Shown here in pieces: positions 1 to 64,000 of a stretch of DNA of 64,000 bases. The translations under genes and the position numbers were made by a program. The first letter of the stretch is position 1, and every line of letters starts with the position of its first letter. The stretch comes from Skermanella mucosa (GTDB taxonomy: Bacteria; Pseudomonadota; Alphaproteobacteria; Azospirillales; Azospirillaceae): NCBI RefSeq assembly GCF_016765655.2, contig NZ_CP086106.1:2724501-2788500 (forward strand). Direction: 5' to 3'. The notes below the pieces were generated by a model. The model did no database searches, was not told where the DNA came from, and was given only the letters and a program-made list of their open reading frames with translations.

Positions 1-1
1 T

Positions 2-115
2 CGGCTGGTGGACCGCATGGAAGCCGAAGGTATCGTCAGTTCCGCCAATCACGTTGGCAAGCGCGATGTGCTGGTGTCGTCACGCAGCGAGGCCTACGAG
101 CGCGACGGCGCTTGA
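2..115 (+). CDS. ftsK: DNA translocase FtsK, C-terminal end (partial)
   Basis: Only the last 37 codons are in the window. They read RLVDRMEAEGIVSSANHVGK and then a short acidic tail before TGA. This is the end of the FtsK gamma domain, the winged helix that binds KOPS sequences and steers the motor toward dif during chromosome segregation; the MEAEGIV..ANHVGKR stretch is highly characteristic. The motor and membrane domains lie upstream of base 1. No lolA-like gene follows, although lolA often sits after ftsK in alphaproteobacteria, so this could be a second ftsK or a rearranged context. Confidence in the family is high despite the short length. Confidence 0.85.
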   Translation, partial: RLVDRMEAEGIVSSANHVGKRDVLVSSRSEAYERDGA

Positions 116-381
116 TGGCCAAGCGCGATGGCGCTCGAGTTCGTTTCTCGTTTTCGCGGTTGCGAAGAGGAATGCGGTAATACCAGTCCAGGAAAAACAA
201 AACAGCGGGAGATTTGTCTTGTACTCGACAAGACTTCCTGGCAATTTATTGGTTTGCTACTCGAAAGATCACTCTCGTAAGCGCTGCGGACACGGAGTAG
301 CATTTGGGTCATAAAGGTGCAAAGCGCCAGTAAGGCGAATGCGCTAGTCTAAGAACTGCGCGCCCAAGGGGGAGAAACGTC

Positions 382-546
382 ATGACCGGCAATCCGCGTA
401 AAGAACCCTCTCTGACCGACCTGCTGAACGATCCGATCATCCAGCTCGTTATGCGCCGCGACGCGGTCGAACGGGAAGCCATCGAGGCCATGATCGCCAA
501 GCTGCGCCTGAGTCGGCGCGCCGCGGCCGAGCGCATGGCGGCCTGA
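382..546 (+). CDS. Small conserved-type protein, 54 aa
   Basis: The frame opens with ATG behind a clear purine-rich ribosome-binding site (AAGGGGGAGAAACGTC) and encodes 54 residues starting MTGNPRKEPSLTDLLNDPII. It is charged and predicted helical: a segment around LNDPIIQLVMRRDAV is followed by an Arg/Ala-rich helix. There is no signal peptide, membrane segment or cysteine. It stands alone, with 266 bases of apparently non-coding DNA upstream after ftsK, and converges on the response regulator gene downstream. The ribosome-binding site and alphaproteobacterial codon use support translation. I do not recognise a function. Confidence 0.6.
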   Translation: MTGNPRKEPSLTDLLNDPIIQLVMRRDAVEREAIEAMIAKLRLSRRAAAERMAA

Positions 547-573
547 GCGGACCCTTTCCGGCCGGACGCCGGC

Positions 574-1002
574 TTACAGGTCCGCCCGCACTACCCTTTC
601 TTCCGTGAACAGCATCAGGCCGTCGGGCAGATCGCCCGGCGGCTCGTTTGCCATGATCGATGCCGCGACGCGGATGCTGTCCAGGACCGCGTCGGTCGTG
701 TAAGGCTTCGCCAGGAATCCCAGGGCCACATCTGCGGCCTGAACGGCCCTGTCCGCCTGTTCGGTGACGAACAACGAAGCTAGCCTGAAATGCTTCTTCA
801 TGCCCCGGGCCGCGGCGATGCCGCTCCCTCCCGGTCCGAGATCGATATCCATCAGGGTCAGGGCGGGGCGGTGCTGCCGCGCCAGGTCCATGGCCGCCTT
901 GACGGTCGTGGCGTAGCCCACGACTTCGTGGCCGGCATCCTCCAGCGTCAGTCCCAGCTTCGCGGCCAGCAGACCATCATCTTCAACGATCAGGATCCGC
1001 AT
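574..1002 (-). CDS. Single-domain response regulator (CheY-like receiver)
   Basis: The 142-residue protein is a stand-alone receiver domain. It opens MRILIVEDDGLLAAKL, giving the acidic pocket, has the phospho-acceptor Asp at about residue 52 in TLMDIDLG, a conserved Thr in FVTEQAD, and the Lys in LAKPYT. There is no DNA-binding or enzymatic output domain, so it probably passes phosphate or works through protein contacts, as is common for alphaproteobacterial regulators partnered with HWE or HisKA_2 kinases. The start is set at the MRIL methionine; the frame is open further upstream, but that extension overlaps the neighbouring gene and looks nothing like a receiver. The two genes overlap by 20 bases, suggesting translational coupling. 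No partner kinase is adjacent. Confidence 0.85.
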   Translation of the reverse strand: MRILIVEDDGLLAAKLGLTLEDAGHEVVGYATTVKAAMDLARQHRPALTLMDIDLGPGGSGIAAARGMKKHFRLASLFVTEQADRAVQAADVALGFLAKPYTTDAVLDSIRVAASIMANEPPGDLPDGLMLFTEERVVRADL

Positions 1003-1234
1003 CCTGCTCCTCTTCGTTCTCGTCGTTTCGCTGCATCGACATAGGTTCCAGGATCCCGCCGACCAGTGACCTTTCGGACGGAAGAGGGACGACCACGAGG
1101 TCCACCTCCCGCACGTAGGAGAGGATGGTGCCATTGGCGAGCATGATATCGTACTTGGGTTGCAGTTCGATGGTCCGCCCGACGACGCGGCCGACCTGAT
1201 CGCCGTACCCGACCCTGGTTCCGAGCTTGAGCAT
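983..1234 (-). CDS. Small SH3/KOW-like protein, 83 aa, coupled to response regulator
   Basis: The protein starts MLKLGTRVGYGDQVGRVVGR behind a good ribosome-binding site (AGGGAGAACGCG). The first 50 residues look like a small beta-barrel of the KOW or SH3 type: alternating hydrophobic residues, with Gly at turns. The C-terminus is strongly acidic (NDENEEEQDADPDR). It is the first gene of a two-gene unit with the receiver-only response regulator, which it overlaps by 20 bases. The function is unknown. The coupling suggests the two work together, perhaps with this protein as a partner or target of the receiver, but that is only inference from position. Confidence 0.6.
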   Translation of the reverse strand: MLKLGTRVGYGDQVGRVVGRTIELQPKYDIMLANGTILSYVREVDLVVVPLPSERSLVGGILEPMSMQRNDENEEEQDADPDR

Positions 1235-1942
1235 CGCGTTCTCCCTGGCACATGCCTGAATTCCAGTAGAACCCAAAGCAGTTGCATGGTGTGGAAATAC
1301 GAAGCGGACGGGTTGCGCAAATAAGAGGTACGCTGCCGCACGCCGGGATGCTGCGGGCGCCATGATCCGATCGATCCGTTCGGAATTTCAAACGGCTCCT
1401 CGTTTAATATACTAAACAGACAATGGAGATCGAGTGCGCGACTTGTGCGGCGACGCTCTGCGAGCTTGCCCATGATCGGTGACCATGAGTGCCTTGGACG
1501 CCGATGTCGTCCAGCCGGCGCTTCGGCACCGATGGCACAGAAAGTTCAGTGTGAAGCCACCATGATGAAAATTCATGATGCACCTGCTAACTGCGAATCT
1601 GCAGGTTGTGGGATCTGCGATCTTGCAGGCTTTCCATTTCACTTACTGAACACCCAGAACGGGGCAGGTGTGATGGAGAAGCGGATCATAGGAAAAGATA
1701 CTAGTGGATTGGTTCTGTGCCTACAGGCCTATAACAGGATTTTAAACCGATTAACCTATTCTTCATAGGTTGATGAGGTAGCTTGAACCCGTCTGGCACC
1801 TCAGGATCGGTGAGATTGAGGCGGGAAGATTCCCTTGGAGACGATATAGTTGGAGGTATCGAGTCGCCGCTCGCCGCTCCTACGATCCTGGCCGAAGTGC
1901 CGCGCAGAGAATGCCTGCCCCTGGCATGATTTCCCCAGATAC

Positions 1943-1963
1943 TGTGGATAAGCTTGTGGGAAA
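1943..1963 (-). promoter_or_regulatory. Pair of DnaA-box-like 9-mers
   Basis: Bases 1943-1951 (TGTGGATAA) are the exact complement of the strict DnaA box TTATCCACA. The next 9-mer, 1955-1963 (TGTGGGAAA), is a looser match in the same orientation, 12 bases on. A third loose match, TGTGGAAAT, lies at 2144-2152. Two tandem boxes in an AT-richer gap could be a DnaA titration or regulatory site. They are too few, and the neighbours (fusA, a receiver gene) too uncharacteristic, to call an origin. Confidence 0.35.
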
Positions 1964-2376
1964 GTCACGGGAGAAGTGTGCGTCCATCGGTCAGGACAGG
2001 GGTCTCGAAGGATTGCCTATATTTTGAGCAGCAGCGATAACTGCATGAAATCGTTTAGCATAGTCAACAGGAAAGAGGCTTGGCAGGAAAACTTTGAGCG
2101 ATTTCGTCGGTTTGATGGCTGGTGTGGCGCTCCGCCGACACTATGTGGAAATTTTCCAGAGCCGCCCATCGGAGGGGAGAGACGAAATGTCGCACTTACC
2201 TTTTTGAGGTCACTGCCATATTTTCGATACCAAATTTCCTGTATAGGACAGCGCAATGGCGGCGGGTCACCCGACCCGGCTGCCTGAGCGCGCAACTGCC
2301 GCCCCTGCCCGCTTCCCCGATGGAAGGTAGACGGTCGCGGTCGGCGAACTCCAACCCATAAAGCCGGGGAACACCT

Positions 2377-2394
2377 CCGACGCCTCGGCGTCGG
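2377..2394 (+). promoter_or_regulatory. Hairpin in fusA leader
   Basis: A 7-bp perfect stem (CCGACGC / GCGTCGG) with a CTCG loop sits 26 bases before the fusA start codon, in what should be its untranslated leader. It could affect translation or mRNA stability. The fusA ribosome-binding site itself is modest (CAGGAATAG). No regulatory RNA family is recognised. Confidence 0.25.
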
Positions 2395-2420
2395 GTGGGA
2401 CTGGCTCAGGAATAGTACTC

Positions 2421-4544
2421 ATGGCACGCAGAACGCCACTCAAGGACATGCGCAACATCGGCATCATCGCCCACGTCGATGCCGGCAAGACCACCACGAC
2501 GGAGCGCATCCTTTATTACACGGGCCGCAGCTACAAGATCGGTGAGGTGCACGACGGTGCCGCCACCACCGACTATATGGAGCAGGAGCAGAAGCGCGGC
2601 ATCACCATCCAGAGCGCGGCCGTGACCGTGTTCTGGAAGGATCATCAGATCAACGTGATCGACACCCCGGGCCACGTCGACTTCACGATCGAGGTGAATC
2701 GTTCGCTGCGCGTGCTCGACGGTGCCGTGGTGGTGTTCGACGGCGTCGCCGGCGTCGAGCCGCAGTCCGAGACCAACTGGCGCCTCGCGGACAACTACAA
2801 CGTCCCGCGCATGTGCTACGTCAACAAGATGGACCGTTCCGGCGCCAACTTCCGCCGCTGCGTCGACATGATCATCAACCGTCTGGGCGCCCGCCCGATG
2901 ATCCTGTCGCTGCCGATCGGGTCTGAAGACAATTTCCGCGGTCTGATCGACCTCGTGACCATGAAGGCCCTCGTCTGGTTCTCGGACGAGAAGGACGCCC
3001 AGTGGGAAGAGTGGGAGATCACCGACGATCTCGCCGCCAAGCTGAAGATCGACGTCAAGGAAGACCTCGACATCCTCCGCGACATCCCGAAGTACCGCCA
3101 GGAGCTGATCGACACCGCTCTGGAGCAGGACGACGCGGCGATGGAAGCGTACCTGGACAGCGGTGAGGACCCGTCGGTCGACGTTCTCCGCAAGTGCATC
3201 CGCAAGGGCACCCTCGGCGGCGGCTTCACCCCCGTCATCGCGGGCAGCTCGTTCAAGAACAAGGGCGTGCCGCAGATGCTGGACGCCGTCGTCTGGTACC
3301 TGCCCTCCCCGATGGACGTCGAAGCGATCAAGACCGTCAACGAGGAAGGCGAGGTCGTCGGCGAGCGCATCTGCTCGGACGAGGAGCCGTTCTCCGCGCT
3401 GGCCTTCAAGGTCATCAACAACCAGTTCGGCGCGCTGACCTTCGCCCGCGTCTATTCCGGCGTGGCGTCGAAGGGCATGACCCTGCTGAACTCGACCCGC
3501 GGCAAGCGGGAGCGCATCGGCCGCATGGTCGAGGTCTACGCCAAGGACACCAACGCGATCGAGGAATGCCGCGCGGGCGACATCATCGCCTTCGTCTCGC
3601 TGGCCGAGACGGAGACCGGCGACACCCTGTGCGACCCGGCCAGCCCGGTCATCCTGGAGCGCATGAAGTTCCCCGACCCCGTCATCAGCGTGTCGGTCGA
3701 GCCGAAGGCCAAGGGCGACCAGGAGAAGCTAGGCACCGCGCTGGGCAAGATGGTCCGTGCCGATCCCTCGCTCCGGCTGGAACTGGACAAGGAGACCGGG
3801 CAGACCATCCTGCGCGGCATGGGTGAGCTTCACCTGGAGATCACCATCGACCGGATTCGCACCGAATACGGCGTCGACGCGGTCGTGGGCCGTCCGCAGG
3901 TGGCGTACCGCGAGACGATCACCAGCAAGATCGAGCACGTCTACACCCACAAGAAGCAGACCGGCGGTTCGGGCCAGTTCGCCGAAGTGAAGGTGATCTT
4001 CGAGCCGAAGGAGCGCGGCGAGGGCTTCGAGTTCGTCGACGCCATCGTCGGCGGCTCCGTCCCCCGCGAGTACATCCCGGCCGTCGGCAGCGGCATCGAG
4101 GTCCAGAAGGAGGACGGCGTGCTGGCCGGCTTCCCGACCGTGGACTTCAAGGCCACCCTGGTGGACGGCAAGTACCACGACGTCGACTCCAGCGCGCTGG
4201 CGTTCGAAATCGCGGCCAAGGCCTGCTTCCGCGAGGCGATCCGCCGGGCCAACCCGGTCCTGCTCGAACCGATCATGAAGGTCGAGGTCGTCACCCCGGA
4301 GAACCATCTGGGCGACGTCATCGGCGACCTGAACCGTCGCCGCGGCCTGATCCTGGGCCAGTTCGAGCGCGGCATGAACCTGGCGGTCGAAGCGCATGTT
4401 CCGCTGTCCGAGATGTTCGGCTTCATCGGCGACCTGCGCAGCATGACCTCCGGCCGCGCGACCTTCACGATGGAGTTCAGCCACTACGATCCGGTGCCGC
4501 GCAACGTCGCCGACGAGGTCATCGCCTCGAAGGCCGCAGCGTAA
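2421..4544 (+). CDS. fusA: Translation elongation factor G
   Basis: The 707-residue product is a full-length EF-G, the GTPase that moves tRNAs and mRNA through the ribosome after peptide-bond formation and helps recycle ribosomes. The G domain has the P-loop [15 protein letters not shown], switch [11 protein letters not shown] and the NKMD guanine-specificity motif. It is followed by domain II, domain III (GMGELHLEI), domain IV with the ribosomal tip around [15 protein letters not shown], and domain V. The length fits the family. It stands alone: no rpsL, rpsG or tuf flanks it, unlike the usual str-operon copy, so it may be a second EF-G. The gene ends in a strong intrinsic terminator, making it a single transcription unit. 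Confidence 0.95.
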
Positions 4545-4571
4545 GCCACGGACCGTCGCGAAGTCGGAAGG

Positions 4572-4608
4572 ATGGCCCGGGAGGAAACTCCCGGGCCATT
4601 TTCCTTTT
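4572..4608 (+). terminator. Intrinsic terminator of fusA
   Basis: A perfect 12-bp stem (4572-4583 with 4588-4599) closes a GAAA tetraloop and is followed directly by a T-rich tract (TTTTCCTTTT). It lies 27 bases after the fusA stop. This is a textbook Rho-independent terminator. Confidence 0.9.
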
Positions 4609-4624
4609 CGGGGAGCCGCTTGCC

Positions 4625-4894
4625 TTGGAAGAGCTATTCGCCGGCGGCCGGATCATCGACGCCATCCTGGTGATGGTGGCGATCGAGGCGGTGGCCTTGA
4701 CCGCTTGGCTTGGCCGCCGGGGCCGGGCTCGGCTTGCCCGGTCGCTCCTGCCCAATCTCGCCTCGGGCGCATGCCTTATGCTGGCGCTCCGAACAGCCTT
4801 GGCCGATGGGTGGTGGGGCTGGATCGCGCTGTGCCTCGCCGGGTCCCTGGCCGCCCATGTCGTGGATCTTGCCGGCCGGCTGCGGGACCGGTGA
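4625..4894 (+). CDS. Small hydrophobic membrane protein, 89 aa
   Basis: The frame gives an 89-residue protein with two or three hydrophobic stretches (around IIDAILVMVAIEAVALTAWL, an ACLMLALRTAL stretch, and GWIALCLAGSLAAHVV) broken by an Arg-rich loop, so it is probably an inner-membrane protein. The start is uncertain. The TTG at 4625 sits 8 bases after GGGGAG and includes the whole first hydrophobic helix; internal ATG and GTG codons are alternatives. It follows the fusA terminator, so it needs its own promoter, and it converges on the sigma-54 activator gene. I do not recognise a family. Confidence 0.5.
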   Translation: MEELFAGGRIIDAILVMVAIEAVALTAWLGRRGRARLARSLLPNLASGACLMLALRTALADGWWGWIALCLAGSLAAHVVDLAGRLRDR

Positions 4895-4905
4895 GACCAG
4901 CTGCT

Positions 4906-6144
4906 TCAGCGCTGGCGGAATTCGTCGGGGCGGAGGTGGTGCTTCTTGAGGAGCTGGTAGAGACGCGCGCGCGAGAGGTCGAGGGCCGCGCAGACCGCCT
5001 TGATATCGCCGCTGTGGCGCAGCAGCAGTTCGCTCAGGTGGCTGCGCTCCGCCCGATCGCGGACCACGCGGTGATCATCGTCGGGGTGGGTCGGCGCGGG
5101 ATCGATGTGGGCGCGGGTATAGCGCTGGGGCAGGTCCGCGACGCGCACCGGCCTTCCGTCGAAGATATGGGCGATGTACATGCCCAGGTTCCGCAGCTCC
5201 CGGATATTGCCCGGATAGTGGTAGGTCTCCACCAGGAACCGCTTCAGTTCCGGATCCATCGTCGGCACCGGGATGCCGTTGTCTGCGCAAACTTTGCGGA
5301 TGAAGTATTCCAGCAGCAGCTGGATCTCGTCCCGCCGCTCCCGCAGCGGTGGGATCAACAGATGGCAGATGTTCAGGCGGAAGAACAGGTCCTCGCGGAA
5401 GGTGCCGTTGGAGACCATCTGCTCCAGATTGCGGTTGGTCGCCGCGATGACCCGGACATCCACCTTGGTCACCTTGTCCGAACCGACCCTCTGGATTTCC
5501 CCGACGTCCAGCGTGCGCAGCAGCTTGACCTGGGCGAGCGGCTCCAGTTCCCCGACCTCGTCCAGGAAGATCGTGCCGCCATTGGCCTCCTCGAACCTGC
5601 CCTTGCGGTCCGCCGTCGCACCGGTGAAGGCGCCTTTCGAGTGTCCGAACAGTTCGGATTCGATCACGCCGCTGGGCAGGGCTCCGCAGTTGACGGCGAC
5701 GAACTTGTCGCGCTTGCTGTTAAGATGGATGATCCGCGCGAACAGTTCCTTGCCCGACCCGGTCTCCCCCTCCAGCAGGACGGTGAGCTGGGACGGCGCG
5801 ATGCGGGCGATCCGGTCCAGGTTGGCCGCGATCTGGTGGTTGGCGCCCAGGACGCCTTCGAGCTCCAGGTTCGCGCGGCCGCGGGACCCGACGGCGGGCC
5901 GCATCTGCTCGTTCACGGCGGTCGGCGCGGGCAGCGACAGGGTACAAAGGTGGAGGTAGGCCGCCCGCAGGGTGTTCAGCTCGCTCAGGAACTCGTGCTG
6001 CTCAAAGTCGAATAATCTTGAGTTGCCGAGAACCTTGAACTTGAGGGCTTCGATCCGGGCGATGCATTCATTGATGTGATCGCTGCTGCTGTCGGCGAAA
6101 ATCCCCGCGGAATAAGGGCTTGGCTGACGGTAATCATCGTCCAT
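4906..6144 (-). CDS. Sigma-54-dependent transcriptional activator (AAA+ / Fis-type HTH)
   Basis: The protein is a bacterial enhancer-binding protein that remodels RNA polymerase-sigma-54 using ATP. A short N-terminal region of about 110 residues with no recognised receiver, GAF or PAS domain precedes a full AAA+ domain. This has Walker A GETGSGKE, the sigma-54 contact loop ELFGHSKGAFTGA, Walker B GGTIFLDEVGEL and arginine fingers in FREDLFFRLN. The C-terminus is a Fis-type helix-turn-helix (GDIKAVCAALDLSRARLYQLL). The start is placed at MDDDYRQ (412 residues); the frame is open for 43 more codons upstream but these are low-complexity. It is divergent from the outer-membrane protein operon, with a sigma-54 promoter candidate between them, so it likely controls that operon. 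Its signal is unknown. Confidence 0.9.
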   Translation of the reverse strand: MDDDYRQPSPYSAGIFADSSSDHINECIARIEALKFKVLGNSRLFDFEQHEFLSELNTLRAAYLHLCTLSLPAPTAVNEQMRPAVGSRGRANLELEGVLGANHQIAANLDRIARIAPSQLTVLLEGETGSGKELFARIIHLNSKRDKFVAVNCGALPSGVIESELFGHSKGAFTGATADRKGRFEEANGGTIFLDEVGELEPLAQVKLLRTLDVGEIQRVGSDKVTKVDVRVIAATNRNLEQMVSNGTFREDLFFRLNICHLLIPPLRERRDEIQLLLEYFIRKVCADNGIPVPTMDPELKRFLVETYHYPGNIRELRNLGMYIAHIFDGRPVRVADLPQRYTRAHIDPAPTHPDDDHRVVRDRAERSHLSELLLRHSGDIKAVCAALDLSRARLYQLLKKHHLRPDEFRQR

Positions 6145-6207
6145 GGCGCGCGGGTGCATGTGGTTGGGCGGGTGTGGCGGCGCGGTCGGTGGCGGGCCTG
6201 ATCGAAC

Positions 6208-6223
6208 CGGAACGGTGCGTGCA
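6208..6223 (+). promoter_or_regulatory. Sigma-54 (-24/-12) promoter candidate for the TolC-like operon
   Basis: The sequence CGGAACG-GTGC-GTGCA matches the sigma-54 consensus TGGCACG-N4-TTGCA, with the invariant GG at 6209-6210 and GC at 6221-6222 in the required spacing. It points toward the first outer-membrane protein gene, and transcription would start near 6234. It lies in the 216-base gap between the divergent sigma-54 activator and that operon. Confidence 0.6.
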
Positions 6224-6360
6224 ATTTTCCGCCGGTCCACCCCGCCCGCTAGATCTACTCGCAACCGGATCAATTTGTCTACCTACAAAGGCTTGCCGTT
6301 CCCCCTTCGAAATGTCATCAATCGCTCCTGATCTCATTGTGCTTGAGAAACCAGGCGCTG

Positions 6361-8244
6361 ATGCAAGCTCTTGTTGGAAGAATCCGTGGAGCGAGTTTGA
6401 TCAGGTTGCAACAGGCTCTGTCATGCCTGTTGCTGGCCCTGCTGCCGTTTACCCTGGCCGTCCCCGCCCATGGGCAGGCCATGGATGGCGGCGCGTTCGA
6501 TCCCGTCGCCATGGTCAGGCTCGCCGCCTCGGGATCGGCGACCGGCGTTCGGCGCTTGCTCGACAGTCTCGCCCCACGGGAGATCACCCTGGGGATCGTC
6601 GCCGATACCCTGCTGCGCGAGAATTTCGGCTTGCTGGCAGCGCGTGAGGCGATCAACGCGGCGGGCACGCAGATAACCCAGAAGGAAGCTGCTTTCGATC
6701 TCAACCTGGTCAGCTCGGTCAGTCTCAGCTTCAACAAGACGGCGGACCGATTCGAGACGATCGGCCGCCCCCGGACCGCCGACACCGACCTTACCCGTGA
6801 CGACGACGGCGACGGCATACCGGATTTCGTCCAGGGCAACACGGGTACCGTTGAAGAGGTGGACGGAGAGAAAGTCCCCTGCGTCTTCGAGGATGACGAA
6901 CTGATCAACGGCGGCGTCGGGCCGGGTCTGTGCGGCCAGGAGCCGCAATATTCGGAGCGGGAGGAAGCGGCCAGCCTCGAGGGGCCGCCCACCAAGCGCC
7001 TGACGACCACGGTCGGCGTGTCCAAGATGTTCGCCTTCGGGGGCCAGGGCAGCCTGTCGATCAGTTCCATCTTCAACAGCAAGGCCGGCGCCCAGGCACC
7101 GGCGCTTACCCGGCCGATCTCGGCGACCGACCCGTTCGGCTGGGGCGACAAGCTGTTCTGGACCAGCTCGGCGTCTCTGTCGGCGACCATGCCGCTGCCC
7201 TACACCAAGGGGTTCGGCAAGACCGGATCGCCGGAGAACTTCGGCGTCGAGGCCGCGCGAAGCGGCAGCCGGCGGGCCGTGTTCGCGGAACAGGCGGCCC
7301 GCAACGCGACCCTGGCCGAGGCGGCCCAGCTCTACTGGGACATGATCCGCAGCCTCCAGGACATCCGGATCCTGAACGAGCAGAAGGCGGTCCTGGACCA
7401 GCGGCGCGCCAGGATCGAGCGGCTGATCGGCACCGGGACCGTCACCAACTACGAACTCGGCCAGATCCAGCAGGAACTTGCCTCCTTCGCCCTGCGGGAG
7501 GAGGCCGCCTGGACCCAGTACCTGCTGCGGTCCAACTCCCTGCTGACCCTGATGTCGGCCGACCCCGACCTGGTGCTGATCCCGGCCGACGCGGAGGCGC
7601 TGCTGTCCGAGTCCGTGCCCGAACCGCCGACCGACGCCTACGACCGCGCGCTGGTCGGCCATCCGGAGATCATGGCGGCGCAGGAGGATCTGGAACTGGC
7701 CAAGCTGTCGCTGGCCTTCCGTGACAACCAGGCGGCACCCGACATCGACCTGGTGGTGACGGCGCAGCTCACGCAGAGCGACCTGTCCTTCGGGTTCGGC
7801 AATCCGGCCGATGCGCTGATGAACCTTTCGAGGCCGGACAAGACCAACATCTTCATCGGCGTTCGCTATCTGTATCCGCTCGGCAACCAGGCCGCCCGCG
7901 CCGCCCTGAGCCGGGCCCGTATAGACGAGCGCAACGCCTTCGATCGGGCGCGCCAGACCAGGCAGAAGATCGTCAATTCGGTCGACCGGGCGCTCGCCGA
8001 CATCCGCGGGGCCGAATCCCTGATGCTGGTCAGCAGGGGCGACATGGAACTGGCGGGTTTCGCCTATGAGCGCATCGTCGACGAGCGGGAGCGCGGGCTC
8101 GCGACGGAGTTCGAGGTGGTCAACCGCTACCAGGACGTCCTGGCGGCCCGTCTCAACGAGGCGAGCGCCAGGGTGGAGATGCACAAGGCCTGGATACGGC
8201 TGAGCGCCGCCCAGGGCACGCTGGAGGAGGACCTGTCGCGATGA
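6361..8244 (+). CDS. TolC-like outer-membrane efflux protein 1 with Ca-binding-type loop
   Basis: This 627-residue protein begins with a basic region, a hydrophobic signal segment and an AHGQA cleavage site. The body has the two alpha-helical coiled halves of outer-membrane factors such as TolC (first half ending near AEAAQLYWDMIRSLQDI, second around NSVDRALADIRGAESLML) and strand-like stretches such as SASLSATMPLPYTKGFG. It is about 150 residues longer than typical TolC. The extra length includes an acidic loop DLTRDDDGDGIPDF that matches the DxDxDGxxD calcium-binding pattern, and a nearby pair of cysteines. It is first in a four-gene operon; its stop overlaps the next start (ATGA). The ATG at 6361 is preferred over an upstream TTG because it gives a normal signal peptide. 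It likely forms an export duct. Confidence 0.8.
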   Translation: MQALVGRIRGASLIRLQQALSCLLLALLPFTLAVPAHGQAMDGGAFDPVAMVRLAASGSATGVRRLLDSLAPREITLGIVADTLLRENFGLLAAREAINAAGTQITQKEAAFDLNLVSSVSLSFNKTADRFETIGRPRTADTDLTRDDDGDGIPDFVQGNTGTVEEVDGEKVPCVFEDDELINGGVGPGLCGQEPQYSEREEAASLEGPPTKRLTTTVGVSKMFAFGGQGSLSISSIFNSKAGAQAPALTRPISATDPFGWGDKLFWTSSASLSATMPLPYTKGFGKTGSPENFGVEAARSGSRRAVFAEQAARNATLAEAAQLYWDMIRSLQDIRILNEQKAVLDQRRARIERLIGTGTVTNYELGQIQQELASFALREEAAWTQYLLRSNSLLTLMSADPDLVLIPADAEALLSESVPEPPTDAYDRALVGHPEIMAAQEDLELAKLSLAFRDNQAAPDIDLVVTAQLTQSDLSFGFGNPADALMNLSRPDKTNIFIGVRYLYPLGNQAARAALSRARIDERNAFDRARQTRQKIVNSVDRALADIRGAESLMLVSRGDMELAGFAYERIVDERERGLATEFEVVNRYQDVLAARLNEASARVEMHKAWIRLSAAQGTLEEDLSR

Positions 8245-10286
8245 GCCTGCCCGCAGCCCCCGCCCTCGCCGCTCTCCTGTCACTGGCGCTGGTCCCCGGC
8301 CCGCTTGCCGCCCAGCAGCCGATGGCGGCCGAGCCCCCGGCCGGGATGCCGGCGGGGCTTTTCACCAGCGATCCGGCGCGCATCGACGACGAGCGCGGCG
8401 CAAACGCCGTGGTCGGGAAGACCCGTGCGGCCCTCGCCCGGACCGGGGTCCTGTTCGCCCCGGAGCAGACCCGGGAACTGGCCCTGCGCGAGGCGGCGCT
8501 GACGGCATTGCAGCGCAATCTCGACGTCAAGCGGATCGGGCTGAACAAGTCGGTGGCCCAGCGCACCCTGGTCGAGGCGGAAGCGGTCTTCGACCCGGTG
8601 TTCATCCTGGCGGCGAACGCTTCCCTGTCCAACAGCTTCGAGCGGATCGAGCGGCCCATTCAGTGGAAGCCCGCGACGCAGGAATATGTCCGGGGTCAGC
8701 AGATCCTGACGGGCACCCGGACGGACGATATCTTCCTCTGCGGCACCATGGACGACATCCTGAGCCAGCCGGCGGAACTCCAGACCAATTTCCTGCGGGG
8801 CCGGATGATCGCGCCGGACGCGAACGGCCAGTGCCATGTCCGGGCCCTGCCGTCCACCGCCCCGGTGGCGCTGGTCGCCTTCGACAAGGAGCGGGTCGCC
8901 GGGTACTATCCGTTCCGCAAGGAGGCAAGCACCAAGAGCCCGAATGGCCAGACCGAGACCTATACCGGGACCGGCGGCATATCCCAGCGGCTGCCCTGGG
9001 GCGGCAACCTGGACCTTACCGTCGTCACCACCTACCGCGACGCCTATTACGTCAACAATCCCGACGATCCCTCGACCAGGGTATACGGTTCCTACGGGCG
9101 CCCCTGGACCTCGCGCGCGACTTTGTCCGGCAGCCATCCACTCCCCTACACGCGGAACTTCCGAGAGGGAGACGAGAACCGGCTGGCGATCGACACGGCC
9201 CGCCTCAACATCGACGTCGCCGACTTCGCGGTGCGCGGCGTGGTCAACCAGACATTGCTCGGCGTCGATACCCTCTACTGGACCCTGGTCGGCGCGATCC
9301 AGCGGCTGGACGCCGCGTCGGGCTCCGTGGCGCTGGCGGAGGAGAGCGCCGCGCGCATGCAGCGCCGGATGGAACTGGGTCTCGCCAGCGAGAGCAACCG
9401 CGGCCAGGTCGTGGCACAGATGGAGCGGCTGCGCGCCGTCCAGCAGCAGCTCTTCGGCGACTATCTCACAGCGTCCGAGTCCCTCCGCGAACTGCTGGAC
9501 GAGCAGGACGATGCGTTGCTGCTGCCGATCGAGTACAGCGCCGCGCTGGACCAGCCGCCCGAGGTTCCGCCCCCATCCGGCGGAGCGGGCGGGCTGTCGG
9601 CCCGGGTGCTGGACAGCCCCGAATACCTGAGGTCGGAAACGGCGATCCGGATCGCCCTTCGGGTGCGGGAGACCAGGGATGCGCAGACCCGTCCGGACGT
9701 GACGGCCAGCGGTTCCCTACAGCTCAGCCAGAGCAACGCGGTCTTCGGCTATGCCAGCGTGACCGAATCGCTCGGCAGCCTGATCAGCTACGACAGCGCT
9801 TCCCTCAGCATCGGCGTGCTTTACCGCAGGCCGGTCGGCAACCGCGCCGCCAAGGCGGCCCTGGCCGGCGTCGATCACGACATCAAGCGGCAGACCCACT
9901 TGCTGCATCAGGTCGAGCGCCAGATCCGCAGCGACTACGAGACCGCCCGGATCCAGCTCGCCAGCGCCCGTCAGCGGATCGACGACACCGCCAAGCGCCT
10001 CGCCCTCGCCCGCGACCTCCACGACAGGGCCGCCCGCCTGGAAGCCGGCGGAGTCGTGACCGTCTACGAGACGATCGAACGCCTCGGCACCCTGCTGGAG
10101 GCGCGTCTCGGCCACATCCAGGCGCGGATCGACGCCCGCATCGCGGAGAGCAGGATGCTGGCCAGCATCGGTGCCCTGGCCGAGCGGTACGGGGAGGGAG
10201 CGGCACAAACCCGCGAGGATCGGGAACGCATCGCCCTGCTCCGCGGCACCGGCGCGCTCGCCGCCTTCGGGGAGCCGCCGCGATGA
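8241..10286 (+). CDS. TolC-like outer-membrane efflux protein 2
   Basis: The 681-residue product has a signal peptide (hydrophobic segment ending PLAAQQ) and the helical-barrel repeats of TolC-type outer-membrane factors: first half ending in a coiled region around GVDTLYWTLVGAIQRLDAA, second half from about SIGVLYRRPVGNRAAKAAL. The barrel-strand region LPWGGNLDLTVVTTYRDAYY and the motif HPLPYTRNF match the other two paralogues. A large insert near residues 150-215 contains two cysteines that could pair in the periplasm or outside. The start overlaps the stop of gene 1 and the stop overlaps the start of gene 3, so all are translationally coupled. It probably acts with its paralogues and a HlyD-type adaptor encoded nearby. 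Confidence 0.8.
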   Translation: MSLPAAPALAALLSLALVPGPLAAQQPMAAEPPAGMPAGLFTSDPARIDDERGANAVVGKTRAALARTGVLFAPEQTRELALREAALTALQRNLDVKRIGLNKSVAQRTLVEAEAVFDPVFILAANASLSNSFERIERPIQWKPATQEYVRGQQILTGTRTDDIFLCGTMDDILSQPAELQTNFLRGRMIAPDANGQCHVRALPSTAPVALVAFDKERVAGYYPFRKEASTKSPNGQTETYTGTGGISQRLPWGGNLDLTVVTTYRDAYYVNNPDDPSTRVYGSYGRPWTSRATLSGSHPLPYTRNFREGDENRLAIDTARLNIDVADFAVRGVVNQTLLGVDTLYWTLVGAIQRLDAASGSVALAEESAARMQRRMELGLASESNRGQVVAQMERLRAVQQQLFGDYLTASESLRELLDEQDDALLLPIEYSAALDQPPEVPPPSGGAGGLSARVLDSPEYLRSETAIRIALRVRETRDAQTRPDVTASGSLQLSQSNAVFGYASVTESLGSLISYDSASLSIGVLYRRPVGNRAAKAALAGVDHDIKRQTHLLHQVERQIRSDYETARIQLASARQRIDDTAKRLALARDLHDRAARLEAGGVVTVYETIERLGTLLEARLGHIQARIDARIAESRMLASIGALAERYGEGAAQTREDRERIALLRGTGALAAFGEPPR

Positions 10287-12238
10287 CGCCTCGCCGCATC
10301 CTGCTGACGCTGGCGAACGCCACACTGATCCTGGCGCAGGCCGTTCCCGCGTCGGCGCAGTCTCCCGGTCCCGACCTGATCGCCCGCCACGGTGCCGCCG
10401 TCACGGAACTGGTGAGGCGGCAGATCGCGGAGCAGCCCGGCGCCCGCGACCTGGACCGGATCGCCCTGATCGGCGATCTGCTGAAGCGCCGTCCCGACAT
10501 CGCCGGCGCGCGGACGGTGCAGCCGATCGACCGCAGGACCGCGGTGGCCAGCGGACTGGGCAACAACCTGCGCCTCGCGATCGGCCTGACGACGCCTGAA
10601 CGCGCCGCCGCCCTGTCCCGCGAGGCGGACGCCGTGTTCAACCCCGTGCTGGACCTGACGATCGGCTATGGCCGGACGGACGCCGAGCACCGCACCCGCG
10701 TCGGAAAGGCGATCACCAAGGCGGTCAATGCCGACGGCTTCAACATCAATTCGCCCTTCAAGAACCTGCCGCCGAGCGAGAACGAAGGGCAGGCCCAGAT
10801 CAAGGACATGAAGCTGCGGCCGATCAAGGGCGGCGAATTGATCGAGCTGCCGATCGAGGCGACGCCGGGCCGGACGTTCGGCAGCCCCGAGGAGAGCCTG
10901 AACTACACGCTCCAGATCACGCAGGAGTTGCCCTGGGGCGGCACCCTCTCGATCACCGATCGGACCGCTCAGCGCGAGGTCTATTACCGGGCCGGGTATT
11001 ATTGGGAGGACGGGATGTGGAGCACCAACCTGTCCGGCAGCCTGAACACGCCCCTGCCCTTCACCAAGGATTTCGGGTCCGACAACAAGAAGAACGCGGC
11101 ATCGCGCAGCGCCGCCGCCGTGGCCGAACGGGCCGACTGGGATCTCCAGGTACTGCTCAACACGATCCTGCTGGAAATCGATACCGCCTATTTCGATACC
11201 GTCCGCCGCCTGGAAGCGCTGGAAACCACCGCCGCCAACCGCGACATGATCGTCCGGCAGCAGGAAAGGATGGACCGCCTCTATGCGCTGAACCAGACCA
11301 CCCGCCTTCAGAAGGCGCAGATCGACGCCGAGGCGGCCAGGGCCCGGGTCCGGATCGAACAGTCGCTCAGCGACTATGTCGCCGCGTCGCAGGCCCTGTC
11401 GCTGCTGATCGGCGAGCCCTCGGTCATCGGCGCGGACGCCATCTATCTGCCGGTCGACTACGAGGACGACCTGGCGCAGGCCGTTCCGGCCGACCTGGAG
11501 ACGGCGCTCCGCACCGCCCGGGAAAGCCGGCCCGATTTCAAGGTGGACGACATCAACAGGACGCTGCGCGACATCAACGAGGCCCTGGCCCGTAACCAGG
11601 CGCGGCTGGATCTCCGCTTCGTGGCCAGTGTCACCGCCGGGCAGAACGGAACGACCTACGGCTATGCCGACCCCCTGAAGAGCCATACCGGGATAGCGTT
11701 GCCGGACAGCCTCAGCCAGAGTTACGGCCTGGGCCTGTCCTATCCGTGGGCGAATCGGTCCGCGGACGCAGGCGCCGACATCGCGCGGCTCGGCACCCGG
11801 GACCAGGATTATGCCACGCAGTCCCTCCAGAACCGCGTGCGCCGCGAGATCACCGAACGGTTGGCGGCCGTGCAGGCGGCCCGCGCCCGCGTCAAGGCGG
11901 GTGCCGCCGAAGTCGACAACCTGGAGACCTCGGTCGCCAGCCTGGAGCGCCAGCAGGCGCTTACCGGCACGGTGTCGGAGGACGAGTTGATCCAGGCCAC
12001 GCGGCGCCTGCTCTCCGCCCGGCTCGCCCTGACCGGGGCCCGGGTCGAGGCCAAGCAGGCCGAGAGCGGGCTGCTGTTCGCCCAGGGGACCATCGCAGGC
12101 GCGCTGGCGGAACAGACCGTCGCCAGCCAGTTCGACCGCAACCGCCTCTCGCTGCTGGCCGATGCCGGCCACCTCTCTTTCTTCAGACCCGCCGAGTCCC
12201 GGACGGACCGGGTCGCCAAACCGGAAGGTAAACCATGA
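10283..12238 (+). CDS. TolC-like outer-membrane efflux protein 3
   Basis: The 651-residue protein starts MTPRRILLTLANATLILAQA, a clean signal peptide ending ASAQS. It has the same architecture as its two upstream paralogues: an extended N-terminal part, barrel strands around ELPWGGTLSITDRTAQREVYY, the motif TPLPFTKDFG, and two helical halves rich in Ala, Arg and Glu. It has no cysteine pair in the insert, unlike paralogues 1 and 2. The start is the ATG that overlaps the previous stop; a much longer open frame exists upstream but is a shadow of gene 2. The ATGA overlap with the following ATP-grasp-like gene ties the outer-membrane proteins to a presumed cytoplasmic protein in one operon. Confidence 0.8.
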   Translation: MTPRRILLTLANATLILAQAVPASAQSPGPDLIARHGAAVTELVRRQIAEQPGARDLDRIALIGDLLKRRPDIAGARTVQPIDRRTAVASGLGNNLRLAIGLTTPERAAALSREADAVFNPVLDLTIGYGRTDAEHRTRVGKAITKAVNADGFNINSPFKNLPPSENEGQAQIKDMKLRPIKGGELIELPIEATPGRTFGSPEESLNYTLQITQELPWGGTLSITDRTAQREVYYRAGYYWEDGMWSTNLSGSLNTPLPFTKDFGSDNKKNAASRSAAAVAERADWDLQVLLNTILLEIDTAYFDTVRRLEALETTAANRDMIVRQQERMDRLYALNQTTRLQKAQIDAEAARARVRIEQSLSDYVAASQALSLLIGEPSVIGADAIYLPVDYEDDLAQAVPADLETALRTARESRPDFKVDDINRTLRDINEALARNQARLDLRFVASVTAGQNGTTYGYADPLKSHTGIALPDSLSQSYGLGLSYPWANRSADAGADIARLGTRDQDYATQSLQNRVRREITERLAAVQAARARVKAGAAEVDNLETSVASLERQQALTGTVSEDELIQATRRLLSARLALTGARVEAKQAESGLLFAQGTIAGALAEQTVASQFDRNRLSLLADAGHLSFFRPAESRTDRVAKPEGKP

Positions 12239-13290
12239 GAATCGGCCTGATCGCGCCCGCGGCTTCCCCACTCGGCCGCCGACTCCATGCCCGGCTGCGC
12301 CGGCGGCTGGGGAATGAGGTGCCTTGGTTCGACGCCTCGATGCCGGAAGGAACCCGGATGAGCGTGGGCCGGACCGGCATCCGCTGGGACGGTCATGACC
12401 TCGACCGGTTCGACGCCCTGTTCGTCCATGGGTTCCGCTACGAGGACCCGGTGATACCGGCGGCCGACCCCGGCAACGAACCCGGTGCCGACTGGTCCCT
12501 GTGGCAGTCGGAGCATGTCCGGCGGCAGCAGCGTTACAGCTTCCTCTACAGCATGCTGTCCCGGCTCGAAGACGTGCCGGTGCGGCTGTACAACGGCCCG
12601 TCCGGGCACCTCGCGGCCTTCTCGCGCCACCACCAGCTGGAGCGCCTGGGCCGCGGCGGGCTGGGGGTCGCCCCCGCGATCTGCACCAACGACCCCGTCA
12701 CCGCACGGGACTTCGCCCGGTCTGCGGCTGATCAGGGCCGCGCCGTGGTGTGGCGGACGGCGACCGGGAAATGTGCTTGGCAACTGTTCCGCGACCGCCA
12801 GCGCGAGCACCTGATGGGGGCCGACAAGCCGCCAATCCTGCTGGCCCCGGCCGTGGACGGGCCGTTGCGCCGGGCCTACGCGATCGACGGCCGGACCGTG
12901 CTGACGCTGGAGTGCGCCGTCCCGTCGGACGATGCCCTGGAGCGCCTGGAGGTCTTCGCTCCCGTCGCCGCGCCGCAGGCCGAGGTCGAGACCCATGCGG
13001 CCGGGAGCGCGCTCACCCTCTCCGGCCTGCGCTGGGGCAGCGTCCTTTACGTAGCCGGCCCTGACGGCCCGGTCATCTATGACGTGGACGCGGATCCGGC
13101 CGTGACGGACCTTCCCGGGGGCATGGGCGAGCACCTGACCGAGTGCCTGGCCGCCACTCTATCGGGGGAGCCGCCGCCCGCGGCCGACGGGCTCGCGGCG
13201 GCTCCCAGGGAAAGCCTCTTCCTGCGCCGCATGCTCCGCATCCAGTTCGACATCGAACGGACCAAGCATGCCGCCGCACCTCCCGCATAA
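12235..13290 (+). CDS. Degenerate ATP-grasp-like protein, 351 aa
   Basis: The protein begins MRIGLIAPAASPLGRRLHAR, a Rossmann-like start seen in RimK-type ATP-grasp proteins. The middle resembles the ATP-grasp fold of peptide-modifying ligases: AICTNDPVTARDFAR (compare the TNDPE..R segment of microviridin-type ligases), then strand-rich GRAVVWRTATG and LRRAYAIDG. Key residues look altered. The usual Lys of the 'KP' strand is absent, and the metal-binding E-x-N-x-x-P is replaced by YDVDADP. So it may be inactive, a binding partner, or a divergent enzyme. It is last in the sigma-54-type operon with three TolC-like proteins, and an intact ATP-grasp gene lies 4 kb downstream. The fold assignment is tentative. 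Confidence 0.5.
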   Translation: MRIGLIAPAASPLGRRLHARLRRRLGNEVPWFDASMPEGTRMSVGRTGIRWDGHDLDRFDALFVHGFRYEDPVIPAADPGNEPGADWSLWQSEHVRRQQRYSFLYSMLSRLEDVPVRLYNGPSGHLAAFSRHHQLERLGRGGLGVAPAICTNDPVTARDFARSAADQGRAVVWRTATGKCAWQLFRDRQREHLMGADKPPILLAPAVDGPLRRAYAIDGRTVLTLECAVPSDDALERLEVFAPVAAPQAEVETHAAGSALTLSGLRWGSVLYVAGPDGPVIYDVDADPAVTDLPGGMGEHLTECLAATLSGEPPPAADGLAAAPRESLFLRRMLRIQFDIERTKHAAAPPA

Positions 13291-13434
13291 AGGTTAATGG
13301 TCGTAAATCATTAGCGTCATGGTTGCTTAAAATGCCATGCTTCGGCATAGTGACCGTGCGGCCCTGCTCCGCGGCGCGGCGGCTCGACGCCGTCGCGTCC
13401 CACACATCCCCTGGTCCGGACATCCCGTCGAGCG

Positions 13435-14766
13435 ATGATCGATTCAAACCAAGACAGAACCATGCTGGTCCGCGACCAGGGACGCAGGGCCGACGCCGGC
13501 GGCGCGGCGAACGCACCGGCAGGCAATCCGGACGGAAAGCTGATCTGCCTGGATCCGTCGCAGATCGATGGCAGCCCTGCCCAGGTCGTGGTCCCGCTGG
13601 CCGGCGGAAAGACGGTGACGATAGGGCGGAGCGACGCCAGTTCGTTCGTCGTGGCGTCCCGCAAGCTCTCGCGCCAGCACGCCAAGCTGTTTCCCGGCGA
13701 GGGCACCTGGGGAGTCGAGGATCTCAACAGCACCAACGGCGTCTATGTCAACGGCCACAAGGTCAACACGATCTGGCTGAAGCACAACGACGAAGTCCGG
13801 CTAGGCTCCCTGGCCTTCCGCTTCGAGCTGGACCGCCCTCCCGCCAACGCGGCGGAGCGCGGGCGCGCCCTGCCCGTCCACCACGACGACGACCTGTCGG
13901 AGCGGACCATGATGGTCGGCAGCCTGGGCGCCGGCAAGGCCGTGCTCGATGCCGTCCGAAAGGTCGAGGCTCCCGTCAAGCTGAAGGTCGACGAGGATGA
14001 TGACGGCCCCGGGGAGGAGCGCGAGCGCTCCGGCATCCGCGGCAAGCTGATCCTGAGCGGGGTCGTGGCCGCCGTGCTCGCGGGCCTGGGCATCGGCGCC
14101 GCGGTCTATTATCCGGTCCACAAGAAGAAGCAGTTCGTCGCCCAGGCGATCGAGCATTCCTCGGCGGTCCGCAAGCGGGTGATTGATCGCGCATCCCAGT
14201 ATGCCGGCGGCAACCAAGCCGCATCCTTCGATCAGGATTTGAACGAGCTGGCGGAAGCTATCGCCGACAGCGGCCGCCTGCTCGCCTCCGAACAGAGCGC
14301 TCCCTTGGCCGACCTGGCGGCCCGCATGAAGTTCCTGTCCTTCGAGCGGGAGTTCCTGCCGCTGCTCGCCAAAGGCGATCTCGCCAGCCTGCGCCGGCTG
14401 ACAGAACGGCTGGGCGCCGACCTGGAGACGACGGCCGGCCGGGTTCCCGCCAATGCCGAGCACGGCTCCACCGACGGGCTCGCGGTGGTCCGCGAACTGG
14501 TCAAGCTGGCACGGATCCTGATCGACCTGCGTGCCCTCTCGGCCGAGTTCCCGCAGGTGTCGAAGCTCGCCCCGGCCCAGCCGCCGCGCGACCGGATACA
14601 GGCCCTGGATGCGCTGAAGCTTGACTTCACCAGGATCCGGCGGGAGACGAACAGGTACCTGTCGGTGGATTACGTGCTGTTCAACTCGGCAGTGAAATCG
14701 GTCGAGGACCGCGATCTGCCGCTGCTCAACCAGTGGAAAGAATTCCTGGGGTCCGGCCCTGGGTAA
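13435..14766 (+). CDS. FHA-domain membrane protein
   Basis: The 443-residue protein has an N-terminal FHA domain at about residues 45-125 with all signature elements: GRSDASSF, the SRQHAKL loop, and the DLNSTNGVYVNG strand that contacts phosphothreonine. An acidic linker follows, then a single membrane helix (about 205-227, LILSGVVAAVLAGLGIGAAV), then a long helical C-terminal region of about 210 residues with basic and acidic heptads, presumably periplasmic. It would bring a phosphorylated partner to the inner membrane. It sits between the outer-membrane protein operon and the cyclase-FHA gene, 144 bases after the former and 19 before the latter. The ribosome-binding site is weak. The phosphorylated partner is unknown, and no kinase is in the window. 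Confidence 0.8.
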   Translation: MIDSNQDRTMLVRDQGRRADAGGAANAPAGNPDGKLICLDPSQIDGSPAQVVVPLAGGKTVTIGRSDASSFVVASRKLSRQHAKLFPGEGTWGVEDLNSTNGVYVNGHKVNTIWLKHNDEVRLGSLAFRFELDRPPANAAERGRALPVHHDDDLSERTMMVGSLGAGKAVLDAVRKVEAPVKLKVDEDDDGPGEERERSGIRGKLILSGVVAAVLAGLGIGAAVYYPVHKKKQFVAQAIEHSSAVRKRVIDRASQYAGGNQAASFDQDLNELAEAIADSGRLLASEQSAPLADLAARMKFLSFEREFLPLLAKGDLASLRRLTERLGADLETTAGRVPANAEHGSTDGLAVVRELVKLARILIDLRALSAEFPQVSKLAPAQPPRDRIQALDALKLDFTRIRRETNRYLSVDYVLFNSAVKSVEDRDLPLLNQWKEFLGSGPG

Positions 14767-14785
14767 CGAGCGAGGTGGCGCGGTC

Positions 14786-15682
14786 GTGACGGTCCAGTCC
14801 GGCGAATCCATGGCGGTAATGTTCGCGGACGTCTGCGACAGCACCCGCCTTTACCAGGTCCTGGGGGATGCCGCCGCGCACGCCCTCACGGAACGGTGCG
14901 TCCGCCAGATCATCGAAGCGACCGAGCGCTATGCGGGAACCGTGGTCAAGACCATGGGCGATGGGGCGCTCAGCACCTTCCCCTCTGCCGACACCGCCTA
15001 TTGCGCCGCCGCCCATATCCAGGAAGCGCTGCGCGGCACGGAGCCGAAGGTCAGGATCGGCTTCACCATCGGCCCGGTGATCGTCACGCCGGGCGACGTG
15101 TTCGGCACCACGGTCAACCTCGCGTCCCGCCTCGCCGCCCTCGCCAGTCCCGGCGAGGTGCTGATGACCCGCGCCTGCGTCGACGCCCTGCACCCGGCCT
15201 ACCGGCCCAACACCCAGCGGCTCGATTCGGCAGTCGTCAAGGGTGGCATCGACGCCGTCGAGATCTACCGCACCCTGGGCGATCCGGAGAACGTGACGGT
15301 GGCGGCCGGCCAACTCGACGTGTCCAGCGGCAAGCGCCGCGGCATCCTGATCCTGACCCACCGCGGACGCCAGCTCCGCCTGGACACCGGCTCGGCGCCG
15401 GTGCTGATGGGGCGTGACGGCGGGTGCGGGCTGGTGATCAACAGTGACTGGGCCTCCCGCCGACACGCGACGCTGGAGATCATGAACGGCCGCTTCACCC
15501 TGACCGACCACAGCACCAACGGCACCTTCTGCCTGGACGAAAGCCAGCGCCTGCTGGTGCTGAAACGGGAGCCGACCTACCTGCTGACCTCCGGCCTGAT
15601 CTCCCTCGGGATCGCGCCGGCCGAGGACCCGGACAACGTGGTCCGGTACCGCTGCGGCACGATCGAGGGGGAGACCGGCTGA
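14786..15682 (+). CDS. Class III adenylate/guanylate cyclase fused to FHA domain
   Basis: The 298-residue protein starts at GTG behind GAGGTGG. Residues 8-170 form a class III nucleotide cyclase domain: metal-binding FADVCDS, the KTMGDGALSTF motif with the second metal Asp, and the GTTVNLASRL segment carrying the Asn and Arg that stabilise the transition state. All the catalytic residues I can place are present, so it is probably active. Residues about 195-280 form an FHA domain (MGRDGGC, SRRHATL, DHSTNGTF). The fusion suggests that cyclic nucleotide synthesis responds to a phosphothreonine signal. It is 19 bases downstream of the FHA membrane protein, in the same direction, and convergent with the PP2C phosphatase gene, which could reverse that signal. 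Confidence 0.88.
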   Translation: MTVQSGESMAVMFADVCDSTRLYQVLGDAAAHALTERCVRQIIEATERYAGTVVKTMGDGALSTFPSADTAYCAAAHIQEALRGTEPKVRIGFTIGPVIVTPGDVFGTTVNLASRLAALASPGEVLMTRACVDALHPAYRPNTQRLDSAVVKGGIDAVEIYRTLGDPENVTVAAGQLDVSSGKRRGILILTHRGRQLRLDTGSAPVLMGRDGGCGLVINSDWASRRHATLEIMNGRFTLTDHSTNGTFCLDESQRLLVLKREPTYLLTSGLISLGIAPAEDPDNVVRYRCGTIEGETG

Positions 15683-15696
15683 CCCCGGGCCGGCGG

Positions 15697-16458
15697 TCAG
15701 TCGAACCGGACCAGCGCCACGGTCACATTGTCGCGGCCGCCATGGGCGTTCGCCTCCTCCACAAGACGGCGGCAGGCCTCCTCCGGCGCCAGCGGTTCGA
15801 TCAGTATGTCGATGATCGTGTCGTCCGGAACCATGCCGTTCAGGCCGTCGGAACACAGCAGGAAAGTGTCGCCCGCCCGGGTCTCCTGGACGGAGACATC
15901 AGCTTCGGCGTCGTCCGCAACACCCAGCGCGCGCATGATGATGTTTCGGTTCGGCGGGGCGCCGGACCTTCCTGCATCGACCCACGCTTGGTAGAGGCTG
16001 TGATCGTGGGTGATCTGGTCCAGCCGTCCGCCGCGCAGACGGTATAGCCGGCTGTCGCCGACATGGAAGACGATGGCCGGCGACAAGCCAGACGGCAGCC
16101 AGAACCCGACGATGGTCGTGCCCATCCCCCGGTTGTCCGGCAGGCCGCGCTCGTGGTTCAGGCCGACGATTCGCTGATTGGCCCGATGGACCGCGGTGCG
16201 CACGATCTCGACCGACCCCTCGGTTCCCGTCCGGTCGAGGCGGTCCGGCACCGGTTCGTATTCAAGGATGAAGTCGTTCACCGCCTCGATCGCGGTCCGG
16301 CTGGCGATGTCGCCGCCGACATGGCCGCCCATGCCGTCTGCCACGAGCACGAGGCCGAGGTCCGGATCGATCTGGAACGAGTCCTCGTTCTGGGAGCGGA
16401 CGCGGCCGACATCCGTGAGGCCGGCATATTGAACTGAGCGGGGAGTGGTGCCTGTCAT
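15697..16458 (-). CDS. PP2C-family serine/threonine protein phosphatase
   Basis: The 253-residue protein is a stand-alone PPM/PP2C phosphatase. It carries RVRSQNEDS, VADGMGGHVGG, HVGDSRLYRLR, LLCSDGLNGM and GGRDNVTVAL, covering the metal-binding Asp residues of the family, and has normal length. It would remove phosphate from Ser or Thr, most likely on partners of the two FHA proteins encoded next to it. The start is set at MTGTTPRS; an ATG 12 bases upstream (MISC) is the alternative. The gene is convergent with the cyclase-FHA gene and divergent from the Gly-rich peptide gene. No Ser/Thr kinase partner lies in this window. Confidence 0.9.
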   Translation of the reverse strand: MTGTTPRSVQYAGLTDVGRVRSQNEDSFQIDPDLGLVLVADGMGGHVGGDIASRTAIEAVNDFILEYEPVPDRLDRTGTEGSVEIVRTAVHRANQRIVGLNHERGLPDNRGMGTTIVGFWLPSGLSPAIVFHVGDSRLYRLRGGRLDQITHDHSLYQAWVDAGRSGAPPNRNIIMRALGVADDAEADVSVQETRAGDTFLLCSDGLNGMVPDDTIIDILIEPLAPEEACRRLVEEANAHGGRDNVTVALVRFD

Positions 16459-16668
16459 ACAAGAAATCATCCTGATCGGGGGCCGGCGCCCTTCGCGAGG
16501 CAGCCCGGTCCACCCTGAGTTAATGTCATTCCCGTCCGAGTGACTCAAGATAAATATAAAATTGGCGATAACGGCGCTCTCCCGGGGTGCAACCGTCCGG
16601 GGTCTTCCGATCACGGGCACCCTCCCGGACGAAGCCATGGACGAAGCCCGCAACAAATGGTACATCGA

Positions 16669-16697
16669 TTGACACAGCACCCGCCACGACATATGCG
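16669..16697 (+). promoter_or_regulatory. Sigma-70-type promoter candidate for the Gly-rich peptide
   Basis: A perfect -35 box TTGACA (16669-16674) is followed after exactly 17 bases by TATGCG (16692-16697), a partial -10. Transcription would begin near 16704, about 67 bases before the peptide start. It lies in the 312-base gap (16459-16770) between the divergent phosphatase and peptide genes. I see no other feature in that gap beyond an AT-rich patch near 16545-16565. Confidence 0.45.
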
Positions 16698-16770
16698 CGC
16701 GGCCGCAGATTTCCTCCAGGTTGCAAGCGGTGCACGAAATGGCTAAGGCATGGCGGCAGGGAGTTTGTCC

Positions 16771-17019
16771 ATGAGCACTGACCTGAATTTCGACCAGAAC
16801 GGGAAATCCGGCGGCGACGCCTTTGGCCATGCCCAATCCGTCTCGGCCGGGATCGGCGGCTCGGGTTCGGGATCGGCCGGCGGATTCGGTGCCTCCTTCG
16901 GCCAGGCCGACGCCTTCGGGTCCGGGGGCGACGCCTACTCGTCCGCCGCCGCGGGTGGTGCGCTGGGTGGATCGGCCGCCGACAATACCGCCATCGGTTC
17001 CATCAACATCAGCTTCTGA
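16771..17019 (+). CDS. Gly/Ser/Ala-rich 82-aa peptide, candidate RiPP-like precursor
   Basis: The peptide starts MSTDLNFDQNGKSGGDAFGH behind AGGGAG at 8-base spacing; an in-frame ATG 21 bases upstream is less well placed. After a polar leader of about 12 residues the rest is almost only Gly, Ser, Ala, Asp, Phe and Gln. The module GGDAFG recurs in degenerate form (QADAFG, GGDAYS), and the peptide ends INISF. There is no cysteine, no signal peptide and no membrane helix. It lies 33 bases before an intact ATP-grasp gene and near adaptor, isomerase and outer-membrane export genes. This is the arrangement of a small modified and secreted peptide, with the ATP-grasp as the possible modifier. It could also be a structural or adhesive secreted protein. 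Confidence 0.65.
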   Translation: MSTDLNFDQNGKSGGDAFGHAQSVSAGIGGSGSGSAGGFGASFGQADAFGSGGDAYSSAAAGGALGGSAADNTAIGSINISF

Positions 17020-17052
17020 CCGGTCGGCGACGACCAAGCGGGGATGCCTGGA

Positions 17053-18021
17053 ATGACCGCGAAGATCGCCCTGTTCGCCAACCACGACAGCGCCCAGATC
17101 GCCGAGATCGCCGCCGAGGTGACGGCGCTGGGGGCCGAGCCGGTCGTCCTGGACATCCAGATCGGGCGGCTGGGCAAGCCGACGGTCGGGATCGGGGCGC
17201 CGGGTTCCGCCGCGGCATCGCGCTGGGGCGACGTGGATTTCGGCGATATCCGGGCTGTCCATATCCGCTGCACGGCACCCCGCACCCTGCCCGTCCTGCC
17301 GCCCGTGATGAACGAGGCGACTTATGCCGAGTACCGCGTGTCCTACATCCAGGAACAGGCGTTGAACGCGGCGACCTACGGCTTCTTCGAGCATCTGCAC
17401 ATGACTGGGCGGCTGGTGATCAACCGGCTGACCACGGCTTACGTCGACCACAACAGCAAGGGCCAGTTCTACGAGAAGCTGCGCGCCGCCGGCTTCCGGG
17501 TACCGCGGTCGCTCAGCACGAGCTGCCCGGACGAGGCGGCGCGCTTTTTGGACGAGGTGGGGGAGGCGGTGGTCAAGCCAGCCATCGGCGTCGGTTCCAC
17601 CCGCAGCGTGACGGCCGAGGACCGCGCGCGGCTGGACGAACTTCTGATGTGCCCGGCGCTGTTCCAGCATCGCGTGCCCGGCTCAACCATCCGTATCCAC
17701 ATCGTCGGGGATCGGGTCGTGCTGCCGCTCCGCATCCTGGCCGACGGCGTCGACTCGCGGACCGCGACCCGCGGATTCGAGCCGGTGACCCTGGACCCGG
17801 TGGAGGAGGCCGCCATCGTCCGGGCCAACCGCGCCCTGGGCCTGCACTACGCCGCCTGGGATGCCATCCTGGACGACGACGGCAAGCTGACCTATCTCGA
17901 CTGCAATCCCGGCCCGTTCGTCATGTGGCTGCCGCCCGAGCACCGCCACACCGTATTCGGCGCCCTCGCACGATATCTCCTCGCATTCGCCCGGACCGGC
18001 ACGCTGGAGACGGCGGCCTAG
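17053..18021 (+). CDS. RimK-type ATP-grasp enzyme
   Basis: The 322-residue protein is an ATP-grasp ligase of the RimK/glutathione-synthetase type. It has an N-terminal Rossmann-like part (MTAKIALFANHD), then the ATP-grasp core with the nucleotide-binding EAVVKPAIGVGSTRSV, the strand STIRIHIVGDRVVLPLR with an Arg typical of the fold, and the metal-binding end LDCNPGPF. All the expected residues are present, so it is probably active and joins a carboxylate to an amine or hydroxyl through an acyl phosphate. The Gly-rich peptide encoded immediately upstream on the same strand is the obvious candidate substrate; this is inference from position. The ATG at 17053 has GGGGA at good spacing; one 9 bases upstream is less likely. 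Confidence 0.8.
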   Translation: MTAKIALFANHDSAQIAEIAAEVTALGAEPVVLDIQIGRLGKPTVGIGAPGSAAASRWGDVDFGDIRAVHIRCTAPRTLPVLPPVMNEATYAEYRVSYIQEQALNAATYGFFEHLHMTGRLVINRLTTAYVDHNSKGQFYEKLRAAGFRVPRSLSTSCPDEAARFLDEVGEAVVKPAIGVGSTRSVTAEDRARLDELLMCPALFQHRVPGSTIRIHIVGDRVVLPLRILADGVDSRTATRGFEPVTLDPVEEAAIVRANRALGLHYAAWDAILDDDGKLTYLDCNPGPFVMWLPPEHRHTVFGALARYLLAFARTGTLETAA

Positions 18022-18033
18022 GCGCCGCCGGCC

Positions 18034-19473
18034 TCACTCCTCCTTCTGGAAGAACCGGGAGGCCGGGGCGAACAGGATCTCGATCAGGCGCTTCTCGCCG
18101 GTCTTGATCTCCGCCGTACCCTCCAGGCCGATCTCCAGGGGCTTGGTAACGCCGTTCAGCCCGGTCACCGTCTCGCGCTCCAGGGCCACCTTGACCTGGT
18201 ACATGGACTGACCGCCGGGCTGGCTGTCCGGCTTGGCCGCGATGTCGGCGACGATGCCGTTCTGGACCCCGTAATCCTCGCCCGGATAGGCGAAATACTT
18301 GATCTGCACCCGCTGGCCGCGCCTGATCCGGCCGATATCGCGGTTCTTGATCAGCACATGGGCTTCCAGCGGCGCCGTGTTCCGCACCATGGTGAACATC
18401 GGCATGCCGGGATTGATGATCGTGCCTCGCTGGACATGGACCGCCGTGACGACGCCGTCCACGACGCTGCTGTAGAGCGCCTTTTCCCCGTCGTAGCGGA
18501 CGCCAGGGACCAGCGTGCGGGACTCCAGCAGGCGGTTGGTCAGCTCGTCGATACGGTCGCGGATCAGGGCTTGGTCGCGCTGCCTGGCGCTCTTCAGGTT
18601 CTCGATCTCGTTGTCCAGCCGGGACTGCGAGAAGGTTTGCGCCATCTGGGCCCGTTCGCCCCGTGCCGTCTCCAGCGCCAGCCTGACGTTCTGGATGTCG
18701 GATTCGGCGTTCACCTGGGCGCGCTGAAGGTCGCTGACCCGGGTCTGGGCGCGTTGAAGCTCGACCTGCGGAATATCGCGCATGGCATAGAGCTGCTGTC
18801 TTACGCCCAGGTCCTGCCGGGCGTTCGCCAGATCCTCGTCGATGCCCTGGCGATTGCGCTGGGTGATCTGAAGCTGGATCTCGATCTGGCGGATGCGGTT
18901 ATCGATCGCCCCCTGCTCGGTGGCGCGGCGCCGCTCCAGGTTCAACCGGTCCAGCTCCAACTGACCAAGGCGGAAATCGTACTCCTTGGCCGCTTCCCGT
19001 TCCTGCTGCTGCAGATCGGCGATCTGGCGCTGCATCGCCTCCTGCTCGGGCGTGGTCGCCGCCCGGATCTTCTCCTGGATCGTGGCGAGCGGGTCGCCGG
19101 CGAATACCGTCGAGTTCTCGCCCGCCTCCACCGCCTCCACCAAGCCGCCGCCGACGGCCTGAATCACCATGGCCTGGCGCTGGAGCATCAATGGCGCCTC
19201 CACCATCGTGTCCTTGGACGCGAAGAAGGAATAGATCAGCATACTCAGCAGCGTGAAGAACAGAACATAGACCGGGGCGCGGAACAGCGGGTTGGGCGAG
19301 GAGAACAGCAGCGTCGCCGCCTTCAGCGGATGCCGGTCATCGTCCCGCGACCGCGTGGCCGCACCCTTGCCGGCCGGTTTCGGTGAGACCCGCTTCTTGG
19401 CGGGCTTCTGGATCTTCGGAGGTTTCGGGGGCTTGGCCGGTGCCACGGAACGGCCCCGATCCGGCTTGCCCAT
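18034..19473 (-). CDS. HlyD-family periplasmic adaptor with Pro/Lys-rich cytoplasmic tail
   Basis: The 479-residue protein has a basic, Pro-rich cytoplasmic N-terminus (about 1-55), a single membrane helix (about 65-88, PVYVLFFTLLSMLIYSFF) and the split lipoyl/barrel of membrane-fusion adaptors: QAVGGGLVEAVEAGENSTV, then SSVVDGVVTAVHVQRGTIIN. A very long coiled coil of about 180 residues lies between the halves. It would bridge an inner-membrane pump to an outer-membrane duct, here presumably the TolC-like proteins. It lies 2 bases after the PpiC-type gene, so they form one unit. No ABC or RND pump gene is adjacent, so the inner-membrane energiser must be elsewhere or the system is unconventional. 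The start is MGKPDRG, just past the preceding stop. Confidence 0.85.
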   Translation of the reverse strand: MGKPDRGRSVAPAKPPKPPKIQKPAKKRVSPKPAGKGAATRSRDDDRHPLKAATLLFSSPNPLFRAPVYVLFFTLLSMLIYSFFASKDTMVEAPLMLQRQAMVIQAVGGGLVEAVEAGENSTVFAGDPLATIQEKIRAATTPEQEAMQRQIADLQQQEREAAKEYDFRLGQLELDRLNLERRRATEQGAIDNRIRQIEIQLQITQRNRQGIDEDLANARQDLGVRQQLYAMRDIPQVELQRAQTRVSDLQRAQVNAESDIQNVRLALETARGERAQMAQTFSQSRLDNEIENLKSARQRDQALIRDRIDELTNRLLESRTLVPGVRYDGEKALYSSVVDGVVTAVHVQRGTIINPGMPMFTMVRNTAPLEAHVLIKNRDIGRIRRGQRVQIKYFAYPGEDYGVQNGIVADIAAKPDSQPGGQSMYQVKVALERETVTGLNGVTKPLEIGLEGTAEIKTGEKRLIEILFAPASRFFQKEE

Positions 19474-19475
19474 GT

Positions 19476-20225
19476 TCAGGCCGGCGCGACGCAGACCTGA
19501 TGGCGCAGCCACTCCTCGAAGATGTGGTCCTTGATCTGCTTCGTCAGGGCGTCGTTCAGCTTGGTCACGGTCCGCGAATAGACCTTGTAGATGGTCCAGA
19601 GACCGTTCTCGGAGAACGGTCCGATGATCTCGTTCTCACCGCAGGCGAAGGCGCGTTCGTCCACCTCGGTCGGCAGCATGCCGCGCTTGAGGTTGCCTAT
19701 GTAGCCGCCGCTCAGCTTCGTGTTGTCATCGACCGAGTAGAGCCTCGCCAGTTCCACGAAGTCGGCCTGCCGGGCGCCGACCGCGGCCAGGGCACGATCG
19801 GCGTCGGCCCGGGTGCGGCAGGCGATCCGCGCGATCGAGACCGACGTGAAGCGGGCGCTGTTCTGTCGGTAGTGGTTCTGAACCAGGTCCTTGGTCACCA
19901 CAAGGTCGCGCAGCCGCTCGCGCCGCATATCGGCCGCCAGGGTGTCCAGCCACTGCTCCCGCGTCAGGCCGAAGTGCTTGAGATAGGAAGCGAAGGCGTT
20001 CTCGTCCCACAACGCCAGCATCGTCTTCCGGCCATGGACCTTCTCCTCGATCTCGGCGTCGGTCAGGCTTACGCCATGCTCCTCCAGCTTGTACTCGACC
20101 ACCCGCCGTTCGATGATTTCATAGATGGCGGTGCGGAAGGTCCCCTTGGCCTTGAGGTGAAGGATCACGTCGGCGACCGTGATCGGGTCGCCTTTGACGG
20201 TGGTAACCGCAGTGCCAAGTTCCAT
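19476..20225 (-). CDS. PpiC/parvulin-type peptidyl-prolyl isomerase without signal peptide
   Basis: The 249-residue protein has a SurA/PrsA-like helical N-terminal part (residues 1-115) and a parvulin-like domain: SVSIARIACRTRADAD, DFVELARLYSVDD, LSGGYIGNLKRGMLPTEVDE, NEIIGPFSENGLWTIYKV. Unlike SurA or PrsA it has no signal peptide or lipobox, so it should stay in the cytoplasm. It heads a two-gene unit with the HlyD-type adaptor. Stand-alone cytoplasmic PpiC-like proteins next to HlyD-type genes are seen in peptide maturation and export clusters; here it may hold or fold the Gly-rich peptide before export, which is inference. GGTGGAAC precedes the ATG. Confidence 0.78.
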   Translation of the reverse strand: MELGTAVTTVKGDPITVADVILHLKAKGTFRTAIYEIIERRVVEYKLEEHGVSLTDAEIEEKVHGRKTMLALWDENAFASYLKHFGLTREQWLDTLAADMRRERLRDLVVTKDLVQNHYRQNSARFTSVSIARIACRTRADADRALAAVGARQADFVELARLYSVDDNTKLSGGYIGNLKRGMLPTEVDERAFACGENEIIGPFSENGLWTIYKVYSRTVTKLNDALTKQIKDHIFEEWLRHQVCVAPA

Positions 20226-20389
20226 GTTCCACCAGAAGCTTGTTCTTCTTGGACGTGCTCGAAGCGCATATGAAAGTGTTTAGCCCAAATTAGTTACTTC
20301 ATTGTGACCGGATCGGCGGATCATCCCGCGCCCCGGAAGGTTGAGGTTTCCAAGAATCAGTCGTCGCAGCCAGTCAACGAAGGTCCCGG

Positions 20390-21943
20390 ATGTTCCAGAA
20401 CTTGTCGCCCTTTTTCCATCTGCCCACGGTCGCCATCGTGACGGTCGCGTGGCTGCTGGCCGGCACGCCGGTTCCTGCCCAGGAAATGCCGTCGCCTCCG
20501 CCCGAGGAAGCGGAGCGGACCCCGGCTCCCGGGCCGGCATCGACCCCCGCCGCCGCCCGCAAGGATCTGGCGCTCGACCTGCCCGGCCGCCGGCTCGACT
20601 ACACGGCCACGGCGGAGATGATGCCGATCGTCAACGGCCAGGGCGAGACGACCGCCCGAATCTTCGTCGCTTCCTATATCGCGCGGGATACCGACCGCGC
20701 CGGCCGCCCGGTGACCTTTCTGTTCAACGGCGGCCCCGGCGCGGCCTCGGCCTTCCTGCACCTGGGCGTGGTCGGGCCCAAAGTGCTGGTGACCAACCCG
20801 GACGGCACGCTGGCGCCTCCGCCGGCGCGTCTCCAGGACAATCCGGAAAGCTGGCTGGCCTTCACCGACCTCGTCTTCGTCGATCCCGTCGGCACTGGCT
20901 TCTCGCGCGCCACCGGCAAGGAGGACGACGCGGAAAAGCGCTTTCTCGGCGTGCAGGGCGACGTCTCCAGCATGTCGGAGATCGTCAGGCTGTGGCTGAC
21001 CCGAAACGGCCGCTGGGCCTCGCCCAAATACATCGCGGGCGAGAGCTATGGCGGCTTCCGCGCGGTCATGATGGCCCGCCACCTTCAGCGCGACGCCGGG
21101 ATTGCCTTGAACGGGCTGGTCCTGGTCTCCCCGGCGCTGGAATTCTCGCTGCTGCGCGGGGGCGACTTCGACCTGCTGGGCTGGGCGATGACCCTGCCCT
21201 CCATGGCCGCCTCCGCGCAGGCGCTCGGCCGGGGCGACGGGACCTCGCTGGAGGAGGCGGAGCGTTTCGCGCTCGACGGCTATCTCGTCGGCCTCGCCTC
21301 GATGCGCGAGCCGGACAGCGAGGAGGCCAAGGCGTTCCACGCCCGGGTCGCCCGGCTGACCGGCTTGCCGGTGGACGTGGTGGAGCGATTCCGCGCCAAG
21401 CTGCCGATCCAGCTCTTCGCCAAGGAGATGCCGCAGGAGCCGGGGCGCGTCGTCAGCCTGTACGACGGTACGGTCCGTACCCCCGATCCCAGCCCGGAAC
21501 GCCAGTCCGTCGGGTCCGACCCGTTCCTGGATGCGCTGATCGCGCCATACTCCACCGTGTTCAACGACTATGTGCGGACCGAACTGGGGTTCGAGACCGA
21601 GACCCCCTACCGCCTGCTCAACCGCCGCGTCTCGGGCGAGTGGAACTGGGACATGGGCCGGCAGCAGGGCTATGTCGGGGCGACCGACGATCTCCAGGAG
21701 GCGCTGGCGGTCAACCCCGACATGCATGTGCTGGTGACCCACGGGATCACCGACTTGGTCACGCCCTACCTGGCGTCTCGCTGGCTCATCGACCAGCTCC
21801 GCCTGCCCGCCGAGATCAAGGCGAACCTCGCCGTAAAGACCTATCCGGGTGGCCACATGATGTATATGCGGCCCGAACAGCGGCGCCTGATGAACGAGGA
21901 TGTCGCGCAGTTTTACGAGAACTCGGCCGGAATCCGGCGATGA
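20390..21943 (+). CDS. S10-family serine carboxypeptidase, exported
   Basis: The 517-residue protein has an N-terminal signal segment (VAIVTVAWLLAGTPVPAQ), a Pro-rich linker and the S10 carboxypeptidase fold. It shows the oxyanion region FLFNGGPGAAS, the nucleophile Ser219 in GESYGG, an Asp candidate in THGITDLVTP and the His in YPGGHMMYM. It would remove C-terminal residues from peptides in the periplasm. A ribosome-binding site (GAAGGTCCCGG) precedes the ATG. It is divergent from the PpiC-HlyD unit with a 164-base gap and overlaps the next gene by 4 bases. Its closeness to the putative peptide export locus makes a processing role possible but unproven. Confidence 0.88.
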   Translation: MFQNLSPFFHLPTVAIVTVAWLLAGTPVPAQEMPSPPPEEAERTPAPGPASTPAAARKDLALDLPGRRLDYTATAEMMPIVNGQGETTARIFVASYIARDTDRAGRPVTFLFNGGPGAASAFLHLGVVGPKVLVTNPDGTLAPPPARLQDNPESWLAFTDLVFVDPVGTGFSRATGKEDDAEKRFLGVQGDVSSMSEIVRLWLTRNGRWASPKYIAGESYGGFRAVMMARHLQRDAGIALNGLVLVSPALEFSLLRGGDFDLLGWAMTLPSMAASAQALGRGDGTSLEEAERFALDGYLVGLASMREPDSEEAKAFHARVARLTGLPVDVVERFRAKLPIQLFAKEMPQEPGRVVSLYDGTVRTPDPSPERQSVGSDPFLDALIAPYSTVFNDYVRTELGFETETPYRLLNRRVSGEWNWDMGRQQGYVGATDDLQEALAVNPDMHVLVTHGITDLVTPYLASRWLIDQLRLPAEIKANLAVKTYPGGHMMYMRPEQRRLMNEDVAQFYENSAGIRR

Positions 21944-22527
21944 TCGCCCGCCTGGCCGCCGCGATCCTGCTGGCGGCGTCCCTCCGCCCCGCCCTGGCCG
22001 CCGACCTCCACACCCTGGAAAGCGTCCGCTGGGGCATGAGCCCGGCCGAACTTTCCGATGCCCTGGGCAAGTCCGCCAACACCTTGCCCGGCCGCTGGGA
22101 CTTCGGACGCTACTATTCGGAAACCACCGTCGAGGACGTCGAGGTCGGCGGCATCCCGTTCCGGGCGTTCCTTCAGATCGATCGGGAAACCGGCGGCCTT
22201 GGCCAGATCCTGCTGGAAAGGCGTGGCCGGCAGGCGACGCCGGTGGTGTTCGACGATATCGTCCAGGCCCTGAGCGATCGCTTCGGCGAACCGGAGGATA
22301 GGGCGCGGGAAGGGGACATCGCGGTGCCCAGCGCGTTGCGGATCGTCTGGCGCCTGCCCGACTTCACCATCAACGCCAGCTTCTTCGACTTCCGCACGAC
22401 CGGCATCGTGTCGGAGAACCCGAACGTCGATCGGGACCCGCTGACGCCCTTCTCCGAGCGCCAGCGGAACAACCCGCGGTTCCTGCCCCGCCGGGCCCTG
22501 ATCCGCTTCAACCCGCCCGGGGGTTGA
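21940..22527 (+). CDS. Secreted protein of unknown function, 195 aa
   Basis: The product has a clear signal peptide (MIARLAAAILLAASLRPALA, cleavage after ALA) and a mature part that begins DLHTLESVRWGMSPAELSDA. This opening, with RWGMSPAEL, resembles small periplasmic proteins of unknown function in which a 'WGMS..EV' segment recurs. No catalytic motif is seen. The start overlaps the stop of the carboxypeptidase gene (ATGA), so the two are co-translated. The region between about residues 55 and 165 is strand-rich; the C-terminal tail is basic. The function is unknown. Confidence 0.7.
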   Translation: MIARLAAAILLAASLRPALAADLHTLESVRWGMSPAELSDALGKSANTLPGRWDFGRYYSETTVEDVEVGGIPFRAFLQIDRETGGLGQILLERRGRQATPVVFDDIVQALSDRFGEPEDRAREGDIAVPSALRIVWRLPDFTINASFFDFRTTGIVSENPNVDRDPLTPFSERQRNNPRFLPRRALIRFNPPGG

Positions 22528-22539
22528 AGCGGCGGGCCG

Positions 22540-23391
22540 TCACTTGCCCGAGTACGCCTCGACCTTCTGGACCTGCTCGCCCAGACCTTCGACGCCCAGG
22601 CGCATGGTGTTGCCCGGCTTCAACCAAACCTGCGGCTTCTGCCCCATGCCGACGCCCGGCGGCGTGCCGGTCGAGATGATGTCGCCCGGCAGCAGCGTCA
22701 TGAACTGGCTGCAGTAATGCACCAGGTGCCGCACGCCGTAGACCATGGTCTCGGTCGTGCCGTCCTGGAACCGCTTGCCGTCGATCTCCAGCCACAGCTT
22801 CAGCTTCTGCGGGTCGGGAACCTCGTCGCGGGTGACCATCCAGGGGCCGATCGGGCCGAAGGTGTCGGCGCTCTTGCCCTTGACCCACTGGCCGGACCGT
22901 TCGATCTGGAAGGCCCGCTCGGACACATCGTTGACCACGCAATAGCCGGCGACATGATCCAGCGCGTCGGCCTCCTCGACATACTGGGCCTTCTTGCCGA
23001 TCACGATGCCCAGTTCGACTTCCCAGTCCGGCTTGGTGCTGTTCTTGGGGATGATCACGGTGTCGTTCGGGCCGCAGATGGCCGACGGCGCCTTCATGAA
23101 CATCACCGGCTCGGGCGGGACCGGCAGGTTGGATTCCGCCGCGTGGTCGGCATAGTTCAGGCCGATGCACAGGAACTTCGACACGTTGCCGACGCAGGGG
23201 CCGATGCGGGGATTGCCCTCCACCAGCGGCAGCGTCGCCGGATCGATCGCGCGCAGGCGATCGAGCGAGGCATCGTCCAGCGTCGCCGGCCCGATGTCGT
23301 CGATCACGCCGGACAGGTCGCGGATGCGGCCTTCGGCGTCCAGGATGCCGGGCTTCTCCGCACCGGGCGGGCCATAGCGCAACAGCTTCAT
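22540..23391 (-). CDS. Fumarylacetoacetate hydrolase-family protein
   Basis: The 283-residue protein has the FAH C-terminal fold: CIGLNYADHAAESN, the metal-binding set EVELGIVIGKKA and VVNDVSERAFQ, and the active-site stretch GDIISTGTPPGVGMG. Family members hydrolyse or decarboxylate 2,4-diketo acids; close types include acylpyruvases and 2,4-diketo-3-deoxy-sugar-acid hydrolases. The gene lies 37 bases after the UxaA-type dehydratase gene on the same strand, so a role in sugar-acid breakdown fits best. The exact substrate cannot be told from sequence. GGAGAACC before the ATG supports the start. Confidence 0.88.
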   Translation of the reverse strand: MKLLRYGPPGAEKPGILDAEGRIRDLSGVIDDIGPATLDDASLDRLRAIDPATLPLVEGNPRIGPCVGNVSKFLCIGLNYADHAAESNLPVPPEPVMFMKAPSAICGPNDTVIIPKNSTKPDWEVELGIVIGKKAQYVEEADALDHVAGYCVVNDVSERAFQIERSGQWVKGKSADTFGPIGPWMVTRDEVPDPQKLKLWLEIDGKRFQDGTTETMVYGVRHLVHYCSQFMTLLPGDIISTGTPPGVGMGQKPQVWLKPGNTMRLGVEGLGEQVQKVEAYSGK

Positions 23392-23428
23392 GGTGTCTGG
23401 TTCTCCACTTCTTTTCTGGTCCAGGATT

Positions 23429-24961
23429 TCACATTACCGCGCCGATCTGCCACGGCACGAACTCGTTGTCTCCGAAGCCCTGGGCCTCGCTCTTGGTCGG
23501 CGTACCCGACGCAACTTCCAGAATCTTCCGGAAGATCTGCTCACCAGCCTGCTCGACCGTCTCCAGCCCGTCGGCCACGGTCCCGCAGTTGATGTCCATG
23601 TCCTCTTCCATGTGCTCGTACATGGTCGTATTGGTCGCCAGCTTGATGCAGGGCGCCGGCTTGAACCCCGACACCGAGCCGCGCCCGGTGGTAAAGCACA
23701 CCACGTTGGCCCCGCCCGCCACCTGGCCGGTCGCCGACGCCGGATCGTAGCCGGGCGTGTCCATGAAGACGAAGCCTTTGGCCGTGATCGGCTCCGCGTA
23801 CTTGTAGACCTCCACCAGGTTGGTGGTGCCGCCCTTGGCCGTCGCCCCCAGCGACTTCTCCAGGATGGTGGTCAGCCCGCCGGCCTTGTTGCCGGGGGAT
23901 GGGTTGTTGTTCATCTCGCCGCCGTTGCGGGCGGTGTAGCCTTCCCACCAGCGGATGCGCTCGACCAGCTTCTCGCCGACCTTGCGGCTGACCGCGCGGC
24001 GGGTCAGCAGGTGCTCGGCGCCGTAGACCTCCGGCGTCTCGCTCAGCACCGCGGTGCCGCCGTGGCGCACCAGGATGTCCACCGCAGCCCCAAGGGCCGG
24101 GTTGGCCGAGATCCCGGAATAGCCGTCGGACCCGCCGCACTGCAAGGCGACCAGCAGCTCGCTGGCCGGCTGGGGGGTGCGGGTGAATTCGTTCGCCAGC
24201 GGCAGCATCTCCATCACGCGCTGCCGGCAGAACTCGATGGTCCGCCGCGTGCCCCCCAGTCCCTGGATGTTCATGGTCTGGAACATCGGACCGCGCTCGA
24301 TGCCGTAGGCTTCCAGCAGGAAGTCGATCTGGTTGACCTCGCATCCGAGCCCGACCAGCAGCACGCCGGCGAAGTTGGGGTTGCGGGCATAGCCCCACAG
24401 GGTCCGCTGGAGGTTCGCGTAGCCTTCCCCGCTGTCGGCCATGCCGCAGCCGGTCGAATGGGTGATCGCGACGACGCCGTCCACGTTGGGGAAGGCATCG
24501 AGCGCGCCGGGCTTCTCGAACTCCGCCGCGATGTAGCGCGACACGGTGGCCGAGCAGTTCACGCTGGACAGCACGCCGATATAGTTGCGCGTGCCGACCT
24601 TGCCGTTGGCCCGCTTGAAGCCCAGGAAGGTCGCCCGTTCCGCCTCCGGCACGTAATCGACCGGCGTGACGTCGGCGCCGAACGCGTAGTCGCGCGCGAA
24701 ATCGTGCATCTCGACGTTATGGACATGGACATGGTCGCCGGGGGCGATGTCCACCGTCGCGAAGCCGATGATCTGGTTGTACTTGCGGATCGGCTCGCCG
24801 GCCGCGATCGGCTCGATCGCGATCTTGTGCCCGCGCGGCACCTGCCCCCGGCACGCCACGTCGCCAACGCCGATCGGCGCCCCCGGCAGCATGTTGACGC
24901 GCGCCACCACCACATTGTCCGCGGCGCTCAGACGGATCGTCAGCGGCTGTACATCGGACAT
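23429..24961 (-). CDS. UxaA-family altronate/galactarate-type dehydratase
   Basis: The 510-residue protein has an N-terminal SAF domain (about residues 8-95) fused to the full dehydratase core of the altronate/galactarate family. Motifs include TVDIAPGDHVHVHNVE, FKRANGKVGTRNYIGV, AITHSTGCGM, LVGLGCEVNQ and ALQCGGSDGYSG. The conserved Cys residues could bind the iron these enzymes use. It would dehydrate a sugar acid to a 2-keto-3-deoxy acid. The start at MSDVQPL follows a strong ribosome-binding site (AGGAGGGA); the frame is open upstream without support. It is paired with the FAH-family gene, and the two probably act in sequence. Confidence 0.88.
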   Translation of the reverse strand: MSDVQPLTIRLSAADNVVVARVNMLPGAPIGVGDVACRGQVPRGHKIAIEPIAAGEPIRKYNQIIGFATVDIAPGDHVHVHNVEMHDFARDYAFGADVTPVDYVPEAERATFLGFKRANGKVGTRNYIGVLSSVNCSATVSRYIAAEFEKPGALDAFPNVDGVVAITHSTGCGMADSGEGYANLQRTLWGYARNPNFAGVLLVGLGCEVNQIDFLLEAYGIERGPMFQTMNIQGLGGTRRTIEFCRQRVMEMLPLANEFTRTPQPASELLVALQCGGSDGYSGISANPALGAAVDILVRHGGTAVLSETPEVYGAEHLLTRRAVSRKVGEKLVERIRWWEGYTARNGGEMNNNPSPGNKAGGLTTILEKSLGATAKGGTTNLVEVYKYAEPITAKGFVFMDTPGYDPASATGQVAGGANVVCFTTGRGSVSGFKPAPCIKLATNTTMYEHMEEDMDINCGTVADGLETVEQAGEQIFRKILEVASGTPTKSEAQGFGDNEFVPWQIGAVM

Positions 24962-25026
24962 TCCCGTTCCCTCCTGATCCATTTCCCCCGGAGGGCTTTG
25001 CAGTCGCCTCCGTTGACCTCTCTTGC

Positions 25027-25521
25027 TTATCTTATATGGTCGACAAGCACCGCGACCAAAGCCTCGCACCCGACCCTGTCCTGCTCGTCGAACCGTCCCG
25101 GCACCGGACTGTCCAGGTCCAGCACCCCGATCACCCGGCCATCCACTGTGATCGGCACCACCAGTTCCGACCGCGACTCGGCGTCGCAGGCGATGTGTCC
25201 GGGAAAGGCGTGGACGTCCGGCACCACCTGGCTGACGCCCTGCTCGACCGCCGTCCCGCAGACGCCTTTGCCCACCGGGATCCGGATGCAGGCCGGCTTT
25301 CCCTGGAACGGCCCCAGCACAAGCTCGCCGTCCTTCATGAAATAGAAACCGGCCCAGTTCAGTTCCGGCAGCCCGTGATAGATCACGGCAGCCATGTTGG
25401 CGGCGTTGGCGATCAGGTCGGTTTCGCCCGCCATAAGCCCGGCAAGCTGGGACTTCAGGTCGCCATAGATATCGGCCTTCGGCAGATCGGCCGCGGGAGG
25501 CAGGAAGGTTTCGGCCGGCAT
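25027..25521 (-). CDS. Free methionine-(R)-sulfoxide reductase (GAF-domain fRMsr)
   Basis: The 164-residue protein is a single GAF domain with the hallmarks of fRMsr: NWAGFYFMKDGELVLGPFQG, KPACIRIPVGKGVCG and VPDVHAFPGHIACDAESRSE. The three conserved cysteines (in PACIRI, GVCGTA and HIACDA) are the catalytic and resolving residues, so the protein should reduce free methionine-R-sulfoxide. The start at MPAETF has GGGGA at 7-base spacing; a longer frame upstream is not needed. It is on the same strand as the UxaA-type gene but functionally unrelated, a cytoplasmic oxidative-repair enzyme. Confidence 0.9.
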   Translation of the reverse strand: MPAETFLPPAADLPKADIYGDLKSQLAGLMAGETDLIANAANMAAVIYHGLPELNWAGFYFMKDGELVLGPFQGKPACIRIPVGKGVCGTAVEQGVSQVVPDVHAFPGHIACDAESRSELVVPITVDGRVIGVLDLDSPVPGRFDEQDRVGCEALVAVLVDHIR

Positions 25522-25665
25522 CGCGATGTCCCCAGGCACTTCGGTACGGCCGCTAATCTGGACCAAGACGGACTGGTATGTCCAGTCGCACCGGATCATG
25601 GGCGGCATGCGCCGCGGGGGCGGACGAAATGAGGAATGCTCCGGGGCCGGAAGGGCTTCAGCTCG

Positions 25666-25953
25666 CTACGCCGCCCGCGGCTGGACGTCACGTTCTATAT
25701 CGCCGCCGCGGTCCCTGGCCACGACGGATAAATCGTAGGCTTGCTGAAGGTTCATCCAGAACTCGGGTGAGGTGCCGAAGTAGCGACCCAGGCGCAGAGC
25801 CGTATCAGCCGTGACGGCGCGCCGTTCGTGTATGATTTCGCTGATACGCGTAACGGGCACACGCAACGCCGTGGCAAGGGCATTCGCGGATAGCCCGAGG
25901 GGAGCCAGGAACTCTTCGCGCAACACTTCTCCAGGGTGGGTCTTCAGTCTCAT
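25666..25953 (-). CDS. higA: HigA-family antitoxin
   Basis: The 95-residue protein begins MRLKTHPGEVLREEFLAPLG, the standard opening of HigA antitoxins, and carries an Xre-type helix-turn-helix (LSANALATALRVPVTRISEI) followed by ERRAVTADTALRLGRYFGTS and FWMNLQQAYDL. It binds and neutralises HigB and represses the operon. A near-perfect ribosome-binding site (TGGAGGGTAC) precedes the ATG. It lies 22 bases after higB, in the toxin-first order typical of higBA. Confidence 0.93.
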   Translation of the reverse strand: MRLKTHPGEVLREEFLAPLGLSANALATALRVPVTRISEIIHERRAVTADTALRLGRYFGTSPEFWMNLQQAYDLSVVARDRGGDIERDVQPRAA

Positions 25954-25975
25954 GTACCCTCCAGGCTGATGATCC

Positions 25976-26254
25976 TCAGTGATAATCGACGATCTCCACG
26001 TCGTCGGCACCGTCGCCACTCCATCGGAAGCAGATGCGCCATTGCTCGTTGATGCGAATACTGTGCTGCCCGTGGCGATCTCCCTTCAACGCTTCCAGCC
26101 TATTGCCGGGAGGGCTGCGAAGATCATCCAGTGCGATCGCGGCATTGATCATGTCGAGTTTACGCAAGGCCACCTTCGAAATTGAAGAAAATCTCCTGGC
26201 AGATCCGAGCCGGAAAAGCTCCTCGGTGGTCTTGTCACGAAAACTCTTTATCAT
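25976..26254 (-). CDS. higB: HigB-family toxin (RelE/ParE superfamily mRNA interferase)
   Basis: The 92-residue protein reads MIKSFRDKTTEELFRLGSAR at the start and has the conserved core RKLDMINAAIALDDLRSPPG and GQHSIRINEQWRICFRW, then DVEIVDYH at the end. These match the HigB family, ribosome-dependent mRNA endonucleases related to RelE. The gene is intact and full length, so the pair is probably functional. It precedes higA in the same unit and has its own promoter and a small inverted repeat just upstream. Confidence 0.93.
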   Translation of the reverse strand: MIKSFRDKTTEELFRLGSARRFSSISKVALRKLDMINAAIALDDLRSPPGNRLEALKGDRHGQHSIRINEQWRICFRWSGDGADDVEIVDYH

Positions 26255-26262
26255 CGGATAGC

Positions 26263-26297
26263 GATATACCGCCTCACGTTAAACGTCAAGCGTTCAA
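26263..26297 (-). promoter_or_regulatory. higBA promoter with overlapping inverted repeat
   Basis: On the minus strand TTGACG (26289-26284) and TATATC (26268-26263) are spaced by 15 bases, just before higB. The -35 overlaps an inverted repeat at 26279-26285 / 26291-26297 (TTAAACG / CGTTCAA, 6 of 7 matching). This is a reasonable HigA operator, since such operators usually overlap the promoter. Confidence 0.4.
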
Positions 26298-26428
26298 CCC
26301 GATGAATGCCCACCCTTGCCCCGACCATCCGGCCGCAACGATCACATATCACCCCGCACCAACATCCGGTTTCGAAACGGCCCGACTCCGACTAAATATT
26401 CCGACATCACACGGAAGCGGGAAGCTTG

Positions 26429-27217
26429 ATGAGGACTCTCTACGTCGATACCGAAACCAGCGGGGTCAGGAACGGTCCCGCGGGCCTCGTGGAAATCGCG
26501 GTGATCGACCAGGACGGCACCGTCCTGATGGACCAGCTGGTCAACCCGATGCACCCGATCGCGCCGTTCTGCACCCAAATCCACGGCATCACCGACGAGA
26601 TGGTCGCCCAAGCCCCCACCTGGGACGACATCCGGCCCGAACTGACCCGCATCCTGGAAGGCGCACGCTTCGTCGCCCACAACGCGCAGTTCGACCTGGC
26701 CGTGGTCGGCGAAGCCGCTGCCGGCATCTCGGAGAGCACCTGCACGGTCAATCTCTGCCGCGCCAAGCTGGGCTACGCGCTGAAGCTGTCGCTGGCCGCA
26801 GAGCGGGCCGGCCACGTCGCCGCCGGGCCGTGGCACCGGGCGGCGGCTGATGCGCTGGCCTGCCGAACCGTGCATGGCTGGCTGGAGACCCTGCCCGACC
26901 TGACGGCGGAGGAGCGCCGTGCCGTCCGCGCCGAGATCAACCGGGAGAAGGCCGCGCTCAAGGCGGCGCGCAAGGCGATCGACCCCCGCCTTCAGAAGGT
27001 CCGCCGCGACCGCTGCCCCGAACCCTTGCGACGCGGCCAGCCCTGGACTCCGGAACAGGACGAACGTCTGCTCCGGATGTGGCGCGAGGGCGCCGCCGTG
27101 CTGGATATCCTGGAACAGTTCCTGCGGACGCCGGTGTCGATCTTCGCCCGGCTCGTCCATCTCGACGTGATCGAGCCGATCCACAATCCCTACGGCACCC
27201 GCCCCCACGAGCCCTGA
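26429..27217 (+). CDS. DnaQ-like 3'-5' exonuclease with Myb/SANT-like C-terminus
   Basis: The 262-residue protein has a DEDDh exonuclease domain (about 1-160) with Exo I DTETSG, Exo II VAHNAQFDL and Exo III HRAAADA, giving all four acidic residues and the His. It should trim DNA or RNA 3' ends. A basic helical linker (about 165-210) leads to a C-terminal module PWTPEQDERLLRMWREGAAV followed by LRTPVSIFARLVHL, which resembles a Myb/SANT-like helix-turn-helix. That would give an exonuclease with its own nucleic-acid-binding tail. The ATG at 26429 is preferred over the TTG just before it. The gene converges on the M20 peptidase gene with 6 bases between stops. Confidence 0.85.
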   Translation: MRTLYVDTETSGVRNGPAGLVEIAVIDQDGTVLMDQLVNPMHPIAPFCTQIHGITDEMVAQAPTWDDIRPELTRILEGARFVAHNAQFDLAVVGEAAAGISESTCTVNLCRAKLGYALKLSLAAERAGHVAAGPWHRAAADALACRTVHGWLETLPDLTAEERRAVRAEINREKAALKAARKAIDPRLQKVRRDRCPEPLRRGQPWTPEQDERLLRMWREGAAVLDILEQFLRTPVSIFARLVHLDVIEPIHNPYGTRPHEP

Positions 27218-27223
27218 GCGGTT

Positions 27224-28615
27224 TTAGCCCTCCGCCATCCGGGCCAGGATGGCGGCATGGGACCGCATGCCGTTGCGGTAGCACTTCAGCTCGAATTTCT
27301 CGTTCGGCGAATGGATCAGGTCGTCCTCAAGCCCGAAGCCGACCAGGATGCTGTCGAACCCCAGGATCCGCTGGATGTATCCCACCACCGGGATCGACCC
27401 TCCCGACCCGATCAGCACCGGCGGCCTGCCGTAGATGTCGGCCAGCCCGGCCATGGCCTTCCGCATCAGCGGCTGCTCCGCCGGCACCTTGATAGCCGGA
27501 GAATTGCCGAAGGTCTTGATCTCCCATCGGCAATCGGCCGGGGTGCGGGCGTCCAGGAACTCCCGGATGCCCGCCAGGATCTTCTTCGGATCCTGCCCCG
27601 CGACCAGCCGGCAGCTGAACTTGGCCGAGGCCTGGGCCGGGATCACCGTCTTCGATCCCGCACCCGTGTAGCCGCCCCACATGCCGTTGATGTCGCAGGT
27701 CGGCCGTGCCCAGACCCGCTCTAGTGTGCTCCATCCCTCTTCCCCGCGCGGGGTCTTCAGGCCTACGCCGCCCAGGAATCCCGCCTCGTCGAAGCCCAGG
27801 CCCCGCCATTGCTCCCGCTCCGCCTCCGAGAGCGGAACCACGTCGTCGTAGAACCCGGGGAACTGCACGCGCCCGGCCTCGTCGTGGATCTGCCCCAGGA
27901 TTCGGACCAGGGCATTGTTCGGGTTCAGCACGGCGCCGCCATACATGCCGGAATGCAGGTCGTGACTCGGCCCGTGCAGCGTCACCTCCAGGTAGAGCAT
28001 GCCGCGCAGCATGTAGGTGATCGCCGGCGTCTCTATGTTCCAGCTGTTGGTGTCGGTCACCACGCAGACGTCGGCGCCCAACTCAGCCTTGTTCGCCTCC
28101 AGGAAGGGGACGAGGTTGGGGCTGCCGGTCTCCTCCTCGCCCTCCAGCAGGACGGTGATTCGGGCCGGCATCGTCCCGTGGACGGCGTGCCACGCGCGGA
28201 ACGCCTCGATGAAGGTCATCACCTGGCCCTTGTCGTCCACGGCGCCCCGGGCCACCACCCGCTTGCCGTGCCTGGCGTCCACGACGGTCGGCTCGAACGG
28301 CGGGCTGTTCCACAGGTCCAGCGGCTCGGGCGGCTGCACGTCGTAGTGGCCGTAATAGAGCAGGTGAGGTCCGGTCGCCCCCTCCGGCCCCGGATGGTGC
28401 GCCACCACCATCGGATGGCCGGGCGTGTCGCGCAGGCTCGCCTCGAAGCCCATGCCGGTCAGCTGGTCGGCCAGCCACTGCGCCGCCTGCCGCGTCTCGC
28501 CCGCATAGGCAGGGTCCGTGCTGACGCTGCGGATGCGCAACAGATCGCACAAACGGCCGACGGCGGCGTCGAAGTCACGGTCGAGATGGTCCAGGACGGG
28601 AGCGACGGAAAGCAT
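27224..28615 (-). CDS. M20-family dipeptidase
   Basis: The 463-residue protein is an M20 metallopeptidase of the dipeptidase/carnosinase type. Metal and catalytic residues appear in YYGHYDVQPPEP (His, Asp), ARGAVDDKGQVMTF (bridging Asp), LLEGEEETGSPN (catalytic Glu pair), VVTDTNSW and the C-terminal LIHSPNEKFEL (His). The dimerisation or lid domain lies in the middle around HGPSHDLHSGMYGG. It would cleave dipeptides or related amides in the cytoplasm. The length and motif order are normal. It stands alone, convergent with the exonuclease gene. Confidence 0.92.
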   Translation of the reverse strand: MLSVAPVLDHLDRDFDAAVGRLCDLLRIRSVSTDPAYAGETRQAAQWLADQLTGMGFEASLRDTPGHPMVVAHHPGPEGATGPHLLYYGHYDVQPPEPLDLWNSPPFEPTVVDARHGKRVVARGAVDDKGQVMTFIEAFRAWHAVHGTMPARITVLLEGEEETGSPNLVPFLEANKAELGADVCVVTDTNSWNIETPAITYMLRGMLYLEVTLHGPSHDLHSGMYGGAVLNPNNALVRILGQIHDEAGRVQFPGFYDDVVPLSEAEREQWRGLGFDEAGFLGGVGLKTPRGEEGWSTLERVWARPTCDINGMWGGYTGAGSKTVIPAQASAKFSCRLVAGQDPKKILAGIREFLDARTPADCRWEIKTFGNSPAIKVPAEQPLMRKAMAGLADIYGRPPVLIGSGGSIPVVGYIQRILGFDSILVGFGLEDDLIHSPNEKFELKCYRNGMRSHAAILARMAEG

Positions 28616-28729
28616 GGGGATGAGTCCGGTTCTGCGGGAAGCCTAGGAAGGTCCTTTACCAAAGCAGATGCCGTCCCGTGCGGCAATATGCGACTTGGGG
28701 GCGCCCAGGCTCCCGCTGATATCACGCCG

Positions 28730-28906
28730 TCAAGTCAGCGGTCCTGGCGGATTGTGGACCGGCGGCACCGGGATCGGGGCCGGCGGTTCATCGATCGGCG
28801 GCGGCGCGTCGGGGTCGGCAGGGTTGTCCGGTTCGGGCTGGCCCGGCGTCGGCGGGATCGGTCCGGTCAGCCGGAACTCCCGCAGGTCATCCATCATCGC
28901 TCGCAT
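28730..28906 (-). CDS. Short Pro-rich protein, 58 aa
   Basis: The frame opens with ATG behind an excellent ribosome-binding site (CGGAGGATTTGCC) and encodes MRAMMDDLREFRLTGPIPPT followed by a tail that is almost only Pro, Asp, Glu and Ala. There is no signal peptide or membrane helix, and it is probably disordered. An in-frame ATG 39 bases upstream lacks a ribosome-binding site. The function is unknown. Confidence 0.55.
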   Translation of the reverse strand: MRAMMDDLREFRLTGPIPPTPGQPEPDNPADPDAPPPIDEPPAPIPVPPVHNPPGPLT

Positions 28907-28970
28907 GGCAAATCCTCCGCGTTGAAGGTCTCTCCTTCTTAACACGCCGGGATGCCCGCCGTTCCGGCTC

Positions 28971-30062
28971 TCATATCTTGGCGAGGTCGCTCAACACCTC
29001 GTTAAGGAACCGCCTGATCGTATCGTTGACGAACTCGATGTCCTTGGCGACCACGCCGCTCGCCATGTGCCCCTGATCCGACTCGATCTCCGCCAGCACG
29101 GCCCTCGGAATGTGCTTCGCGGCGAACCGGGCGTCCGCCGCCGGGTGCAGCAGGTCGCGGGTTCCGGGCATCAGCAGCGCCCGCGCCCGGATCCCGCGGA
29201 ACGCTGCCGCATAGTCCCCGCCGGCGGCGATGTCGTGCAGGTCCTCGGCCCGGGTCTGATAGATGAAGTCGTTGGCGTCCCATGCCTTGGCCGTCTCCGC
29301 GGTGCGGGAGTCCAGCCACTCGATCACCGAGCCGTTTTCCTTGAACTGCCGGTCCAGGCCGTCCCAGTGCCGGGTCCAGACCTCCAGGGCCGCCGCCGCG
29401 GCCCGAAGCCCCTGCGTCGGCTGCTCGACATAGTCGCCGCCGGCCCAGGCGGCGTCGGCCATAATCGCCTGCCGTTGGCTTTCCCAGATGGCGGTGACCC
29501 AGGGGGAGGTGCGGCCCATGGACACGATCGGCACGATCGCCGCCATGGTGTCGGGATGGCTGACGGCCCACTGGTAGGCCTGCATGCCGCCCATGGACAG
29601 GCCGACCACCGCAAGCAGCCGCTCCAGGCCGAGCCCTTCGGTCACCAGCCGGTGCTGGGCGGCGACCATGTCGCGGATCGAGAACTGCGGAAAGGAGATG
29701 CCGGGCTGGGTCTGGCTGTTGCTGGGCGAGACCGCGCGGCCGTTGCCCAGCGTGTCCGCCGCGATGATGAAGAACTTCTCCGGGTCCAGCGCCTTGCCCG
29801 GCCCGATCAGGAAATCATGCCGGTGATGGGTCGCCATGAGGGCGGGAAGCACCAGGACGGCGTTGCTGCCCTGCTCGTTCAGCGTGCCGTGGGTGACGTA
29901 TGTCAGGAAGCCGCCCTCGATGACCTGTCCGTTCTCCAGCTGGAAATCGCCCAGCTCGAAGCGCCGGTGCGGCTCGTCGCCATCGTGGTCGGCGAGCGCC
30001 GGCGCCGTTCCCATCGCTATGGCGACGCAGGCGGCACGCGCCCGGCTGATCCATGGGTTCAT
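28971..30062 (-). CDS. Exported alpha/beta hydrolase, MetX-like
   Basis: The 363-residue protein starts with a signal peptide (MNPWISRARAACVAIAMGTA, cleavage near ALA-DHDG) and has the alpha/beta-hydrolase fold of the homoserine acetyltransferase (MetX) group. It shows AADTLGNGRAVSPSN, the nucleophile elbow GLSMGGMQAYQW, the Asp in PGTRDLLHP and the His in SDQGHMAS. Since it is exported it is unlikely to make methionine precursors and is better called a periplasmic hydrolase or acyltransferase of unknown substrate. A GGGAGGG ribosome-binding site supports the start; the frame is open much further upstream without support. Confidence 0.85.
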   Translation of the reverse strand: MNPWISRARAACVAIAMGTAPALADHDGDEPHRRFELGDFQLENGQVIEGGFLTYVTHGTLNEQGSNAVLVLPALMATHHRHDFLIGPGKALDPEKFFIIAADTLGNGRAVSPSNSQTQPGISFPQFSIRDMVAAQHRLVTEGLGLERLLAVVGLSMGGMQAYQWAVSHPDTMAAIVPIVSMGRTSPWVTAIWESQRQAIMADAAWAGGDYVEQPTQGLRAAAAALEVWTRHWDGLDRQFKENGSVIEWLDSRTAETAKAWDANDFIYQTRAEDLHDIAAGGDYAAAFRGIRARALLMPGTRDLLHPAADARFAAKHIPRAVLAEIESDQGHMASGVVAKDIEFVNDTIRRFLNEVLSDLAKI

Positions 30063-30200
30063 CCTGCTGCCCTCCCCGGCTATTCCTCCGATTGAACATG
30101 CATGCCGTCCGTCGTGCAAGGTTGACCTTGACCGCGGAACGGCCCAGCTTCCTTCCGCGCTCCCAACCGCCCCAATTACTGCCGAAAGCCGTCCGGACCG

Positions 30201-30776
30201 ATGACCACCGACATCAAGACGCCCCTGCTTCCCTATCGCATCACCATCTGCGGCCTCGACGAGCTGGCGGGCCATGCCCAGGGCGGCTTCACGCACGTGG
30301 TCTCGATCCTCGACCCGGAGCGGGCCGATCCGGAGGATTTCACGGCCTACCTGCCGCACCGCCGGGTGCTCTGGCGCTTCGACGACACCCTCCAGCCGGG
30401 GCCGGGCATGACCGTCCCGTGCGAGCGGGACGTGCGCAAGATCCTGTCGCTGGGCGAGGAACTGATGGCCGAGAAGGCCGACCAGCTCCTGATCCATTGC
30501 CACGCCGGAGTCTCGCGCTCGACCGCGACCGCCGTGATCCTGATGGCCCAGAACAATCCCGGGCGCGAGCCCGAGATCTTCCAGGAACTGGCCCGCGTTC
30601 GCCCGCGGAGCTGGCCCAACAGCCTGATGGTCGGGATCGCCGACGACCTGCTCGGCCGGGGCGGCGCGCTGGTCCGGGAGCTGCGCGGCCACCACGCCCG
30701 GGTGGCGGCCTCCCATCCCGACCTGGCATCCCTGATCCGCCTGCACGGCCGCGCCCACGAGGTGCCGGAGGCGTAG
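30201..30776 (+). CDS. Protein-tyrosine-phosphatase-like protein
   Basis: The 191-residue protein carries the phosphatase P-loop HCHAGVSRSTAT, with catalytic Cys100 and Arg105, preceded by a FDDTLQPGPG stretch holding acidic residues that could be the general acid. The fold is the dual-specificity type and is cytoplasmic. The opening LPYRITICGLDELAGHAQG is typical of a small alphaproteobacterial family annotated as tyrosine phosphatase-like. The substrate is unknown. It converges on the Liv-type transporter operon, with the stops 6 bases apart. Confidence 0.85.
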   Translation: MTTDIKTPLLPYRITICGLDELAGHAQGGFTHVVSILDPERADPEDFTAYLPHRRVLWRFDDTLQPGPGMTVPCERDVRKILSLGEELMAEKADQLLIHCHAGVSRSTATAVILMAQNNPGREPEIFQELARVRPRSWPNSLMVGIADDLLGRGGALVRELRGHHARVAASHPDLASLIRLHGRAHEVPEA

Positions 30777-30782
30777 GGCCGC

Positions 30783-31469
30783 TCAGACGCCCAGGTAACG
30801 CTGGCGGATCTCCGGCTTGGCCGCCAGCTCGGGCGAGGTGCCGGACCACACCACCCGGCCCTTCTCGATCACGTAATGGCGGTCGGCTAGACGGAGCATC
30901 GGTTCGATGTTCTTGTCGATCAGCAGGATCGACTGCCCGGCCGCCTTCAGCCGGTCCAGGCAATGCCAGATCTCCTGGCGGATCAGGGGAGCCAGCCCCT
31001 CGGTCGCCTCGTCCAGGATCATCAGGCGCGGGTTGGTCATCAGGGCGCGGCCGATCGCCAGCATCTGCTGCTCGCCGCCGGAAAGCTGGTTGCCCATGTT
31101 GCCGCCGCGCTCCTTCAGCCGGGGAAACAACCCGTGGATGGCTCCCAGGTCCCAGGGGCCAGGCCGGGCCGTGGCGACGAGGTTCTCGCGCACCGTCAGG
31201 TTGGCGAAGATCTGCCGCCCCTCCGGCACCAGCCCGAGGCCGGCCTGCGCCACCCGGAACGACGGCAGGCCGGAGATCACCGTGCCGTCGAAACTGATGG
31301 TTCCCGCGCGGGGCGGGGTCAGGCCCATGACCGACCGGACCGTCGTGGTCTTGCCCATGCCGTTCCGCCCCAGCAGGGTCACCACCTCGCCGGTGCCCAC
31401 CTCCAGCGACAGGCCGAACAGGACCTGGCTGGTGCCGTAGAAGGTTTTGATGCCCTCGACCCTCAGCAT
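30783..31469 (-). CDS. livF: Branched-chain amino-acid-type ABC transporter ATPase LivF
   Basis: The 228-residue protein is the smaller ATPase of a HAAT (Liv) importer. It has Walker A LLGRNGMGKTT, the signature LSGGEQQMLAIGRAL, Walker B LMILDEATEGLAP and the LivF-typical end PEIRQRYLGV. It is the last gene of a five-gene operon and lies 3 bases after livG. It couples ATP hydrolysis to import across the inner membrane together with LivG. Confidence 0.92.
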   Translation of the reverse strand: MLRVEGIKTFYGTSQVLFGLSLEVGTGEVVTLLGRNGMGKTTTVRSVMGLTPPRAGTISFDGTVISGLPSFRVAQAGLGLVPEGRQIFANLTVRENLVATARPGPWDLGAIHGLFPRLKERGGNMGNQLSGGEQQMLAIGRALMTNPRLMILDEATEGLAPLIRQEIWHCLDRLKAAGQSILLIDKNIEPMLRLADRHYVIEKGRVVWSGTSPELAAKPEIRQRYLGV

Positions 31470-31472
31470 GGC

Positions 31473-32213
31473 TCAGCCGGTCTCCTCGCCCAGGTAGGCA
31501 CGGCGGACCTCGGGATCGGAGCGGATCTCGTCCGGCGTGCCGGTCGCGATCACAGCGCCGTGGACCAGCACGGTGATCCAGTCCGCCAGGGCGAAGACCG
31601 CGTCCATGTCGTGCTCGATCAGCAGGATGGTGTAGCGCCGCTTCAATCCGCGCAGCAGATCCACCATCAGCGCGCCCTCCGCCGGCCCCATGCCGGCCAT
31701 GGGCTCGTCCAGCAGCAGCATGCGAGGCCCGGTCGCCAGCGCCATGGCGATCTCCAGCTGCCGCTGCTCGCCGTGCGACAGCAGCTCGGCGGGGACGCCG
31801 GCCCGGGCAGCCAGCCCGACCAGATCCAGCGCCGCGCGGGCCGGGCCGTTCAGCGCCTCGTCCCGGGAGGCCCGGCGCCAGAACCGGAAGCTGTGCCCGG
31901 CATGGGCCTGGACCGCCAGCGCCACGTTCTGCAAGGCGGTGAACCGCGGAAAAACGCTGGTGATCTGGAACGACCGCGCCAGCCCGGCCGCCGCCCGGCG
32001 CTGCACCGGCAGCCGGGTGACATCGCGCCCGTCGAACAGGATGGCGCCCTCGTCCGGCTTCACCTCCCCCGCCAGCTGGGCGATCAGGGTCGTCTTGCCG
32101 GCACCGTTGGGTCCGATCACCGCATGAAGCTCGCCCTCCCGGATGGACAGGGACACGTGGTCGGTCGCGACCAGCCCGCCGAAGCGCTTGCAGAGATCCC
32201 GCGTCTCCAGCAT
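31473..32213 (-). CDS. livG: Branched-chain amino-acid-type ABC transporter ATPase LivG
   Basis: The 246-residue ATPase has Walker A IGPNGAGKTTL, the signature stretch LSHGEQRQLEIAMAL (the common LivG variant of LSGGQ), Walker B MLLLDEPMAGMGP and the switch His in LIEHDMDAVF. The C-terminus PEVRRAYLGE is typical. It lies 3 bases after livM and 3 bases before livF in the operon. Confidence 0.92.
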   Translation of the reverse strand: MLETRDLCKRFGGLVATDHVSLSIREGELHAVIGPNGAGKTTLIAQLAGEVKPDEGAILFDGRDVTRLPVQRRAAAGLARSFQITSVFPRFTALQNVALAVQAHAGHSFRFWRRASRDEALNGPARAALDLVGLAARAGVPAELLSHGEQRQLEIAMALATGPRMLLLDEPMAGMGPAEGALMVDLLRGLKRRYTILLIEHDMDAVFALADWITVLVHGAVIATGTPDEIRSDPEVRRAYLGEETG

Positions 32214-32216
32214 CGC

Positions 32217-33215
32217 CTAGCGCTCCCGCCGGTCCGGGCCGGCGATGACGCCCCAGATGCCGCGCCGGGCGAACACCACGACGAACAGCAGGATCGGGCC
32301 GAGGAAGATCTGCCAATGCTCAGTCAGGTCGGCCAGCCATTCCTCCAGCAGCAGGAAGGCCGCGGCGCCCAGCACCGGGCCGAACAGCGACCCCATTCCG
32401 CCCAGCACGACCATCACGATCAGCTCGCCCGACCGCTGCCACGACATGTAGGCCGGCCCGACGAACTCGGCGGCGTTGGCCAGCAGCGCACCGGACAGCC
32501 CGGCGGCGGCGCCCGAGATCACGAAGGCGGTCAGCTTGTAGCGATAGGTCGGGAAGCCCAGCGCCTTCATGCGCCGCTCGTTGACCTTGGCTCCGCGCAC
32601 CGCCATGCCGAACCGGCTGCCGACCAGCCGCCGGCACAGCATCAGGAACGCCGCCAGGATCGCGAGGCAGACATAGTAGAAGGTGGTCCGGTCGAACAGG
32701 TCGAGGGCGGGTACCAGCTCGCTCTTGTCGTAGAGCGCGATGCCGTCCTCCCCGCCATATTTCCGCAGGCTTATCGCCAGGTAGAACAGCATCTGGGCGA
32801 AGGCCAGCGTGATCATGATGAAGGAAATGCCGGTCGTCCGCAGGCTGACCGCCCCGATCACCAAAGCGAACAGCCCGCCCATCAGCGCCGCCAGCGGCCA
32901 GACGACGAAGGCGTTCTCCGTCCCCTCGATCAGCAGCGGCCACGTGATCACCGGCGAGGCGTCGAACACGTGCCACGACAGGATGCCCACCGTATAGGCC
33001 CCGATTCCGACGAACGCCGCGTGGCCGAAGCTGACCATGCCGCCATAGCCCAGGATCAGGTCCAGGCTGACCGCGGCCAGCCCGAAGATCAGGATGCGGG
33101 TGAACAGGGTGACGTAGAAGCCCTTGCCCATGGCGTCCGCCAACGGCGGCAATGCCAGCAGGAAGGCGAGGCCGATCAGGACCGCCCAGGTTTCGCGCTT
33201 GCTGAAGTCAGGCAT
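32217..33215 (-). CDS. livM: Branched-chain amino-acid-type ABC permease LivM
   Basis: The 332-residue protein is a multi-spanning permease with about nine or ten hydrophobic segments. Typical LivM stretches are LDLILGYGGMVSFGHAAFVG, RLVGSRFGMAVRGAKVNERR (the coupling loop that touches the ATPases) and MVVLGGMGSLFGPVLGA. It overlaps livH by 8 bases and precedes livG by 3. It forms half of the transmembrane channel. Confidence 0.92.
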   Translation of the reverse strand: MPDFSKRETWAVLIGLAFLLALPPLADAMGKGFYVTLFTRILIFGLAAVSLDLILGYGGMVSFGHAAFVGIGAYTVGILSWHVFDASPVITWPLLIEGTENAFVVWPLAALMGGLFALVIGAVSLRTTGISFIMITLAFAQMLFYLAISLRKYGGEDGIALYDKSELVPALDLFDRTTFYYVCLAILAAFLMLCRRLVGSRFGMAVRGAKVNERRMKALGFPTYRYKLTAFVISGAAAGLSGALLANAAEFVGPAYMSWQRSGELIVMVVLGGMGSLFGPVLGAAAFLLLEEWLADLTEHWQIFLGPILLFVVVFARRGIWGVIAGPDRRER

Positions 33216-34137
33216 GGGCCGGGAACAGCCCCCGGGGCTTCCAGGCCAGCACGGCGGCCATAAGGATATAGATGGTCATGGACGCCAGCGACGCGCCCAT
33301 GCCGTCCGCCTGGGACGGCGGCATCACGGCACGGAGCAACGTCGGCAGCAGCGCCCGGGCCATGGTGTCGGCCATGCCGACCAGCAGGGCTCCGGCCAGT
33401 GCGCCCCGCACGGAACCCAGCCCGCCGATCACGATCACCACGAAGGTCAGGATCAGCACGCTCTCGCCCATGCCGACCTGGACCGCCAGGATAGGCCCCG
33501 CCATGGCGCCGGCCAGGGCGGCCAGCGCGGCCCCCAGGCCGAACACCAGGGTGTACAGCCGCTTCACATCCACTCCCAAGGCGCCCAGCATCTCCCGGTT
33601 GGAGGCGCCGGCCCGGATCAGCATGCCGGTCCGGGTCCGGGTGATCAGCAGGTAAAGGAAACCGGCGACCGCCAGCCCCACTCCGATGATCGCCAGCCGG
33701 AACGCCGGATACGGCACGCCGGGAATGATCTCGACGGTGCCGCCCAGCCACGCCGGCGGGCTCAGGAAGATCGGCTGCGGCCCCCAGACGATCCGAACCA
33801 GCTCATTGAAGAACAGGATCAGGCCGAAGGTTGCGAGCACCTGGTCCAGGTGCTCGCGCCGGTACAGGGTCCGCAGTGCCACCATCTCGACCGCCATGCC
33901 GGCCAGGGCCGCCAGCGGCAGGGCGACCAGCACGCCCAGGACGAAGCTGTCGAGCAACGGCGCGAAGGTCGCCGTCAGGTAGGCGCCGACCATGTAGAAG
34001 GAGCCGTGCGCCAGGTTGATCATGTCCATGATGCCGAAGACCAGCGTCAGCCCGGCCGCCATCAGGAACAGCATCACGCCCAGTTGAAGCCCGTTCAGCC
34101 CCTGCTCGACCAGCAGAAGCGTGTTCACATCCTGCAC
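33208..34137 (-). CDS. livH: Branched-chain amino-acid-type ABC permease LivH
   Basis: The 309-residue permease has about eight membrane helices and the family motifs FGIMDMINLAHGSFYMVGAY, RTGMLIRAGASNREM (coupling loop) and FVVIVIGGLGSVRGALAGAL. It partners LivM. Its start overlaps the end of the substrate-binding protein gene by 13 bases, so translation is probably coupled. Confidence 0.92.
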   Translation of the reverse strand: MQDVNTLLLVEQGLNGLQLGVMLFLMAAGLTLVFGIMDMINLAHGSFYMVGAYLTATFAPLLDSFVLGVLVALPLAALAGMAVEMVALRTLYRREHLDQVLATFGLILFFNELVRIVWGPQPIFLSPPAWLGGTVEIIPGVPYPAFRLAIIGVGLAVAGFLYLLITRTRTGMLIRAGASNREMLGALGVDVKRLYTLVFGLGAALAALAGAMAGPILAVQVGMGESVLILTFVVIVIGGLGSVRGALAGALLVGMADTMARALLPTLLRAVMPPSQADGMGASLASMTIYILMAAVLAWKPRGLFPAHA

Positions 34138-35306
34138 TCTGCCGCGTAGGGATCGGCATGGTCCTCGAACACGGTGCCGCGGATCACGTTGGTCAGACGG
34201 CCCTTGTCGTCCTTGACCACCTCGCGCAGGTAATAGTCCTGGATCGGGAAGTGGTTGGCGTTGAACTTGAAGTCGCCCCGGATCGACTTGAAGTCGGCCG
34301 CCTTGAGCGCCGCCCGCAAGGCGTTCTTGTCGTCAAGCTTTCCGCCGGTCCTGCGTACCGCGCTGTCCAGCAGCAGCGCCGTGTCATAGGCCTGCGCCGC
34401 ATAGACCGACGGCAGCCGGTTGTAGGCCGCCTCGAAGCCCTGGACGAACTTGCGGTTCTGCGGGTTGTCGATATCGCCGCTCCACTGCGCCGTGTTCATG
34501 ACGCCGAGCGCCGCGTCGCCGATCGCCGGCAGCGAGTCCTCGCTGAAGCTGAAGCCCGGACCGAACAGCGGGACCTTCCCCTTCAGCCCGGCCTGCTCGA
34601 ATTGCTTTACGAAGTTGATGCCCATCCCGCCGGGATAGAAGATGTAGATGCCATCCGGGGCCGCCGCGCGGAGCTGCGCCAGCTCGGCCGCGTAGTCGAG
34701 CTGCCCGACGGCGGTGTAGACCTCGCCCACGACCTCGCCCTTGAAGAAGCGCTTGACCCCGGTCAGGGCGTCCTTGCCCGCCGGGTAGTTCGGCGCCATC
34801 AGGTAGGCCCGCTTGATCCCCTGGGACTGCATGTGCTGCCCCATCGCCTCGTGCTGGCCGTCGTTCTGGTAGGCGACGCCGAAGAAGAACGGATTGCACT
34901 GCTTGCCCGCCAGCTGCGACGGACCGGCGTTCGGGCTCAGAAAGAACACTTCCGCCCGCTCCAGGCTGGGCATCAGGGCCAGGGCCAGGTTGGACCAGAT
35001 GATTCCGGTCACGACGTCCACGTCGTCCCGCTCCACCATGCGGTCGGCGAGCTGCTTGGCGATGTCGGGCTTCTGCTGGTCGTCGCCCTCGATCACCGTT
35101 GCCTTCAGGCCGCCTAGCGTGCCGCCCAGGTCCTTCAGCGCCAGCGCGAAGCCGTCGCGCACGTCAATGCCGAGTCCGCTGCCGGGACCCGACAGCGTGG
35201 TGATCATGCCCACCTTCACTTCGCCCGTCTGGGCGGAAAGGGGCGCCGCGAAACAGGCCAATCCTGCCGCCAGGACGGCGGCGACGCCGCGGGATACGGA
35301 TTTCAT
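34125..35306 (-). CDS. Periplasmic substrate-binding protein of Liv-type ABC importer
   Basis: The 393-residue protein has a signal peptide (SVSRGVAAVLAAGLACFAAP, then LSAQ) and the two-lobed type I periplasmic binding fold: VKVGMITTLSGPGSGLGID, VVTGIIWSNLALAL and SPNAGPSQLAGKQCNPFFFG. It heads the operon livH-livM-livG-livF. This class binds branched-chain or aromatic amino acids, or other amides and acids; the natural ligand cannot be told here, so the 'Liv' names describe the transporter type and not the proven substrate. The 76 bases between this start and the upstream hydrolase gene hold the likely promoter. Confidence 0.92.
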   Translation of the reverse strand: MKSVSRGVAAVLAAGLACFAAPLSAQTGEVKVGMITTLSGPGSGLGIDVRDGFALALKDLGGTLGGLKATVIEGDDQQKPDIAKQLADRMVERDDVDVVTGIIWSNLALALMPSLERAEVFFLSPNAGPSQLAGKQCNPFFFGVAYQNDGQHEAMGQHMQSQGIKRAYLMAPNYPAGKDALTGVKRFFKGEVVGEVYTAVGQLDYAAELAQLRAAAPDGIYIFYPGGMGINFVKQFEQAGLKGKVPLFGPGFSFSEDSLPAIGDAALGVMNTAQWSGDIDNPQNRKFVQGFEAAYNRLPSVYAAQAYDTALLLDSAVRRTGGKLDDKNALRAALKAADFKSIRGDFKFNANHFPIQDYYLREVVKDDKGRLTNVIRGTVFEDHADPYAAECRM

Positions 35307-35382
35307 CTATTGGGGACTCCCTGTCCGGTCTTCTTCGTTGCCGCAGCTTAGCGACGTTTTTTGCCGGTATCCCGCTGAATCT

Positions 35383-36243
35383 TCAAGCGGATCCTTTCAG
35401 CATCTTCTCCAATTCCCGCCACAGCGGCCCGTCGGCGTCGGCCAGATCGTCGAGGATGGTGAAGTGGTTGCGCCCCGCCACCTCCAGTGCCTCGGCCGGC
35501 GATTCCTCGACCCGCAGCGCGTCGGCATAGTCGCGCGACTGGCGGCGGAACTCGGCGCTTTCCAGTCCTCCGACCGCGGCGAGCACGGGGATCGGCACCG
35601 GCGGCGGGCGCCGGATCGGGCTCTCGTTCAGGATGTCGTCGCCGGTCAGCTGGATGGTCGGCTGGAGCCAAGACCAGCGCAGCGGCTCCAGGTCGAACAG
35701 CCCGCTGATCGGCAGCGCCCCCTTGATTAGGTCGGCCGGCAACCCGTAGTCGCGGACCCAGTTGGTCGCCAGCAGCCGGCCGACCAGATGACCGCCGGCG
35801 GAATGCCCCGACACCACGATGTTGCCGCGGTCGCCGCCGAACTCGGCCGCGTTGTGCCAGACCCAGGCCAGCGCGCCGCGGACCTGCCGGGTGATCTCAG
35901 GGATCCTGACCCTCGGGCACAGGTCGTAGTTGACCACCACGGTCGCGACACCCCGCCCCCGTCCGGAGTCGGCGATGAAGCTGAAATCGTCGGCGTTGAA
36001 CGCCCGCCAATAGCCCCCATGGACGAAGACATGGATCGGCGCGTTCGGCGATTCGGCGGGAAAGACATGAAGGTATTCAGCCAGCGTCGGCCCGAAGGAG
36101 CGGCGCAGTCGGTTCGGGCAAGCCTGCCGGGTCGCGGCACTCCGCTCGGTCCAGCCCGCCACCACCCGATCGACGTCCGTCACGATGAGTCGGGGATTGT
36201 ACTCGCGGTCGATCTCGTCCTGGCTGGTCAGGTGACGGTACAT
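35383..36243 (-). CDS. Alpha/beta hydrolase, arylformamidase (kynurenine formamidase)-like
   Basis: The 286-residue protein has the oxyanion motif HVFVHGGYWRAFN, the nucleophile elbow VSGHSAGGHL, and a C-terminal His in GRNHFTI with a preceding Asp/Glu region. This pattern is the esterase/formamidase group that includes animal-type kynurenine formamidase (HGGYW is typical). It is cytoplasmic. The start at MYRHLTSQDE follows GAGGAGGAG; the longer frame upstream is unsupported. It lies upstream of the Liv-type importer on the same strand, which leaves open a link to an aromatic or amide substrate. Confidence 0.85.
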   Translation of the reverse strand: MYRHLTSQDEIDREYNPRLIVTDVDRVVAGWTERSAATRQACPNRLRRSFGPTLAEYLHVFPAESPNAPIHVFVHGGYWRAFNADDFSFIADSGRGRGVATVVVNYDLCPRVRIPEITRQVRGALAWVWHNAAEFGGDRGNIVVSGHSAGGHLVGRLLATNWVRDYGLPADLIKGALPISGLFDLEPLRWSWLQPTIQLTGDDILNESPIRRPPPVPIPVLAAVGGLESAEFRRQSRDYADALRVEESPAEALEVAGRNHFTILDDLADADGPLWRELEKMLKGSA

Positions 36244-36434
36244 CCGGCTCCTCCTCTGCGTCTCCGGCCCGGCGTCTGCCGCGCTTTTGGGCACTCTCCC
36301 GGTGCGCGGCGGCAATTGCAAGGAGAGCCGTCGAAAAGCATGGCGTGGACCTAAGGTAATATGACTAAAGTTCGCGGTGGACGGCATCACGTCATTTCTC
36401 AATGAACTCGACCCCAGCATGACGGAGCGGCACG

Positions 36435-36644
36435 ATGAACAGGACCCCCCTTGAGCGAATCGAGCATCTGGAACTGCTCCAGTCCGAAGCCCTGAAGATC
36501 CTCTCGGCCTTCGAAAACCTGGCCCTGATCCAGGACCCGCCGCAGCCTGTCACCGAGCGGCTGGTGAACCTGACCCGCGAGCAGGTCGAGGCTATCGGCG
36601 AAGCACTCCAGCTCGCCCGCTCGACCCTGGCCGACGCGGTCTGA
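36435..36644 (+). CDS. Small helical protein, 69 aa
   Basis: The frame starts with ATG behind GGAGCGGCACG and encodes 69 residues opening MNRTPLERIEHLELLQSEAL. It is nearly all helical with heptad-like hydrophobics, so it may form a helical hairpin or dimer. No signal peptide, cysteine or known motif is seen. A good stem-loop 10 bases after the stop ends its transcript. The function is unknown. Confidence 0.65.
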   Translation: MNRTPLERIEHLELLQSEALKILSAFENLALIQDPPQPVTERLVNLTREQVEAIGEALQLARSTLADAV

Positions 36645-36653
36645 TCCGGCGGG

Positions 36654-36686
36654 CCGGGGCCGTCCTCTATCCCGGGACGGCCCCGG
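36654..36686 (+). terminator. Stem-loop terminator after the 69-aa gene
   Basis: A perfect 12-bp GC-rich stem (36654-36665 with 36675-36686) encloses a 9-base loop, 10 bases after the stop. It lacks a real U tract (TTCACC follows), so it may be a weak intrinsic terminator or an mRNA 3'-end stabiliser. Confidence 0.55.
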
Positions 36687-36711
36687 TTCACCCCGGACTG
36701 AGGTTCCTGCC

Positions 36712-38310
36712 ATGGACATGCCCGACGACAGCCTGCCGCGCGACATCAGGGGGTACCACCGGCGCAGCAAGCATGCGCCGCACCGCTACGCGCTCGGGCC
36801 GGCCTTCCTGGACTGGGAGTCGCAGCCGAACCCTTTCCGCCGATACCGTGGCGCCCGTCAGGTAGACCTACCGCTCGGGCTGGATCAGCCGACGCCACCA
36901 TTCGGAAAGTGGGACTGCGTGCCGCCTCGGCACCTCGACGCCGGATCGCTCGGCCTGTTCCTGGAACTGGCACTGGGGCTGAGCGCCTGGAAGGCGGTCG
37001 ACGGCGCCCGTTGGGCGGTGCGGAACAATCCGTCCAGCGGCAACCTGCATCCGACCGAAGGGTATGTCGTCCTCCCGACCCTTCCCGGCATCGGCGAGGC
37101 GCCGGCCCTTTACCACTACGCGGTCGCGGCCCACGCTCTGGAAGAACGCTATGTCTTCGAGACCGTACCCGAACTGCCGCCCGCCGGCTTCATGGTCGGG
37201 CTTTCCTCGGTCGTCTGGCGCGAGGCTTGGAAATACGGCGAGCGGGCTTTCCGCTACTGTCAGCACGATGTCGGGCACGCGATCGGATCGCTCACCTACG
37301 CCGCGGCCTGCCTGGGCTGGCGGCTGACCGTGCTGGCCGAGCCCGGCGACGCCGAGGTCGCGGACTGGCTCGGCGTGAACCGCGAGGACTCCGGTCACCG
37401 GTTCGAACGCGAACATCCCGACCTGCTGGCCCTGGTTCATCACCCCGGCCCCTGTGTCGCGTTCCTTCCTCAGCGCCCCGGCGGGACCTGGCATGGACAG
37501 GCAAACCGCCTGAGCGACGACCATGATCCCTGGCCGGCGATCGACCTCGCCCTGCACTTCACCGCCAAGCCGGCCGGGGAAGCGCCGAAAAGGCGGCCGG
37601 TCGCGGCACCACCCGTTCCGGCGAGGGACGAGGCGGCCGGGACCATCATCAGGCGTCGGCGCAGCGTGATGCGCATGGACGCTTCGCAGATCCTTTCGAA
37701 AGGGGCATTCCTCGGCATGCTGGCGGCAACCTTGCCGGACGCGGGGCATGTTCCCTGGTCGGGCTTTCCCTGGCCGGCGCGGGTCGCGCTCTTCCTGTTC
37801 GTCCACCGGGTCGAGGGGATGGAGCGCGGGCTGTACGCCCTGGTCCGGGACCCGGACTCGTTTTCAGCCTTGAAAGCGGCATGCGACCGCGACTTCCTCT
37901 GGCAGCCATTGGCGGAGTCGGGTGGCCCGCCGCTTTTCCTGCTCGCGCGCGGCGACCTTGAGAAACGCGCTTCGCAGCTCAGCTGCCTTCAGGCCATCGC
38001 CGGCAAGGGAGCCTTCAGCCTCGGCATGGTCGCCGAGTTCAGCCGGACCTTGGACGAGGAAGGCCCCTGGGCCTACCGGCGCCTGTTCTGGGAAGCCGGA
38101 TTGATCGGCCAGGTGCTGTATCTGGAGGCGACCGCCGCGGGGGTTTCGGGTACCGGGATCGGCTGCTTCTTCGACGACTCTGTACACGAAACCTTGGGCA
38201 TCGACGGCGAGGCGATGGCGTGGCAGAGCCTCTACCACTTCACCGTCGGCACCGCGATCGAGGATCCCCGCATCGCGACGGAGCCGGCTTACGGCCACCT
38301 CGACCGGTGA
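36712..38310 (+). CDS. SagB/ThcOx-type nitroreductase-family oxidoreductase, two domains
   Basis: The 532-residue protein contains two nitroreductase-like halves. The first half (about 75-260) has NNPSSGNLHPTEGYVV, the FMN-binding motif of SagB-type dehydrogenases, and FRYCQHDVGHAIGSL. The second half (about 310-520) has IIRRRRSVMRMD, the classical start of the fold, then AGLIGQVLYLEATAAGVSGT. SagB-type enzymes oxidise azoline rings in thiazole/oxazole-modified peptides, but many stand-alone two-domain members have unknown roles. No YcaO-type cyclase or precursor peptide is adjacent, so I do not assign peptide modification. GAGG lies 8 bases before the ATG. Confidence 0.85.
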   Translation: MDMPDDSLPRDIRGYHRRSKHAPHRYALGPAFLDWESQPNPFRRYRGARQVDLPLGLDQPTPPFGKWDCVPPRHLDAGSLGLFLELALGLSAWKAVDGARWAVRNNPSSGNLHPTEGYVVLPTLPGIGEAPALYHYAVAAHALEERYVFETVPELPPAGFMVGLSSVVWREAWKYGERAFRYCQHDVGHAIGSLTYAAACLGWRLTVLAEPGDAEVADWLGVNREDSGHRFEREHPDLLALVHHPGPCVAFLPQRPGGTWHGQANRLSDDHDPWPAIDLALHFTAKPAGEAPKRRPVAAPPVPARDEAAGTIIRRRRSVMRMDASQILSKGAFLGMLAATLPDAGHVPWSGFPWPARVALFLFVHRVEGMERGLYALVRDPDSFSALKAACDRDFLWQPLAESGGPPLFLLARGDLEKRASQLSCLQAIAGKGAFSLGMVAEFSRTLDEEGPWAYRRLFWEAGLIGQVLYLEATAAGVSGTGIGCFFDDSVHETLGIDGEAMAWQSLYHFTVGTAIEDPRIATEPAYGHLDR

Positions 38311-38316
38311 CCGCGG

Positions 38317-38979
38317 TCAGGGCTCCGCCCAGAGGCGCATCAGGTTCGCGGTGCTCTTGGAGATCAGGTCGAACTCCGCCGTCTTGCCCTGCTGCTGGAA
38401 GATCGCGCGTCGCGCGGTGTCCAGGTCGAACAGGATCTCCCGCTTTCCGGGGTCCCGCACCAGGCTCTGCGCCCAGCCGACCGCGGCGAGGCGGGCTCCC
38501 CGGGTGACCGGCTCGACCCGGTGCAGCGCGCCGGACGGATAGAGGATCATGGAGCCGGCGTCGAGCTTGTAGGCCTGCTCCCCGCCGGTCCCCTCCATCA
38601 CCAGCTCCCCGCCGTCGTAGGTCGCGGGGTCGCCGAGGAACAGCGTGAAGGATATGTCGGTGCGGATGCCGCCCATCATCGCGTCGTCCACATGGGTCCC
38701 GTATTCCATGCCGGCTGTGTAGCGGCTGATCATGACCGGCCGGACCGCCTTGGGCCGTGCCGCGATCTGGAACAGCGGATGCCCCTCGACGGCGTCATTG
38801 ATCCGGCGGACCAGGTCGGCGTGGGCGGCGTCGGCCGATGACAGCTGCTCGTTCGCCTTGACCAGCCTTGCGTGCCAACCGGCGGTCCGGGCGCCGTCGA
38901 CGAAGCGTGCGTCCTCCAGCCGGCGGACGATGTCCGCCAGCAGGTCGGGCGGCAGGACCTGTGCGATGCATAGTATCAT
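38317..38979 (-). CDS. PKHD-type Fe(II)/2-oxoglutarate hydroxylase (PiuC/YbiX family)
   Basis: The 220-residue protein matches the PiuC/YbiX family: ILCIAQVLPPDLLADIVRRL, VKANEQL, the first metal ligands in YGTHVDDAMMGG (H-x-D), GGELVMEG and the second His in YPSGALHRVEPVTRG with the 2-oxoglutarate Arg. It is an iron- and oxoglutarate-dependent oxygenase linked to iron uptake in other proteobacteria. It lies 43 bases after the GGE-repeat protein gene, and the pair sits behind a Fur box, which supports an iron-starvation role. No TonB receptor gene is adjacent. Confidence 0.9.
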   Translation of the reverse strand: MILCIAQVLPPDLLADIVRRLEDARFVDGARTAGWHARLVKANEQLSSADAAHADLVRRINDAVEGHPLFQIAARPKAVRPVMISRYTAGMEYGTHVDDAMMGGIRTDISFTLFLGDPATYDGGELVMEGTGGEQAYKLDAGSMILYPSGALHRVEPVTRGARLAAVGWAQSLVRDPGKREILFDLDTARRAIFQQQGKTAEFDLISKSTANLMRLWAEP

Positions 38980-39022
38980 GACGGTTTCATCCCCGAGGTT
39001 CCCAGCCGCCCGATGCCGTCGC

Positions 39023-39886
39023 TCAGCGCAGCCGGGCCGAGGCGAACTCGATGCGGGACACCAGGCCGGAGACTTCCGAGGCGCTCTTGGCCGCCTTGCG
39101 TTCGGGCACGACCGACGGCCATGCCTGGAGCAGCGTATTCATCTCCTGCCGCAGCGTGTTCGCGGCGTCGGCGTCCTTGGCGGTCAAGGCGGGGGTCAGC
39201 AGCTCGACCGAGGCGTTGGCGACGCGCGCAAAGCCCAGCGAATCCTGGTACTCCACGGGATTGGCGATGGACTCGCCCTCGAACGCCGCCGCGTACTCGT
39301 CGGCCGCCGTGCGCAGCACGCCGATCACGATCGGCAGGGCGAAGGCGGGATCGGTCTGCCTGGCAGCCGGAACCACGGCGGTCGCGTCGGTCAGCCGGGT
39401 CAGGACCACTTCGGTCTGGGCCTGGACGTCCGACACGGAGGCTTTCCGCTTGACCATGTCGGACAGCTTGTCGAGATCGGCCTTGAACGGCGAGACGCTC
39501 TTCTCCTTGATCATCCCTTCCAGCTCGCCGTACAGCTCCTCGACCGGGTGCAGGAAGTGCGGCAGGGCGTCGTCGGGGCGGTTTTTGGCGTACAGCTCGT
39601 TGCCGACATTGAGGTGCCCCCGGATCATGGCGATGTTCGCCAGGTAGGCCTGCTCGGCGTCCAGCCCGGCGAGCGCGTCGGAACCGGCCTCGCCGCCTTC
39701 GCCGCCCTCACCCCCCTCGCCGCCTTCTCCCCCCTCGCCGCCGTGGCCATGGGTGGCCTGGGCAATCTGCACGCCGTGCTTGCCGTGTTGATCGGCCTTG
39801 GGAGCTTCCGCCCAGGCGGCGCCGACGCTGCTGGCCAGCACATATGTGCCGAGCCCGACCCAGATCTTGACCTTCGAACCAGCCAT
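39023..39886 (-). CDS. Exported GGE-repeat protein, iron-regulated, unknown function
   Basis: The 287-residue protein starts MAGSKVKIWVGLGTYVLASS, a signal peptide ending near AWAEA. The mature part begins with a His-containing stretch (DQHGKHG, THGHG) followed by five to six tandem GGE triplets, then an all-helical domain of about 200 residues (LDAEQAYLANIAMIRGHLNV). His and Glu clusters near the N-terminus could bind metal. The repeat DNA varies in its third positions, so the triplets are kept at protein level. A Fur box precedes the gene and a PiuC-type hydroxylase gene follows, pointing to iron or metal handling in the periplasm. The frame is open 15 codons further upstream but that extension would run through the Fur box. 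I do not recognise the helical domain. Confidence 0.75.
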   Translation of the reverse strand: MAGSKVKIWVGLGTYVLASSVGAAWAEAPKADQHGKHGVQIAQATHGHGGEGGEGGEGGEGGEGGEAGSDALAGLDAEQAYLANIAMIRGHLNVGNELYAKNRPDDALPHFLHPVEELYGELEGMIKEKSVSPFKADLDKLSDMVKRKASVSDVQAQTEVVLTRLTDATAVVPAARQTDPAFALPIVIGVLRTAADEYAAAFEGESIANPVEYQDSLGFARVANASVELLTPALTAKDADAANTLRQEMNTLLQAWPSVVPERKAAKSASEVSGLVSRIEFASARLR

Positions 39887-39910
39887 CGTTCCGATGCCTT
39901 CCTTTTGACC

Positions 39911-39930
39911 GCGAATGAGAGCTATTCGCA
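39911..39930 (-). promoter_or_regulatory. Fur box
   Basis: GCGAATGAGAGCTATTCGCA is a near-palindrome with perfect 6-bp arms (GCGAAT / ATTCGC) and closely follows the Fur-box form GCAAATGAGAATNATTTGCA. It lies 25 bases before the start of the GGE-repeat protein gene, where a bound repressor would block the promoter of that gene and the downstream PiuC-type gene. Confidence 0.7.
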
Positions 39931-40002
39931 AAGCAATAGAACATAGGGCCGGCTATCGCCGCTTGGCAATGGAGAAACGTTGGATTTGTTCTTCCGACCG
40001 TC

Positions 40003-41292
40003 TCAGAACCAGGTCGCCACCGCCGAGACGACGTCATACCTGTCGTCCACGACGTAGAGCACCCGCCACTTGTCGAAGGTGGTGCAGGGATGCGAGACAC
40101 CCAGGGCCACCATGTCGCCTACCTCCAGGTCCGACTCCGGCGGAATGGACAGGTGGGCGTGCTGGTCGTTCAGTTCGGTCACCACGGCACCGGACGCCAT
40201 GGCGGCGGGATGGCCGTGCCGCCCCGGCCGGAACCACAGGGCGGGAACCGGCATTCCGGCATCGTGGGAGATGTCGCGCTTGCCCACCGTCAGGATCGCC
40301 TTGTCGGGCTGCGGCCTGCTCTGGACATAGGCCCATACCTCCAGCGCCGCGGCGGGTCCGGGTCCGAGGTCGTCCACTTCGGGCATGCGTTGCCGGACCT
40401 GCTCGAACAATGCCGCGTAGGAGCTGCTATCATGGGTCAGGTAACAGCCGGACCGCAGCAGGACCATGCTTTCCCGCCCCAGATCCACCCTGCCGAGGCG
40501 CTCCGCGACCATGTCGTAGAAGGCGGAGCCGCCGGCACTCAGGATCACGGGACCCGGCCCGAACAGGCCCTTGTCCTCGCAGGCCGCCGCGACGGCGGCG
40601 ATGCGGTCGAGATAGGCCCGGATGGCCCCGTCGCGGTCGCCATCGCCCCGCACCATGCCCTCATAGCCCTCCACGCCGCGCAGGGTCAGGAGCGGTTCCG
40701 CCCGTTTCACCGCCTGCGCCACCGCGAGCGCCATGCCGTCGCTCCGGCACCCGGTACGGCCTCCGGCGGCGCCGACCTCGACCATGACCTGGAGCGGCCG
40801 GCCCGGCGCGCGCGCTTCCAGGCGGGCGGCGAGCTGTTCCACGCCCTCGATCGAGTCGACCAGACAGTAGAAATCGAATCCGGGATCCGCCGCCAGCTCG
40901 GCGGCGACATAATCGATCGCCTGCCGGCCGACCAGCTGGTTGGCCAGGACGATCCGGCCGATCCCGGCGGTGCGGGCGACCCGGACCTGCTGCACCGTCG
41001 CCAGGGTCAGTCCCCAGGCGCCGTCGGCGAGCTGCCGGGCGAACAGGTCGGGGCTCATGGTCGTCTTGCCGTGAGGCGCCAGCGCGGTCCCGGTCAGATC
41101 GACGAAGCGGCGCATCCACCGGCCGTTATGGGCAAGGGCGGACGACTTCAGCACGGCCAGCGGCAGGACCATGTCCTCCCGCAGCACGTTCCATCCCTTG
41201 CCGCCGATCTCTGCAAGCGCGAACGGCGCCTCGCCCGGCGGGATGCCCTTGGTCCTGCCGTCGATCAGGGTTTTCTCCTCCCGGTCCGTCAT
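40003..41292 (-). CDS. PLP-dependent D-amino-acid deaminase/aldolase-like protein
   Basis: The 429-residue protein has an alanine-racemase-type PLP barrel and a D-serine-dehydratase-like C-terminal domain. The PLP Lys sits in LAPHGKTTMSP, and further barrel motifs are VMVEVGAAGGRTGCR and GGSAFYDM. The C-terminal metal pair is in LNDQHAHL (His) and GVSHPCTTFDKW (Cys). Members are D-threonine aldolases, D-serine dehydratases or broad D-amino-acid deaminases; which activity applies here cannot be told. GGAAGGG precedes the ATG. A DASS-type anion symporter gene lies directly upstream on the same strand, 39 bases away. Confidence 0.87.
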   Translation of the reverse strand: MTDREEKTLIDGRTKGIPPGEAPFALAEIGGKGWNVLREDMVLPLAVLKSSALAHNGRWMRRFVDLTGTALAPHGKTTMSPDLFARQLADGAWGLTLATVQQVRVARTAGIGRIVLANQLVGRQAIDYVAAELAADPGFDFYCLVDSIEGVEQLAARLEARAPGRPLQVMVEVGAAGGRTGCRSDGMALAVAQAVKRAEPLLTLRGVEGYEGMVRGDGDRDGAIRAYLDRIAAVAAACEDKGLFGPGPVILSAGGSAFYDMVAERLGRVDLGRESMVLLRSGCYLTHDSSSYAALFEQVRQRMPEVDDLGPGPAAALEVWAYVQSRPQPDKAILTVGKRDISHDAGMPVPALWFRPGRHGHPAAMASGAVVTELNDQHAHLSIPPESDLEVGDMVALGVSHPCTTFDKWRVLYVVDDRYDVVSAVATWF

Positions 41293-41331
41293 GGTGTGCC
41301 CTTCCCGTGCTGAACTACTTCCGGATGCAGC

Positions 41332-42870
41332 TTAAGCGACGCTGAACAGCGTGCCAACGGCAAGATAGGTCAGGCCGGTGATCAGCAAGGTGCTGATCAG
41401 GTTCAGGTAGAATCCGGCCTTGGCCATGTCGGCGACGGTCAGGTTGCCGCTGCCGTAGACAATGGCGTTGGGCGGCGTGGCGACCGGCAGCATGAAGGCG
41501 CACGACGCGGCGAGTGCCACCGGCATGGTCAGCATGAAGGGGTCCATGCCGATGCCGACCGCGACCGATCCGACCAGCGGCAGGAAGGCGGCCGCGGTCG
41601 CCGTGTTGCTGGTCAGCTCGGTCAGGAAGATCACCGCCAGGGTCGCTACCAGCATGACCAGGATCACCGGCCAGCTTCCCAGCAGCCCCAGGGTCTGGCC
41701 CAGCCATTCCGCGAGACCGCTGTCGGAAATGGCCGAGGCCAGCGACAGGCCGCCGCCGAACAGCAGCAGGACGCCCCATGGGATCCCGCGGGCGGTGTCC
41801 CAGTCCATCAGGAACCCGCCGCGGTCGGAACCCGACGGGATCAGGAACAGCAGGAGCGCCGACGCCATCGCGATGACGGTGTCGTCAAGACCGGGGATGA
41901 AGTCCGACAGCAGCGGCCGCAAAATCCAGGCCGCCGCGGTGGCGACGAAGACCATGCCGACCAGTTTCTCCGGCCTGCTCATGGGACCCAGCGAGGCGAT
42001 CTCGCTCCCGACCGCACTCATGGCGCCTTTGATCGCCCCGGCCGGGGTACGGAACACGACCTGGGTCAGCAGCGCCCAGGTCAGGGCGAGCATGACCAGG
42101 ACGAGCGGCACGCCGACCATCATCCACTGTGCGAAGCCAATCTCCACCTGATATGTGCGCGCCATGTAGGCCGCCAGGAGGGCATTGGGCGGCGTGCCGA
42201 TCAGGGTCGCCAGTCCGCCGATGCTGGCCCCGTAGGCGACCGCCAGCAGCAGCGACACCGCGAAGTTCCGCCGGCCGGCGGCCAGCGCGCCGTCCGCGTC
42301 GCCGCGAGCGTCGGAACTCCGGTCGTTCTGCAGCAGTGCTATGACCGACAATGCCACCGGCAGCATCATCACCGCGGTCGCGGTGTTGCTGACCCACATG
42401 CTGAGGAAGGCCGTCGCCAGCATGAACCCGCCGACCAGCCGGGCCGGTTGGGTGCCGACCCAGGAGATGATGGTCAGCGCGATGCGGCGGTGCAGGTTCC
42501 AGCGCTGCAGACCGAGCCCGAGCACGAAGCCGCCGAGAAAAAGGAAGATCAGGGGATCGGCGTACGGCGTAGCGGCTTCCCGGCTCGTCGCCACCCCCAG
42601 GAGCGGAAATGCCACGATCGGGATCAGCGCGGTGGCGGCCAGCGGCAGGGCTTCCGTCACCCACCAGGCTGCCATCAGGATTGCCACCGCCGCCACGGTC
42701 CATGCCGTCTCGGACATGCCGGCCGGGGGTGGCAGCAGAAGCATGACGACGAACAGCAGGAAGCCTGCTCCCACCGCGAGCAGGGAGCGCCCCACAGGGA
42801 TCCGCCCGATCCGGGAACCTGGGGCGTCCGCCGCGTCCGCCGCGCGGGCGGTTCGTTCGGTCTTCGCCAT
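41332..42870 (-). CDS. DASS/SLC13-family anion:sodium symporter
   Basis: The 512-residue protein is a polytopic transporter with about 11 hydrophobic segments. It has both SNT sodium/substrate motifs of the SLC13 family: VSNTATAVMMLPV in the first half and TSNTATAAAFLPL in the second. Substrates are di- or tricarboxylates, or sulfate. The hydrophilic N-terminus of about 28 residues is followed by the first helix. The start at MAKTERTAR follows GGAGGAG; the longer frame is unsupported. It precedes the D-amino-acid enzyme gene, so the two may be co-transcribed. Confidence 0.9.
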   Translation of the reverse strand: MAKTERTARAADAADAPGSRIGRIPVGRSLLAVGAGFLLFVVMLLLPPPAGMSETAWTVAAVAILMAAWWVTEALPLAATALIPIVAFPLLGVATSREAATPYADPLIFLFLGGFVLGLGLQRWNLHRRIALTIISWVGTQPARLVGGFMLATAFLSMWVSNTATAVMMLPVALSVIALLQNDRSSDARGDADGALAAGRRNFAVSLLLAVAYGASIGGLATLIGTPPNALLAAYMARTYQVEIGFAQWMMVGVPLVLVMLALTWALLTQVVFRTPAGAIKGAMSAVGSEIASLGPMSRPEKLVGMVFVATAAAWILRPLLSDFIPGLDDTVIAMASALLLFLIPSGSDRGGFLMDWDTARGIPWGVLLLFGGGLSLASAISDSGLAEWLGQTLGLLGSWPVILVMLVATLAVIFLTELTSNTATAAAFLPLVGSVAVGIGMDPFMLTMPVALAASCAFMLPVATPPNAIVYGSGNLTVADMAKAGFYLNLISTLLITGLTYLAVGTLFSVA

Positions 42871-43078
42871 GCTTCGGTCTCCTCCAGATTTGCCCAGGCA
42901 TAGGCGGTGCACGCCCGCCGTTTGTCTTAATTGTGCATGGGAGTCCAACAATCGATCATCACGATGGCTGCCGGGTCACCCGAAGGAAGGGGGCGGCGCC
43001 TTGGTGGTATTCCATCCTGTTCCGGATCGTCCACCAGTGTGGTAGATTTGCACTCACCCTGGAGGCAGCGGACCGATC

Positions 43079-43609
43079 GTGACGGAAATGTCGATAACAG
43101 CCAATCCCAAGGACGTTCAGATCGTCATCGGGATGGCGCGCACCCTGGCCGCCGACATCACCGACCTTCAGCGCCAATCCAACGGCGGTGCCATCAAGAC
43201 GTTCCTGCACTACAAGAAGGTCCGGGAGAACTATCTCGGGATCCAAAGCCTGATCTTCACGGTCGAGGACAGATACCCGCGTGTCGAGAAAAGCCTGCCG
43301 ACCGGTTTCAACCAATGGGTCATCCGGGCGAAGCTGAAGGCCCTGTCCGCCTTCACCCATATCAGCCATGTCTTCTTCTCGAATCCGCCCCTGACACTGA
43401 CCCATTCGCTCGGCGCCTGGGACATCCTCTCGGACGAGATGACGGCCTTCGCTGCGGTGAACGGTTATTTCGACAACATGATCTTCGAAGCCGGAATCGA
43501 CGACAAGACCGCGGACGCGCTCGAGGCGACCCGGATCGAGATCGAGGAGATCGTCGGCATGCTGGAAACGCTGCTCAAAAGCAGCCCGAAGCGGCTGGAA
43601 GAGTTCTGA
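43079..43609 (+). CDS. Hypothetical helical protein, 176 aa
   Basis: The frame starts at GTG (an ATG lies three codons in) after TGGAGG at long spacing and encodes a soluble, helix-rich protein with IQSLIFTVEDRYPRVEKSLP in the middle and a Glu-rich C-terminal helix (ATRIEIEEIVGMLETLLKSS). No signal peptide, cysteine or known motif is present. It stands alone, divergent from the symporter gene and followed by structured intergenic DNA. The function is unknown. Confidence 0.65.
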   Translation: MTEMSITANPKDVQIVIGMARTLAADITDLQRQSNGGAIKTFLHYKKVRENYLGIQSLIFTVEDRYPRVEKSLPTGFNQWVIRAKLKALSAFTHISHVFFSNPPLTLTHSLGAWDILSDEMTAFAAVNGYFDNMIFEAGIDDKTADALEATRIEIEEIVGMLETLLKSSPKRLEEF

Positions 43610-43727
43610 ATCCGATTCGGATCCGAAGTGGTTGCTACAAAAACGTGCGGTTTCAGGATGTCCTTCTGTCAGAGATTTGACAAAGCGCACCTGAATGCAT
43701 GTGAAGAGAGAGGCTGTTCCGGGAAAT

Positions 43728-43814
43728 GCACCCATCAAAGGGTGCGGCAAATTGGTCCAAGAAAAATCCGCCTTCCAGTCGGATTTTCTGCAAGACCTGT
43801 GAGTTTGCTCACAG
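43728..43814. other. Three consecutive hairpins in intergenic region
   Basis: Within 87 bases there are three perfect stems: 43728-43733/43740-43745 (6 bp, GCACCC/GGGTGC), 43763-43770/43780-43787 (8 bp, AAAATCCG/CGGATTTT) and 43797-43803/43808-43814 (7 bp, CTGTGAG/CTCACAG with a TTTG loop). The middle one has A and T flanks on both sides, so it can act as a terminator in both directions for the upstream gene. The region from 43610 to 43950 holds no protein gene I can support. Confidence 0.5.
43763..43790 (+). terminator. Terminator-like hairpin after the 176-aa gene
   Basis: An 8-bp stem (AAAATCCG/CGGATTTT) with a 9-base loop ends in TTTTCTG. The U tract is short and partly in the stem, so it is a moderate candidate only. 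Confidence 0.4.
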
Positions 43815-43846
43815 CTCGTTAACCATTATCGACTTATAGTCCATTC

Positions 43847-43921
43847 CACGATGTCCTTTGGGCAGCGTTTCCTCCCTGTAAAACTCGAGCCGCTCGGCGA
43901 TAATGCCGAGCGGCTTTTTTC
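43847..43921 (+). ncRNA. Candidate small RNA with anti-Shine-Dalgarno motif
   Basis: A -10-like TATAGT at 43835-43840 would start a transcript near 43847 that ends about 75 bases later at a strong intrinsic terminator. The RNA contains GUUUCCUCCCUG (43868-43879), a single-stranded C/U-rich stretch complementary to ribosome-binding sites. This is a common feature of alphaproteobacterial trans-acting RNAs. No protein frame precedes the terminator. The exact 5' end is a guess, and no known RNA family is claimed. Confidence 0.45.
43888..43921 (+). terminator. Strong intrinsic terminator
   Basis: A perfect 11-bp stem (43888-43898 with 43905-43915, AGCCGCTCGGC) encloses a GATAAT loop and runs into six T residues. 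In the opposite direction the stem is followed by CGAGTTTT, so it may also serve the histidine kinase gene, which ends 30 bases away. Confidence 0.88.
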
Positions 43922-43950
43922 TTGCTGGCCAGCCCCTGGTCAGCCTCCCC

Positions 43951-46707
43951 TCACTGTGCGGCAACTCCGGCGGATATGACGGTCCGGTCGGTCATGAGAC
44001 TGGACAAGGTTGCGATAAGGCGGTCGGCGAGCACCGGCTTGGCCAGCAAGGGAACCTGGTTCAATCTTTCGCTGACGTCATCCAGCCTCGAATAGCCCGA
44101 GCAGAACAAGAAGGGAACGCCAAGAACCAGCAGCCGTTCGGCCACGGGGAAAACCGTCTGGCCGAACAGGTTGACGTCGAGCACGGCGACGTCGGGGGTT
44201 GTCTCGCGCAGCAGTTCCAGGGCGTCTTCGACCCGACCTACCGGTCCGAGCACGGTAAGGCCGGCGTCGAGCAGGACCTGTTCCATGGCAAGTGCTGTCA
44301 GGGCCTCGTCCTCCACGACGAGGACGCGCGCGCCCGAGCCGGCGGGCCCCGTCACCTGCCCTTCATCGAAGGCTTCGTTCAAAGGTTCCGAGGAATCCGT
44401 CGTTCCCGCGGTCGAGAAGCAGTCGTTCGGCATCGCGATCCGGCAGCGCAGTCCCGCCGCATTCCAGTCGAGGACCAGTTCTCCGCCAAGCTGGCCTTCG
44501 ACCGTCTGCCGCAGGACTATCGAGCCGAACCCCTCGTGGCTGGGCGGCGTCACGGGCGGACCACCGTCCTCCACCCACTCCAGGACCAGCCGCTCACCAC
44601 GCTCCTGTTCCTCCACCCTCCAGGACAGTTCCAGACGTCCGGCGGGGGTCGAGAGGGCACCGTACTTGGCGGCGTTGGTGGACAGTTCGTGCAGGCTCAT
44701 GGCGACCGCCTGGGCGGCCTCGGCGGAAATCGACACCGCCGGCCCACGGATCGCGATCCGGTCGGCGCTGGCGAACGGTGCCAATTCATCGACGCTCATG
44801 GCGGCGAGGTCGGCACCGGCCCAGTGGCTGGCGGCCAGCAGCATGTGGGCGCGGGCCATCGCCGCCAGGCGGCCTTCGATCGCGGTGGTGAGGTCGGCCG
44901 GATTCTCGGCGCGCGTGAGGTGCAGGATCGACTGTACGACGGCCAACACGTTCTTGGCGCGGTGGTCGACCTCGCGCATCAGCAGGTGAAGCCGCGCCTC
45001 GTCCTCCTTGCGCTCGGTCAGGTCCACCGCCATGGTGACGACCAACTGGCGCCCGTCCAAGTCCCGCCCGATCGGAGCCGAGCGGAAACTCCAGGTCCGG
45101 CGCGATCCGTCGGCCGTCCGCACCACGTTCTCCCGCTCATCGACCGGGCAATCGCGCTCGAACAAGGATTTCACCCGCATCCTGACCGCTTCGGCGCCAT
45201 CGCCGTAGGCGAGGCGGATCCAATCGGCCGTGGTCCGGATGTCCTCGGCGGCATAGCCGGTGATCGTCAGCCATGCCTTGCTGAGATGGACCACGCTTCC
45301 GTCCTCCGCGTGGACCATGATCGGGAACGGTGCATCCTCGACCGCGCGACGAAGCCGCGCCTCGCTGTCCCGCAGGGTGTCCGCGGTTCGCCGCTCCGCG
45401 TCTATGTCGAAGATCGTGACGACGATGCCGGTGACGTCCCCGTTGGGATCGCGGATGGGAGCGCTGGTGATCCGCAGCCAGCCCATGGAGCCGTCCTGAC
45501 GAGGGCTCCGGGCGATCAGTTCCGCCGGCTCGCCGGATGCCATTGTGATGGCCAGCGGCTGGGCGGCGGCTGGGATTTCCCGACCGGTCTCGTCATAGCC
45601 CTTCCACCGGTCCAGCACCCAGGCATCGGGATCCTCCGGGATAGCGCATCCCGTGATCCGTTCCACCTGGAGGTTGCCCACCAAGGTCCGGCCCGATGGG
45701 ATTTCCACCAGCAGGAGGCCCACCGGCACATGCTCGACCACGGTCTTGAACCTCATGCGCTCGATCATTAGCGCCTGTTGGGCCGCCTTGCGGTCGGTGA
45801 CGTCCTGCAGCGTGCCGATCACCCTGATCGCCTTGCGGTCGCCGCGTTCGCCCTCGAAGACCACATGCGATTGGGAATTGATCCAACGCGTCTGCCCGTC
45901 CGGACGCAAGATGCGGTAATCGATCGACCAGAAGCCAACCCCGCCCGGGTCCAGCCCGCGTTCGAACGCCGCCGCGACGCGGTTCCTGTCCTCGGGATGG
46001 ATCAGGTCGAAGGCGCGTTCGCAAACGATCGATCCGGTGCATGGCAGCCCATGGATCGCGTGGCTTTCCTGTGACCAGAACAGCTGCCCGTTCGCGACGT
46101 CCCAGTCGTAGGTGCCGAACCGTGCGGCGTGGGCCGCCAGCCGAAGGCGCTTCTCGCTTTCGTTCATGGCGGCTTCCGCCGCCTTCTGGGCGGATATGTC
46201 GCGTGAATGGACCAGCAGGCCGCCGTCCGGCCGGGGCAGCACGAGGTAGGATTTCCAGCGATTGAGGATCGGGGACACTCCGACGAATTCCCGCGCCTTG
46301 CCGTCCCGCATGGCTTCGATGCAGCTGCTGTGAAGTCCCGACCCCTCGGCCTGGGGAAAGACCTCGAGGAATTGCCGGCCGATCAGCTGGCCTCGCGGCT
46401 TGCCGATCTGCTCCAGGGCCTTGCGGTTCAGATAGGTGAACCGGAAATGGCGATCCACCGCGTAGAAGGCGTCGCCGACACTCTCCAGTATTTCCGATGT
46501 CTGCCCAAGCACTTGTTCGTCGGTGATCCTGTGGGCGATGCGGTTGCGCGCCACCCTGAAGAGCATTGCCGGCACCAAGGCAAAGATCGCTGTAAGAATT
46601 GCAGGTACATTCAATGTTAGACAAAACTGAATTATGTTGACGCTAAGCAAAGTCGTCAGACTCCACTCAAGTGTCCAAGGAAGTCTGATCCTCTTCACGC
46701 GCCTCAT
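43951..46707 (-). CDS. Hybrid PAS-HWE sensor histidine kinase with receiver
   Basis: The 918-residue protein has an N-terminal hydrophobic hairpin (about 17-50), four PAS-type sensor domains (about 65-170, 185-310, 320-440, 450-570) and an HWE-family kinase core. This has the phospho-acceptor His in MREVDHRAKNVLAVVQSI, the family signature as SHWAGADL (usual form SHWEGA) and the ATP-binding LHELSTNAAKYGAL. The C-terminus is a receiver domain with VVEDEALTALAMEQ, Asp in VAVLDVNLFG and Lys in LLAKPVLAD. It is a membrane-tethered multi-input sensor that can phosphorylate itself or a separate regulator. It is divergent from the PHA-linked hydrolase gene, and its output is unknown. Confidence 0.92.
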   Translation of the reverse strand: MRRVKRIRLPWTLEWSLTTLLSVNIIQFCLTLNVPAILTAIFALVPAMLFRVARNRIAHRITDEQVLGQTSEILESVGDAFYAVDRHFRFTYLNRKALEQIGKPRGQLIGRQFLEVFPQAEGSGLHSSCIEAMRDGKAREFVGVSPILNRWKSYLVLPRPDGGLLVHSRDISAQKAAEAAMNESEKRLRLAAHAARFGTYDWDVANGQLFWSQESHAIHGLPCTGSIVCERAFDLIHPEDRNRVAAAFERGLDPGGVGFWSIDYRILRPDGQTRWINSQSHVVFEGERGDRKAIRVIGTLQDVTDRKAAQQALMIERMRFKTVVEHVPVGLLLVEIPSGRTLVGNLQVERITGCAIPEDPDAWVLDRWKGYDETGREIPAAAQPLAITMASGEPAELIARSPRQDGSMGWLRITSAPIRDPNGDVTGIVVTIFDIDAERRTADTLRDSEARLRRAVEDAPFPIMVHAEDGSVVHLSKAWLTITGYAAEDIRTTADWIRLAYGDGAEAVRMRVKSLFERDCPVDERENVVRTADGSRRTWSFRSAPIGRDLDGRQLVVTMAVDLTERKEDEARLHLLMREVDHRAKNVLAVVQSILHLTRAENPADLTTAIEGRLAAMARAHMLLAASHWAGADLAAMSVDELAPFASADRIAIRGPAVSISAEAAQAVAMSLHELSTNAAKYGALSTPAGRLELSWRVEEQERGERLVLEWVEDGGPPVTPPSHEGFGSIVLRQTVEGQLGGELVLDWNAAGLRCRIAMPNDCFSTAGTTDSSEPLNEAFDEGQVTGPAGSGARVLVVEDEALTALAMEQVLLDAGLTVLGPVGRVEDALELLRETTPDVAVLDVNLFGQTVFPVAERLLVLGVPFLFCSGYSRLDDVSERLNQVPLLAKPVLADRLIATLSSLMTDRTVISAGVAAQ

Positions 46708-47047
46708 AACGGGCTATGGACCCCCGAGACATTAAAACTACGTTTCGCCAGATTTTTAGTCGATAGCATGAATTTCGCGCAGTTACTATAGTTGTGAGAA
46801 GATAGACAGGTCGGTCTTCACAATGATGAAGAGTTATTTTCCTGAAGCGGAAAGTCATGAGGGGTTGCTTCTCCGCGACGGGACGCGATCCCGTTCGGAA
46901 GGGGAGCATGGATGGGACGTATCAGCGTTCCCGACGTTCCCGCGGCGGCGGCACGATGTCCGCTGGTCCGCATGGACCCAGCCTGTGATACAAGGCTCTC
47001 CCAAGGTGACGGCCGGGAGCCGCTCGAAGGAAGGGAAGCTGAACTAG
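46708..47047. other. Divergent intergenic region, kinase and PHA-linked hydrolase
   Basis: This 340-base gap must hold the promoters of the two divergent genes. The part nearest the kinase is AT-rich and includes TACTATAGT near 46787-46797, a -10-like element. The part nearest the hydrolase is GC-rich; a 74-codon open frame there ends one base before the hydrolase ATG but has unconvincing codon use. I see no repeats or clear operators. Confidence 0.4.
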
Positions 47048-48178
47048 ATGACCGAGGACAGGCGGCGGACATCCGCCGGTGGCGCGACCTTCTGGGCCGA
47101 TGCGCTCCATCACTTCGACGCGGTCCGCCGCTGGCGCGGCTTCGCCATGGACGGCATGGGCCTGGGGCCGCAGGAAAGCCCGTACGCGATCGTGCTGGAG
47201 CAGTCGGGGGTCCGCCTGCGGCGCTACGAGCTTCCGCCCGCCTCCGACCCCGCGGTATTGCCCGCGGTTCTGATCGTACCCGCACCGATCAAGCGCGGCT
47301 ACATCTGGGACCTGCTGCCCCATGTCAGCGTCGTCCGGCGGTTGGCGGCGGATGGCTTCCGGGTCTATATGACGGAATGGACGGAACCCGGCGACGCGGA
47401 GCAGGACTTCGGCCTTGCCGACTATGCCGACCGCCTGATCGGGAAGTGCGTCGCCGCCATCGCCCGGGACGGCGGAGGCGAGCGGGTGTTCCTGGCCGGC
47501 CACTCGCTGGGCGGCACGCTGGCGACGCTGTTCACCAGCCTCCATGCGGACAGCGTGCGCGGACTGGTGGTCGTGGAAGCCCCGCTCCATTTCGGTGTGG
47601 GCGGCGGCGCGCTCGCCCGGATGGTCGCCGACGCGCCGCCGGCGGCGACCCTTCGCGAGGCTTTCGGCAACATTCCCGGAAGCTTCCTCAATCTCGTCTC
47701 GGCGCGGGCGTCCCCGCGGGAGTTCAACTGGCAGCGCCGGGTGGACATGATCGCGAGCCTCGCCGATCCCAGGGCCCTTCAGACCCACTTGGCCGTCGAG
47801 CGGTGGACGCTGGACGAGTTCCCCATCGCCGGCCGGTTCTTCGAGGAACTGATCGAGCAGCTTTACCGAGACGACCTGTTCGCCCGCGGCCAGCTTTCGA
47901 TCGGCGGCCGGCCGGCGCTGCCGTCGGGCCTGGCGGCGCCGCTGCTCGCGGTCATCGGCAAGGGTAGCGAGATCATCCCGCCCGGTTCCATGCTGCCGGT
48001 GATCGACGCCTCGCCCGCCGACCGGAAACTGGTGCTCGACTATGCCGGCGACGTGGGCGTGGCGCTCCAGCATGTCGGTCCGCTGATCGGCCGCGCGGCG
48101 CACGAACATCTTTGGCCGCAGATCACCCGCTGGCTATGGGAGATCGTCCGTTCCGATGAACCCGGCCGACCGGCTTGA
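47048..48178 (+). CDS. PhaC-related alpha/beta hydrolase
   Basis: The 376-residue protein resembles the catalytic domain of class III PHA synthases: LIVPAPIKRGYIWDLLPHVS, VYMTEWTEPGDAEQDFGLAD and AGHSLGGTLA. The nucleophile is Ser153, where PHA synthases have Cys, so it is more likely a hydrolase or esterase related to PhaC than a polymerase. Its place 400 bases upstream of phaC on the same strand suggests a role in polyester metabolism, for example depolymerisation or chain release. The ribosome-binding site AGGAAGGGAAG is strong. There is no signal peptide, so it is cytoplasmic or granule-bound. Confidence 0.82.
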   Translation: MTEDRRRTSAGGATFWADALHHFDAVRRWRGFAMDGMGLGPQESPYAIVLEQSGVRLRRYELPPASDPAVLPAVLIVPAPIKRGYIWDLLPHVSVVRRLAADGFRVYMTEWTEPGDAEQDFGLADYADRLIGKCVAAIARDGGGERVFLAGHSLGGTLATLFTSLHADSVRGLVVVEAPLHFGVGGGALARMVADAPPAATLREAFGNIPGSFLNLVSARASPREFNWQRRVDMIASLADPRALQTHLAVERWTLDEFPIAGRFFEELIEQLYRDDLFARGQLSIGGRPALPSGLAAPLLAVIGKGSEIIPPGSMLPVIDASPADRKLVLDYAGDVGVALQHVGPLIGRAAHEHLWPQITRWLWEIVRSDEPGRPA

Positions 48179-48342
48179 GCGGCGCCGTGAGCGTTGGTCT
48201 GAATGCCGCACCCCGTGACTGCCACTGCCGCCAAGGTGGGCTTTATGGTAAATCTTTTCCAGGGAGGATCACACTCGTCCCGTGTTGACTCTGGCAACGC
48301 CAGGCGCAGCACCCGCCCGGCTTCGGACACAGGGAGAAGCAG

Positions 48343-48516
48343 ATGAGTGATCCCCGCAGCGGCAAGGATGAACCTACCTTCGCGAACGACACCGACACGC
48401 CCGAGACGCCCTCCATCGAGACGACTCCGGGCGTTCTCCCGCAGAAGCCCATCCCGGGTGAGGCTCCGTCGCGGGAGCAGGCCGACCGCGGCCGCTCCAC
48501 GGTGGCGGACCGCTAG
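48343..48516 (+). CDS. Small hydrophilic protein, 57 aa
   Basis: The frame begins MSDPRSGKDEPTFANDTDTP behind AGGGAGAAGCAG, a near-ideal ribosome-binding site, and ends TVADR. It is polar, rich in Pro, Thr, Glu and Asp, and probably disordered. It lies between the PhaC-like hydrolase and phaC on the same strand. The function is unknown. The strong ribosome-binding site is the main reason to call it a gene. Confidence 0.6.
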   Translation: MSDPRSGKDEPTFANDTDTPETPSIETTPGVLPQKPIPGEAPSREQADRGRSTVADR

Positions 48517-48584
48517 GTCCCTGACCACTATACCAGAACTGCCGAAGCCGGCTCGTCCGGCATCAGAATTAGGGGGGAACCAGC

Positions 48585-50654
48585 ATGGCGACCATGAAGA
48601 GCGATGAAACCAGGCGCAAACGGCCGCCGGCTGCCAAGCGGGCCGTCGACGCTTCGGAGAGCCCGGGCCAGCCGAGTCCGCAGAAGGTTTCCGGAGACAC
48701 GGCACCCCGGAGCCCGGCTCCGCACGACGATGCCGGGCCGCCGGTCGGCATGGGAATTCCGACGCCGGAGGCGGCGCTCGGCCTCTGGATGTCCTGGATG
48801 ACGCAGAATGTCGGCGGCATGGGCAAGATGCCGGGCGCTTCCGCAGCCGGTGGCGACCAGCCCTGGTGGGCGATGAACGCCGATGCGATGTCCGGCACGC
48901 TGCTCGCCAGCGGCGTGGAGCAGTTCCAGCGGTTCGTGGCGGCGGATCCGATGCTGGCGTCGATCGACAAGGTCTGGAACGCCAACCCGCTCCGGGAGGT
49001 GATCCCGGTGGATTGGGCCGAGGCGGTCCGCGCCCTGCGGATCGTCTGGCTCCGTTCGATGCGCGACCCGGCCAAGACCCTGACGCGGTCGGCCGAGCTG
49101 AACATGCAGATCTGGACCTCGGCCGTCGAGGCCTGGAACGCTGCCGGGGCGCGCTGGTGGGGCGTCGCTTCGGGCGCGCCCGCCGGCGGCGACAAGCGGT
49201 TCGATGCGCCGGAGTGGCATTCCAACCCGGTCTACCGGACCCTGAAGGAGATGTATCTGCTCGCCTCCGACTTCCTGCTGCGCCAGGGGCTGGAGGATAA
49301 CGACATGGACCCGCAGGAGCGCGAGCGCATCGCGTTCCACCTGCGCCAGTTCGTCGACGCGATGAGCCCCAGCCTGCTGCTGCTGTCCAATCCGGTGGCA
49401 TTGCGCCGGGCGATGGAGACGGGCGGCGCCAGCCTTGCCGACGGTGCGCGCAACCTGCTGCATGACCTGCGTGAGGGCCGCCTCAGCATGGTCGACGCGA
49501 CCGCCTTCGAGCCGGGGCGCAACCTGGCGGTCACCAAGGGCAAGGTCGTCTATCGCAACCGGCTGATCGAGCTGATCCAGTACAGCCCGACCACGGAGCA
49601 GGTCCAGGAGGTCCCCATCCTGTTCATGCCGCCGTGGATCAACAAGTTCTACATCCTGGACATGCAGCCCAAGAACAGCATGGTGAAGTACCTGGTCGAC
49701 CAGGGCTTCACAGTGTTCATGGTCAGCTGGAAGAACCCGGACGCCTCGATGGAGGATATCACCTTCGAGGACTACATGAACCTCGGGCCGCTCGCCGCGG
49801 CCGACGTGGTCCGGGACATCACCGGCAGCAAGACGGTCAACCCGGTCGGCTACTGCATCGGCGGCACCCTGCTGGCGATGACGCTGTCCTACCTGGCCGA
49901 GAAGGGCGACGAGCGGTTCGGGGCCGCGACCTTCATGGTGTCCATGCAGGACTTCAGCCGGGTCGGCGACACGGCCTTCTTCATGGACGAGCCGCAAATC
50001 GACTTCATCGAGCAGCAGATGATGGAGCGGGGCTATCTCGACAGCCGCGAGATGGCGAACATGTTCAACCTGCTCCGTTCGAACGACCTGATCTGGAGCA
50101 ACGTCGTCAACAACTACCTGCTGGGCGGCAAGCCGCCGGCCTTCGACCTGCTCTACTGGAACAGCGACGGAACCCGCATGGCGCGCGCCGCCCATAGCTG
50201 GTACCTGCGCAACACCTACGTCGAGAACAACCTGATCAAGCCGGGCAAGATCCAACTGGGGGGCGTGCCGATCGATTTGGGCCGGATCAAGCTGGACATC
50301 TACGCGGTGGGTGCCGAGAAGGACCACATCGTGCCCTGGAACTCGGCGTGGCGGATCACCCAGCTGACCGGGGGCAAGGTGCGGTTCGTCATGGCCACCA
50401 GCGGCCATATCGCCGGCATCATCAACCATCCTGCCGGCAAGAAGGGCAGCTACTCGGTGCTCGAAGGGGAGAAGCCGGCGGAAAGCCCGGAAAAGTGGCT
50501 GGAAGCGGCCGAGCGGAACGACGGCAGCTGGTGGACGGACTGGAACCGCTGGCTGGTCGCCCATTCGGGCGGCAAGGTGGCCGCCCCGCCGGTCGGCAAC
50601 GCCAATTATCCGGCGCTGTGCGACGCCCCCGGCACCTACGTGCTGGAGAAGTAG
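48585..50654 (+). CDS. phaC: Poly(3-hydroxyalkanoate) polymerase PhaC, class I
   Basis: The 689-residue protein polymerises hydroxyacyl-CoA into polyester storage granules. The PhaC N-terminal domain precedes the alpha/beta-hydrolase core with the lipase-like box GYCIGG (catalytic Cys424), the Asp region in DIYAVGAEKDHIVPW and the His in ATSGHIAGIINHP. The GH-I-A-G-I-x-N motif is diagnostic. It is about 90 residues longer than typical class I enzymes because of a basic, Pro/Gly-rich, probably disordered N-terminus of about 80 residues. A GGGGGGAACC ribosome-binding site precedes the ATG. No phaA, phaB, phaP or phaR gene is adjacent. A GC-rich stem-loop follows the stop. Confidence 0.96.
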   Translation: MATMKSDETRRKRPPAAKRAVDASESPGQPSPQKVSGDTAPRSPAPHDDAGPPVGMGIPTPEAALGLWMSWMTQNVGGMGKMPGASAAGGDQPWWAMNADAMSGTLLASGVEQFQRFVAADPMLASIDKVWNANPLREVIPVDWAEAVRALRIVWLRSMRDPAKTLTRSAELNMQIWTSAVEAWNAAGARWWGVASGAPAGGDKRFDAPEWHSNPVYRTLKEMYLLASDFLLRQGLEDNDMDPQERERIAFHLRQFVDAMSPSLLLLSNPVALRRAMETGGASLADGARNLLHDLREGRLSMVDATAFEPGRNLAVTKGKVVYRNRLIELIQYSPTTEQVQEVPILFMPPWINKFYILDMQPKNSMVKYLVDQGFTVFMVSWKNPDASMEDITFEDYMNLGPLAAADVVRDITGSKTVNPVGYCIGGTLLAMTLSYLAEKGDERFGAATFMVSMQDFSRVGDTAFFMDEPQIDFIEQQMMERGYLDSREMANMFNLLRSNDLIWSNVVNNYLLGGKPPAFDLLYWNSDGTRMARAAHSWYLRNTYVENNLIKPGKIQLGGVPIDLGRIKLDIYAVGAEKDHIVPWNSAWRITQLTGGKVRFVMATSGHIAGIINHPAGKKGSYSVLEGEKPAESPEKWLEAAERNDGSWWTDWNRWLVAHSGGKVAAPPVGNANYPALCDAPGTYVLEK

Positions 50655-50661
50655 CGGCATC

Positions 50662-50688
50662 CCGGGGCCGGCCCTCCGCCGGCCCCGG
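50662..50688. terminator. GC-rich stem-loop between convergent phaC and LuxR-type gene
   Basis: A perfect 11-bp stem (50662-50672 with 50678-50688) closes a CCTCC loop 8 bases after phaC and 7 bases before the stop of the convergent gene. It has no U tract but could block transcription from both sides. Confidence 0.55.
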
Positions 50689-50694
50689 AGCCTG

Positions 50695-51357
50695 TCAGAC
50701 CTCTTCCGGGAAACAGCCCGCTCGTGCCGCCGCCACGGCCACCTGGGTCCGGTTCTTGACGCCGAGCTTCTGCATGATGGCGCGGACGTGAACCTTGACG
50801 GTCCCTTCCAGGACGCCCAGCGACCGCGCGATCTCCTTGTTGGAGTGGCCGGCCAGCAGGAGTTGGAATACGTCCCGCTGCCGGTCGGTCAGGCGGTCGA
50901 GCATGTGGTTGCTCGGACGCTCCGGCTCGGCCATGGCTGCGCTGACCAGCACCGTGCGCGGCATCGGAACATAGGTTTCCCCGGACAGGACCAGAAGGAT
51001 GGCGTGCTCGAGCAGGGCCGACGATCCGGATTTAAGGAGGTATCCCTTCGCCCCGGCGCGTACGCTGTCGATGACGTCGGCGCTTTCGTCGGAAGCCGAG
51101 ATCACGATCAGCGGTATGCCGTCCAGCGCCTCGATCATGCGGCGCACGTTTGACAATCCGTCGGCGCTGTCCAGATGAAGGTCGAAAAGAACGAGCGATA
51201 GACCCTCGGTGCGGCGCACGATCGACAGGGCCGCGTCCAGGGAGTTCGCTTCGAAGACTTCCGCATCCGGGAACAATTCAAGGACCGAGAGCGCAAAGCC
51301 GTGCAGAACGAGGGCGTGATCGTCAACGATCAGCACTTTCAATCGATTGCCGGTCAT
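50695..51357 (-). CDS. NarL/LuxR-family response regulator
   Basis: The 220-residue protein has an N-terminal receiver (acidic pair in VLIVDDHALV, phospho-acceptor Asp59 in VLFDLHLDSADG, Lys in GAKGYLLKS) and a C-terminal LuxR helix-turn-helix (LTDRQRDVFQLLLAGHSNKE, then LGVLEGTVKVHVRAIMQKLG). It is a DNA-binding regulator switched by phosphorylation. It converges on phaC and is divergent from a second LuxR-type regulator across a 350-base gap. No dedicated kinase is adjacent; the hybrid kinase at 44-46.7 kb is the nearest. Confidence 0.92.
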   Translation of the reverse strand: MTGNRLKVLIVDDHALVLHGFALSVLELFPDAEVFEANSLDAALSIVRRTEGLSLVLFDLHLDSADGLSNVRRMIEALDGIPLIVISASDESADVIDSVRAGAKGYLLKSGSSALLEHAILLVLSGETYVPMPRTVLVSAAMAEPERPSNHMLDRLTDRQRDVFQLLLAGHSNKEIARSLGVLEGTVKVHVRAIMQKLGVKNRTQVAVAAARAGCFPEEV

Positions 51358-51707
51358 TGCAGCAGATCACGTCTGTTGTTGGGTAAATTGATTAGAAAAG
51401 AAACCTTTTCAGGTCGGACTGTGGGTTGCTGCAGTGCAACCGTCTGGCTGGTGTCCATGGATACTCCCCCTCGCAAGGATTCACGAAGCCTGATCCGGCT
51501 CGACGAAACGTCTCTTTTTAGTTGCCCCCTACGATCACCGGATTAGGATTGCGTATTTGGACTTGTAAGTATCCTATAGCACTGCACTACATAATTCATG
51601 TAGGTTTTTGTTAACGGTGTCCTCAACTACTCCTTTTGACGAAATCAGCCGTAGAACCTGATCTAACTTCAAACAATGCGGATTGAGCCGCCAGATCGGA
51701 GAGCCCG
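51358..51707. other. Intergenic region between two divergent LuxR-type regulators
   Basis: This 350-base, relatively AT-rich gap must carry both promoters. A 6-bp inverted repeat (CTACAT-AATTC-ATGTAG, 51587-51603) is followed by TTTTTG and may be an operator or weak terminator. A TTGACG box at 51641-51646 could be the -35 of the rightward gene. No protein frame is supported. Confidence 0.4.
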
Positions 51708-52382
51708 ATGACGACCAACTGCGAAGTCATGCTTGTCGACAGCGACCGTCTTTTTTGCGCCGCGTTGGCAGCTCTGCTGGAAACGACCGCATTCCGCATT
51801 TCCGCGGAATTCCCGACGCTCGCCGATGCCAATAACGCCGTTCGCCAGGGACGGCGGCCGGACCTGATCCTGCTCAACCTGCAAAGCGGCAACGCCGAGG
51901 AACTGGGTCAGCTCAAGCTGCTGCGCACGAGCTCGGCGCAGGCGCGCATCGTCGTCCTCGCGTCGGAGCTGACCTCGCAGATCTTGAGCGGCGCGCTGCA
52001 GAGCGGCGCCGATGGGTGTCTGAACAAGACCATGTCCTGCGAAGCCCTTCAGCGGTCGCTGCATCTCGTCATGCTTGGCGAGGCGGTTTTCCCGCGCAGC
52101 ATTGCCGACCTGCTGATCAGCAACGCGCTGGAAGACGTCGCCCTGCCGTCTTCGGCCGCCATGCCCCCAATTGGCAACGAACTGTCGAAACGCGAGATCG
52201 AGATCCTTCGCTGCCTGCTGGGCGGCCAGTCGAACAAGGCCATTGCACGCAACTTGAATATCACCGAGTCGACCGTGAAAATGCACTTCAAGAACGTGAT
52301 GCGAAAGATTCGTGCCCAGAACCGCACGCAGGCAGCCGTCTGGGCGATCCAGCACGGCATCTCACCCCGACTTTCCGCCTAG
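51708..52382 (+). CDS. LuxR-family regulator with atypical receiver (Asp to Asn)
   Basis: The 224-residue protein has the layout of a NarL-type response regulator: receiver (about 1-125), linker, and a LuxR helix-turn-helix (LSKREIEILRCLLGGQSNKA, then NITESTVKMHFKNVMRKI). The usual phospho-acceptor position reads PDLILLNLQSG, with Asn57 where Asp is expected; the acidic pair in MLVDSDR and the Lys in LNKTMS remain. It probably cannot be phosphorylated in the standard way and may act constitutively or through a ligand or partner. It is divergent from the canonical LuxR-type regulator. Confidence 0.88.
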   Translation: MTTNCEVMLVDSDRLFCAALAALLETTAFRISAEFPTLADANNAVRQGRRPDLILLNLQSGNAEELGQLKLLRTSSAQARIVVLASELTSQILSGALQSGADGCLNKTMSCEALQRSLHLVMLGEAVFPRSIADLLISNALEDVALPSSAAMPPIGNELSKREIEILRCLLGGQSNKAIARNLNITESTVKMHFKNVMRKIRAQNRTQAAVWAIQHGISPRLSA

Positions 52383-52555
52383 GCGGGCCGGACAGGAATC
52401 TCGGATTCACATATCCTTAAGCAATCCTCACCTTCGACCGTGTTGCAAGTGCGAACCCATTGGGGGCACCATCCGGGTGTAAGGCTCACGGAGCGTTCTG
52501 TCTTCGCAAGGCGGAACGCTCCGGATGCTGTGCCAGGAAGCGGGGGTACGCCGGC

Positions 52556-53038
52556 ATGCAACGGGTTCTCGAATATTTGCGTAATGATCTGGGAAGACGC
52601 CACGCGGGGTCTCCGCGCAAGTGCGAAGATCCGCAGGCGCTGCGTTTCCACGCCATGGGCCGTAACGGCAACTGGCCGGTGATCATGACCGTTGACGAAG
52701 GGTGCCGGGAGCACGGGGACGACATTCTCGACATCACTTCCACGCTGCCCCTGACCGTCATCCGGCGCCAGCGCGCCTCGGTCGAGGAACTGGTTGCGTG
52801 CCTGAACGACCTGGCTGACGACGGGTGGTTCGAGGGACCGGACGCTTCGGGACGAATTCATTGCCGGGGCATCCACCACATTCCGGCCGAAGCGGTTCCC
52901 AGCGGCCTGCGCCTGCTGGTGGAGCGCCATATCGCCCTGGTCGATCGTCATCTTCCCAGCTTTTTCGCGGTTGCCGCCGGTGGCCAGACCCCTTCGGAAG
53001 CGGTCAGCCAACTGGAACGGATGCGCCGCTTCGCCTGA
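52556..53038 (+). CDS. Hypothetical protein, 160 aa
   Basis: The frame starts ATGCAACGG after GGGGGTAC and encodes a soluble alpha/beta protein: MQRVLEYLRNDLGRRHAGSP, then NGNWPVIMTVDEGCREHGDD and a helical C-terminus. The pattern of a helix, several strands and a long helix is loosely reminiscent of YbjN-type or secretion-chaperone folds, but I would not assign it. No signal peptide or membrane helix is present. It ends 24 bases before a very strong stem-loop. Confidence 0.6.
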   Translation: MQRVLEYLRNDLGRRHAGSPRKCEDPQALRFHAMGRNGNWPVIMTVDEGCREHGDDILDITSTLPLTVIRRQRASVEELVACLNDLADDGWFEGPDASGRIHCRGIHHIPAEAVPSGLRLLVERHIALVDRHLPSFFAVAAGGQTPSEAVSQLERMRRFA

Positions 53039-53062
53039 TCCAGTCCGTGCTCCTGCCGATGA

Positions 53063-53098
53063 GCGGACGCCCCGCGGACTTGTCCGCGGGGCGTCCGC
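53063..53098. terminator. 16-bp perfect stem-loop between convergent genes
   Basis: A perfect 16-bp stem (53063-53078 with 53083-53098) closes a CTTG loop. It lies between a rightward gene ending at 53038 and a leftward gene ending at 53115. It lacks a U tract but is extremely stable and symmetric, fitting a two-way transcription block or 3'-end protector. Confidence 0.65.
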
Positions 53099-53114
53099 CA
53101 GTCGCTGGGATTTC

Positions 53115-53309
53115 CTACGCGGCCTTCCTCAATTGTGACCGGGCGGCCCTGACGGCCTCGTCGGCATCCTCGAAAACGTGACCTTCCAATTCCGCCATGC
53201 GTGCATCCGACGCATGGAAGGTGACCCGGCTGCCATAGGGCACGACGACGCCGACCGCATCGTCTTCCAGCTCTATGATGTAGCTTTCCCGCACTACCAT
53301 TCCTGACAT
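53115..53309 (-). CDS. Small protein, 64 aa
   Basis: The 64-residue frame opens MSGMVVRESYIIELEDDAVG and continues VVVPYGSRVTFHASDARMAE, a strand-rich first half and a helical second half ending in basic residues. It resembles small alphaproteobacterial proteins of unknown function. The ATG at 53309 is weakly supported (GTCGAGAC); an ATG 9 bases in is an alternative. It is divergent from the MBL-hydrolase gene. No function is assigned. Confidence 0.6.
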   Translation of the reverse strand: MSGMVVRESYIIELEDDAVGVVVPYGSRVTFHASDARMAELEGHVFEDADEAVRAARSQLRKAA

Positions 53310-53545
53310 GTCTCGACCGGTTGCTTTCGGGTTTTCCTGCCCGAAGTATGACGGCGCTCTGTGACAGTTTCCACCGGGACACCGAAAGTAGTTCGGTGCG
53401 CTGAAAGTTCACTGATCCGGCATAATCGTTGATGCGGCGGACCGGCAAGCCTGTATAACGAAACGGGTGGTGCCGGCCGGACGCCCGAGACCAACAAACC
53501 GAGCCCACGCAGATGGAAGAAGCCCGACGCGCCCCGAGGCAGGTT

Positions 53546-54547
53546 ATGGACGAGCTTCCCGAACCGGGGACCGTGCGGCAGGTCGCGCCCGGCGTCCTGT
53601 GGGTGCGGATGCCCCTTCCGTTCGCGCTCAATCATATCAATGTCTGGCTTCTGGAATCCGAAGACGGCTGGACGATCGTCGACACCGGCATCGGCAGCGA
53701 TCGGACCAAGGACTGCTGGGAGCGGATCTTCAAGAACTCGCTCGGTGGAAAGCCAGTGGGACGGGTGATCGCGACCCATTTTCACCCGGACCATGTCGGC
53801 CTTGCGGGATGGATGGTCGACCGCTGGCAGGCCGAGTTCTGCGCCAGCCTGACGGAATGGCTTTTCGGGCGGATGCTCAGCCTGGAAAGCCCGGAAGCCA
53901 TGGTCCGCACCAGCCTCGCCTTCTACCGCCGCGCCGGGCTGGATGAAGCGGCGCTCGCCGTCATGGCGGATCGCGGCAACTCCTATGCCAGGGGCGTGGC
54001 TCCCCTGCCCGCCCAGCTGCGCCGCCTCAAGGCGGGCGACCGCCTGCGGATCGGTGGGGCCGACTGGCACGTGATCACGGGCGGCGGCCACACGCCGGAA
54101 CATGTCTGCCTGCATTGCCCCGACCGTGGCCTCTTCATCGCCGGCGACCAGGTGCTGCCCCGGATCAGCCCGAACATCAGCGTCTGGTCATCGGAACCGG
54201 ACGCCGACCCGCTGGAGGATTTCCTGCGCACCCTCGACCGGCTGCGGAACCTTCCCGACGATCTCCTCGTCCTGCCGTCCCACGATACGCCGTTCACCGG
54301 CCTGCATGCCCGGCTGGACGCCCTCGCGGCTCATCATGGCGAGCGGTTGGAGCAGGTCGCGAACGCCTGTTCTGAGCCGAGCACCGTCGCCGAGGTGACC
54401 CGCGTGATGTTCAACCGCCCGCTCGACCCGCACCAGCTGGTGTTCGCCATCGGCGAGGCGCTGGCGCACCTCAACCATCTCGCCGCCCGAGGCCGGCTGG
54501 TTCGGCGGACGGATAGGGACGGCCTGCTTCGATTCTCGCGTCGCTGA
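53546..54547 (+). CDS. MBL-fold metallo-hydrolase
   Basis: The 333-residue protein has a metallo-beta-lactamase fold with the metal-binding motif ATHFHPDHVG, a third His in GGGHTPEHVC, the Asp in FIAGDQVLP and the last His in LPSHDTPF. A winged-helix-like C-terminal part (about 240-330) follows, as in LACTB2-like or BVH-type hydrolases that act on thioesters or lactones. The start is set at MDELPEP, which has GAGGCAGG just upstream; an ATG 33 bases earlier is the alternative. It is cytoplasmic. The substrate is unknown. Confidence 0.9.
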   Translation: MDELPEPGTVRQVAPGVLWVRMPLPFALNHINVWLLESEDGWTIVDTGIGSDRTKDCWERIFKNSLGGKPVGRVIATHFHPDHVGLAGWMVDRWQAEFCASLTEWLFGRMLSLESPEAMVRTSLAFYRRAGLDEAALAVMADRGNSYARGVAPLPAQLRRLKAGDRLRIGGADWHVITGGGHTPEHVCLHCPDRGLFIAGDQVLPRISPNISVWSSEPDADPLEDFLRTLDRLRNLPDDLLVLPSHDTPFTGLHARLDALAAHHGERLEQVANACSEPSTVAEVTRVMFNRPLDPHQLVFAIGEALAHLNHLAARGRLVRRTDRDGLLRFSRR

Positions 54548-54672
54548 TCCCTTGCCGGGCTTTGCGCGCCAGGACCCGGGAAGATGATGCATTCTTTACC
54601 AAACCATGTCCGGCCGGGTATTGCTGGGGACGGCCCCGGGTGCGGGCGTCACTGGCATGGACGGAGATAAGC

Positions 54673-55590
54673 ATGGTTCGGGTCGCCTGCATCGGCGAAT
54701 GCATGATCGAGTTGTCGGAGCGTGCCGACGGTACCCTGTCGCGCAGCTTCGGTGGCGACACCCTCAACACCGCCCTGTACATGGCCCGTCTCGGCGTCGA
54801 GGTCGATTATGTCACCGCGCTGGGCGATGACGGGTGGAGCGAGGAGATGGTCACGGCCTGGGCCGACGAAGGCATCGGGACCGGCCGGGTGGTCCGCATG
54901 GCCGGCCGTCTCCCGGGACTCTACGTGATCCAGACCGATCCGAAGGGGGAGCGGCGGTTCCAGTACTGGCGCGACCGCGCGGCGGCGCGCGACCTGTTCG
55001 ACCAGCCTGCCACCCCGTCCCTGATCGAGGCGCTGGCCCGCGACTACGGCCTTCTGTATCTCTCCGGCATCACCCTGTCGCTCTATGGCGAGGCTGGGCG
55101 CGGGCGCCTGTTGGAGGCGATCGACCGCGCCCGTGCCGGCGGCGCGCGCCTGGCCTTCGATACCAATTTCCGTCCCCGCGGCTGGCCCGAGCCCGAGTTG
55201 GCGCGCAACGCCTACCGTCAGGTCCTCGACCGCTCGGACATCGTCCTGGCGTCAACCGAGGATCTCAACCTGCTGTACGGCGGGCGCGGCGAGGAAACGC
55301 TGCTGGAAGGCGGCAAACCCGAAGAATTAGCCCTGAAGCTGGCCCATCCCTCGTGCCGGGTGATGGCGGGAGACACCGACACCGTGGTCGATGCGGCACC
55401 GGTGGAGAATGTCACCGACACCACCGCCGCCGGCGACAGCTTCGCCGCCGCCTACCTCGCGGCCCGCCTGAAGGGAGCCGACCCGGAAGCGGCGGCGCGG
55501 GCTGGGCATCGGCTGGCCGGCGTGGTCGTGCAGCATCGCGGCGCCATCATCCCGCGGGCGGCGATGCCTGCGACCGTGTTCGAAACCTGA
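54673..55590 (+). CDS. PfkB-family sugar kinase, likely 2-keto-3-deoxygluconate kinase
   Basis: The 305-residue protein has the PfkB ribokinase fold: VACIGECMIELSERADG, FGGDTLNTALYMARLG, and the catalytic DTTAAGDSFAAAYL with the anion-hole GD and base Asp. FDTNFRPRGWP and the EDLNLL segment are typical of KDG kinases. It would phosphorylate 2-keto-3-deoxygluconate or a close sugar acid, which fits the UxaA- and FAH-type sugar-acid genes earlier in the window, though those are 30 kb away. GGAG precedes the ATG. The next gene begins 20 bases after its stop. Confidence 0.88.
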   Translation: MVRVACIGECMIELSERADGTLSRSFGGDTLNTALYMARLGVEVDYVTALGDDGWSEEMVTAWADEGIGTGRVVRMAGRLPGLYVIQTDPKGERRFQYWRDRAAARDLFDQPATPSLIEALARDYGLLYLSGITLSLYGEAGRGRLLEAIDRARAGGARLAFDTNFRPRGWPEPELARNAYRQVLDRSDIVLASTEDLNLLYGGRGEETLLEGGKPEELALKLAHPSCRVMAGDTDTVVDAAPVENVTDTTAAGDSFAAAYLAARLKGADPEAAARAGHRLAGVVVQHRGAIIPRAAMPATVFET

Positions 55591-55610
55591 AGAGCGAAGG
55601 ACTGACAAGC

Positions 55611-56369
55611 GTGACCGAAACAGACCTGTCCGCAGCCGCCGACCTGCTGCTCGACGCCCGGCGCACCGGAGCGTGGCTGACGGAACTTCCTGAGTCCGCC
55701 CGGCCCCGCACCCTGGAAGAGGCCTACGCGATCCAGGACCTGCTCGTCCGGCGCAAGGGCGGGGCAACCGGGTGGAAGGTCGGAGCGCCGTCCCCCACGG
55801 CCGAACCCGTCCGCGGAGCCCTTGCGGCTGACACCATCCACGACAGCCCCGCCCGGCTTCCCGCCTCGGGCTTCAACGTGATCGGGGCCGAGGCCGAACT
55901 GGTCTACCGCTTCGCCTCTCCCCTGCCCCTCCGGGACAAGTCCTACGACCTCGAGGAAGTGCTGGCCGCGGTCGGATCGGTCCACGCGGCGATCGAGATC
56001 GCCGACACGCGCTACAAGGTCTGGAAGTCGGTGGACCAGTTCAGCCAGATCGCGGACCAGACCAGCCACGGCGTCCTCGTGGTCGGCACCGGCACGGCCG
56101 ACTGGCGCGGCATAGAGCCGGTCAACGAACCGGTCACGCTGTGGGTCGATGACAGGAAGGAATTCGAGACCATCGGCGGCAACACCGCGGGAGATCCCCG
56201 GCGCATGCTGCTGTGGCTCGCCAATGTCGGTTCCCGCGGCCAGGGCGGCATCAAGGTCGGCGACCAGGTGACCTCGGGCTCGACCTGCGGGACGATCTTC
56301 GTGAAGGCTCCCTGCACGCTGATCGCCGAATTTCCCGGAGTGGGCAAGGCCGTGCTCGAAATCTTCTAG
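55611..56369 (+). CDS. 2-keto-4-pentenoate hydratase-like protein
   Basis: The 252-residue protein starts at GTG behind GAAGGA and belongs to the FAH-related 2-keto-4-pentenoate hydratase group. It shows ATGWKVGAPSPTAEP, FNVIGAEAELVYRFASPLP, the Glu-rich AAIEIADTRYKVW and GDQVTSGSTCGTIF. The metal-binding acidic residues of the family (in AEAELVY and AAIEI) are present. It would hydrate 2-keto-4-pentenoate-type acids in aromatic or other ring-cleavage pathways. It is transcribed with the sugar kinase gene 20 bases upstream, so a sugar-acid substrate is also possible. Confidence 0.87.
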   Translation: MTETDLSAAADLLLDARRTGAWLTELPESARPRTLEEAYAIQDLLVRRKGGATGWKVGAPSPTAEPVRGALAADTIHDSPARLPASGFNVIGAEAELVYRFASPLPLRDKSYDLEEVLAAVGSVHAAIEIADTRYKVWKSVDQFSQIADQTSHGVLVVGTGTADWRGIEPVNEPVTLWVDDRKEFETIGGNTAGDPRRMLLWLANVGSRGQGGIKVGDQVTSGSTCGTIFVKAPCTLIAEFPGVGKAVLEIF

Positions 56370-56394
56370 TGTTCCGGCCGGGACATTTGATTCC

Positions 56395-56420
56395 ATGCGT
56401 TGGGCCACGGCCCAACGCAT
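56395..56420. terminator. 11-bp stem-loop between convergent genes
   Basis: A perfect stem ATGCGTTGGGC / GCCCAACGCAT with a CACG loop lies 25 bases after the hydratase gene and 56 bases before the end of the convergent acyl-CoA dehydrogenase gene. It has no U tract, and may be a two-way terminator. Confidence 0.55.
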
Positions 56421-56476
56421 CGCGAGATCTTAGGAACCGCCCGATCCTTGCCGCGGACACGCGCCCTTCCTTCATT

Positions 56477-57646
56477 TCAGTACGATCGCGGCATGCCCAG
56501 CACGTGCTCGCCGACATAGGCCAGGATCAGGTTGGTCGAGATCGGCGCAACTTGGTACAGCCGGGTCTCGCGGAACTTGCGCTCCACGTCGTACTCCGCC
56601 GCGAAGCCGAACCCGCCGAAGGTCTGGAGGCAGGCGTTGGCCGCCGCCCAGGAGGCGTCGGCCGCCAGCAGCTTGGCCATGTTCGCCTCTGCGCCGCAGG
56701 GCTGGCCGGCGTCGTGCAGGCGGCAGGCCGTGAAGCGCATCAGGCTGGCCGCCTCCACGTCCACGTGGGCGCGGGCGATCGGGAACTGGATGCCCTGGTT
56801 CCGGCCGATCGGCTGGTCGAATACCACCCGCTCCCCGGCATAGGCCGATGCCTTCTCGACGAACCAGCGGCCGTCGCCGATGCACTCCGCCGCGATCAGC
56901 GCGCGCTCGGCGTTAAGGCCTTCCAGGATGTAGCGGAAGCCCCGGCCCTCCTCGCCGATACGGTTCTCGGCAGGGATCTCCAGGTCGTCGAAGAAGACGG
57001 AATTGGTCTCGTGGTTCACCATGTTGCGGATCGGGTGGACGGTCATCCCCTTGCCGACCGCTTCCGCCAGGTCAACGATGAAGACCGACAGCCCCTCCGA
57101 CTTCTTCGCCACCTGATCCAGCGGCGTCGTCCGGGCCAGCAGGATCATAAGGTCCGAGTGCTGGAGCCTCGACGTCCATACCTTCTGCCCGTTGACCACG
57201 TAGCGGTCGCCCTTTCGGACCGCCGTCGTCTTAAGCTTCGTCGTGTCCGACCCTGTCGTCGGCTCGGTTACCGCCATGGATTGCAGGCGGAGGTCTCCCG
57301 ACGCGATGCCCGGCAGGTACCGGCGCCTCTGTTCCTCGCTACCCGCCCGCAGGAGCGTGGACATGTTGTACATCTGCCCGTGGCAGGCACCGGAATTACC
57401 GCCGGACCGGTTGATTTCCTCCATGACGATGGACGCCTCCGTCAGCCCGAGGCCCGAGCCGCCGTATTCCTCGGGGATCAGCGCCGCCAGCCATCCGGCC
57501 CGCGTCAGGGCGGTGACGAACTCCTCCGGATATCCCCGCTCCTCGTCGATCCGCCGCCAATAGGCGCCATGGAAGTCCGCGCACAGGGCGCGCACGGCGT
57601 CCCTCAGGTCTGAGTGGTCGTCACGGTTCGGGATCTCGATCGGCAT
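56477..57646 (-). CDS. Acyl-CoA dehydrogenase
   Basis: The 389-residue protein is a flavoprotein dehydrogenase of the ACAD family: helical N-terminal domain (LIPEEYGGSGLGLTEA), beta domain (MAVTEPTTGSDTTKLKTTAV, then NGQKVWTSRLQHSDLM), and C-terminal helical domain with LNAERALIAAECIGDGRW and LQTFGGFGFAAEYDVERKFR. A catalytic Glu is not certain from sequence alone. It would introduce a 2,3 double bond into an acyl-CoA. The start at MPIEIPN follows GAAGGAATG. It is divergent from the peptide-type ABC importer operon, so the acyl-CoA may derive from an imported compound. Confidence 0.92.
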   Translation of the reverse strand: MPIEIPNRDDHSDLRDAVRALCADFHGAYWRRIDEERGYPEEFVTALTRAGWLAALIPEEYGGSGLGLTEASIVMEEINRSGGNSGACHGQMYNMSTLLRAGSEEQRRRYLPGIASGDLRLQSMAVTEPTTGSDTTKLKTTAVRKGDRYVVNGQKVWTSRLQHSDLMILLARTTPLDQVAKKSEGLSVFIVDLAEAVGKGMTVHPIRNMVNHETNSVFFDDLEIPAENRIGEEGRGFRYILEGLNAERALIAAECIGDGRWFVEKASAYAGERVVFDQPIGRNQGIQFPIARAHVDVEAASLMRFTACRLHDAGQPCGAEANMAKLLAADASWAAANACLQTFGGFGFAAEYDVERKFRETRLYQVAPISTNLILAYVGEHVLGMPRSY

Positions 57647-57877
57647 CGGTGCGCATTCCTTCGGAATCTTCGACAAGTCTTCCCTGGATAACATCTGCCA
57701 GCCGAATGTGCTGCCGGTCATTTGGGCACCGCCGACACACTGCCGTATTTTTGAGCATGAAACGAAGCGTTGCGAACAGTCAGTTCGACCAATCGCCAAG
57801 CGCCACCTCCCTGGCACCGATCTTGAACAAGCCCTGCGACAAATCGGACCTGAAACGGGGCGGAGGCACTTTTGCGC

Positions 57878-59479
57878 ATGAGCACGATGAAGAGACTGAT
57901 GGCCGCGGCGGCGGTCGCGACGGCGCTGACGGCGCCAGGCTTCGCCAATGCCCAGGGTACCCTGAGGATCGGCATGACGCTGGCGGACATCCCGCTGACC
58001 ACCGGCCAGACCGACCAGGGCGGCGAGGGCCAGCGCTTCATGGGCTATACAGTCTATGACGCGCTGGTGAACTGGGACCTGACTTCGGCCGACAAGCCGT
58101 CCGAACTCGTCCCCGGCCTCGCGACGGAGTGGGCGGTGGACGCCACCGACAAGACCAAATGGACCTTCAAGCTGCGTGAGGGCGTCAAGTTCCACGACGG
58201 CTCCGACTTCACGGCGCAGGCCGTGGTCTGGAACCTGGACAAGCTGCTCGACGACAAGTCGCCCCAGTACGACCCCAAGCAGGCGGCCCAGGGCCGCAGC
58301 CGCATCCCGGCGGTCGCCTCCTACCGGGCGGTCGACGACCATATCCTGGAGGTGACCACCAAGGAGCCCGACGCCTTCCTGCCCTACCAGCTCGCCTGGA
58401 TCCTGATCTCAAGCCCGGCCCATTGGGATGCGGTCGGCAAGGACTGGGTCAAGTTCGGCGAGAAGCCTTCCGGCACCGGGCCGTGGCAGCTCGTCTCGTG
58501 GACCCCGCGCGAGCGCGCCGAGATGCTGCCGTTCAAGGACTATTGGGACGAAACCCGCGTGCCCAAGCTGGACAAGCTGATCCTGGTGCCGATCCCGGAA
58601 GCGGCGACCCGCACCTCGGCGCTCCGCTCCGGCCAGGTGGACTGGATCGAGGCCCCCGCCCCCGACGCGATCCCCAGCCTGAAATCGGCCGGGTTCCAGA
58701 TCACCTCCAACGGCTATCCGCATAACTGGACCTGGCATCTCAGCCGGGTCGAGGGCTCGCCCTGGAACGACATCCGCGTCCGCAAGGCCGCCAACCTGGC
58801 CGTGGACCGCGAGGGGCTCAGCGAGTTGCTGGGCGGCATGATGGTGCCGGCCAAGGGCCATGTCCTGCCCGGCAGCCAGTGGTTCGGCAAGCCCGAGTTC
58901 GACATCACCTACGACCCGGAGCAGGCCAAGGAGCTGCTGGCCGAGGCCGGCTACGGTCCGGACAAGCCGGTCACCGTCAAGGCGCTGATCTCCGCCAGCG
59001 GGTCGGGCCAGATGCAGCCGCTTCCCATGAACGAATACATCCAGCAGACGCTCGGCGAAGTCGGCATCAATGTCGAGTTCGAGGTGGTCGAGTGGAACAC
59101 CATGGTGAACCTGTGGCGGGCCGGCGCCAAGTCGGACCAGGTCAAGGGCGCCCACTCCATCAATTTCAGCTACTTCATCCAGGACCCGTTCACCGGCTTC
59201 ATCCGTCACCTGGACAGCCGGCTGACCGCTCCGAACGGCACCAACTGGGGCTGGTACAATGATCCGGAGATGGACGCCCTGTTCCTGAAGGCCAAGACCA
59301 CCTTCGAGCCGGCCGAGCAGGCCAAGGCTCTGCAGCAGGTCCACGAGAAGTTCGTCAACGACGCCCTGTTCCTCTACGTCACCCACGACGTGGCCCCGCG
59401 CGCCATGTCGCCCAAGGTGAAGGGCTTCGTCCAGGCGCAGAACTGGTACCAGAACTTCTCCTCCATCACCGTCGAGTGA
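57878..59479 (+). CDS. Periplasmic substrate-binding protein of peptide/opine-type ABC importer
   Basis: The 533-residue protein has a signal peptide (STMKRLMAAAAVATALTAPG, then FANA-QG) and the SBP_bac_5 fold: LVPGLATEWAVDATDKTKWT, FKLREGVKFHDGSDFTA, SGTGPWQLVSW and IRVRKAANLAVDREGLSELL. This class binds di/oligopeptides, opines, nickel or other solutes. It heads a five-gene run of importer genes. The ATG at 57878 is chosen for a normal signal peptide; a TTG 6 bases earlier is nearer the GGAGG. A stem-loop follows the stop. Confidence 0.92.
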   Translation: MSTMKRLMAAAAVATALTAPGFANAQGTLRIGMTLADIPLTTGQTDQGGEGQRFMGYTVYDALVNWDLTSADKPSELVPGLATEWAVDATDKTKWTFKLREGVKFHDGSDFTAQAVVWNLDKLLDDKSPQYDPKQAAQGRSRIPAVASYRAVDDHILEVTTKEPDAFLPYQLAWILISSPAHWDAVGKDWVKFGEKPSGTGPWQLVSWTPRERAEMLPFKDYWDETRVPKLDKLILVPIPEAATRTSALRSGQVDWIEAPAPDAIPSLKSAGFQITSNGYPHNWTWHLSRVEGSPWNDIRVRKAANLAVDREGLSELLGGMMVPAKGHVLPGSQWFGKPEFDITYDPEQAKELLAEAGYGPDKPVTVKALISASGSGQMQPLPMNEYIQQTLGEVGINVEFEVVEWNTMVNLWRAGAKSDQVKGAHSINFSYFIQDPFTGFIRHLDSRLTAPNGTNWGWYNDPEMDALFLKAKTTFEPAEQAKALQQVHEKFVNDALFLYVTHDVAPRAMSPKVKGFVQAQNWYQNFSSITVE

Positions 59480-59484
59480 CGGGC

Positions 59485-59507
59485 CGGGGCGGCGCCGCGC
59501 CGCCCCG
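59485..59507 (+). other. Intercistronic stem-loop after the binding-protein gene
   Basis: A 10-bp perfect stem (CGGGGCGGCG / CGCCGCCCCG) with a 3-base loop lies between the binding-protein and first permease genes. Such structures often protect the upstream mRNA, keeping binding protein in excess over permease. Confidence 0.5.
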
Positions 59508-59525
59508 ATCCAGGAAGGCCGCGCC

Positions 59526-60479
59526 ATGATCTCCTACCTGATACGACGGCTGCTCTATTCCGTGCCCATCGCGCTCGGCGTGTCGCTGATGATCTTCCTG
59601 CTGGTCCATCTCGCCCCCGGTGACCCGATCAGCGCCATCGCCCCCGCCGACGCGCCTCCGGAAGTGGTCGAGCGGCTCCGCGCCGACTATGGCTACGACA
59701 AGCCGCTGCCGGTCCAGTTCGCGCTCTGGCTCGGCCGCGCCGTCACCGGGGACCTGGGCAATTCCGTGGCCTCCGGCCAGCCTGTGGCGGCGGAGGTCAT
59801 GTCGGCCGTGGGCAACACGATCCTGCTCTCGCTCTGCGCGGCCCTCGTCGGCTTCACCCTGGGCGCCGTGCTGGGCTTCGTCGCCGGCTACAACCAGGGG
59901 CGGGCGATGGACAAGGCCGCGACCGCCATCGCCGTGGCCGGGATCAGCGTGCCGCACTACTGGCTCGGGATGGTGCTGGTGATCGTCTTCTCGGTCCAGA
60001 TGAACGCGCTGCCCGCGGTCGGCATGGGTCCCGGCGGCTCGACCGACTGGGCCTGGGACTGGGACCACATGAGGCACCTGATCCTGCCCGCGATCACCCT
60101 GGCAGTGATCCCGATCGGCATCGTGATGCGCACCACCCGCTCCGCCGTCGCGGAGGTCCTTAACCAGGAATTCGTCCAGGCGCTCCGCGCCAAGGGCCTG
60201 TCCGAACGCCATGTCCTGGGCCACGTCATCCGCAACGTCGCCCCGACCGTGCTGGCCGTCATGGGGCTCCAGCTGGGCTATCTGCTGGGCGGGTCGATCC
60301 TGATCGAGACGGTCTTCTCCTGGCCGGGCACCGGCTTCCTGCTGAACACCGCGATCTTCCGCCGCGACATCCCGATGCTCCAGGGCACCATCCTGGTGCT
60401 GGCGCTCTTCTTCGTCTTCCTCAACGTCGTCGTGGACCTGATCCAGACGGCGGTCGATCCCCGCATCAAGAGGGCCTGA
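59526..60479 (+). CDS. ABC importer permease, DppB type
   Basis: The 317-residue protein has six membrane helices and the type I importer permease pattern. The N-terminal MISYLIRRLLYSVPIALGVS is typical of DppB/GsiC, LAPGDPISAIAPADAP is a periplasmic loop, and QALRAKGLSERHVLGHVIRN is the coupling helix that contacts the ATPases. AGGAAGG precedes the ATG. The next permease starts 3 bases after its stop. Confidence 0.93.
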   Translation: MISYLIRRLLYSVPIALGVSLMIFLLVHLAPGDPISAIAPADAPPEVVERLRADYGYDKPLPVQFALWLGRAVTGDLGNSVASGQPVAAEVMSAVGNTILLSLCAALVGFTLGAVLGFVAGYNQGRAMDKAATAIAVAGISVPHYWLGMVLVIVFSVQMNALPAVGMGPGGSTDWAWDWDHMRHLILPAITLAVIPIGIVMRTTRSAVAEVLNQEFVQALRAKGLSERHVLGHVIRNVAPTVLAVMGLQLGYLLGGSILIETVFSWPGTGFLLNTAIFRRDIPMLQGTILVLALFFVFLNVVVDLIQTAVDPRIKRA

Positions 60480-60482
60480 CCC

Positions 60483-61370
60483 ATGGCCGAAACCACACTG
60501 CCGGGTTTGGTCCCCGACGCTCCGGTCACGTCGCGCGGCTACTGGAGCACCGTCTTCCGCCGGCTGAGCGGCGATTGGACGACGATCCTCTGCCTCGTCG
60601 TCCTCGCCGTCATCATCCTGTCCGCCGTCTTCGCGCCGTGGATCGCGCCGGCCGACCCCTACAAGACCAGCGTGATCCGCCGCCTGAAGGATATCGGGAC
60701 GCCGGGCTTCCCGCTGGGCACCGACGAGCTCGGCCGCGACATGCTGAGCCGGCTGATCCATGGCGGGAGGCTGTCGCTCCTGATGGGCATCACCCCGGTG
60801 ATCAACGCCCTGGTGATCGGCAGCCTGCTCGGCATCGTGGCGGGATTCGTCGGCGGCAAGGTCAACATGGTGATCATGCGGACGGTGGACGTGTTCTACG
60901 CCTTTCCCTCGGTCCTGCTCGCCATCGCGATCTCCGGGGCGCTGGGCGCAGGGCTGGTCAACAGCATCGTGTCCCTGACCATCGTCTTCATCCCGCCGAT
61001 CACCCGCGTCGCCGAGAGCGTGACCACCAGCGTCCGCAACCTGGACTTCGTGGAGGCGGCGCGCGCCAGCGGCGCCGGCAGCTTCACCATCATCCGCGTC
61101 CATGTGCTGGGCAACGTGCTGGGGCCCGTCTTCGTCTTCGCAACCGGGCTGATCAGCGTGTCGATCATCCTGGCCTCCGGCCTCAGCTTCCTGGGGCTGG
61201 GGGTCCGCCCGCCCGAACCCGAATGGGGCCTGATGCTGAACACGCTGCGCCAGTCGATCTACGTCAATCCCTGGGTCTGCGCCCTGCCCGGCGTGATGAT
61301 CTTCATCACCTCGATCTGCTTCAACCTGATGAGCGACGGCCTGCGCGCCGCCATGGACGTGAAATCATGA
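60483..61370 (+). CDS. ABC importer permease, DppC type
   Basis: The 295-residue protein is the second permease of the importer: an N-terminal cytoplasmic segment, one membrane helix (LCLVVLAVIILSAVFAPWIA), the FPLGTDELGRDMLSRLIHGG loop that marks DppC-type proteins, and five further helices with the coupling segment EAARASGAGSFTIIRVHVLG. Its stop overlaps the following ATPase start (ATGA). Confidence 0.93.
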   Translation: MAETTLPGLVPDAPVTSRGYWSTVFRRLSGDWTTILCLVVLAVIILSAVFAPWIAPADPYKTSVIRRLKDIGTPGFPLGTDELGRDMLSRLIHGGRLSLLMGITPVINALVIGSLLGIVAGFVGGKVNMVIMRTVDVFYAFPSVLLAIAISGALGAGLVNSIVSLTIVFIPPITRVAESVTTSVRNLDFVEAARASGAGSFTIIRVHVLGNVLGPVFVFATGLISVSIILASGLSFLGLGVRPPEPEWGLMLNTLRQSIYVNPWVCALPGVMIFITSICFNLMSDGLRAAMDVKS

Positions 61371-62419
61371 CCGCGGCGATCTCCGCCCCCGGCAGCGCGC
61401 AGCCGCTCCTCCTGGTCAAGGATCTGAAGAAATATTTCCCGATCCTGGGCGGCGTGCTGAACCGCAAGGTCGCCACCGTGCAGGCGGTGGACGAGGTCTC
61501 GTTTGAGGTCGCCCGCGGGGAAACCCTGGGCGTCGTGGGCGAAAGCGGCTGCGGCAAGTCCACCACCGCCCGCCTGCTGATGCGCCTGATCGAGCCCGAC
61601 GCGGGCGACGTCATCTTCGACGGCGAGGGCGTCGGCGAGCAGCATGGCATTTCCGTCCGGGACATGCGGCGGAACATGCAGATGGTCTTCCAGGACAGCT
61701 ACGCGAGCCTCAACCCGCGCCTGACCATCGAGGAATCGATCGCCTTCGGTCCCAAGGTCCATGGCCTGCCCGCCAAGGCGGCGCGGGAGCGTGCCCGCTC
61801 CCTGCTCGCCAAGGTCGGGCTGGACCCCAACCTGTTCGTCCGCCGCTATCCGCACGAGCTGTCGGGCGGCCAGCGCCAGCGCGTCAACATCGCCCGCGCC
61901 CTGGCGCTGGAGCCCCGCCTGGTCATCTTCGACGAGGCCGTCTCCGCCCTGGACAAGTCGGTCGAGGCGCAGGTTCTGAACCTGCTGAACGACCTGAAGC
62001 GCGAGATGGACCTGACCTACATCTTCATCTCCCACGACCTCAACGTGGTCCAGTACATCAGCGACCGGGTGCTGGTCATGTACCTGGGCAAGGTGGTCGA
62101 GACCGGCACGGTCGAGTCCATCTACGGCGATCCCCGGCACCCCTATACCCGCGCCCTGCTCTCCTCCATGCCCAGCATGGACCCGGCCCGCCGGACGACC
62201 GCGCCGGCCCTGACCGGCGACCCGCCCAACCCGATCAATCCGCCGTCCGGCTGCCGCTTCCGCACCCGCTGCGCCTTCGCGGAGGATGTCTGCGCCCGCA
62301 CGGAGCCCCGCCTGGAGACCATCCGTCCCGCCGAACGCCACGCCGCCGCCTGCCACATCGAAATCGCGGGTTCCGGCCACACCAGGGCCGCCCCCCAGCC
62401 GATCGGAGCCGTAGCATGA
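61367..62419 (+). CDS. ABC importer ATPase, DppF/OppF type
   Basis: The 350-residue ATPase has Walker A VGESGCGKSTT, Q-loop MVFQDSYASLNPR, the signature LSGGQRQRVNIARAL and Walker B LVIFDEAVSALDKSV, plus the C-terminal oligopeptide-transporter extension with a cysteine-bearing GCRFRTRCAFAEDVC, which in this class holds an iron-sulfur cluster. It pairs with the next gene product. Both ends overlap neighbouring genes by 4 bases. Confidence 0.93.
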   Translation: MTAAISAPGSAQPLLLVKDLKKYFPILGGVLNRKVATVQAVDEVSFEVARGETLGVVGESGCGKSTTARLLMRLIEPDAGDVIFDGEGVGEQHGISVRDMRRNMQMVFQDSYASLNPRLTIEESIAFGPKVHGLPAKAARERARSLLAKVGLDPNLFVRRYPHELSGGQRQRVNIARALALEPRLVIFDEAVSALDKSVEAQVLNLLNDLKREMDLTYIFISHDLNVVQYISDRVLVMYLGKVVETGTVESIYGDPRHPYTRALLSSMPSMDPARRTTAPALTGDPPNPINPPSGCRFRTRCAFAEDVCARTEPRLETIRPAERHAAACHIEIAGSGHTRAAPQPIGAVA

Positions 62420-63438
62420 CCGCAGCCCTGCGCCAGGACGCCGCCCCCGTGGCGGCTCCCGCCGAAGCGCCCCTCGTGTCGGTGGAAGGCCTGACCGTCC
62501 GATTCCGGGGCGGCGACGGGGAGATCAACGCCGTCAACGGGGTGGACTTCACCCTGGAGCGCGGCAAGGTGCTGACGATCCTGGGGGAGTCCGGCTCCGG
62601 CAAGAGCGTCACGCTGAAGGCCATGATGCGGCTTCACCCGCCGAGGCGCACCCAATATGGCGGCGGCATCCGGATCGGCGGGCGCGATATCCTGTCCCTT
62701 TCCGAGCGCGAACTGGTCCAGGTCCGCGGCTCCGTCGTCAGCATGATCTTCCAGGAGCCGATGCTGGCCTTCGACCCGGTCTACACGATCGGCCGCCAGA
62801 TCGCCGAGACGGTCGTCCGCCACGAGGGCGTGTCCTACCGGGATGCCGACAAGCGCGCCCTGGAGCTGCTGGAACTGGTGCAGATCCCGTCGGCCGCCCG
62901 CCGGCTCAAGGCGTATCCGCACGAGATGTCCGGCGGCATGCGGCAGCGGGCGATGATCGCCCTGGCCCTGTCCTGCCGGCCCGACCTGCTGCTGGCCGAC
63001 GAGCCGACGACGGCGCTGGACGCCACCGTCCAGATGCAGGTGCTGGTCCTGCTGCGCCAGCTTCAGCGCGAGATGGGCATGGCGGTGATCTTCGTGACCC
63101 ACGACATGGGCGTGGCGGCCGAAATCGCGGACGACGTCGCCGTCATGTATGCCGGCCGCTTCATCGAGACCGGTCCCGTCGGCGACGTGATCGGCCGGCG
63201 CCTGCATCCCTACACCGAGGGGCTGCTCGCCTCGACCGTCCACGGCGCGTCGCGCGGCGAGCGCCTGCAGACGATCCCCGGAGCCCCGCCCAACCTCGCC
63301 CGCCTGCCTTCCGGCTGCAGCTTCGCGCCGCGCTGCCGATATGTCGATGCCCGGTGCCGGGAGACCGATATCCCGCTGTTCCAGCCGGCCCCCGACCACA
63401 CGGCCCGATGCCTGAGAATCGACCGCGAGAGATCATGA
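62416..63438 (+). CDS. ABC importer ATPase, DppD/OppD type
   Basis: The 340-residue ATPase has Walker A LGESGSGKSVTL, Q-loop MIFQEPMLAFDPVYTIGRQI, the signature MSGGMRQRAMIALAL and Walker B LLLADEPTTALDATV, and the C-terminal SGCSFAPRCRYVDARC region with cysteines spaced for an iron-sulfur cluster. It completes the importer A-B-C-F-D. Its stop overlaps the racemase start. Confidence 0.93.
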   Translation: MTAALRQDAAPVAAPAEAPLVSVEGLTVRFRGGDGEINAVNGVDFTLERGKVLTILGESGSGKSVTLKAMMRLHPPRRTQYGGGIRIGGRDILSLSERELVQVRGSVVSMIFQEPMLAFDPVYTIGRQIAETVVRHEGVSYRDADKRALELLELVQIPSAARRLKAYPHEMSGGMRQRAMIALALSCRPDLLLADEPTTALDATVQMQVLVLLRQLQREMGMAVIFVTHDMGVAAEIADDVAVMYAGRFIETGPVGDVIGRRLHPYTEGLLASTVHGASRGERLQTIPGAPPNLARLPSGCSFAPRCRYVDARCRETDIPLFQPAPDHTARCLRIDRERS

Positions 63439-64000
63439 GAGTCCTCGTCATCAATCCGAACACGACCGTAGCCGTCACCGAGAGCATCGTGGCCGAGGCG
63501 CGGCGCGTCGCGACCCCGGACATCGAGATCACCGGCTTGTCCGCCCGCTTCGGCTCCTCCTTCATCCAGACGCCGGAAGAGTCGGCGACGGCCGCCGAAG
63601 CGGTGCTGGAACTGGTCGCCCGCTTGGCCCCGGGATTCGACGCCGTCGTGATCGCGGCGTTCTCCGATCCGGGACTGGACGCGGCACGCGAAATCTCGCC
63701 GGTTCCCGTGGTCGGCATCGCGGAAAGCGCGATGCTCACCGCATTGATGTGCGGCGGCCGATTCGCGATCGTGACCCTGGGATCTGCCTTGAAACCGGTC
63801 CTGGAGCAGGCGGCTCGCCGGCTGGGCTGCGCCGCGAGGCTCTCCGCCGTCCATGCGCTCGACCTGCCCGCCGGCGCGGAGGACGGCGCCCGAAGGGCGA
63901 CCACCGTGCAACACGACCACGGCGCCACCTTGGCCGGCCTTTGCCGCAGGGCCGCCGCGACCGAGGGCGTACGGTCGATCATCCTCGGCGGTGGCCCCCT
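63435..64000 (+). CDS. Asp/Glu/hydantoin racemase-family protein (partial, runs off end)
   Basis: The first 188 residues are visible. They begin MRVLVINPNTTVAVTESIVA, the classic opening of the hydantoin racemase (HyuE) family, with later VVIAAFSDPGLDAARE and VVGIAESAMLTALMCGGRFA. The first catalytic Cys of the family usually falls near an 'FxDPxL' stretch; here the residue is Ala or Ser (AAFSDP), which may mean altered chemistry. The second, normally near the end, is beyond the window. It is translationally coupled to the importer, suggesting that the imported solute is a hydantoin-, amide- or amino-acid-like compound. Confidence 0.85.
   Translation, partial: MRVLVINPNTTVAVTESIVAEARRVATPDIEITGLSARFGSSFIQTPEESATAAEAVLELVARLAPGFDAVVIAAFSDPGLDAAREISPVPVVGIAESAMLTALMCGGRFAIVTLGSALKPVLEQAARRLGCAARLSAVHALDLPAGAEDGARRATTVQHDHGATLAGLCRRAAATEGVRSIILGGGP

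Follow-up and report, generated by a model that had tools for sequence, protein, structure and literature searches.

Do the genes at 4906..20225 of the window, by which we mean the whole 64,000-nucleotide stretch of Skermanella mucosa DNA analysed here, form one system that modifies and exports a Gly-rich peptide, as the initial annotation supposed? We consider it probable that they belong to a graspetide-like modification and dedicated type I export of a family of small Gly-rich peptides. The open reading frames and domains lie where they had been placed (ORF and Pfam/NCBIfam checks; Table 1). The ORFs of OMF1, OMF2, OMF3 and GRA2 each overlap the next by ATGA, the outer-membrane factors (OMFs) are oversized as claimed (627-681 aa versus 428-501 aa in the TolC chains compared), and the PpiC protein has no hydrophobic N-terminus. 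The initial annotation's inference of one system holds in large part. The peptide gene is real and more than a chance ORF, because orthologues with conserved ends adjoin the ATP-grasp gene in the other four genomes of the genus.

Table 1. Features of the locus, with positions in the window and the matches on which the naming is based.
Feature	Position	Strand	Support
Sigma-54 activator (AAA+)	4906..6159 (start 6159 or 6144)	-	Sigma54_activat 3.5e-65
OMF1, TolC-like outer-membrane factor, 627 aa	6361..8244	+	OEP 3e-22; tree group p1
OMF2, TolC-like, 681 aa	8241..10286	+	OEP 3.4e-16; tree group p2
OMF3, TolC-like, 651 aa	10283..12238	+	OEP 2.7e-18; tree group p3
GRA2, putative pseudo-ATP-grasp paralogue	12235..13290	+	TIGR04187 21.8 bits; most catalytic positions lost
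FHA-TM: FHA, one TM, C-terminal domain	13435..14766	+	FHA 5e-18; hydrophobic stretch at residue 206
Cyclase-FHA, nucleotide cyclase-FHA fusion	14786..15682	+	Guanylate_cyc 6.7e-11, FHA 1.7e-10
PP2C phosphatase	15697..16458	-	PP2C_2 1.6e-12
Gly/Ser/Ala-rich peptide, 82 aa	16771..17019	+	family alignment A5; one of four genome paralogues
GRASP, intact graspetide-synthetase-like ATP-grasp ligase	17053..18021	+	PDB 7drm 4.1e-40; nine positions invariant 25/25
HlyD-type membrane-fusion protein	18034..19473	-	TIGR01843 1.1e-33, under curated cut-off
Cytosolic PpiC/SurA-like protein	19476..20225	-	Rotamase 4.3e-10; TIGR04500 79.2 bits

Judged by profile comparison, GRASP is homologous to graspetide synthetases. 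The profile of 25 GRASP sequences matches PDB 7drm, which we take to be the graspetide enzyme PsnB, over 275 positions, and CdnC at 4.9e-14. The residues K136, K175, R214, D270, D283 and N285, presumably ATP- and Mg-binding, are kept in all 25 proteins. The alignment to 7drm places D-S-R (D234-S-R236) at the DFR position in 25/25, therefore D and R of this motif are kept and F is not; the same alignment ruled out T-x-R at residues 212-214 as the DFR position. The score against TIGR04187 is 70.3 bits, below the curated maturase cut-off of 350. GRASP also matches the RimK-family model TIGR00768 (4.7e-10) and structures of ribosomal S6 glutamate ligase (about 5e-7), which would suit the same system with a RimK-like enzyme that forms no crosslink and attaches an amino acid or small molecule to the peptide, e.g. 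at its C-terminus or at the invariant Lys. Such a ligation is rather unlikely in our opinion, since 7drm is by a wide margin the nearest solved homologue (4e-40) and the D-x-R position is retained. The second ATP-grasp-like ORF, starting at 12235, matches the family as the initial annotation had it; with most catalytic positions gone it looks like a pseudo-enzyme.

The genome of S. mucosa contains four dispersed copies of the peptide gene, including that at 16771..17019. Candidate donor and acceptor side chains are conserved in the predicted precursor, where K12, D71 and T73, as well as G14 and N72, are invariant in 28/28 rows of the alignment A5. Of 41 further peptides 39 contain K-x-G-[GA]-[DE], and 37 have DNT where the remaining four have DNS or DQT; these counts are favoured by the fact that most of the peptides were found with the family profile. 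None of 42 peptides contains the graspetide leader motif Phhx(1,2)h given in the available text of PMC8939145, which itself names graspetide groups without a leader motif. Near the ATP-grasp gene no peptide pattern was found in L102, L103, L111, L113, L115, L117, L119, L120, L125 and L128; the profile located copies at other sites in the genomes of L102, L103, L111, L113, L119 and L120, and the peptides of L122 and L123 were recognised by pattern and missed by the profile.

Several precursor genes, together with the report that C39-type ABC proteins and HlyD are among the families most often accompanying ATP-grasp RiPP enzymes (PMC8939145, in the text available), would fit a bacteriocin-like antimicrobial and not a surface, matrix or signalling peptide. 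We think such a product unlikely, as inspection by eye revealed no recurrent small immunity-like companion beside the dispersed copies in G000, G050, G056, G057 and G081, and the up to 16 similar matches per genome among 24 ATP-grasp genomes suggest bulk and not weapon diversity.

The PpiC protein reaches about 79 bits against TIGR04500, whose curated cut-off is 180, and the match starts only at position 90 of the model. A function as prolyl isomerase of the peptide was rejected, since proline is absent from 59 of 83 called peptide sequences, the starts of which were chosen by script, some ORFs being too long at the N-terminus. The nearest precedent is the rosaritide system MirABCD (group 21), with which, going by the accessible parts of its description (PMC13097080), the precursor, a TIGR04187 ATP-grasp, a TIGR04500 PpiC-type partner and a peptidase-containing ABC protein are shared. 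There the PpiC-type protein is needed for crosslinking and is proposed to be a chaperone, and the host Micromonospora is without a periplasm (PMC13097080). Because of this precedent and because most peptides are proline-free, the Skermanella protein is likely to be a partner or chaperone as well. The same parts of that paper describe no OMF trio, HlyD, FHA/PP2C, sigma-54 gene or pseudo-ATP-grasp, all of which Skermanella has. Unlike the TIGR04187 and TIGR04500 proteins of rosaritide, GRASP and PpiC stay under the curated cut-offs; this holds for all weak matches of PpiC, cyclase and ATP-grasp to the models TIGR04500, TIGR04510 and TIGR04187 of putative peptide maturation or modification.

Type I secretion of the RTX/haemolysin type is built from an ABC protein, HlyD and a TolC-like OMF. 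No ABC transporter is encoded inside 4906..20225, and the exporter of this genome is a protein with cNMP, C39-like and ABC domains on another replicon. Neither this exporter nor the dispersed peptide family nor the kinase present in some loci had appeared in the initial annotation. HlyD and ABC genes are adjacent in L057, L059, L061, L113, L115, L118 and L119, and L115 and L119 have the OMFs in that locus as well, i.e. the ABC protein, membrane-fusion protein and TolC-like OMF of type I secretion are encoded together. OMF1, OMF2 and OMF3 are old paralogues, which form the position groups p1, p2 and p3 in the tree, and the trio is kept as far as the Planctomycetota. In the family-genome and wider genome searches the ABC protein was not found in G079, G056, G090, G102 and G103. 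The C39 domain was judged by what we take to be its catalytic Cys motif. By eye this Cys is lost in nine of 13 full-length ABC proteins (four from Skermanella, three from other Azospirillaceae, two from Planctomycetota) and retained in L113, L117, L118 and L128. The putative Skermanella exporter thus lacks the catalytic Cys of C39 expected of a PCAT, and in this loss it resembles the RTX/haemolysin systems; it differs from them in its cNMP domains, in having three paralogous OMFs and modifying enzymes, and in the small size of its peptide substrates.

HetC from Nostoc PCC 7120 is likewise an ABC exporter that combines C39 with a cyclic-nucleotide-binding domain at the N-terminus; this nucleotide domain is required in vivo and in vitro binds ppGpp (available text of PMC10986499). 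In contrast to HetC, two cNMP matches were seen in the ABC proteins of the two relatives scanned, the C39 Cys is lost in Skermanella, and an ATP-grasp is present together with a defined family of peptides. The EbfG/PteB system of Synechococcus elongatus, in which one C39-type ABC exporter serves several small secreted GG-motif proteins with a role in biofilms, resembles the present one in plan, and the available text (PMC4997328) describes no ATP-grasp or OMF trio. A published description of this gene set was not among the matches listed, which come mostly from open-access literature.

The activator has no Pfam domain N-terminal of its AAA+ part. Its orthologue stands beside PpiC-HlyD in L057, L059 and L061 and beside PpiC-HlyD-ABC in L113, L115, L118 and L119. 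The three other dispersed peptide copies of the genome are preceded by sigma-54 sites scoring 19, 20 and 19 of 20 at -87, -77 and -76. Five of the nine sites scoring at least 19 in 455 kb are located 66-106 bp before peptide genes, with three sites of at least 19 also occurring in shuffled loci. Before the peptide gene at 16771..17019 no site scores more than 15 of 20, the search before the PpiC gene of the window gave no supporting site, and 19 of 24 further peptide genes are without a site of at least 18.

The block is syntenic in all five genus genomes compared. In relatives this single Skermanella block is divided over three loci, and the co-occurrence of the tested parts within a genome persists. 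Among 82 genomes of the family the ATP-grasp is encoded in nine and the peptide family in exactly the same nine, by a profile partly built from genomes later scored positive. GRA2 was found in these nine and in G047 (10/82). One presence table takes ATP-grasp cross-matches for GRA2, and a list of non-overlapping matches was used for the counts instead. PpiC is present in eight of the nine and was not found in G056. Fisher tests of association with the ATP-grasp over the 82 genomes gave 3e-11 for GRA2 and 2.5e-10 for PpiC, figures which are too strong because the genomes are related; collapsed to 13 genera they become 0.0014 and 0.014. In 398 genomes of Pseudomonadota the peptide was found in eight (E up to 1e-3) and the ATP-grasp in seven (E up to 1e-40), all seven being shared, and in the eighth a fragment of the ATP-grasp lies at the edge of a contig. 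For 24 other ATP-grasp genomes the numbers are 23 for GRA2-type matches, 21 for the ABC protein and 18 for the peptide, 13 of these genomes (seven positives and all six negatives) having given no row to the peptide profile. Single-locus versions encode every part except the peptide and PP2C in L119 (Planctomycetota) and, within the stretch examined, every part except OMF, GRA2 and PP2C in L118 (Betaproteobacteria). Spread of the ATP-grasp by plasmids was rejected, the six plasmid records being all below 60% identity and none covering 80%.

The initial annotation regarded scattered parts without co-occurrence in related genomes as speaking against one system; they are scattered in G049, G050 and G057 and co-occur there nonetheless. 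The view that three independent modules (OMF operon; PP2C-peptide-ATP-grasp; sigma-54-PpiC-HlyD) are chance neighbours in Skermanella could draw on these genomes, on G056, where about 25 kb of one contig separate the OMF operon from the ATP-grasp locus, and on G047 (completeness 91%), which has GRA2 without ATP-grasp or peptide, but it is highly improbable given that the modules co-occur in the same few genomes, as the Fisher figures indicate even if inflated by relatedness, and are joined at one locus in members of other phyla. Peptide, ATP-grasp, GRA2 and PpiC are thus held together by genome-level co-occurrence even where unlinked, and for HlyD, the OMF trio, FHA-TM, PP2C and the activator it is the neighbourhood that argues for membership.

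For graspetide-like modification with dedicated type I export we infer the following course. The activator would turn on the scattered peptide genes, before which promoter sites are seen, and cytosolic PpiC would assist as partner or chaperone. The active ATP-grasp would make a side-chain bond with the pseudo-ATP-grasp as partner subunit, most likely between the invariant Lys12 and Asp71, or else involving Thr/Ser73 or Asp16. The product would leave through the ABC protein with its cNMP-binding and C39-like domains, HlyD and OMF1-OMF2-OMF3, and FHA-TM, PP2C and in some loci a Ser/Thr kinase may set the state of the exporter. It is doubtful that the boldest version holds, namely cross-phylum secretion through an obligate heterotrimer of TolC paralogues, for a sigma-54 regulon of Gly-rich peptides whose ends are stapled Lys12-Asp71 by the active/pseudo ATP-grasp pair, with a nucleotide second messenger and phosphothreonine gating export.

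If this is true, Pseudomonadota, Planctomycetota and Ignavibacteria, among others, would have a further system for modifying and secreting peptides. Its substrate family would escape gene-cluster mining, since many of the copies are solitary. With the OMF trio, heterotrimeric TolC channels could be tested directly, and the set of ATP-grasp, pseudo-ATP-grasp and PpiC would extend partner-dependent graspetides to Gram-negatives with a clear crosslink prediction.

The cyclase-FHA fusion, included in the one system by the initial annotation, was rejected as a core part, since the locus comparison gave matches in Skermanella loci only. A defence system was likewise rejected: PADLOC was given 9 of the 12 proteins, and its matches, which fall on the AAA part of the activator, on the cyclase and on PP2C, seem to reflect domains in common. 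FHA-TM and PP2C matches are found in 14 and 11 of 30 ATP-grasp loci, respectively.

Every gene named in the initial annotation could be identified in ORF lists and by Pfam/NCBIfam, and the proposed ATGA-coupled operon is borne out by overlaps linking four genes. The N-terminus of PpiC is not hydrophobic, in agreement with the reported lack of a signal peptide, whereas all three TolC-like proteins (OMF1-3) have a hydrophobic one. No ABC transporter gene lies within the block as initially delimited. A carboxypeptidase-like gene divergent from PpiC occurs at this site in Skermanella loci only and is probably not part of the system; the cyclase-FHA gene lies within the cluster in Skermanella.

Features with coordinates, and composition of the divided block
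Feature	Genome, contig or locus	Position	Remark
Genes linked by ATGA overlaps	window	6361-13290	four genes
GRA2, pseudo-ATP-grasp paralogue	window	12235-13290	
82-aa Gly-rich peptide	window	16771-17019	
GRASP, intact ATP-grasp	window	17053-18021	
S10-type carboxypeptidase-like gene	window	20390-21943	
ABC exporter	C3 of the window's genome	249386-252583	63% identical to that of relatives, same length
Second HlyD, adjoining the exporter	locus L096, on C3 of the window's genome (numbering of the locus)	7928-9290	two reading frames; intact in L097 (S. rosea)
Split locus 1	G049, G050, G057		OMF trio-GRA2 with FHA-TM
Split locus 2	G049, G050, G057		PP2C with GRASP; peptides too in G057
Split locus 3	G049, G050, G057		sigma-54 activator adjoining PpiC-HlyD-ABC

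A true GRASP orthologue (at least 56% identity, tblastn) is encoded by 9 of 82 family genomes, and the peptide profile matches the same nine and no others. Only weak GRASP matches were obtained in G012, G014, G038 and G047, that of G047 being GRA2, which is present in ten genomes (the nine and G047). PpiC was found in eight of the nine, the search of the 82 genomes revealing none in G056. Fisher's test for GRASP with GRA2 gives 3e-11 over genomes, which is too strong because the genomes are related, and 0.0014 when collapsed to 13 genera. The block is syntenic in all five genus genomes examined and divided among three loci in G049, G050 and G057. Dispersal without co-occurrence had been named as evidence against a single system; dispersal is indeed seen in these three genomes, but the separated parts still co-occur, which argues for a functional link rather than chance adjacency. 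The expected co-occurrence thus holds at genome level for peptide, GRASP, GRA2 and PpiC, while for HlyD and OMF, as for FHA-TM, PP2C and the sigma-54 activator, the association is one of neighbourhood.

Outside the family, at least 30 GRASP loci emerged when 84,980 species genomes were scanned using the ATP-grasp alignment; the scan requires an exact short pattern and is not exhaustive. According to record titles, one of them a MAG titled Bordetella parapertussis, they belong to Skermanella, Azospirillaceae, Magnetococcales, Gamma- and Betaproteobacteria, Planctomycetota, a Deltaproteobacterium, an Ignavibacterium and others. Counting non-overlapping matches, and with several loci shortened by contig ends, GRA2 is found in 15 of the 30, FHA-TM in 14, at least one OMF in 12, PP2C in 11, the ABC exporter (at least 40% identity) in 10 (four cut by the stretch end), HlyD in 8, PpiC in 6, the sigma-54 activator in 5 and a kinase in 4 (one the source of the query, two at 32-33% identity). 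The planctomycetal locus L119 combines sigma-54-PpiC-HlyD-ABC-FHA-GRASP and GRA2-OMF-OMF-OMF inside about 16 kb. Among 24 GRASP-bearing genomes, 18 carry the peptide, 23 a GRA2-type match besides that of GRASP itself and 21 the exporter, at a single place each except for two pieces in G092. Across 398 evenly sampled Pseudomonadota genomes, eight match the peptide profile (E up to 1e-3) and seven match GRASP (E up to 1e-40), all seven also carrying the peptide. The eighth, G396, carries a GRASP fragment of 72.5% identity where the peptide-bearing contig ends, as well as GRA2 and OMF genes; it also encodes the exporter, bringing that count to 22/25.

The 28 peptides behind the profile came from genomes that it went on to match. 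The genomes contributing no row are positive in the family (G080, G049, G050; 3/3) and in the Pseudomonadota sample (G290, G396; 2/2). Of the 24 GRASP-bearing genomes 13 contributed no row; seven of these are positive (G083, G087, G089, G095, G096, G097, G105) and six gave no profile match (G091, G093, G098, G099, G101, G104), though in G098 and G099 a peptide is present by pattern.

The peptides average 30% Gly (42 peptides near these loci). Lys12, Gly14, Asp71, Asn72 and Thr73 are invariant in the 28 aligned rows and flank a variable Gly/Ser/Ala middle at its two ends. K-x-G-[GA]-[DE] recurs in 39 and DNT in 37 of 41 further peptides (DNS or DQT in the remaining four), counts favoured by the retrieval of most of them with the family profile. 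A single Lys is present in 62 of the 83 distinct called sequences; Pro is missing from 59 and Cys from 74. The window's genome contains four copies, three of them distant from the cluster amid unrelated genes, and G087 gives 16 profile matches. The peptides of L126 and L127, from genomes without a close exporter orthologue, are shorter and less Gly-rich with identical end motifs.

All nine GRASP positions examined are retained in 25/25 relatives. GRA2 is similar to GRASP in the alignment (21% identity), and by alignment-dependent counts 12 of 13 GRA2 proteins have Arg for Lys175, 12 retain Arg214 and Asp283, four Lys136, one each Asp234 and Asn285, and none Arg236 or Asp270. The D-S-R of GRASP aligns with D-F-R of 7drm, the nearest PDB structure.

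The 37 OMF proteins group in a tree by operon position, not by genome. The tree needs three label changes, where two is the minimum and shuffling gives 17.5 on average; its deepest forks are weakly supported, and the only exception to the grouping is the planctomycetal L119_p2. This indicates that the triplication is old and that each member was retained. On one reading the trio forms a heterotrimeric channel, on another three separate homotrimers.

In relatives a protein of 1,091-1,112 aa adjoins PpiC-HlyD, and Pfam finds in the two scanned two cNMP-binding matches, a C39-type domain, an ABC membrane region and an ATPase. In S. rosea its gene is carried by plasmid pSR-1. Orthologues (at least 60%) occur in seven of the nine GRASP-bearing family genomes and were not found in G079 or G056. 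The G079 assembly is one chromosome-sized contig of 5.9 Mb, and a plasmid may be missing from it. Judged by eye on what we take to be the C39 catalytic Cys motif, nine of the 13 full-length exporters, four from Skermanella among them, have lost this Cys and four have kept it.

Co-occurrence, conserved residues, sigma-54 sites and domain content are observed directly, and a mechanism may be proposed on them. The activator would drive the peptide genes and GRASP would crosslink the peptide ends; our best guess for the bond is Lys12-Asp71, since both are invariant and D-S-R matches the D-F-R position of 7drm. PpiC would be a partner by analogy with MirC, the PpiC-type partner in rosaritide maturation (PMC13097080), GRA2 a partner subunit, and FHA, PP2C and kinase would set the exporter state. 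The cNMP domains, here predicted, may bind a nucleotide; HetC is known to bind ppGpp (PMC10986499). A surface or matrix role of the product, as for EbfG (PMC4997328), is a guess. ATP-grasp RiPP enzymes, PpiC partners and C39-type ABC exporters are known kinds; among the literature matches listed, whose coverage is incomplete, no account of the gene set, the peptide family or the OMF trio was found.

Upstream of the three dispersed peptide copies lie sigma-54 sites at -87, -77 and -76, with scores of 19, 20 and 19 out of 20; a score of 19 is reached in 0.06% of shuffled upstream regions. The best site of the window's own peptide gene scores only 15. For 11 first peptide genes outside the genus (L116, too short, and L122, L123, L126 and L127 left out), eight have a site of at least 17 and six of at least 18, against 6% and 0.9% of shuffles. 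The 455 kb of the 30 loci contain nine sites of at least 19, five of them 66-106 bp upstream of a peptide gene, and three after shuffling. Thirty further regions yielded 24 peptides, with sites of at least 18 for five and at least 19 for four, one of which (L223) repeats L118; the other located peptides, including most from G083, G086, G087 and G089, have no site of at least 18. Sigma-54 control is therefore clear for certain lineages, whereas none was seen in the remainder.

The dispersed peptide promoters of L162 and L163 have a common GGCTAATCCT stretch immediately 5' of the -24 element; it may be a site for the activator. In G087 a GGCAYR-GTWY-TTGAT element, possibly a sigma-54 variant, recurs 49-78 bp upstream of four peptide genes (L194, L195, L198, L201).
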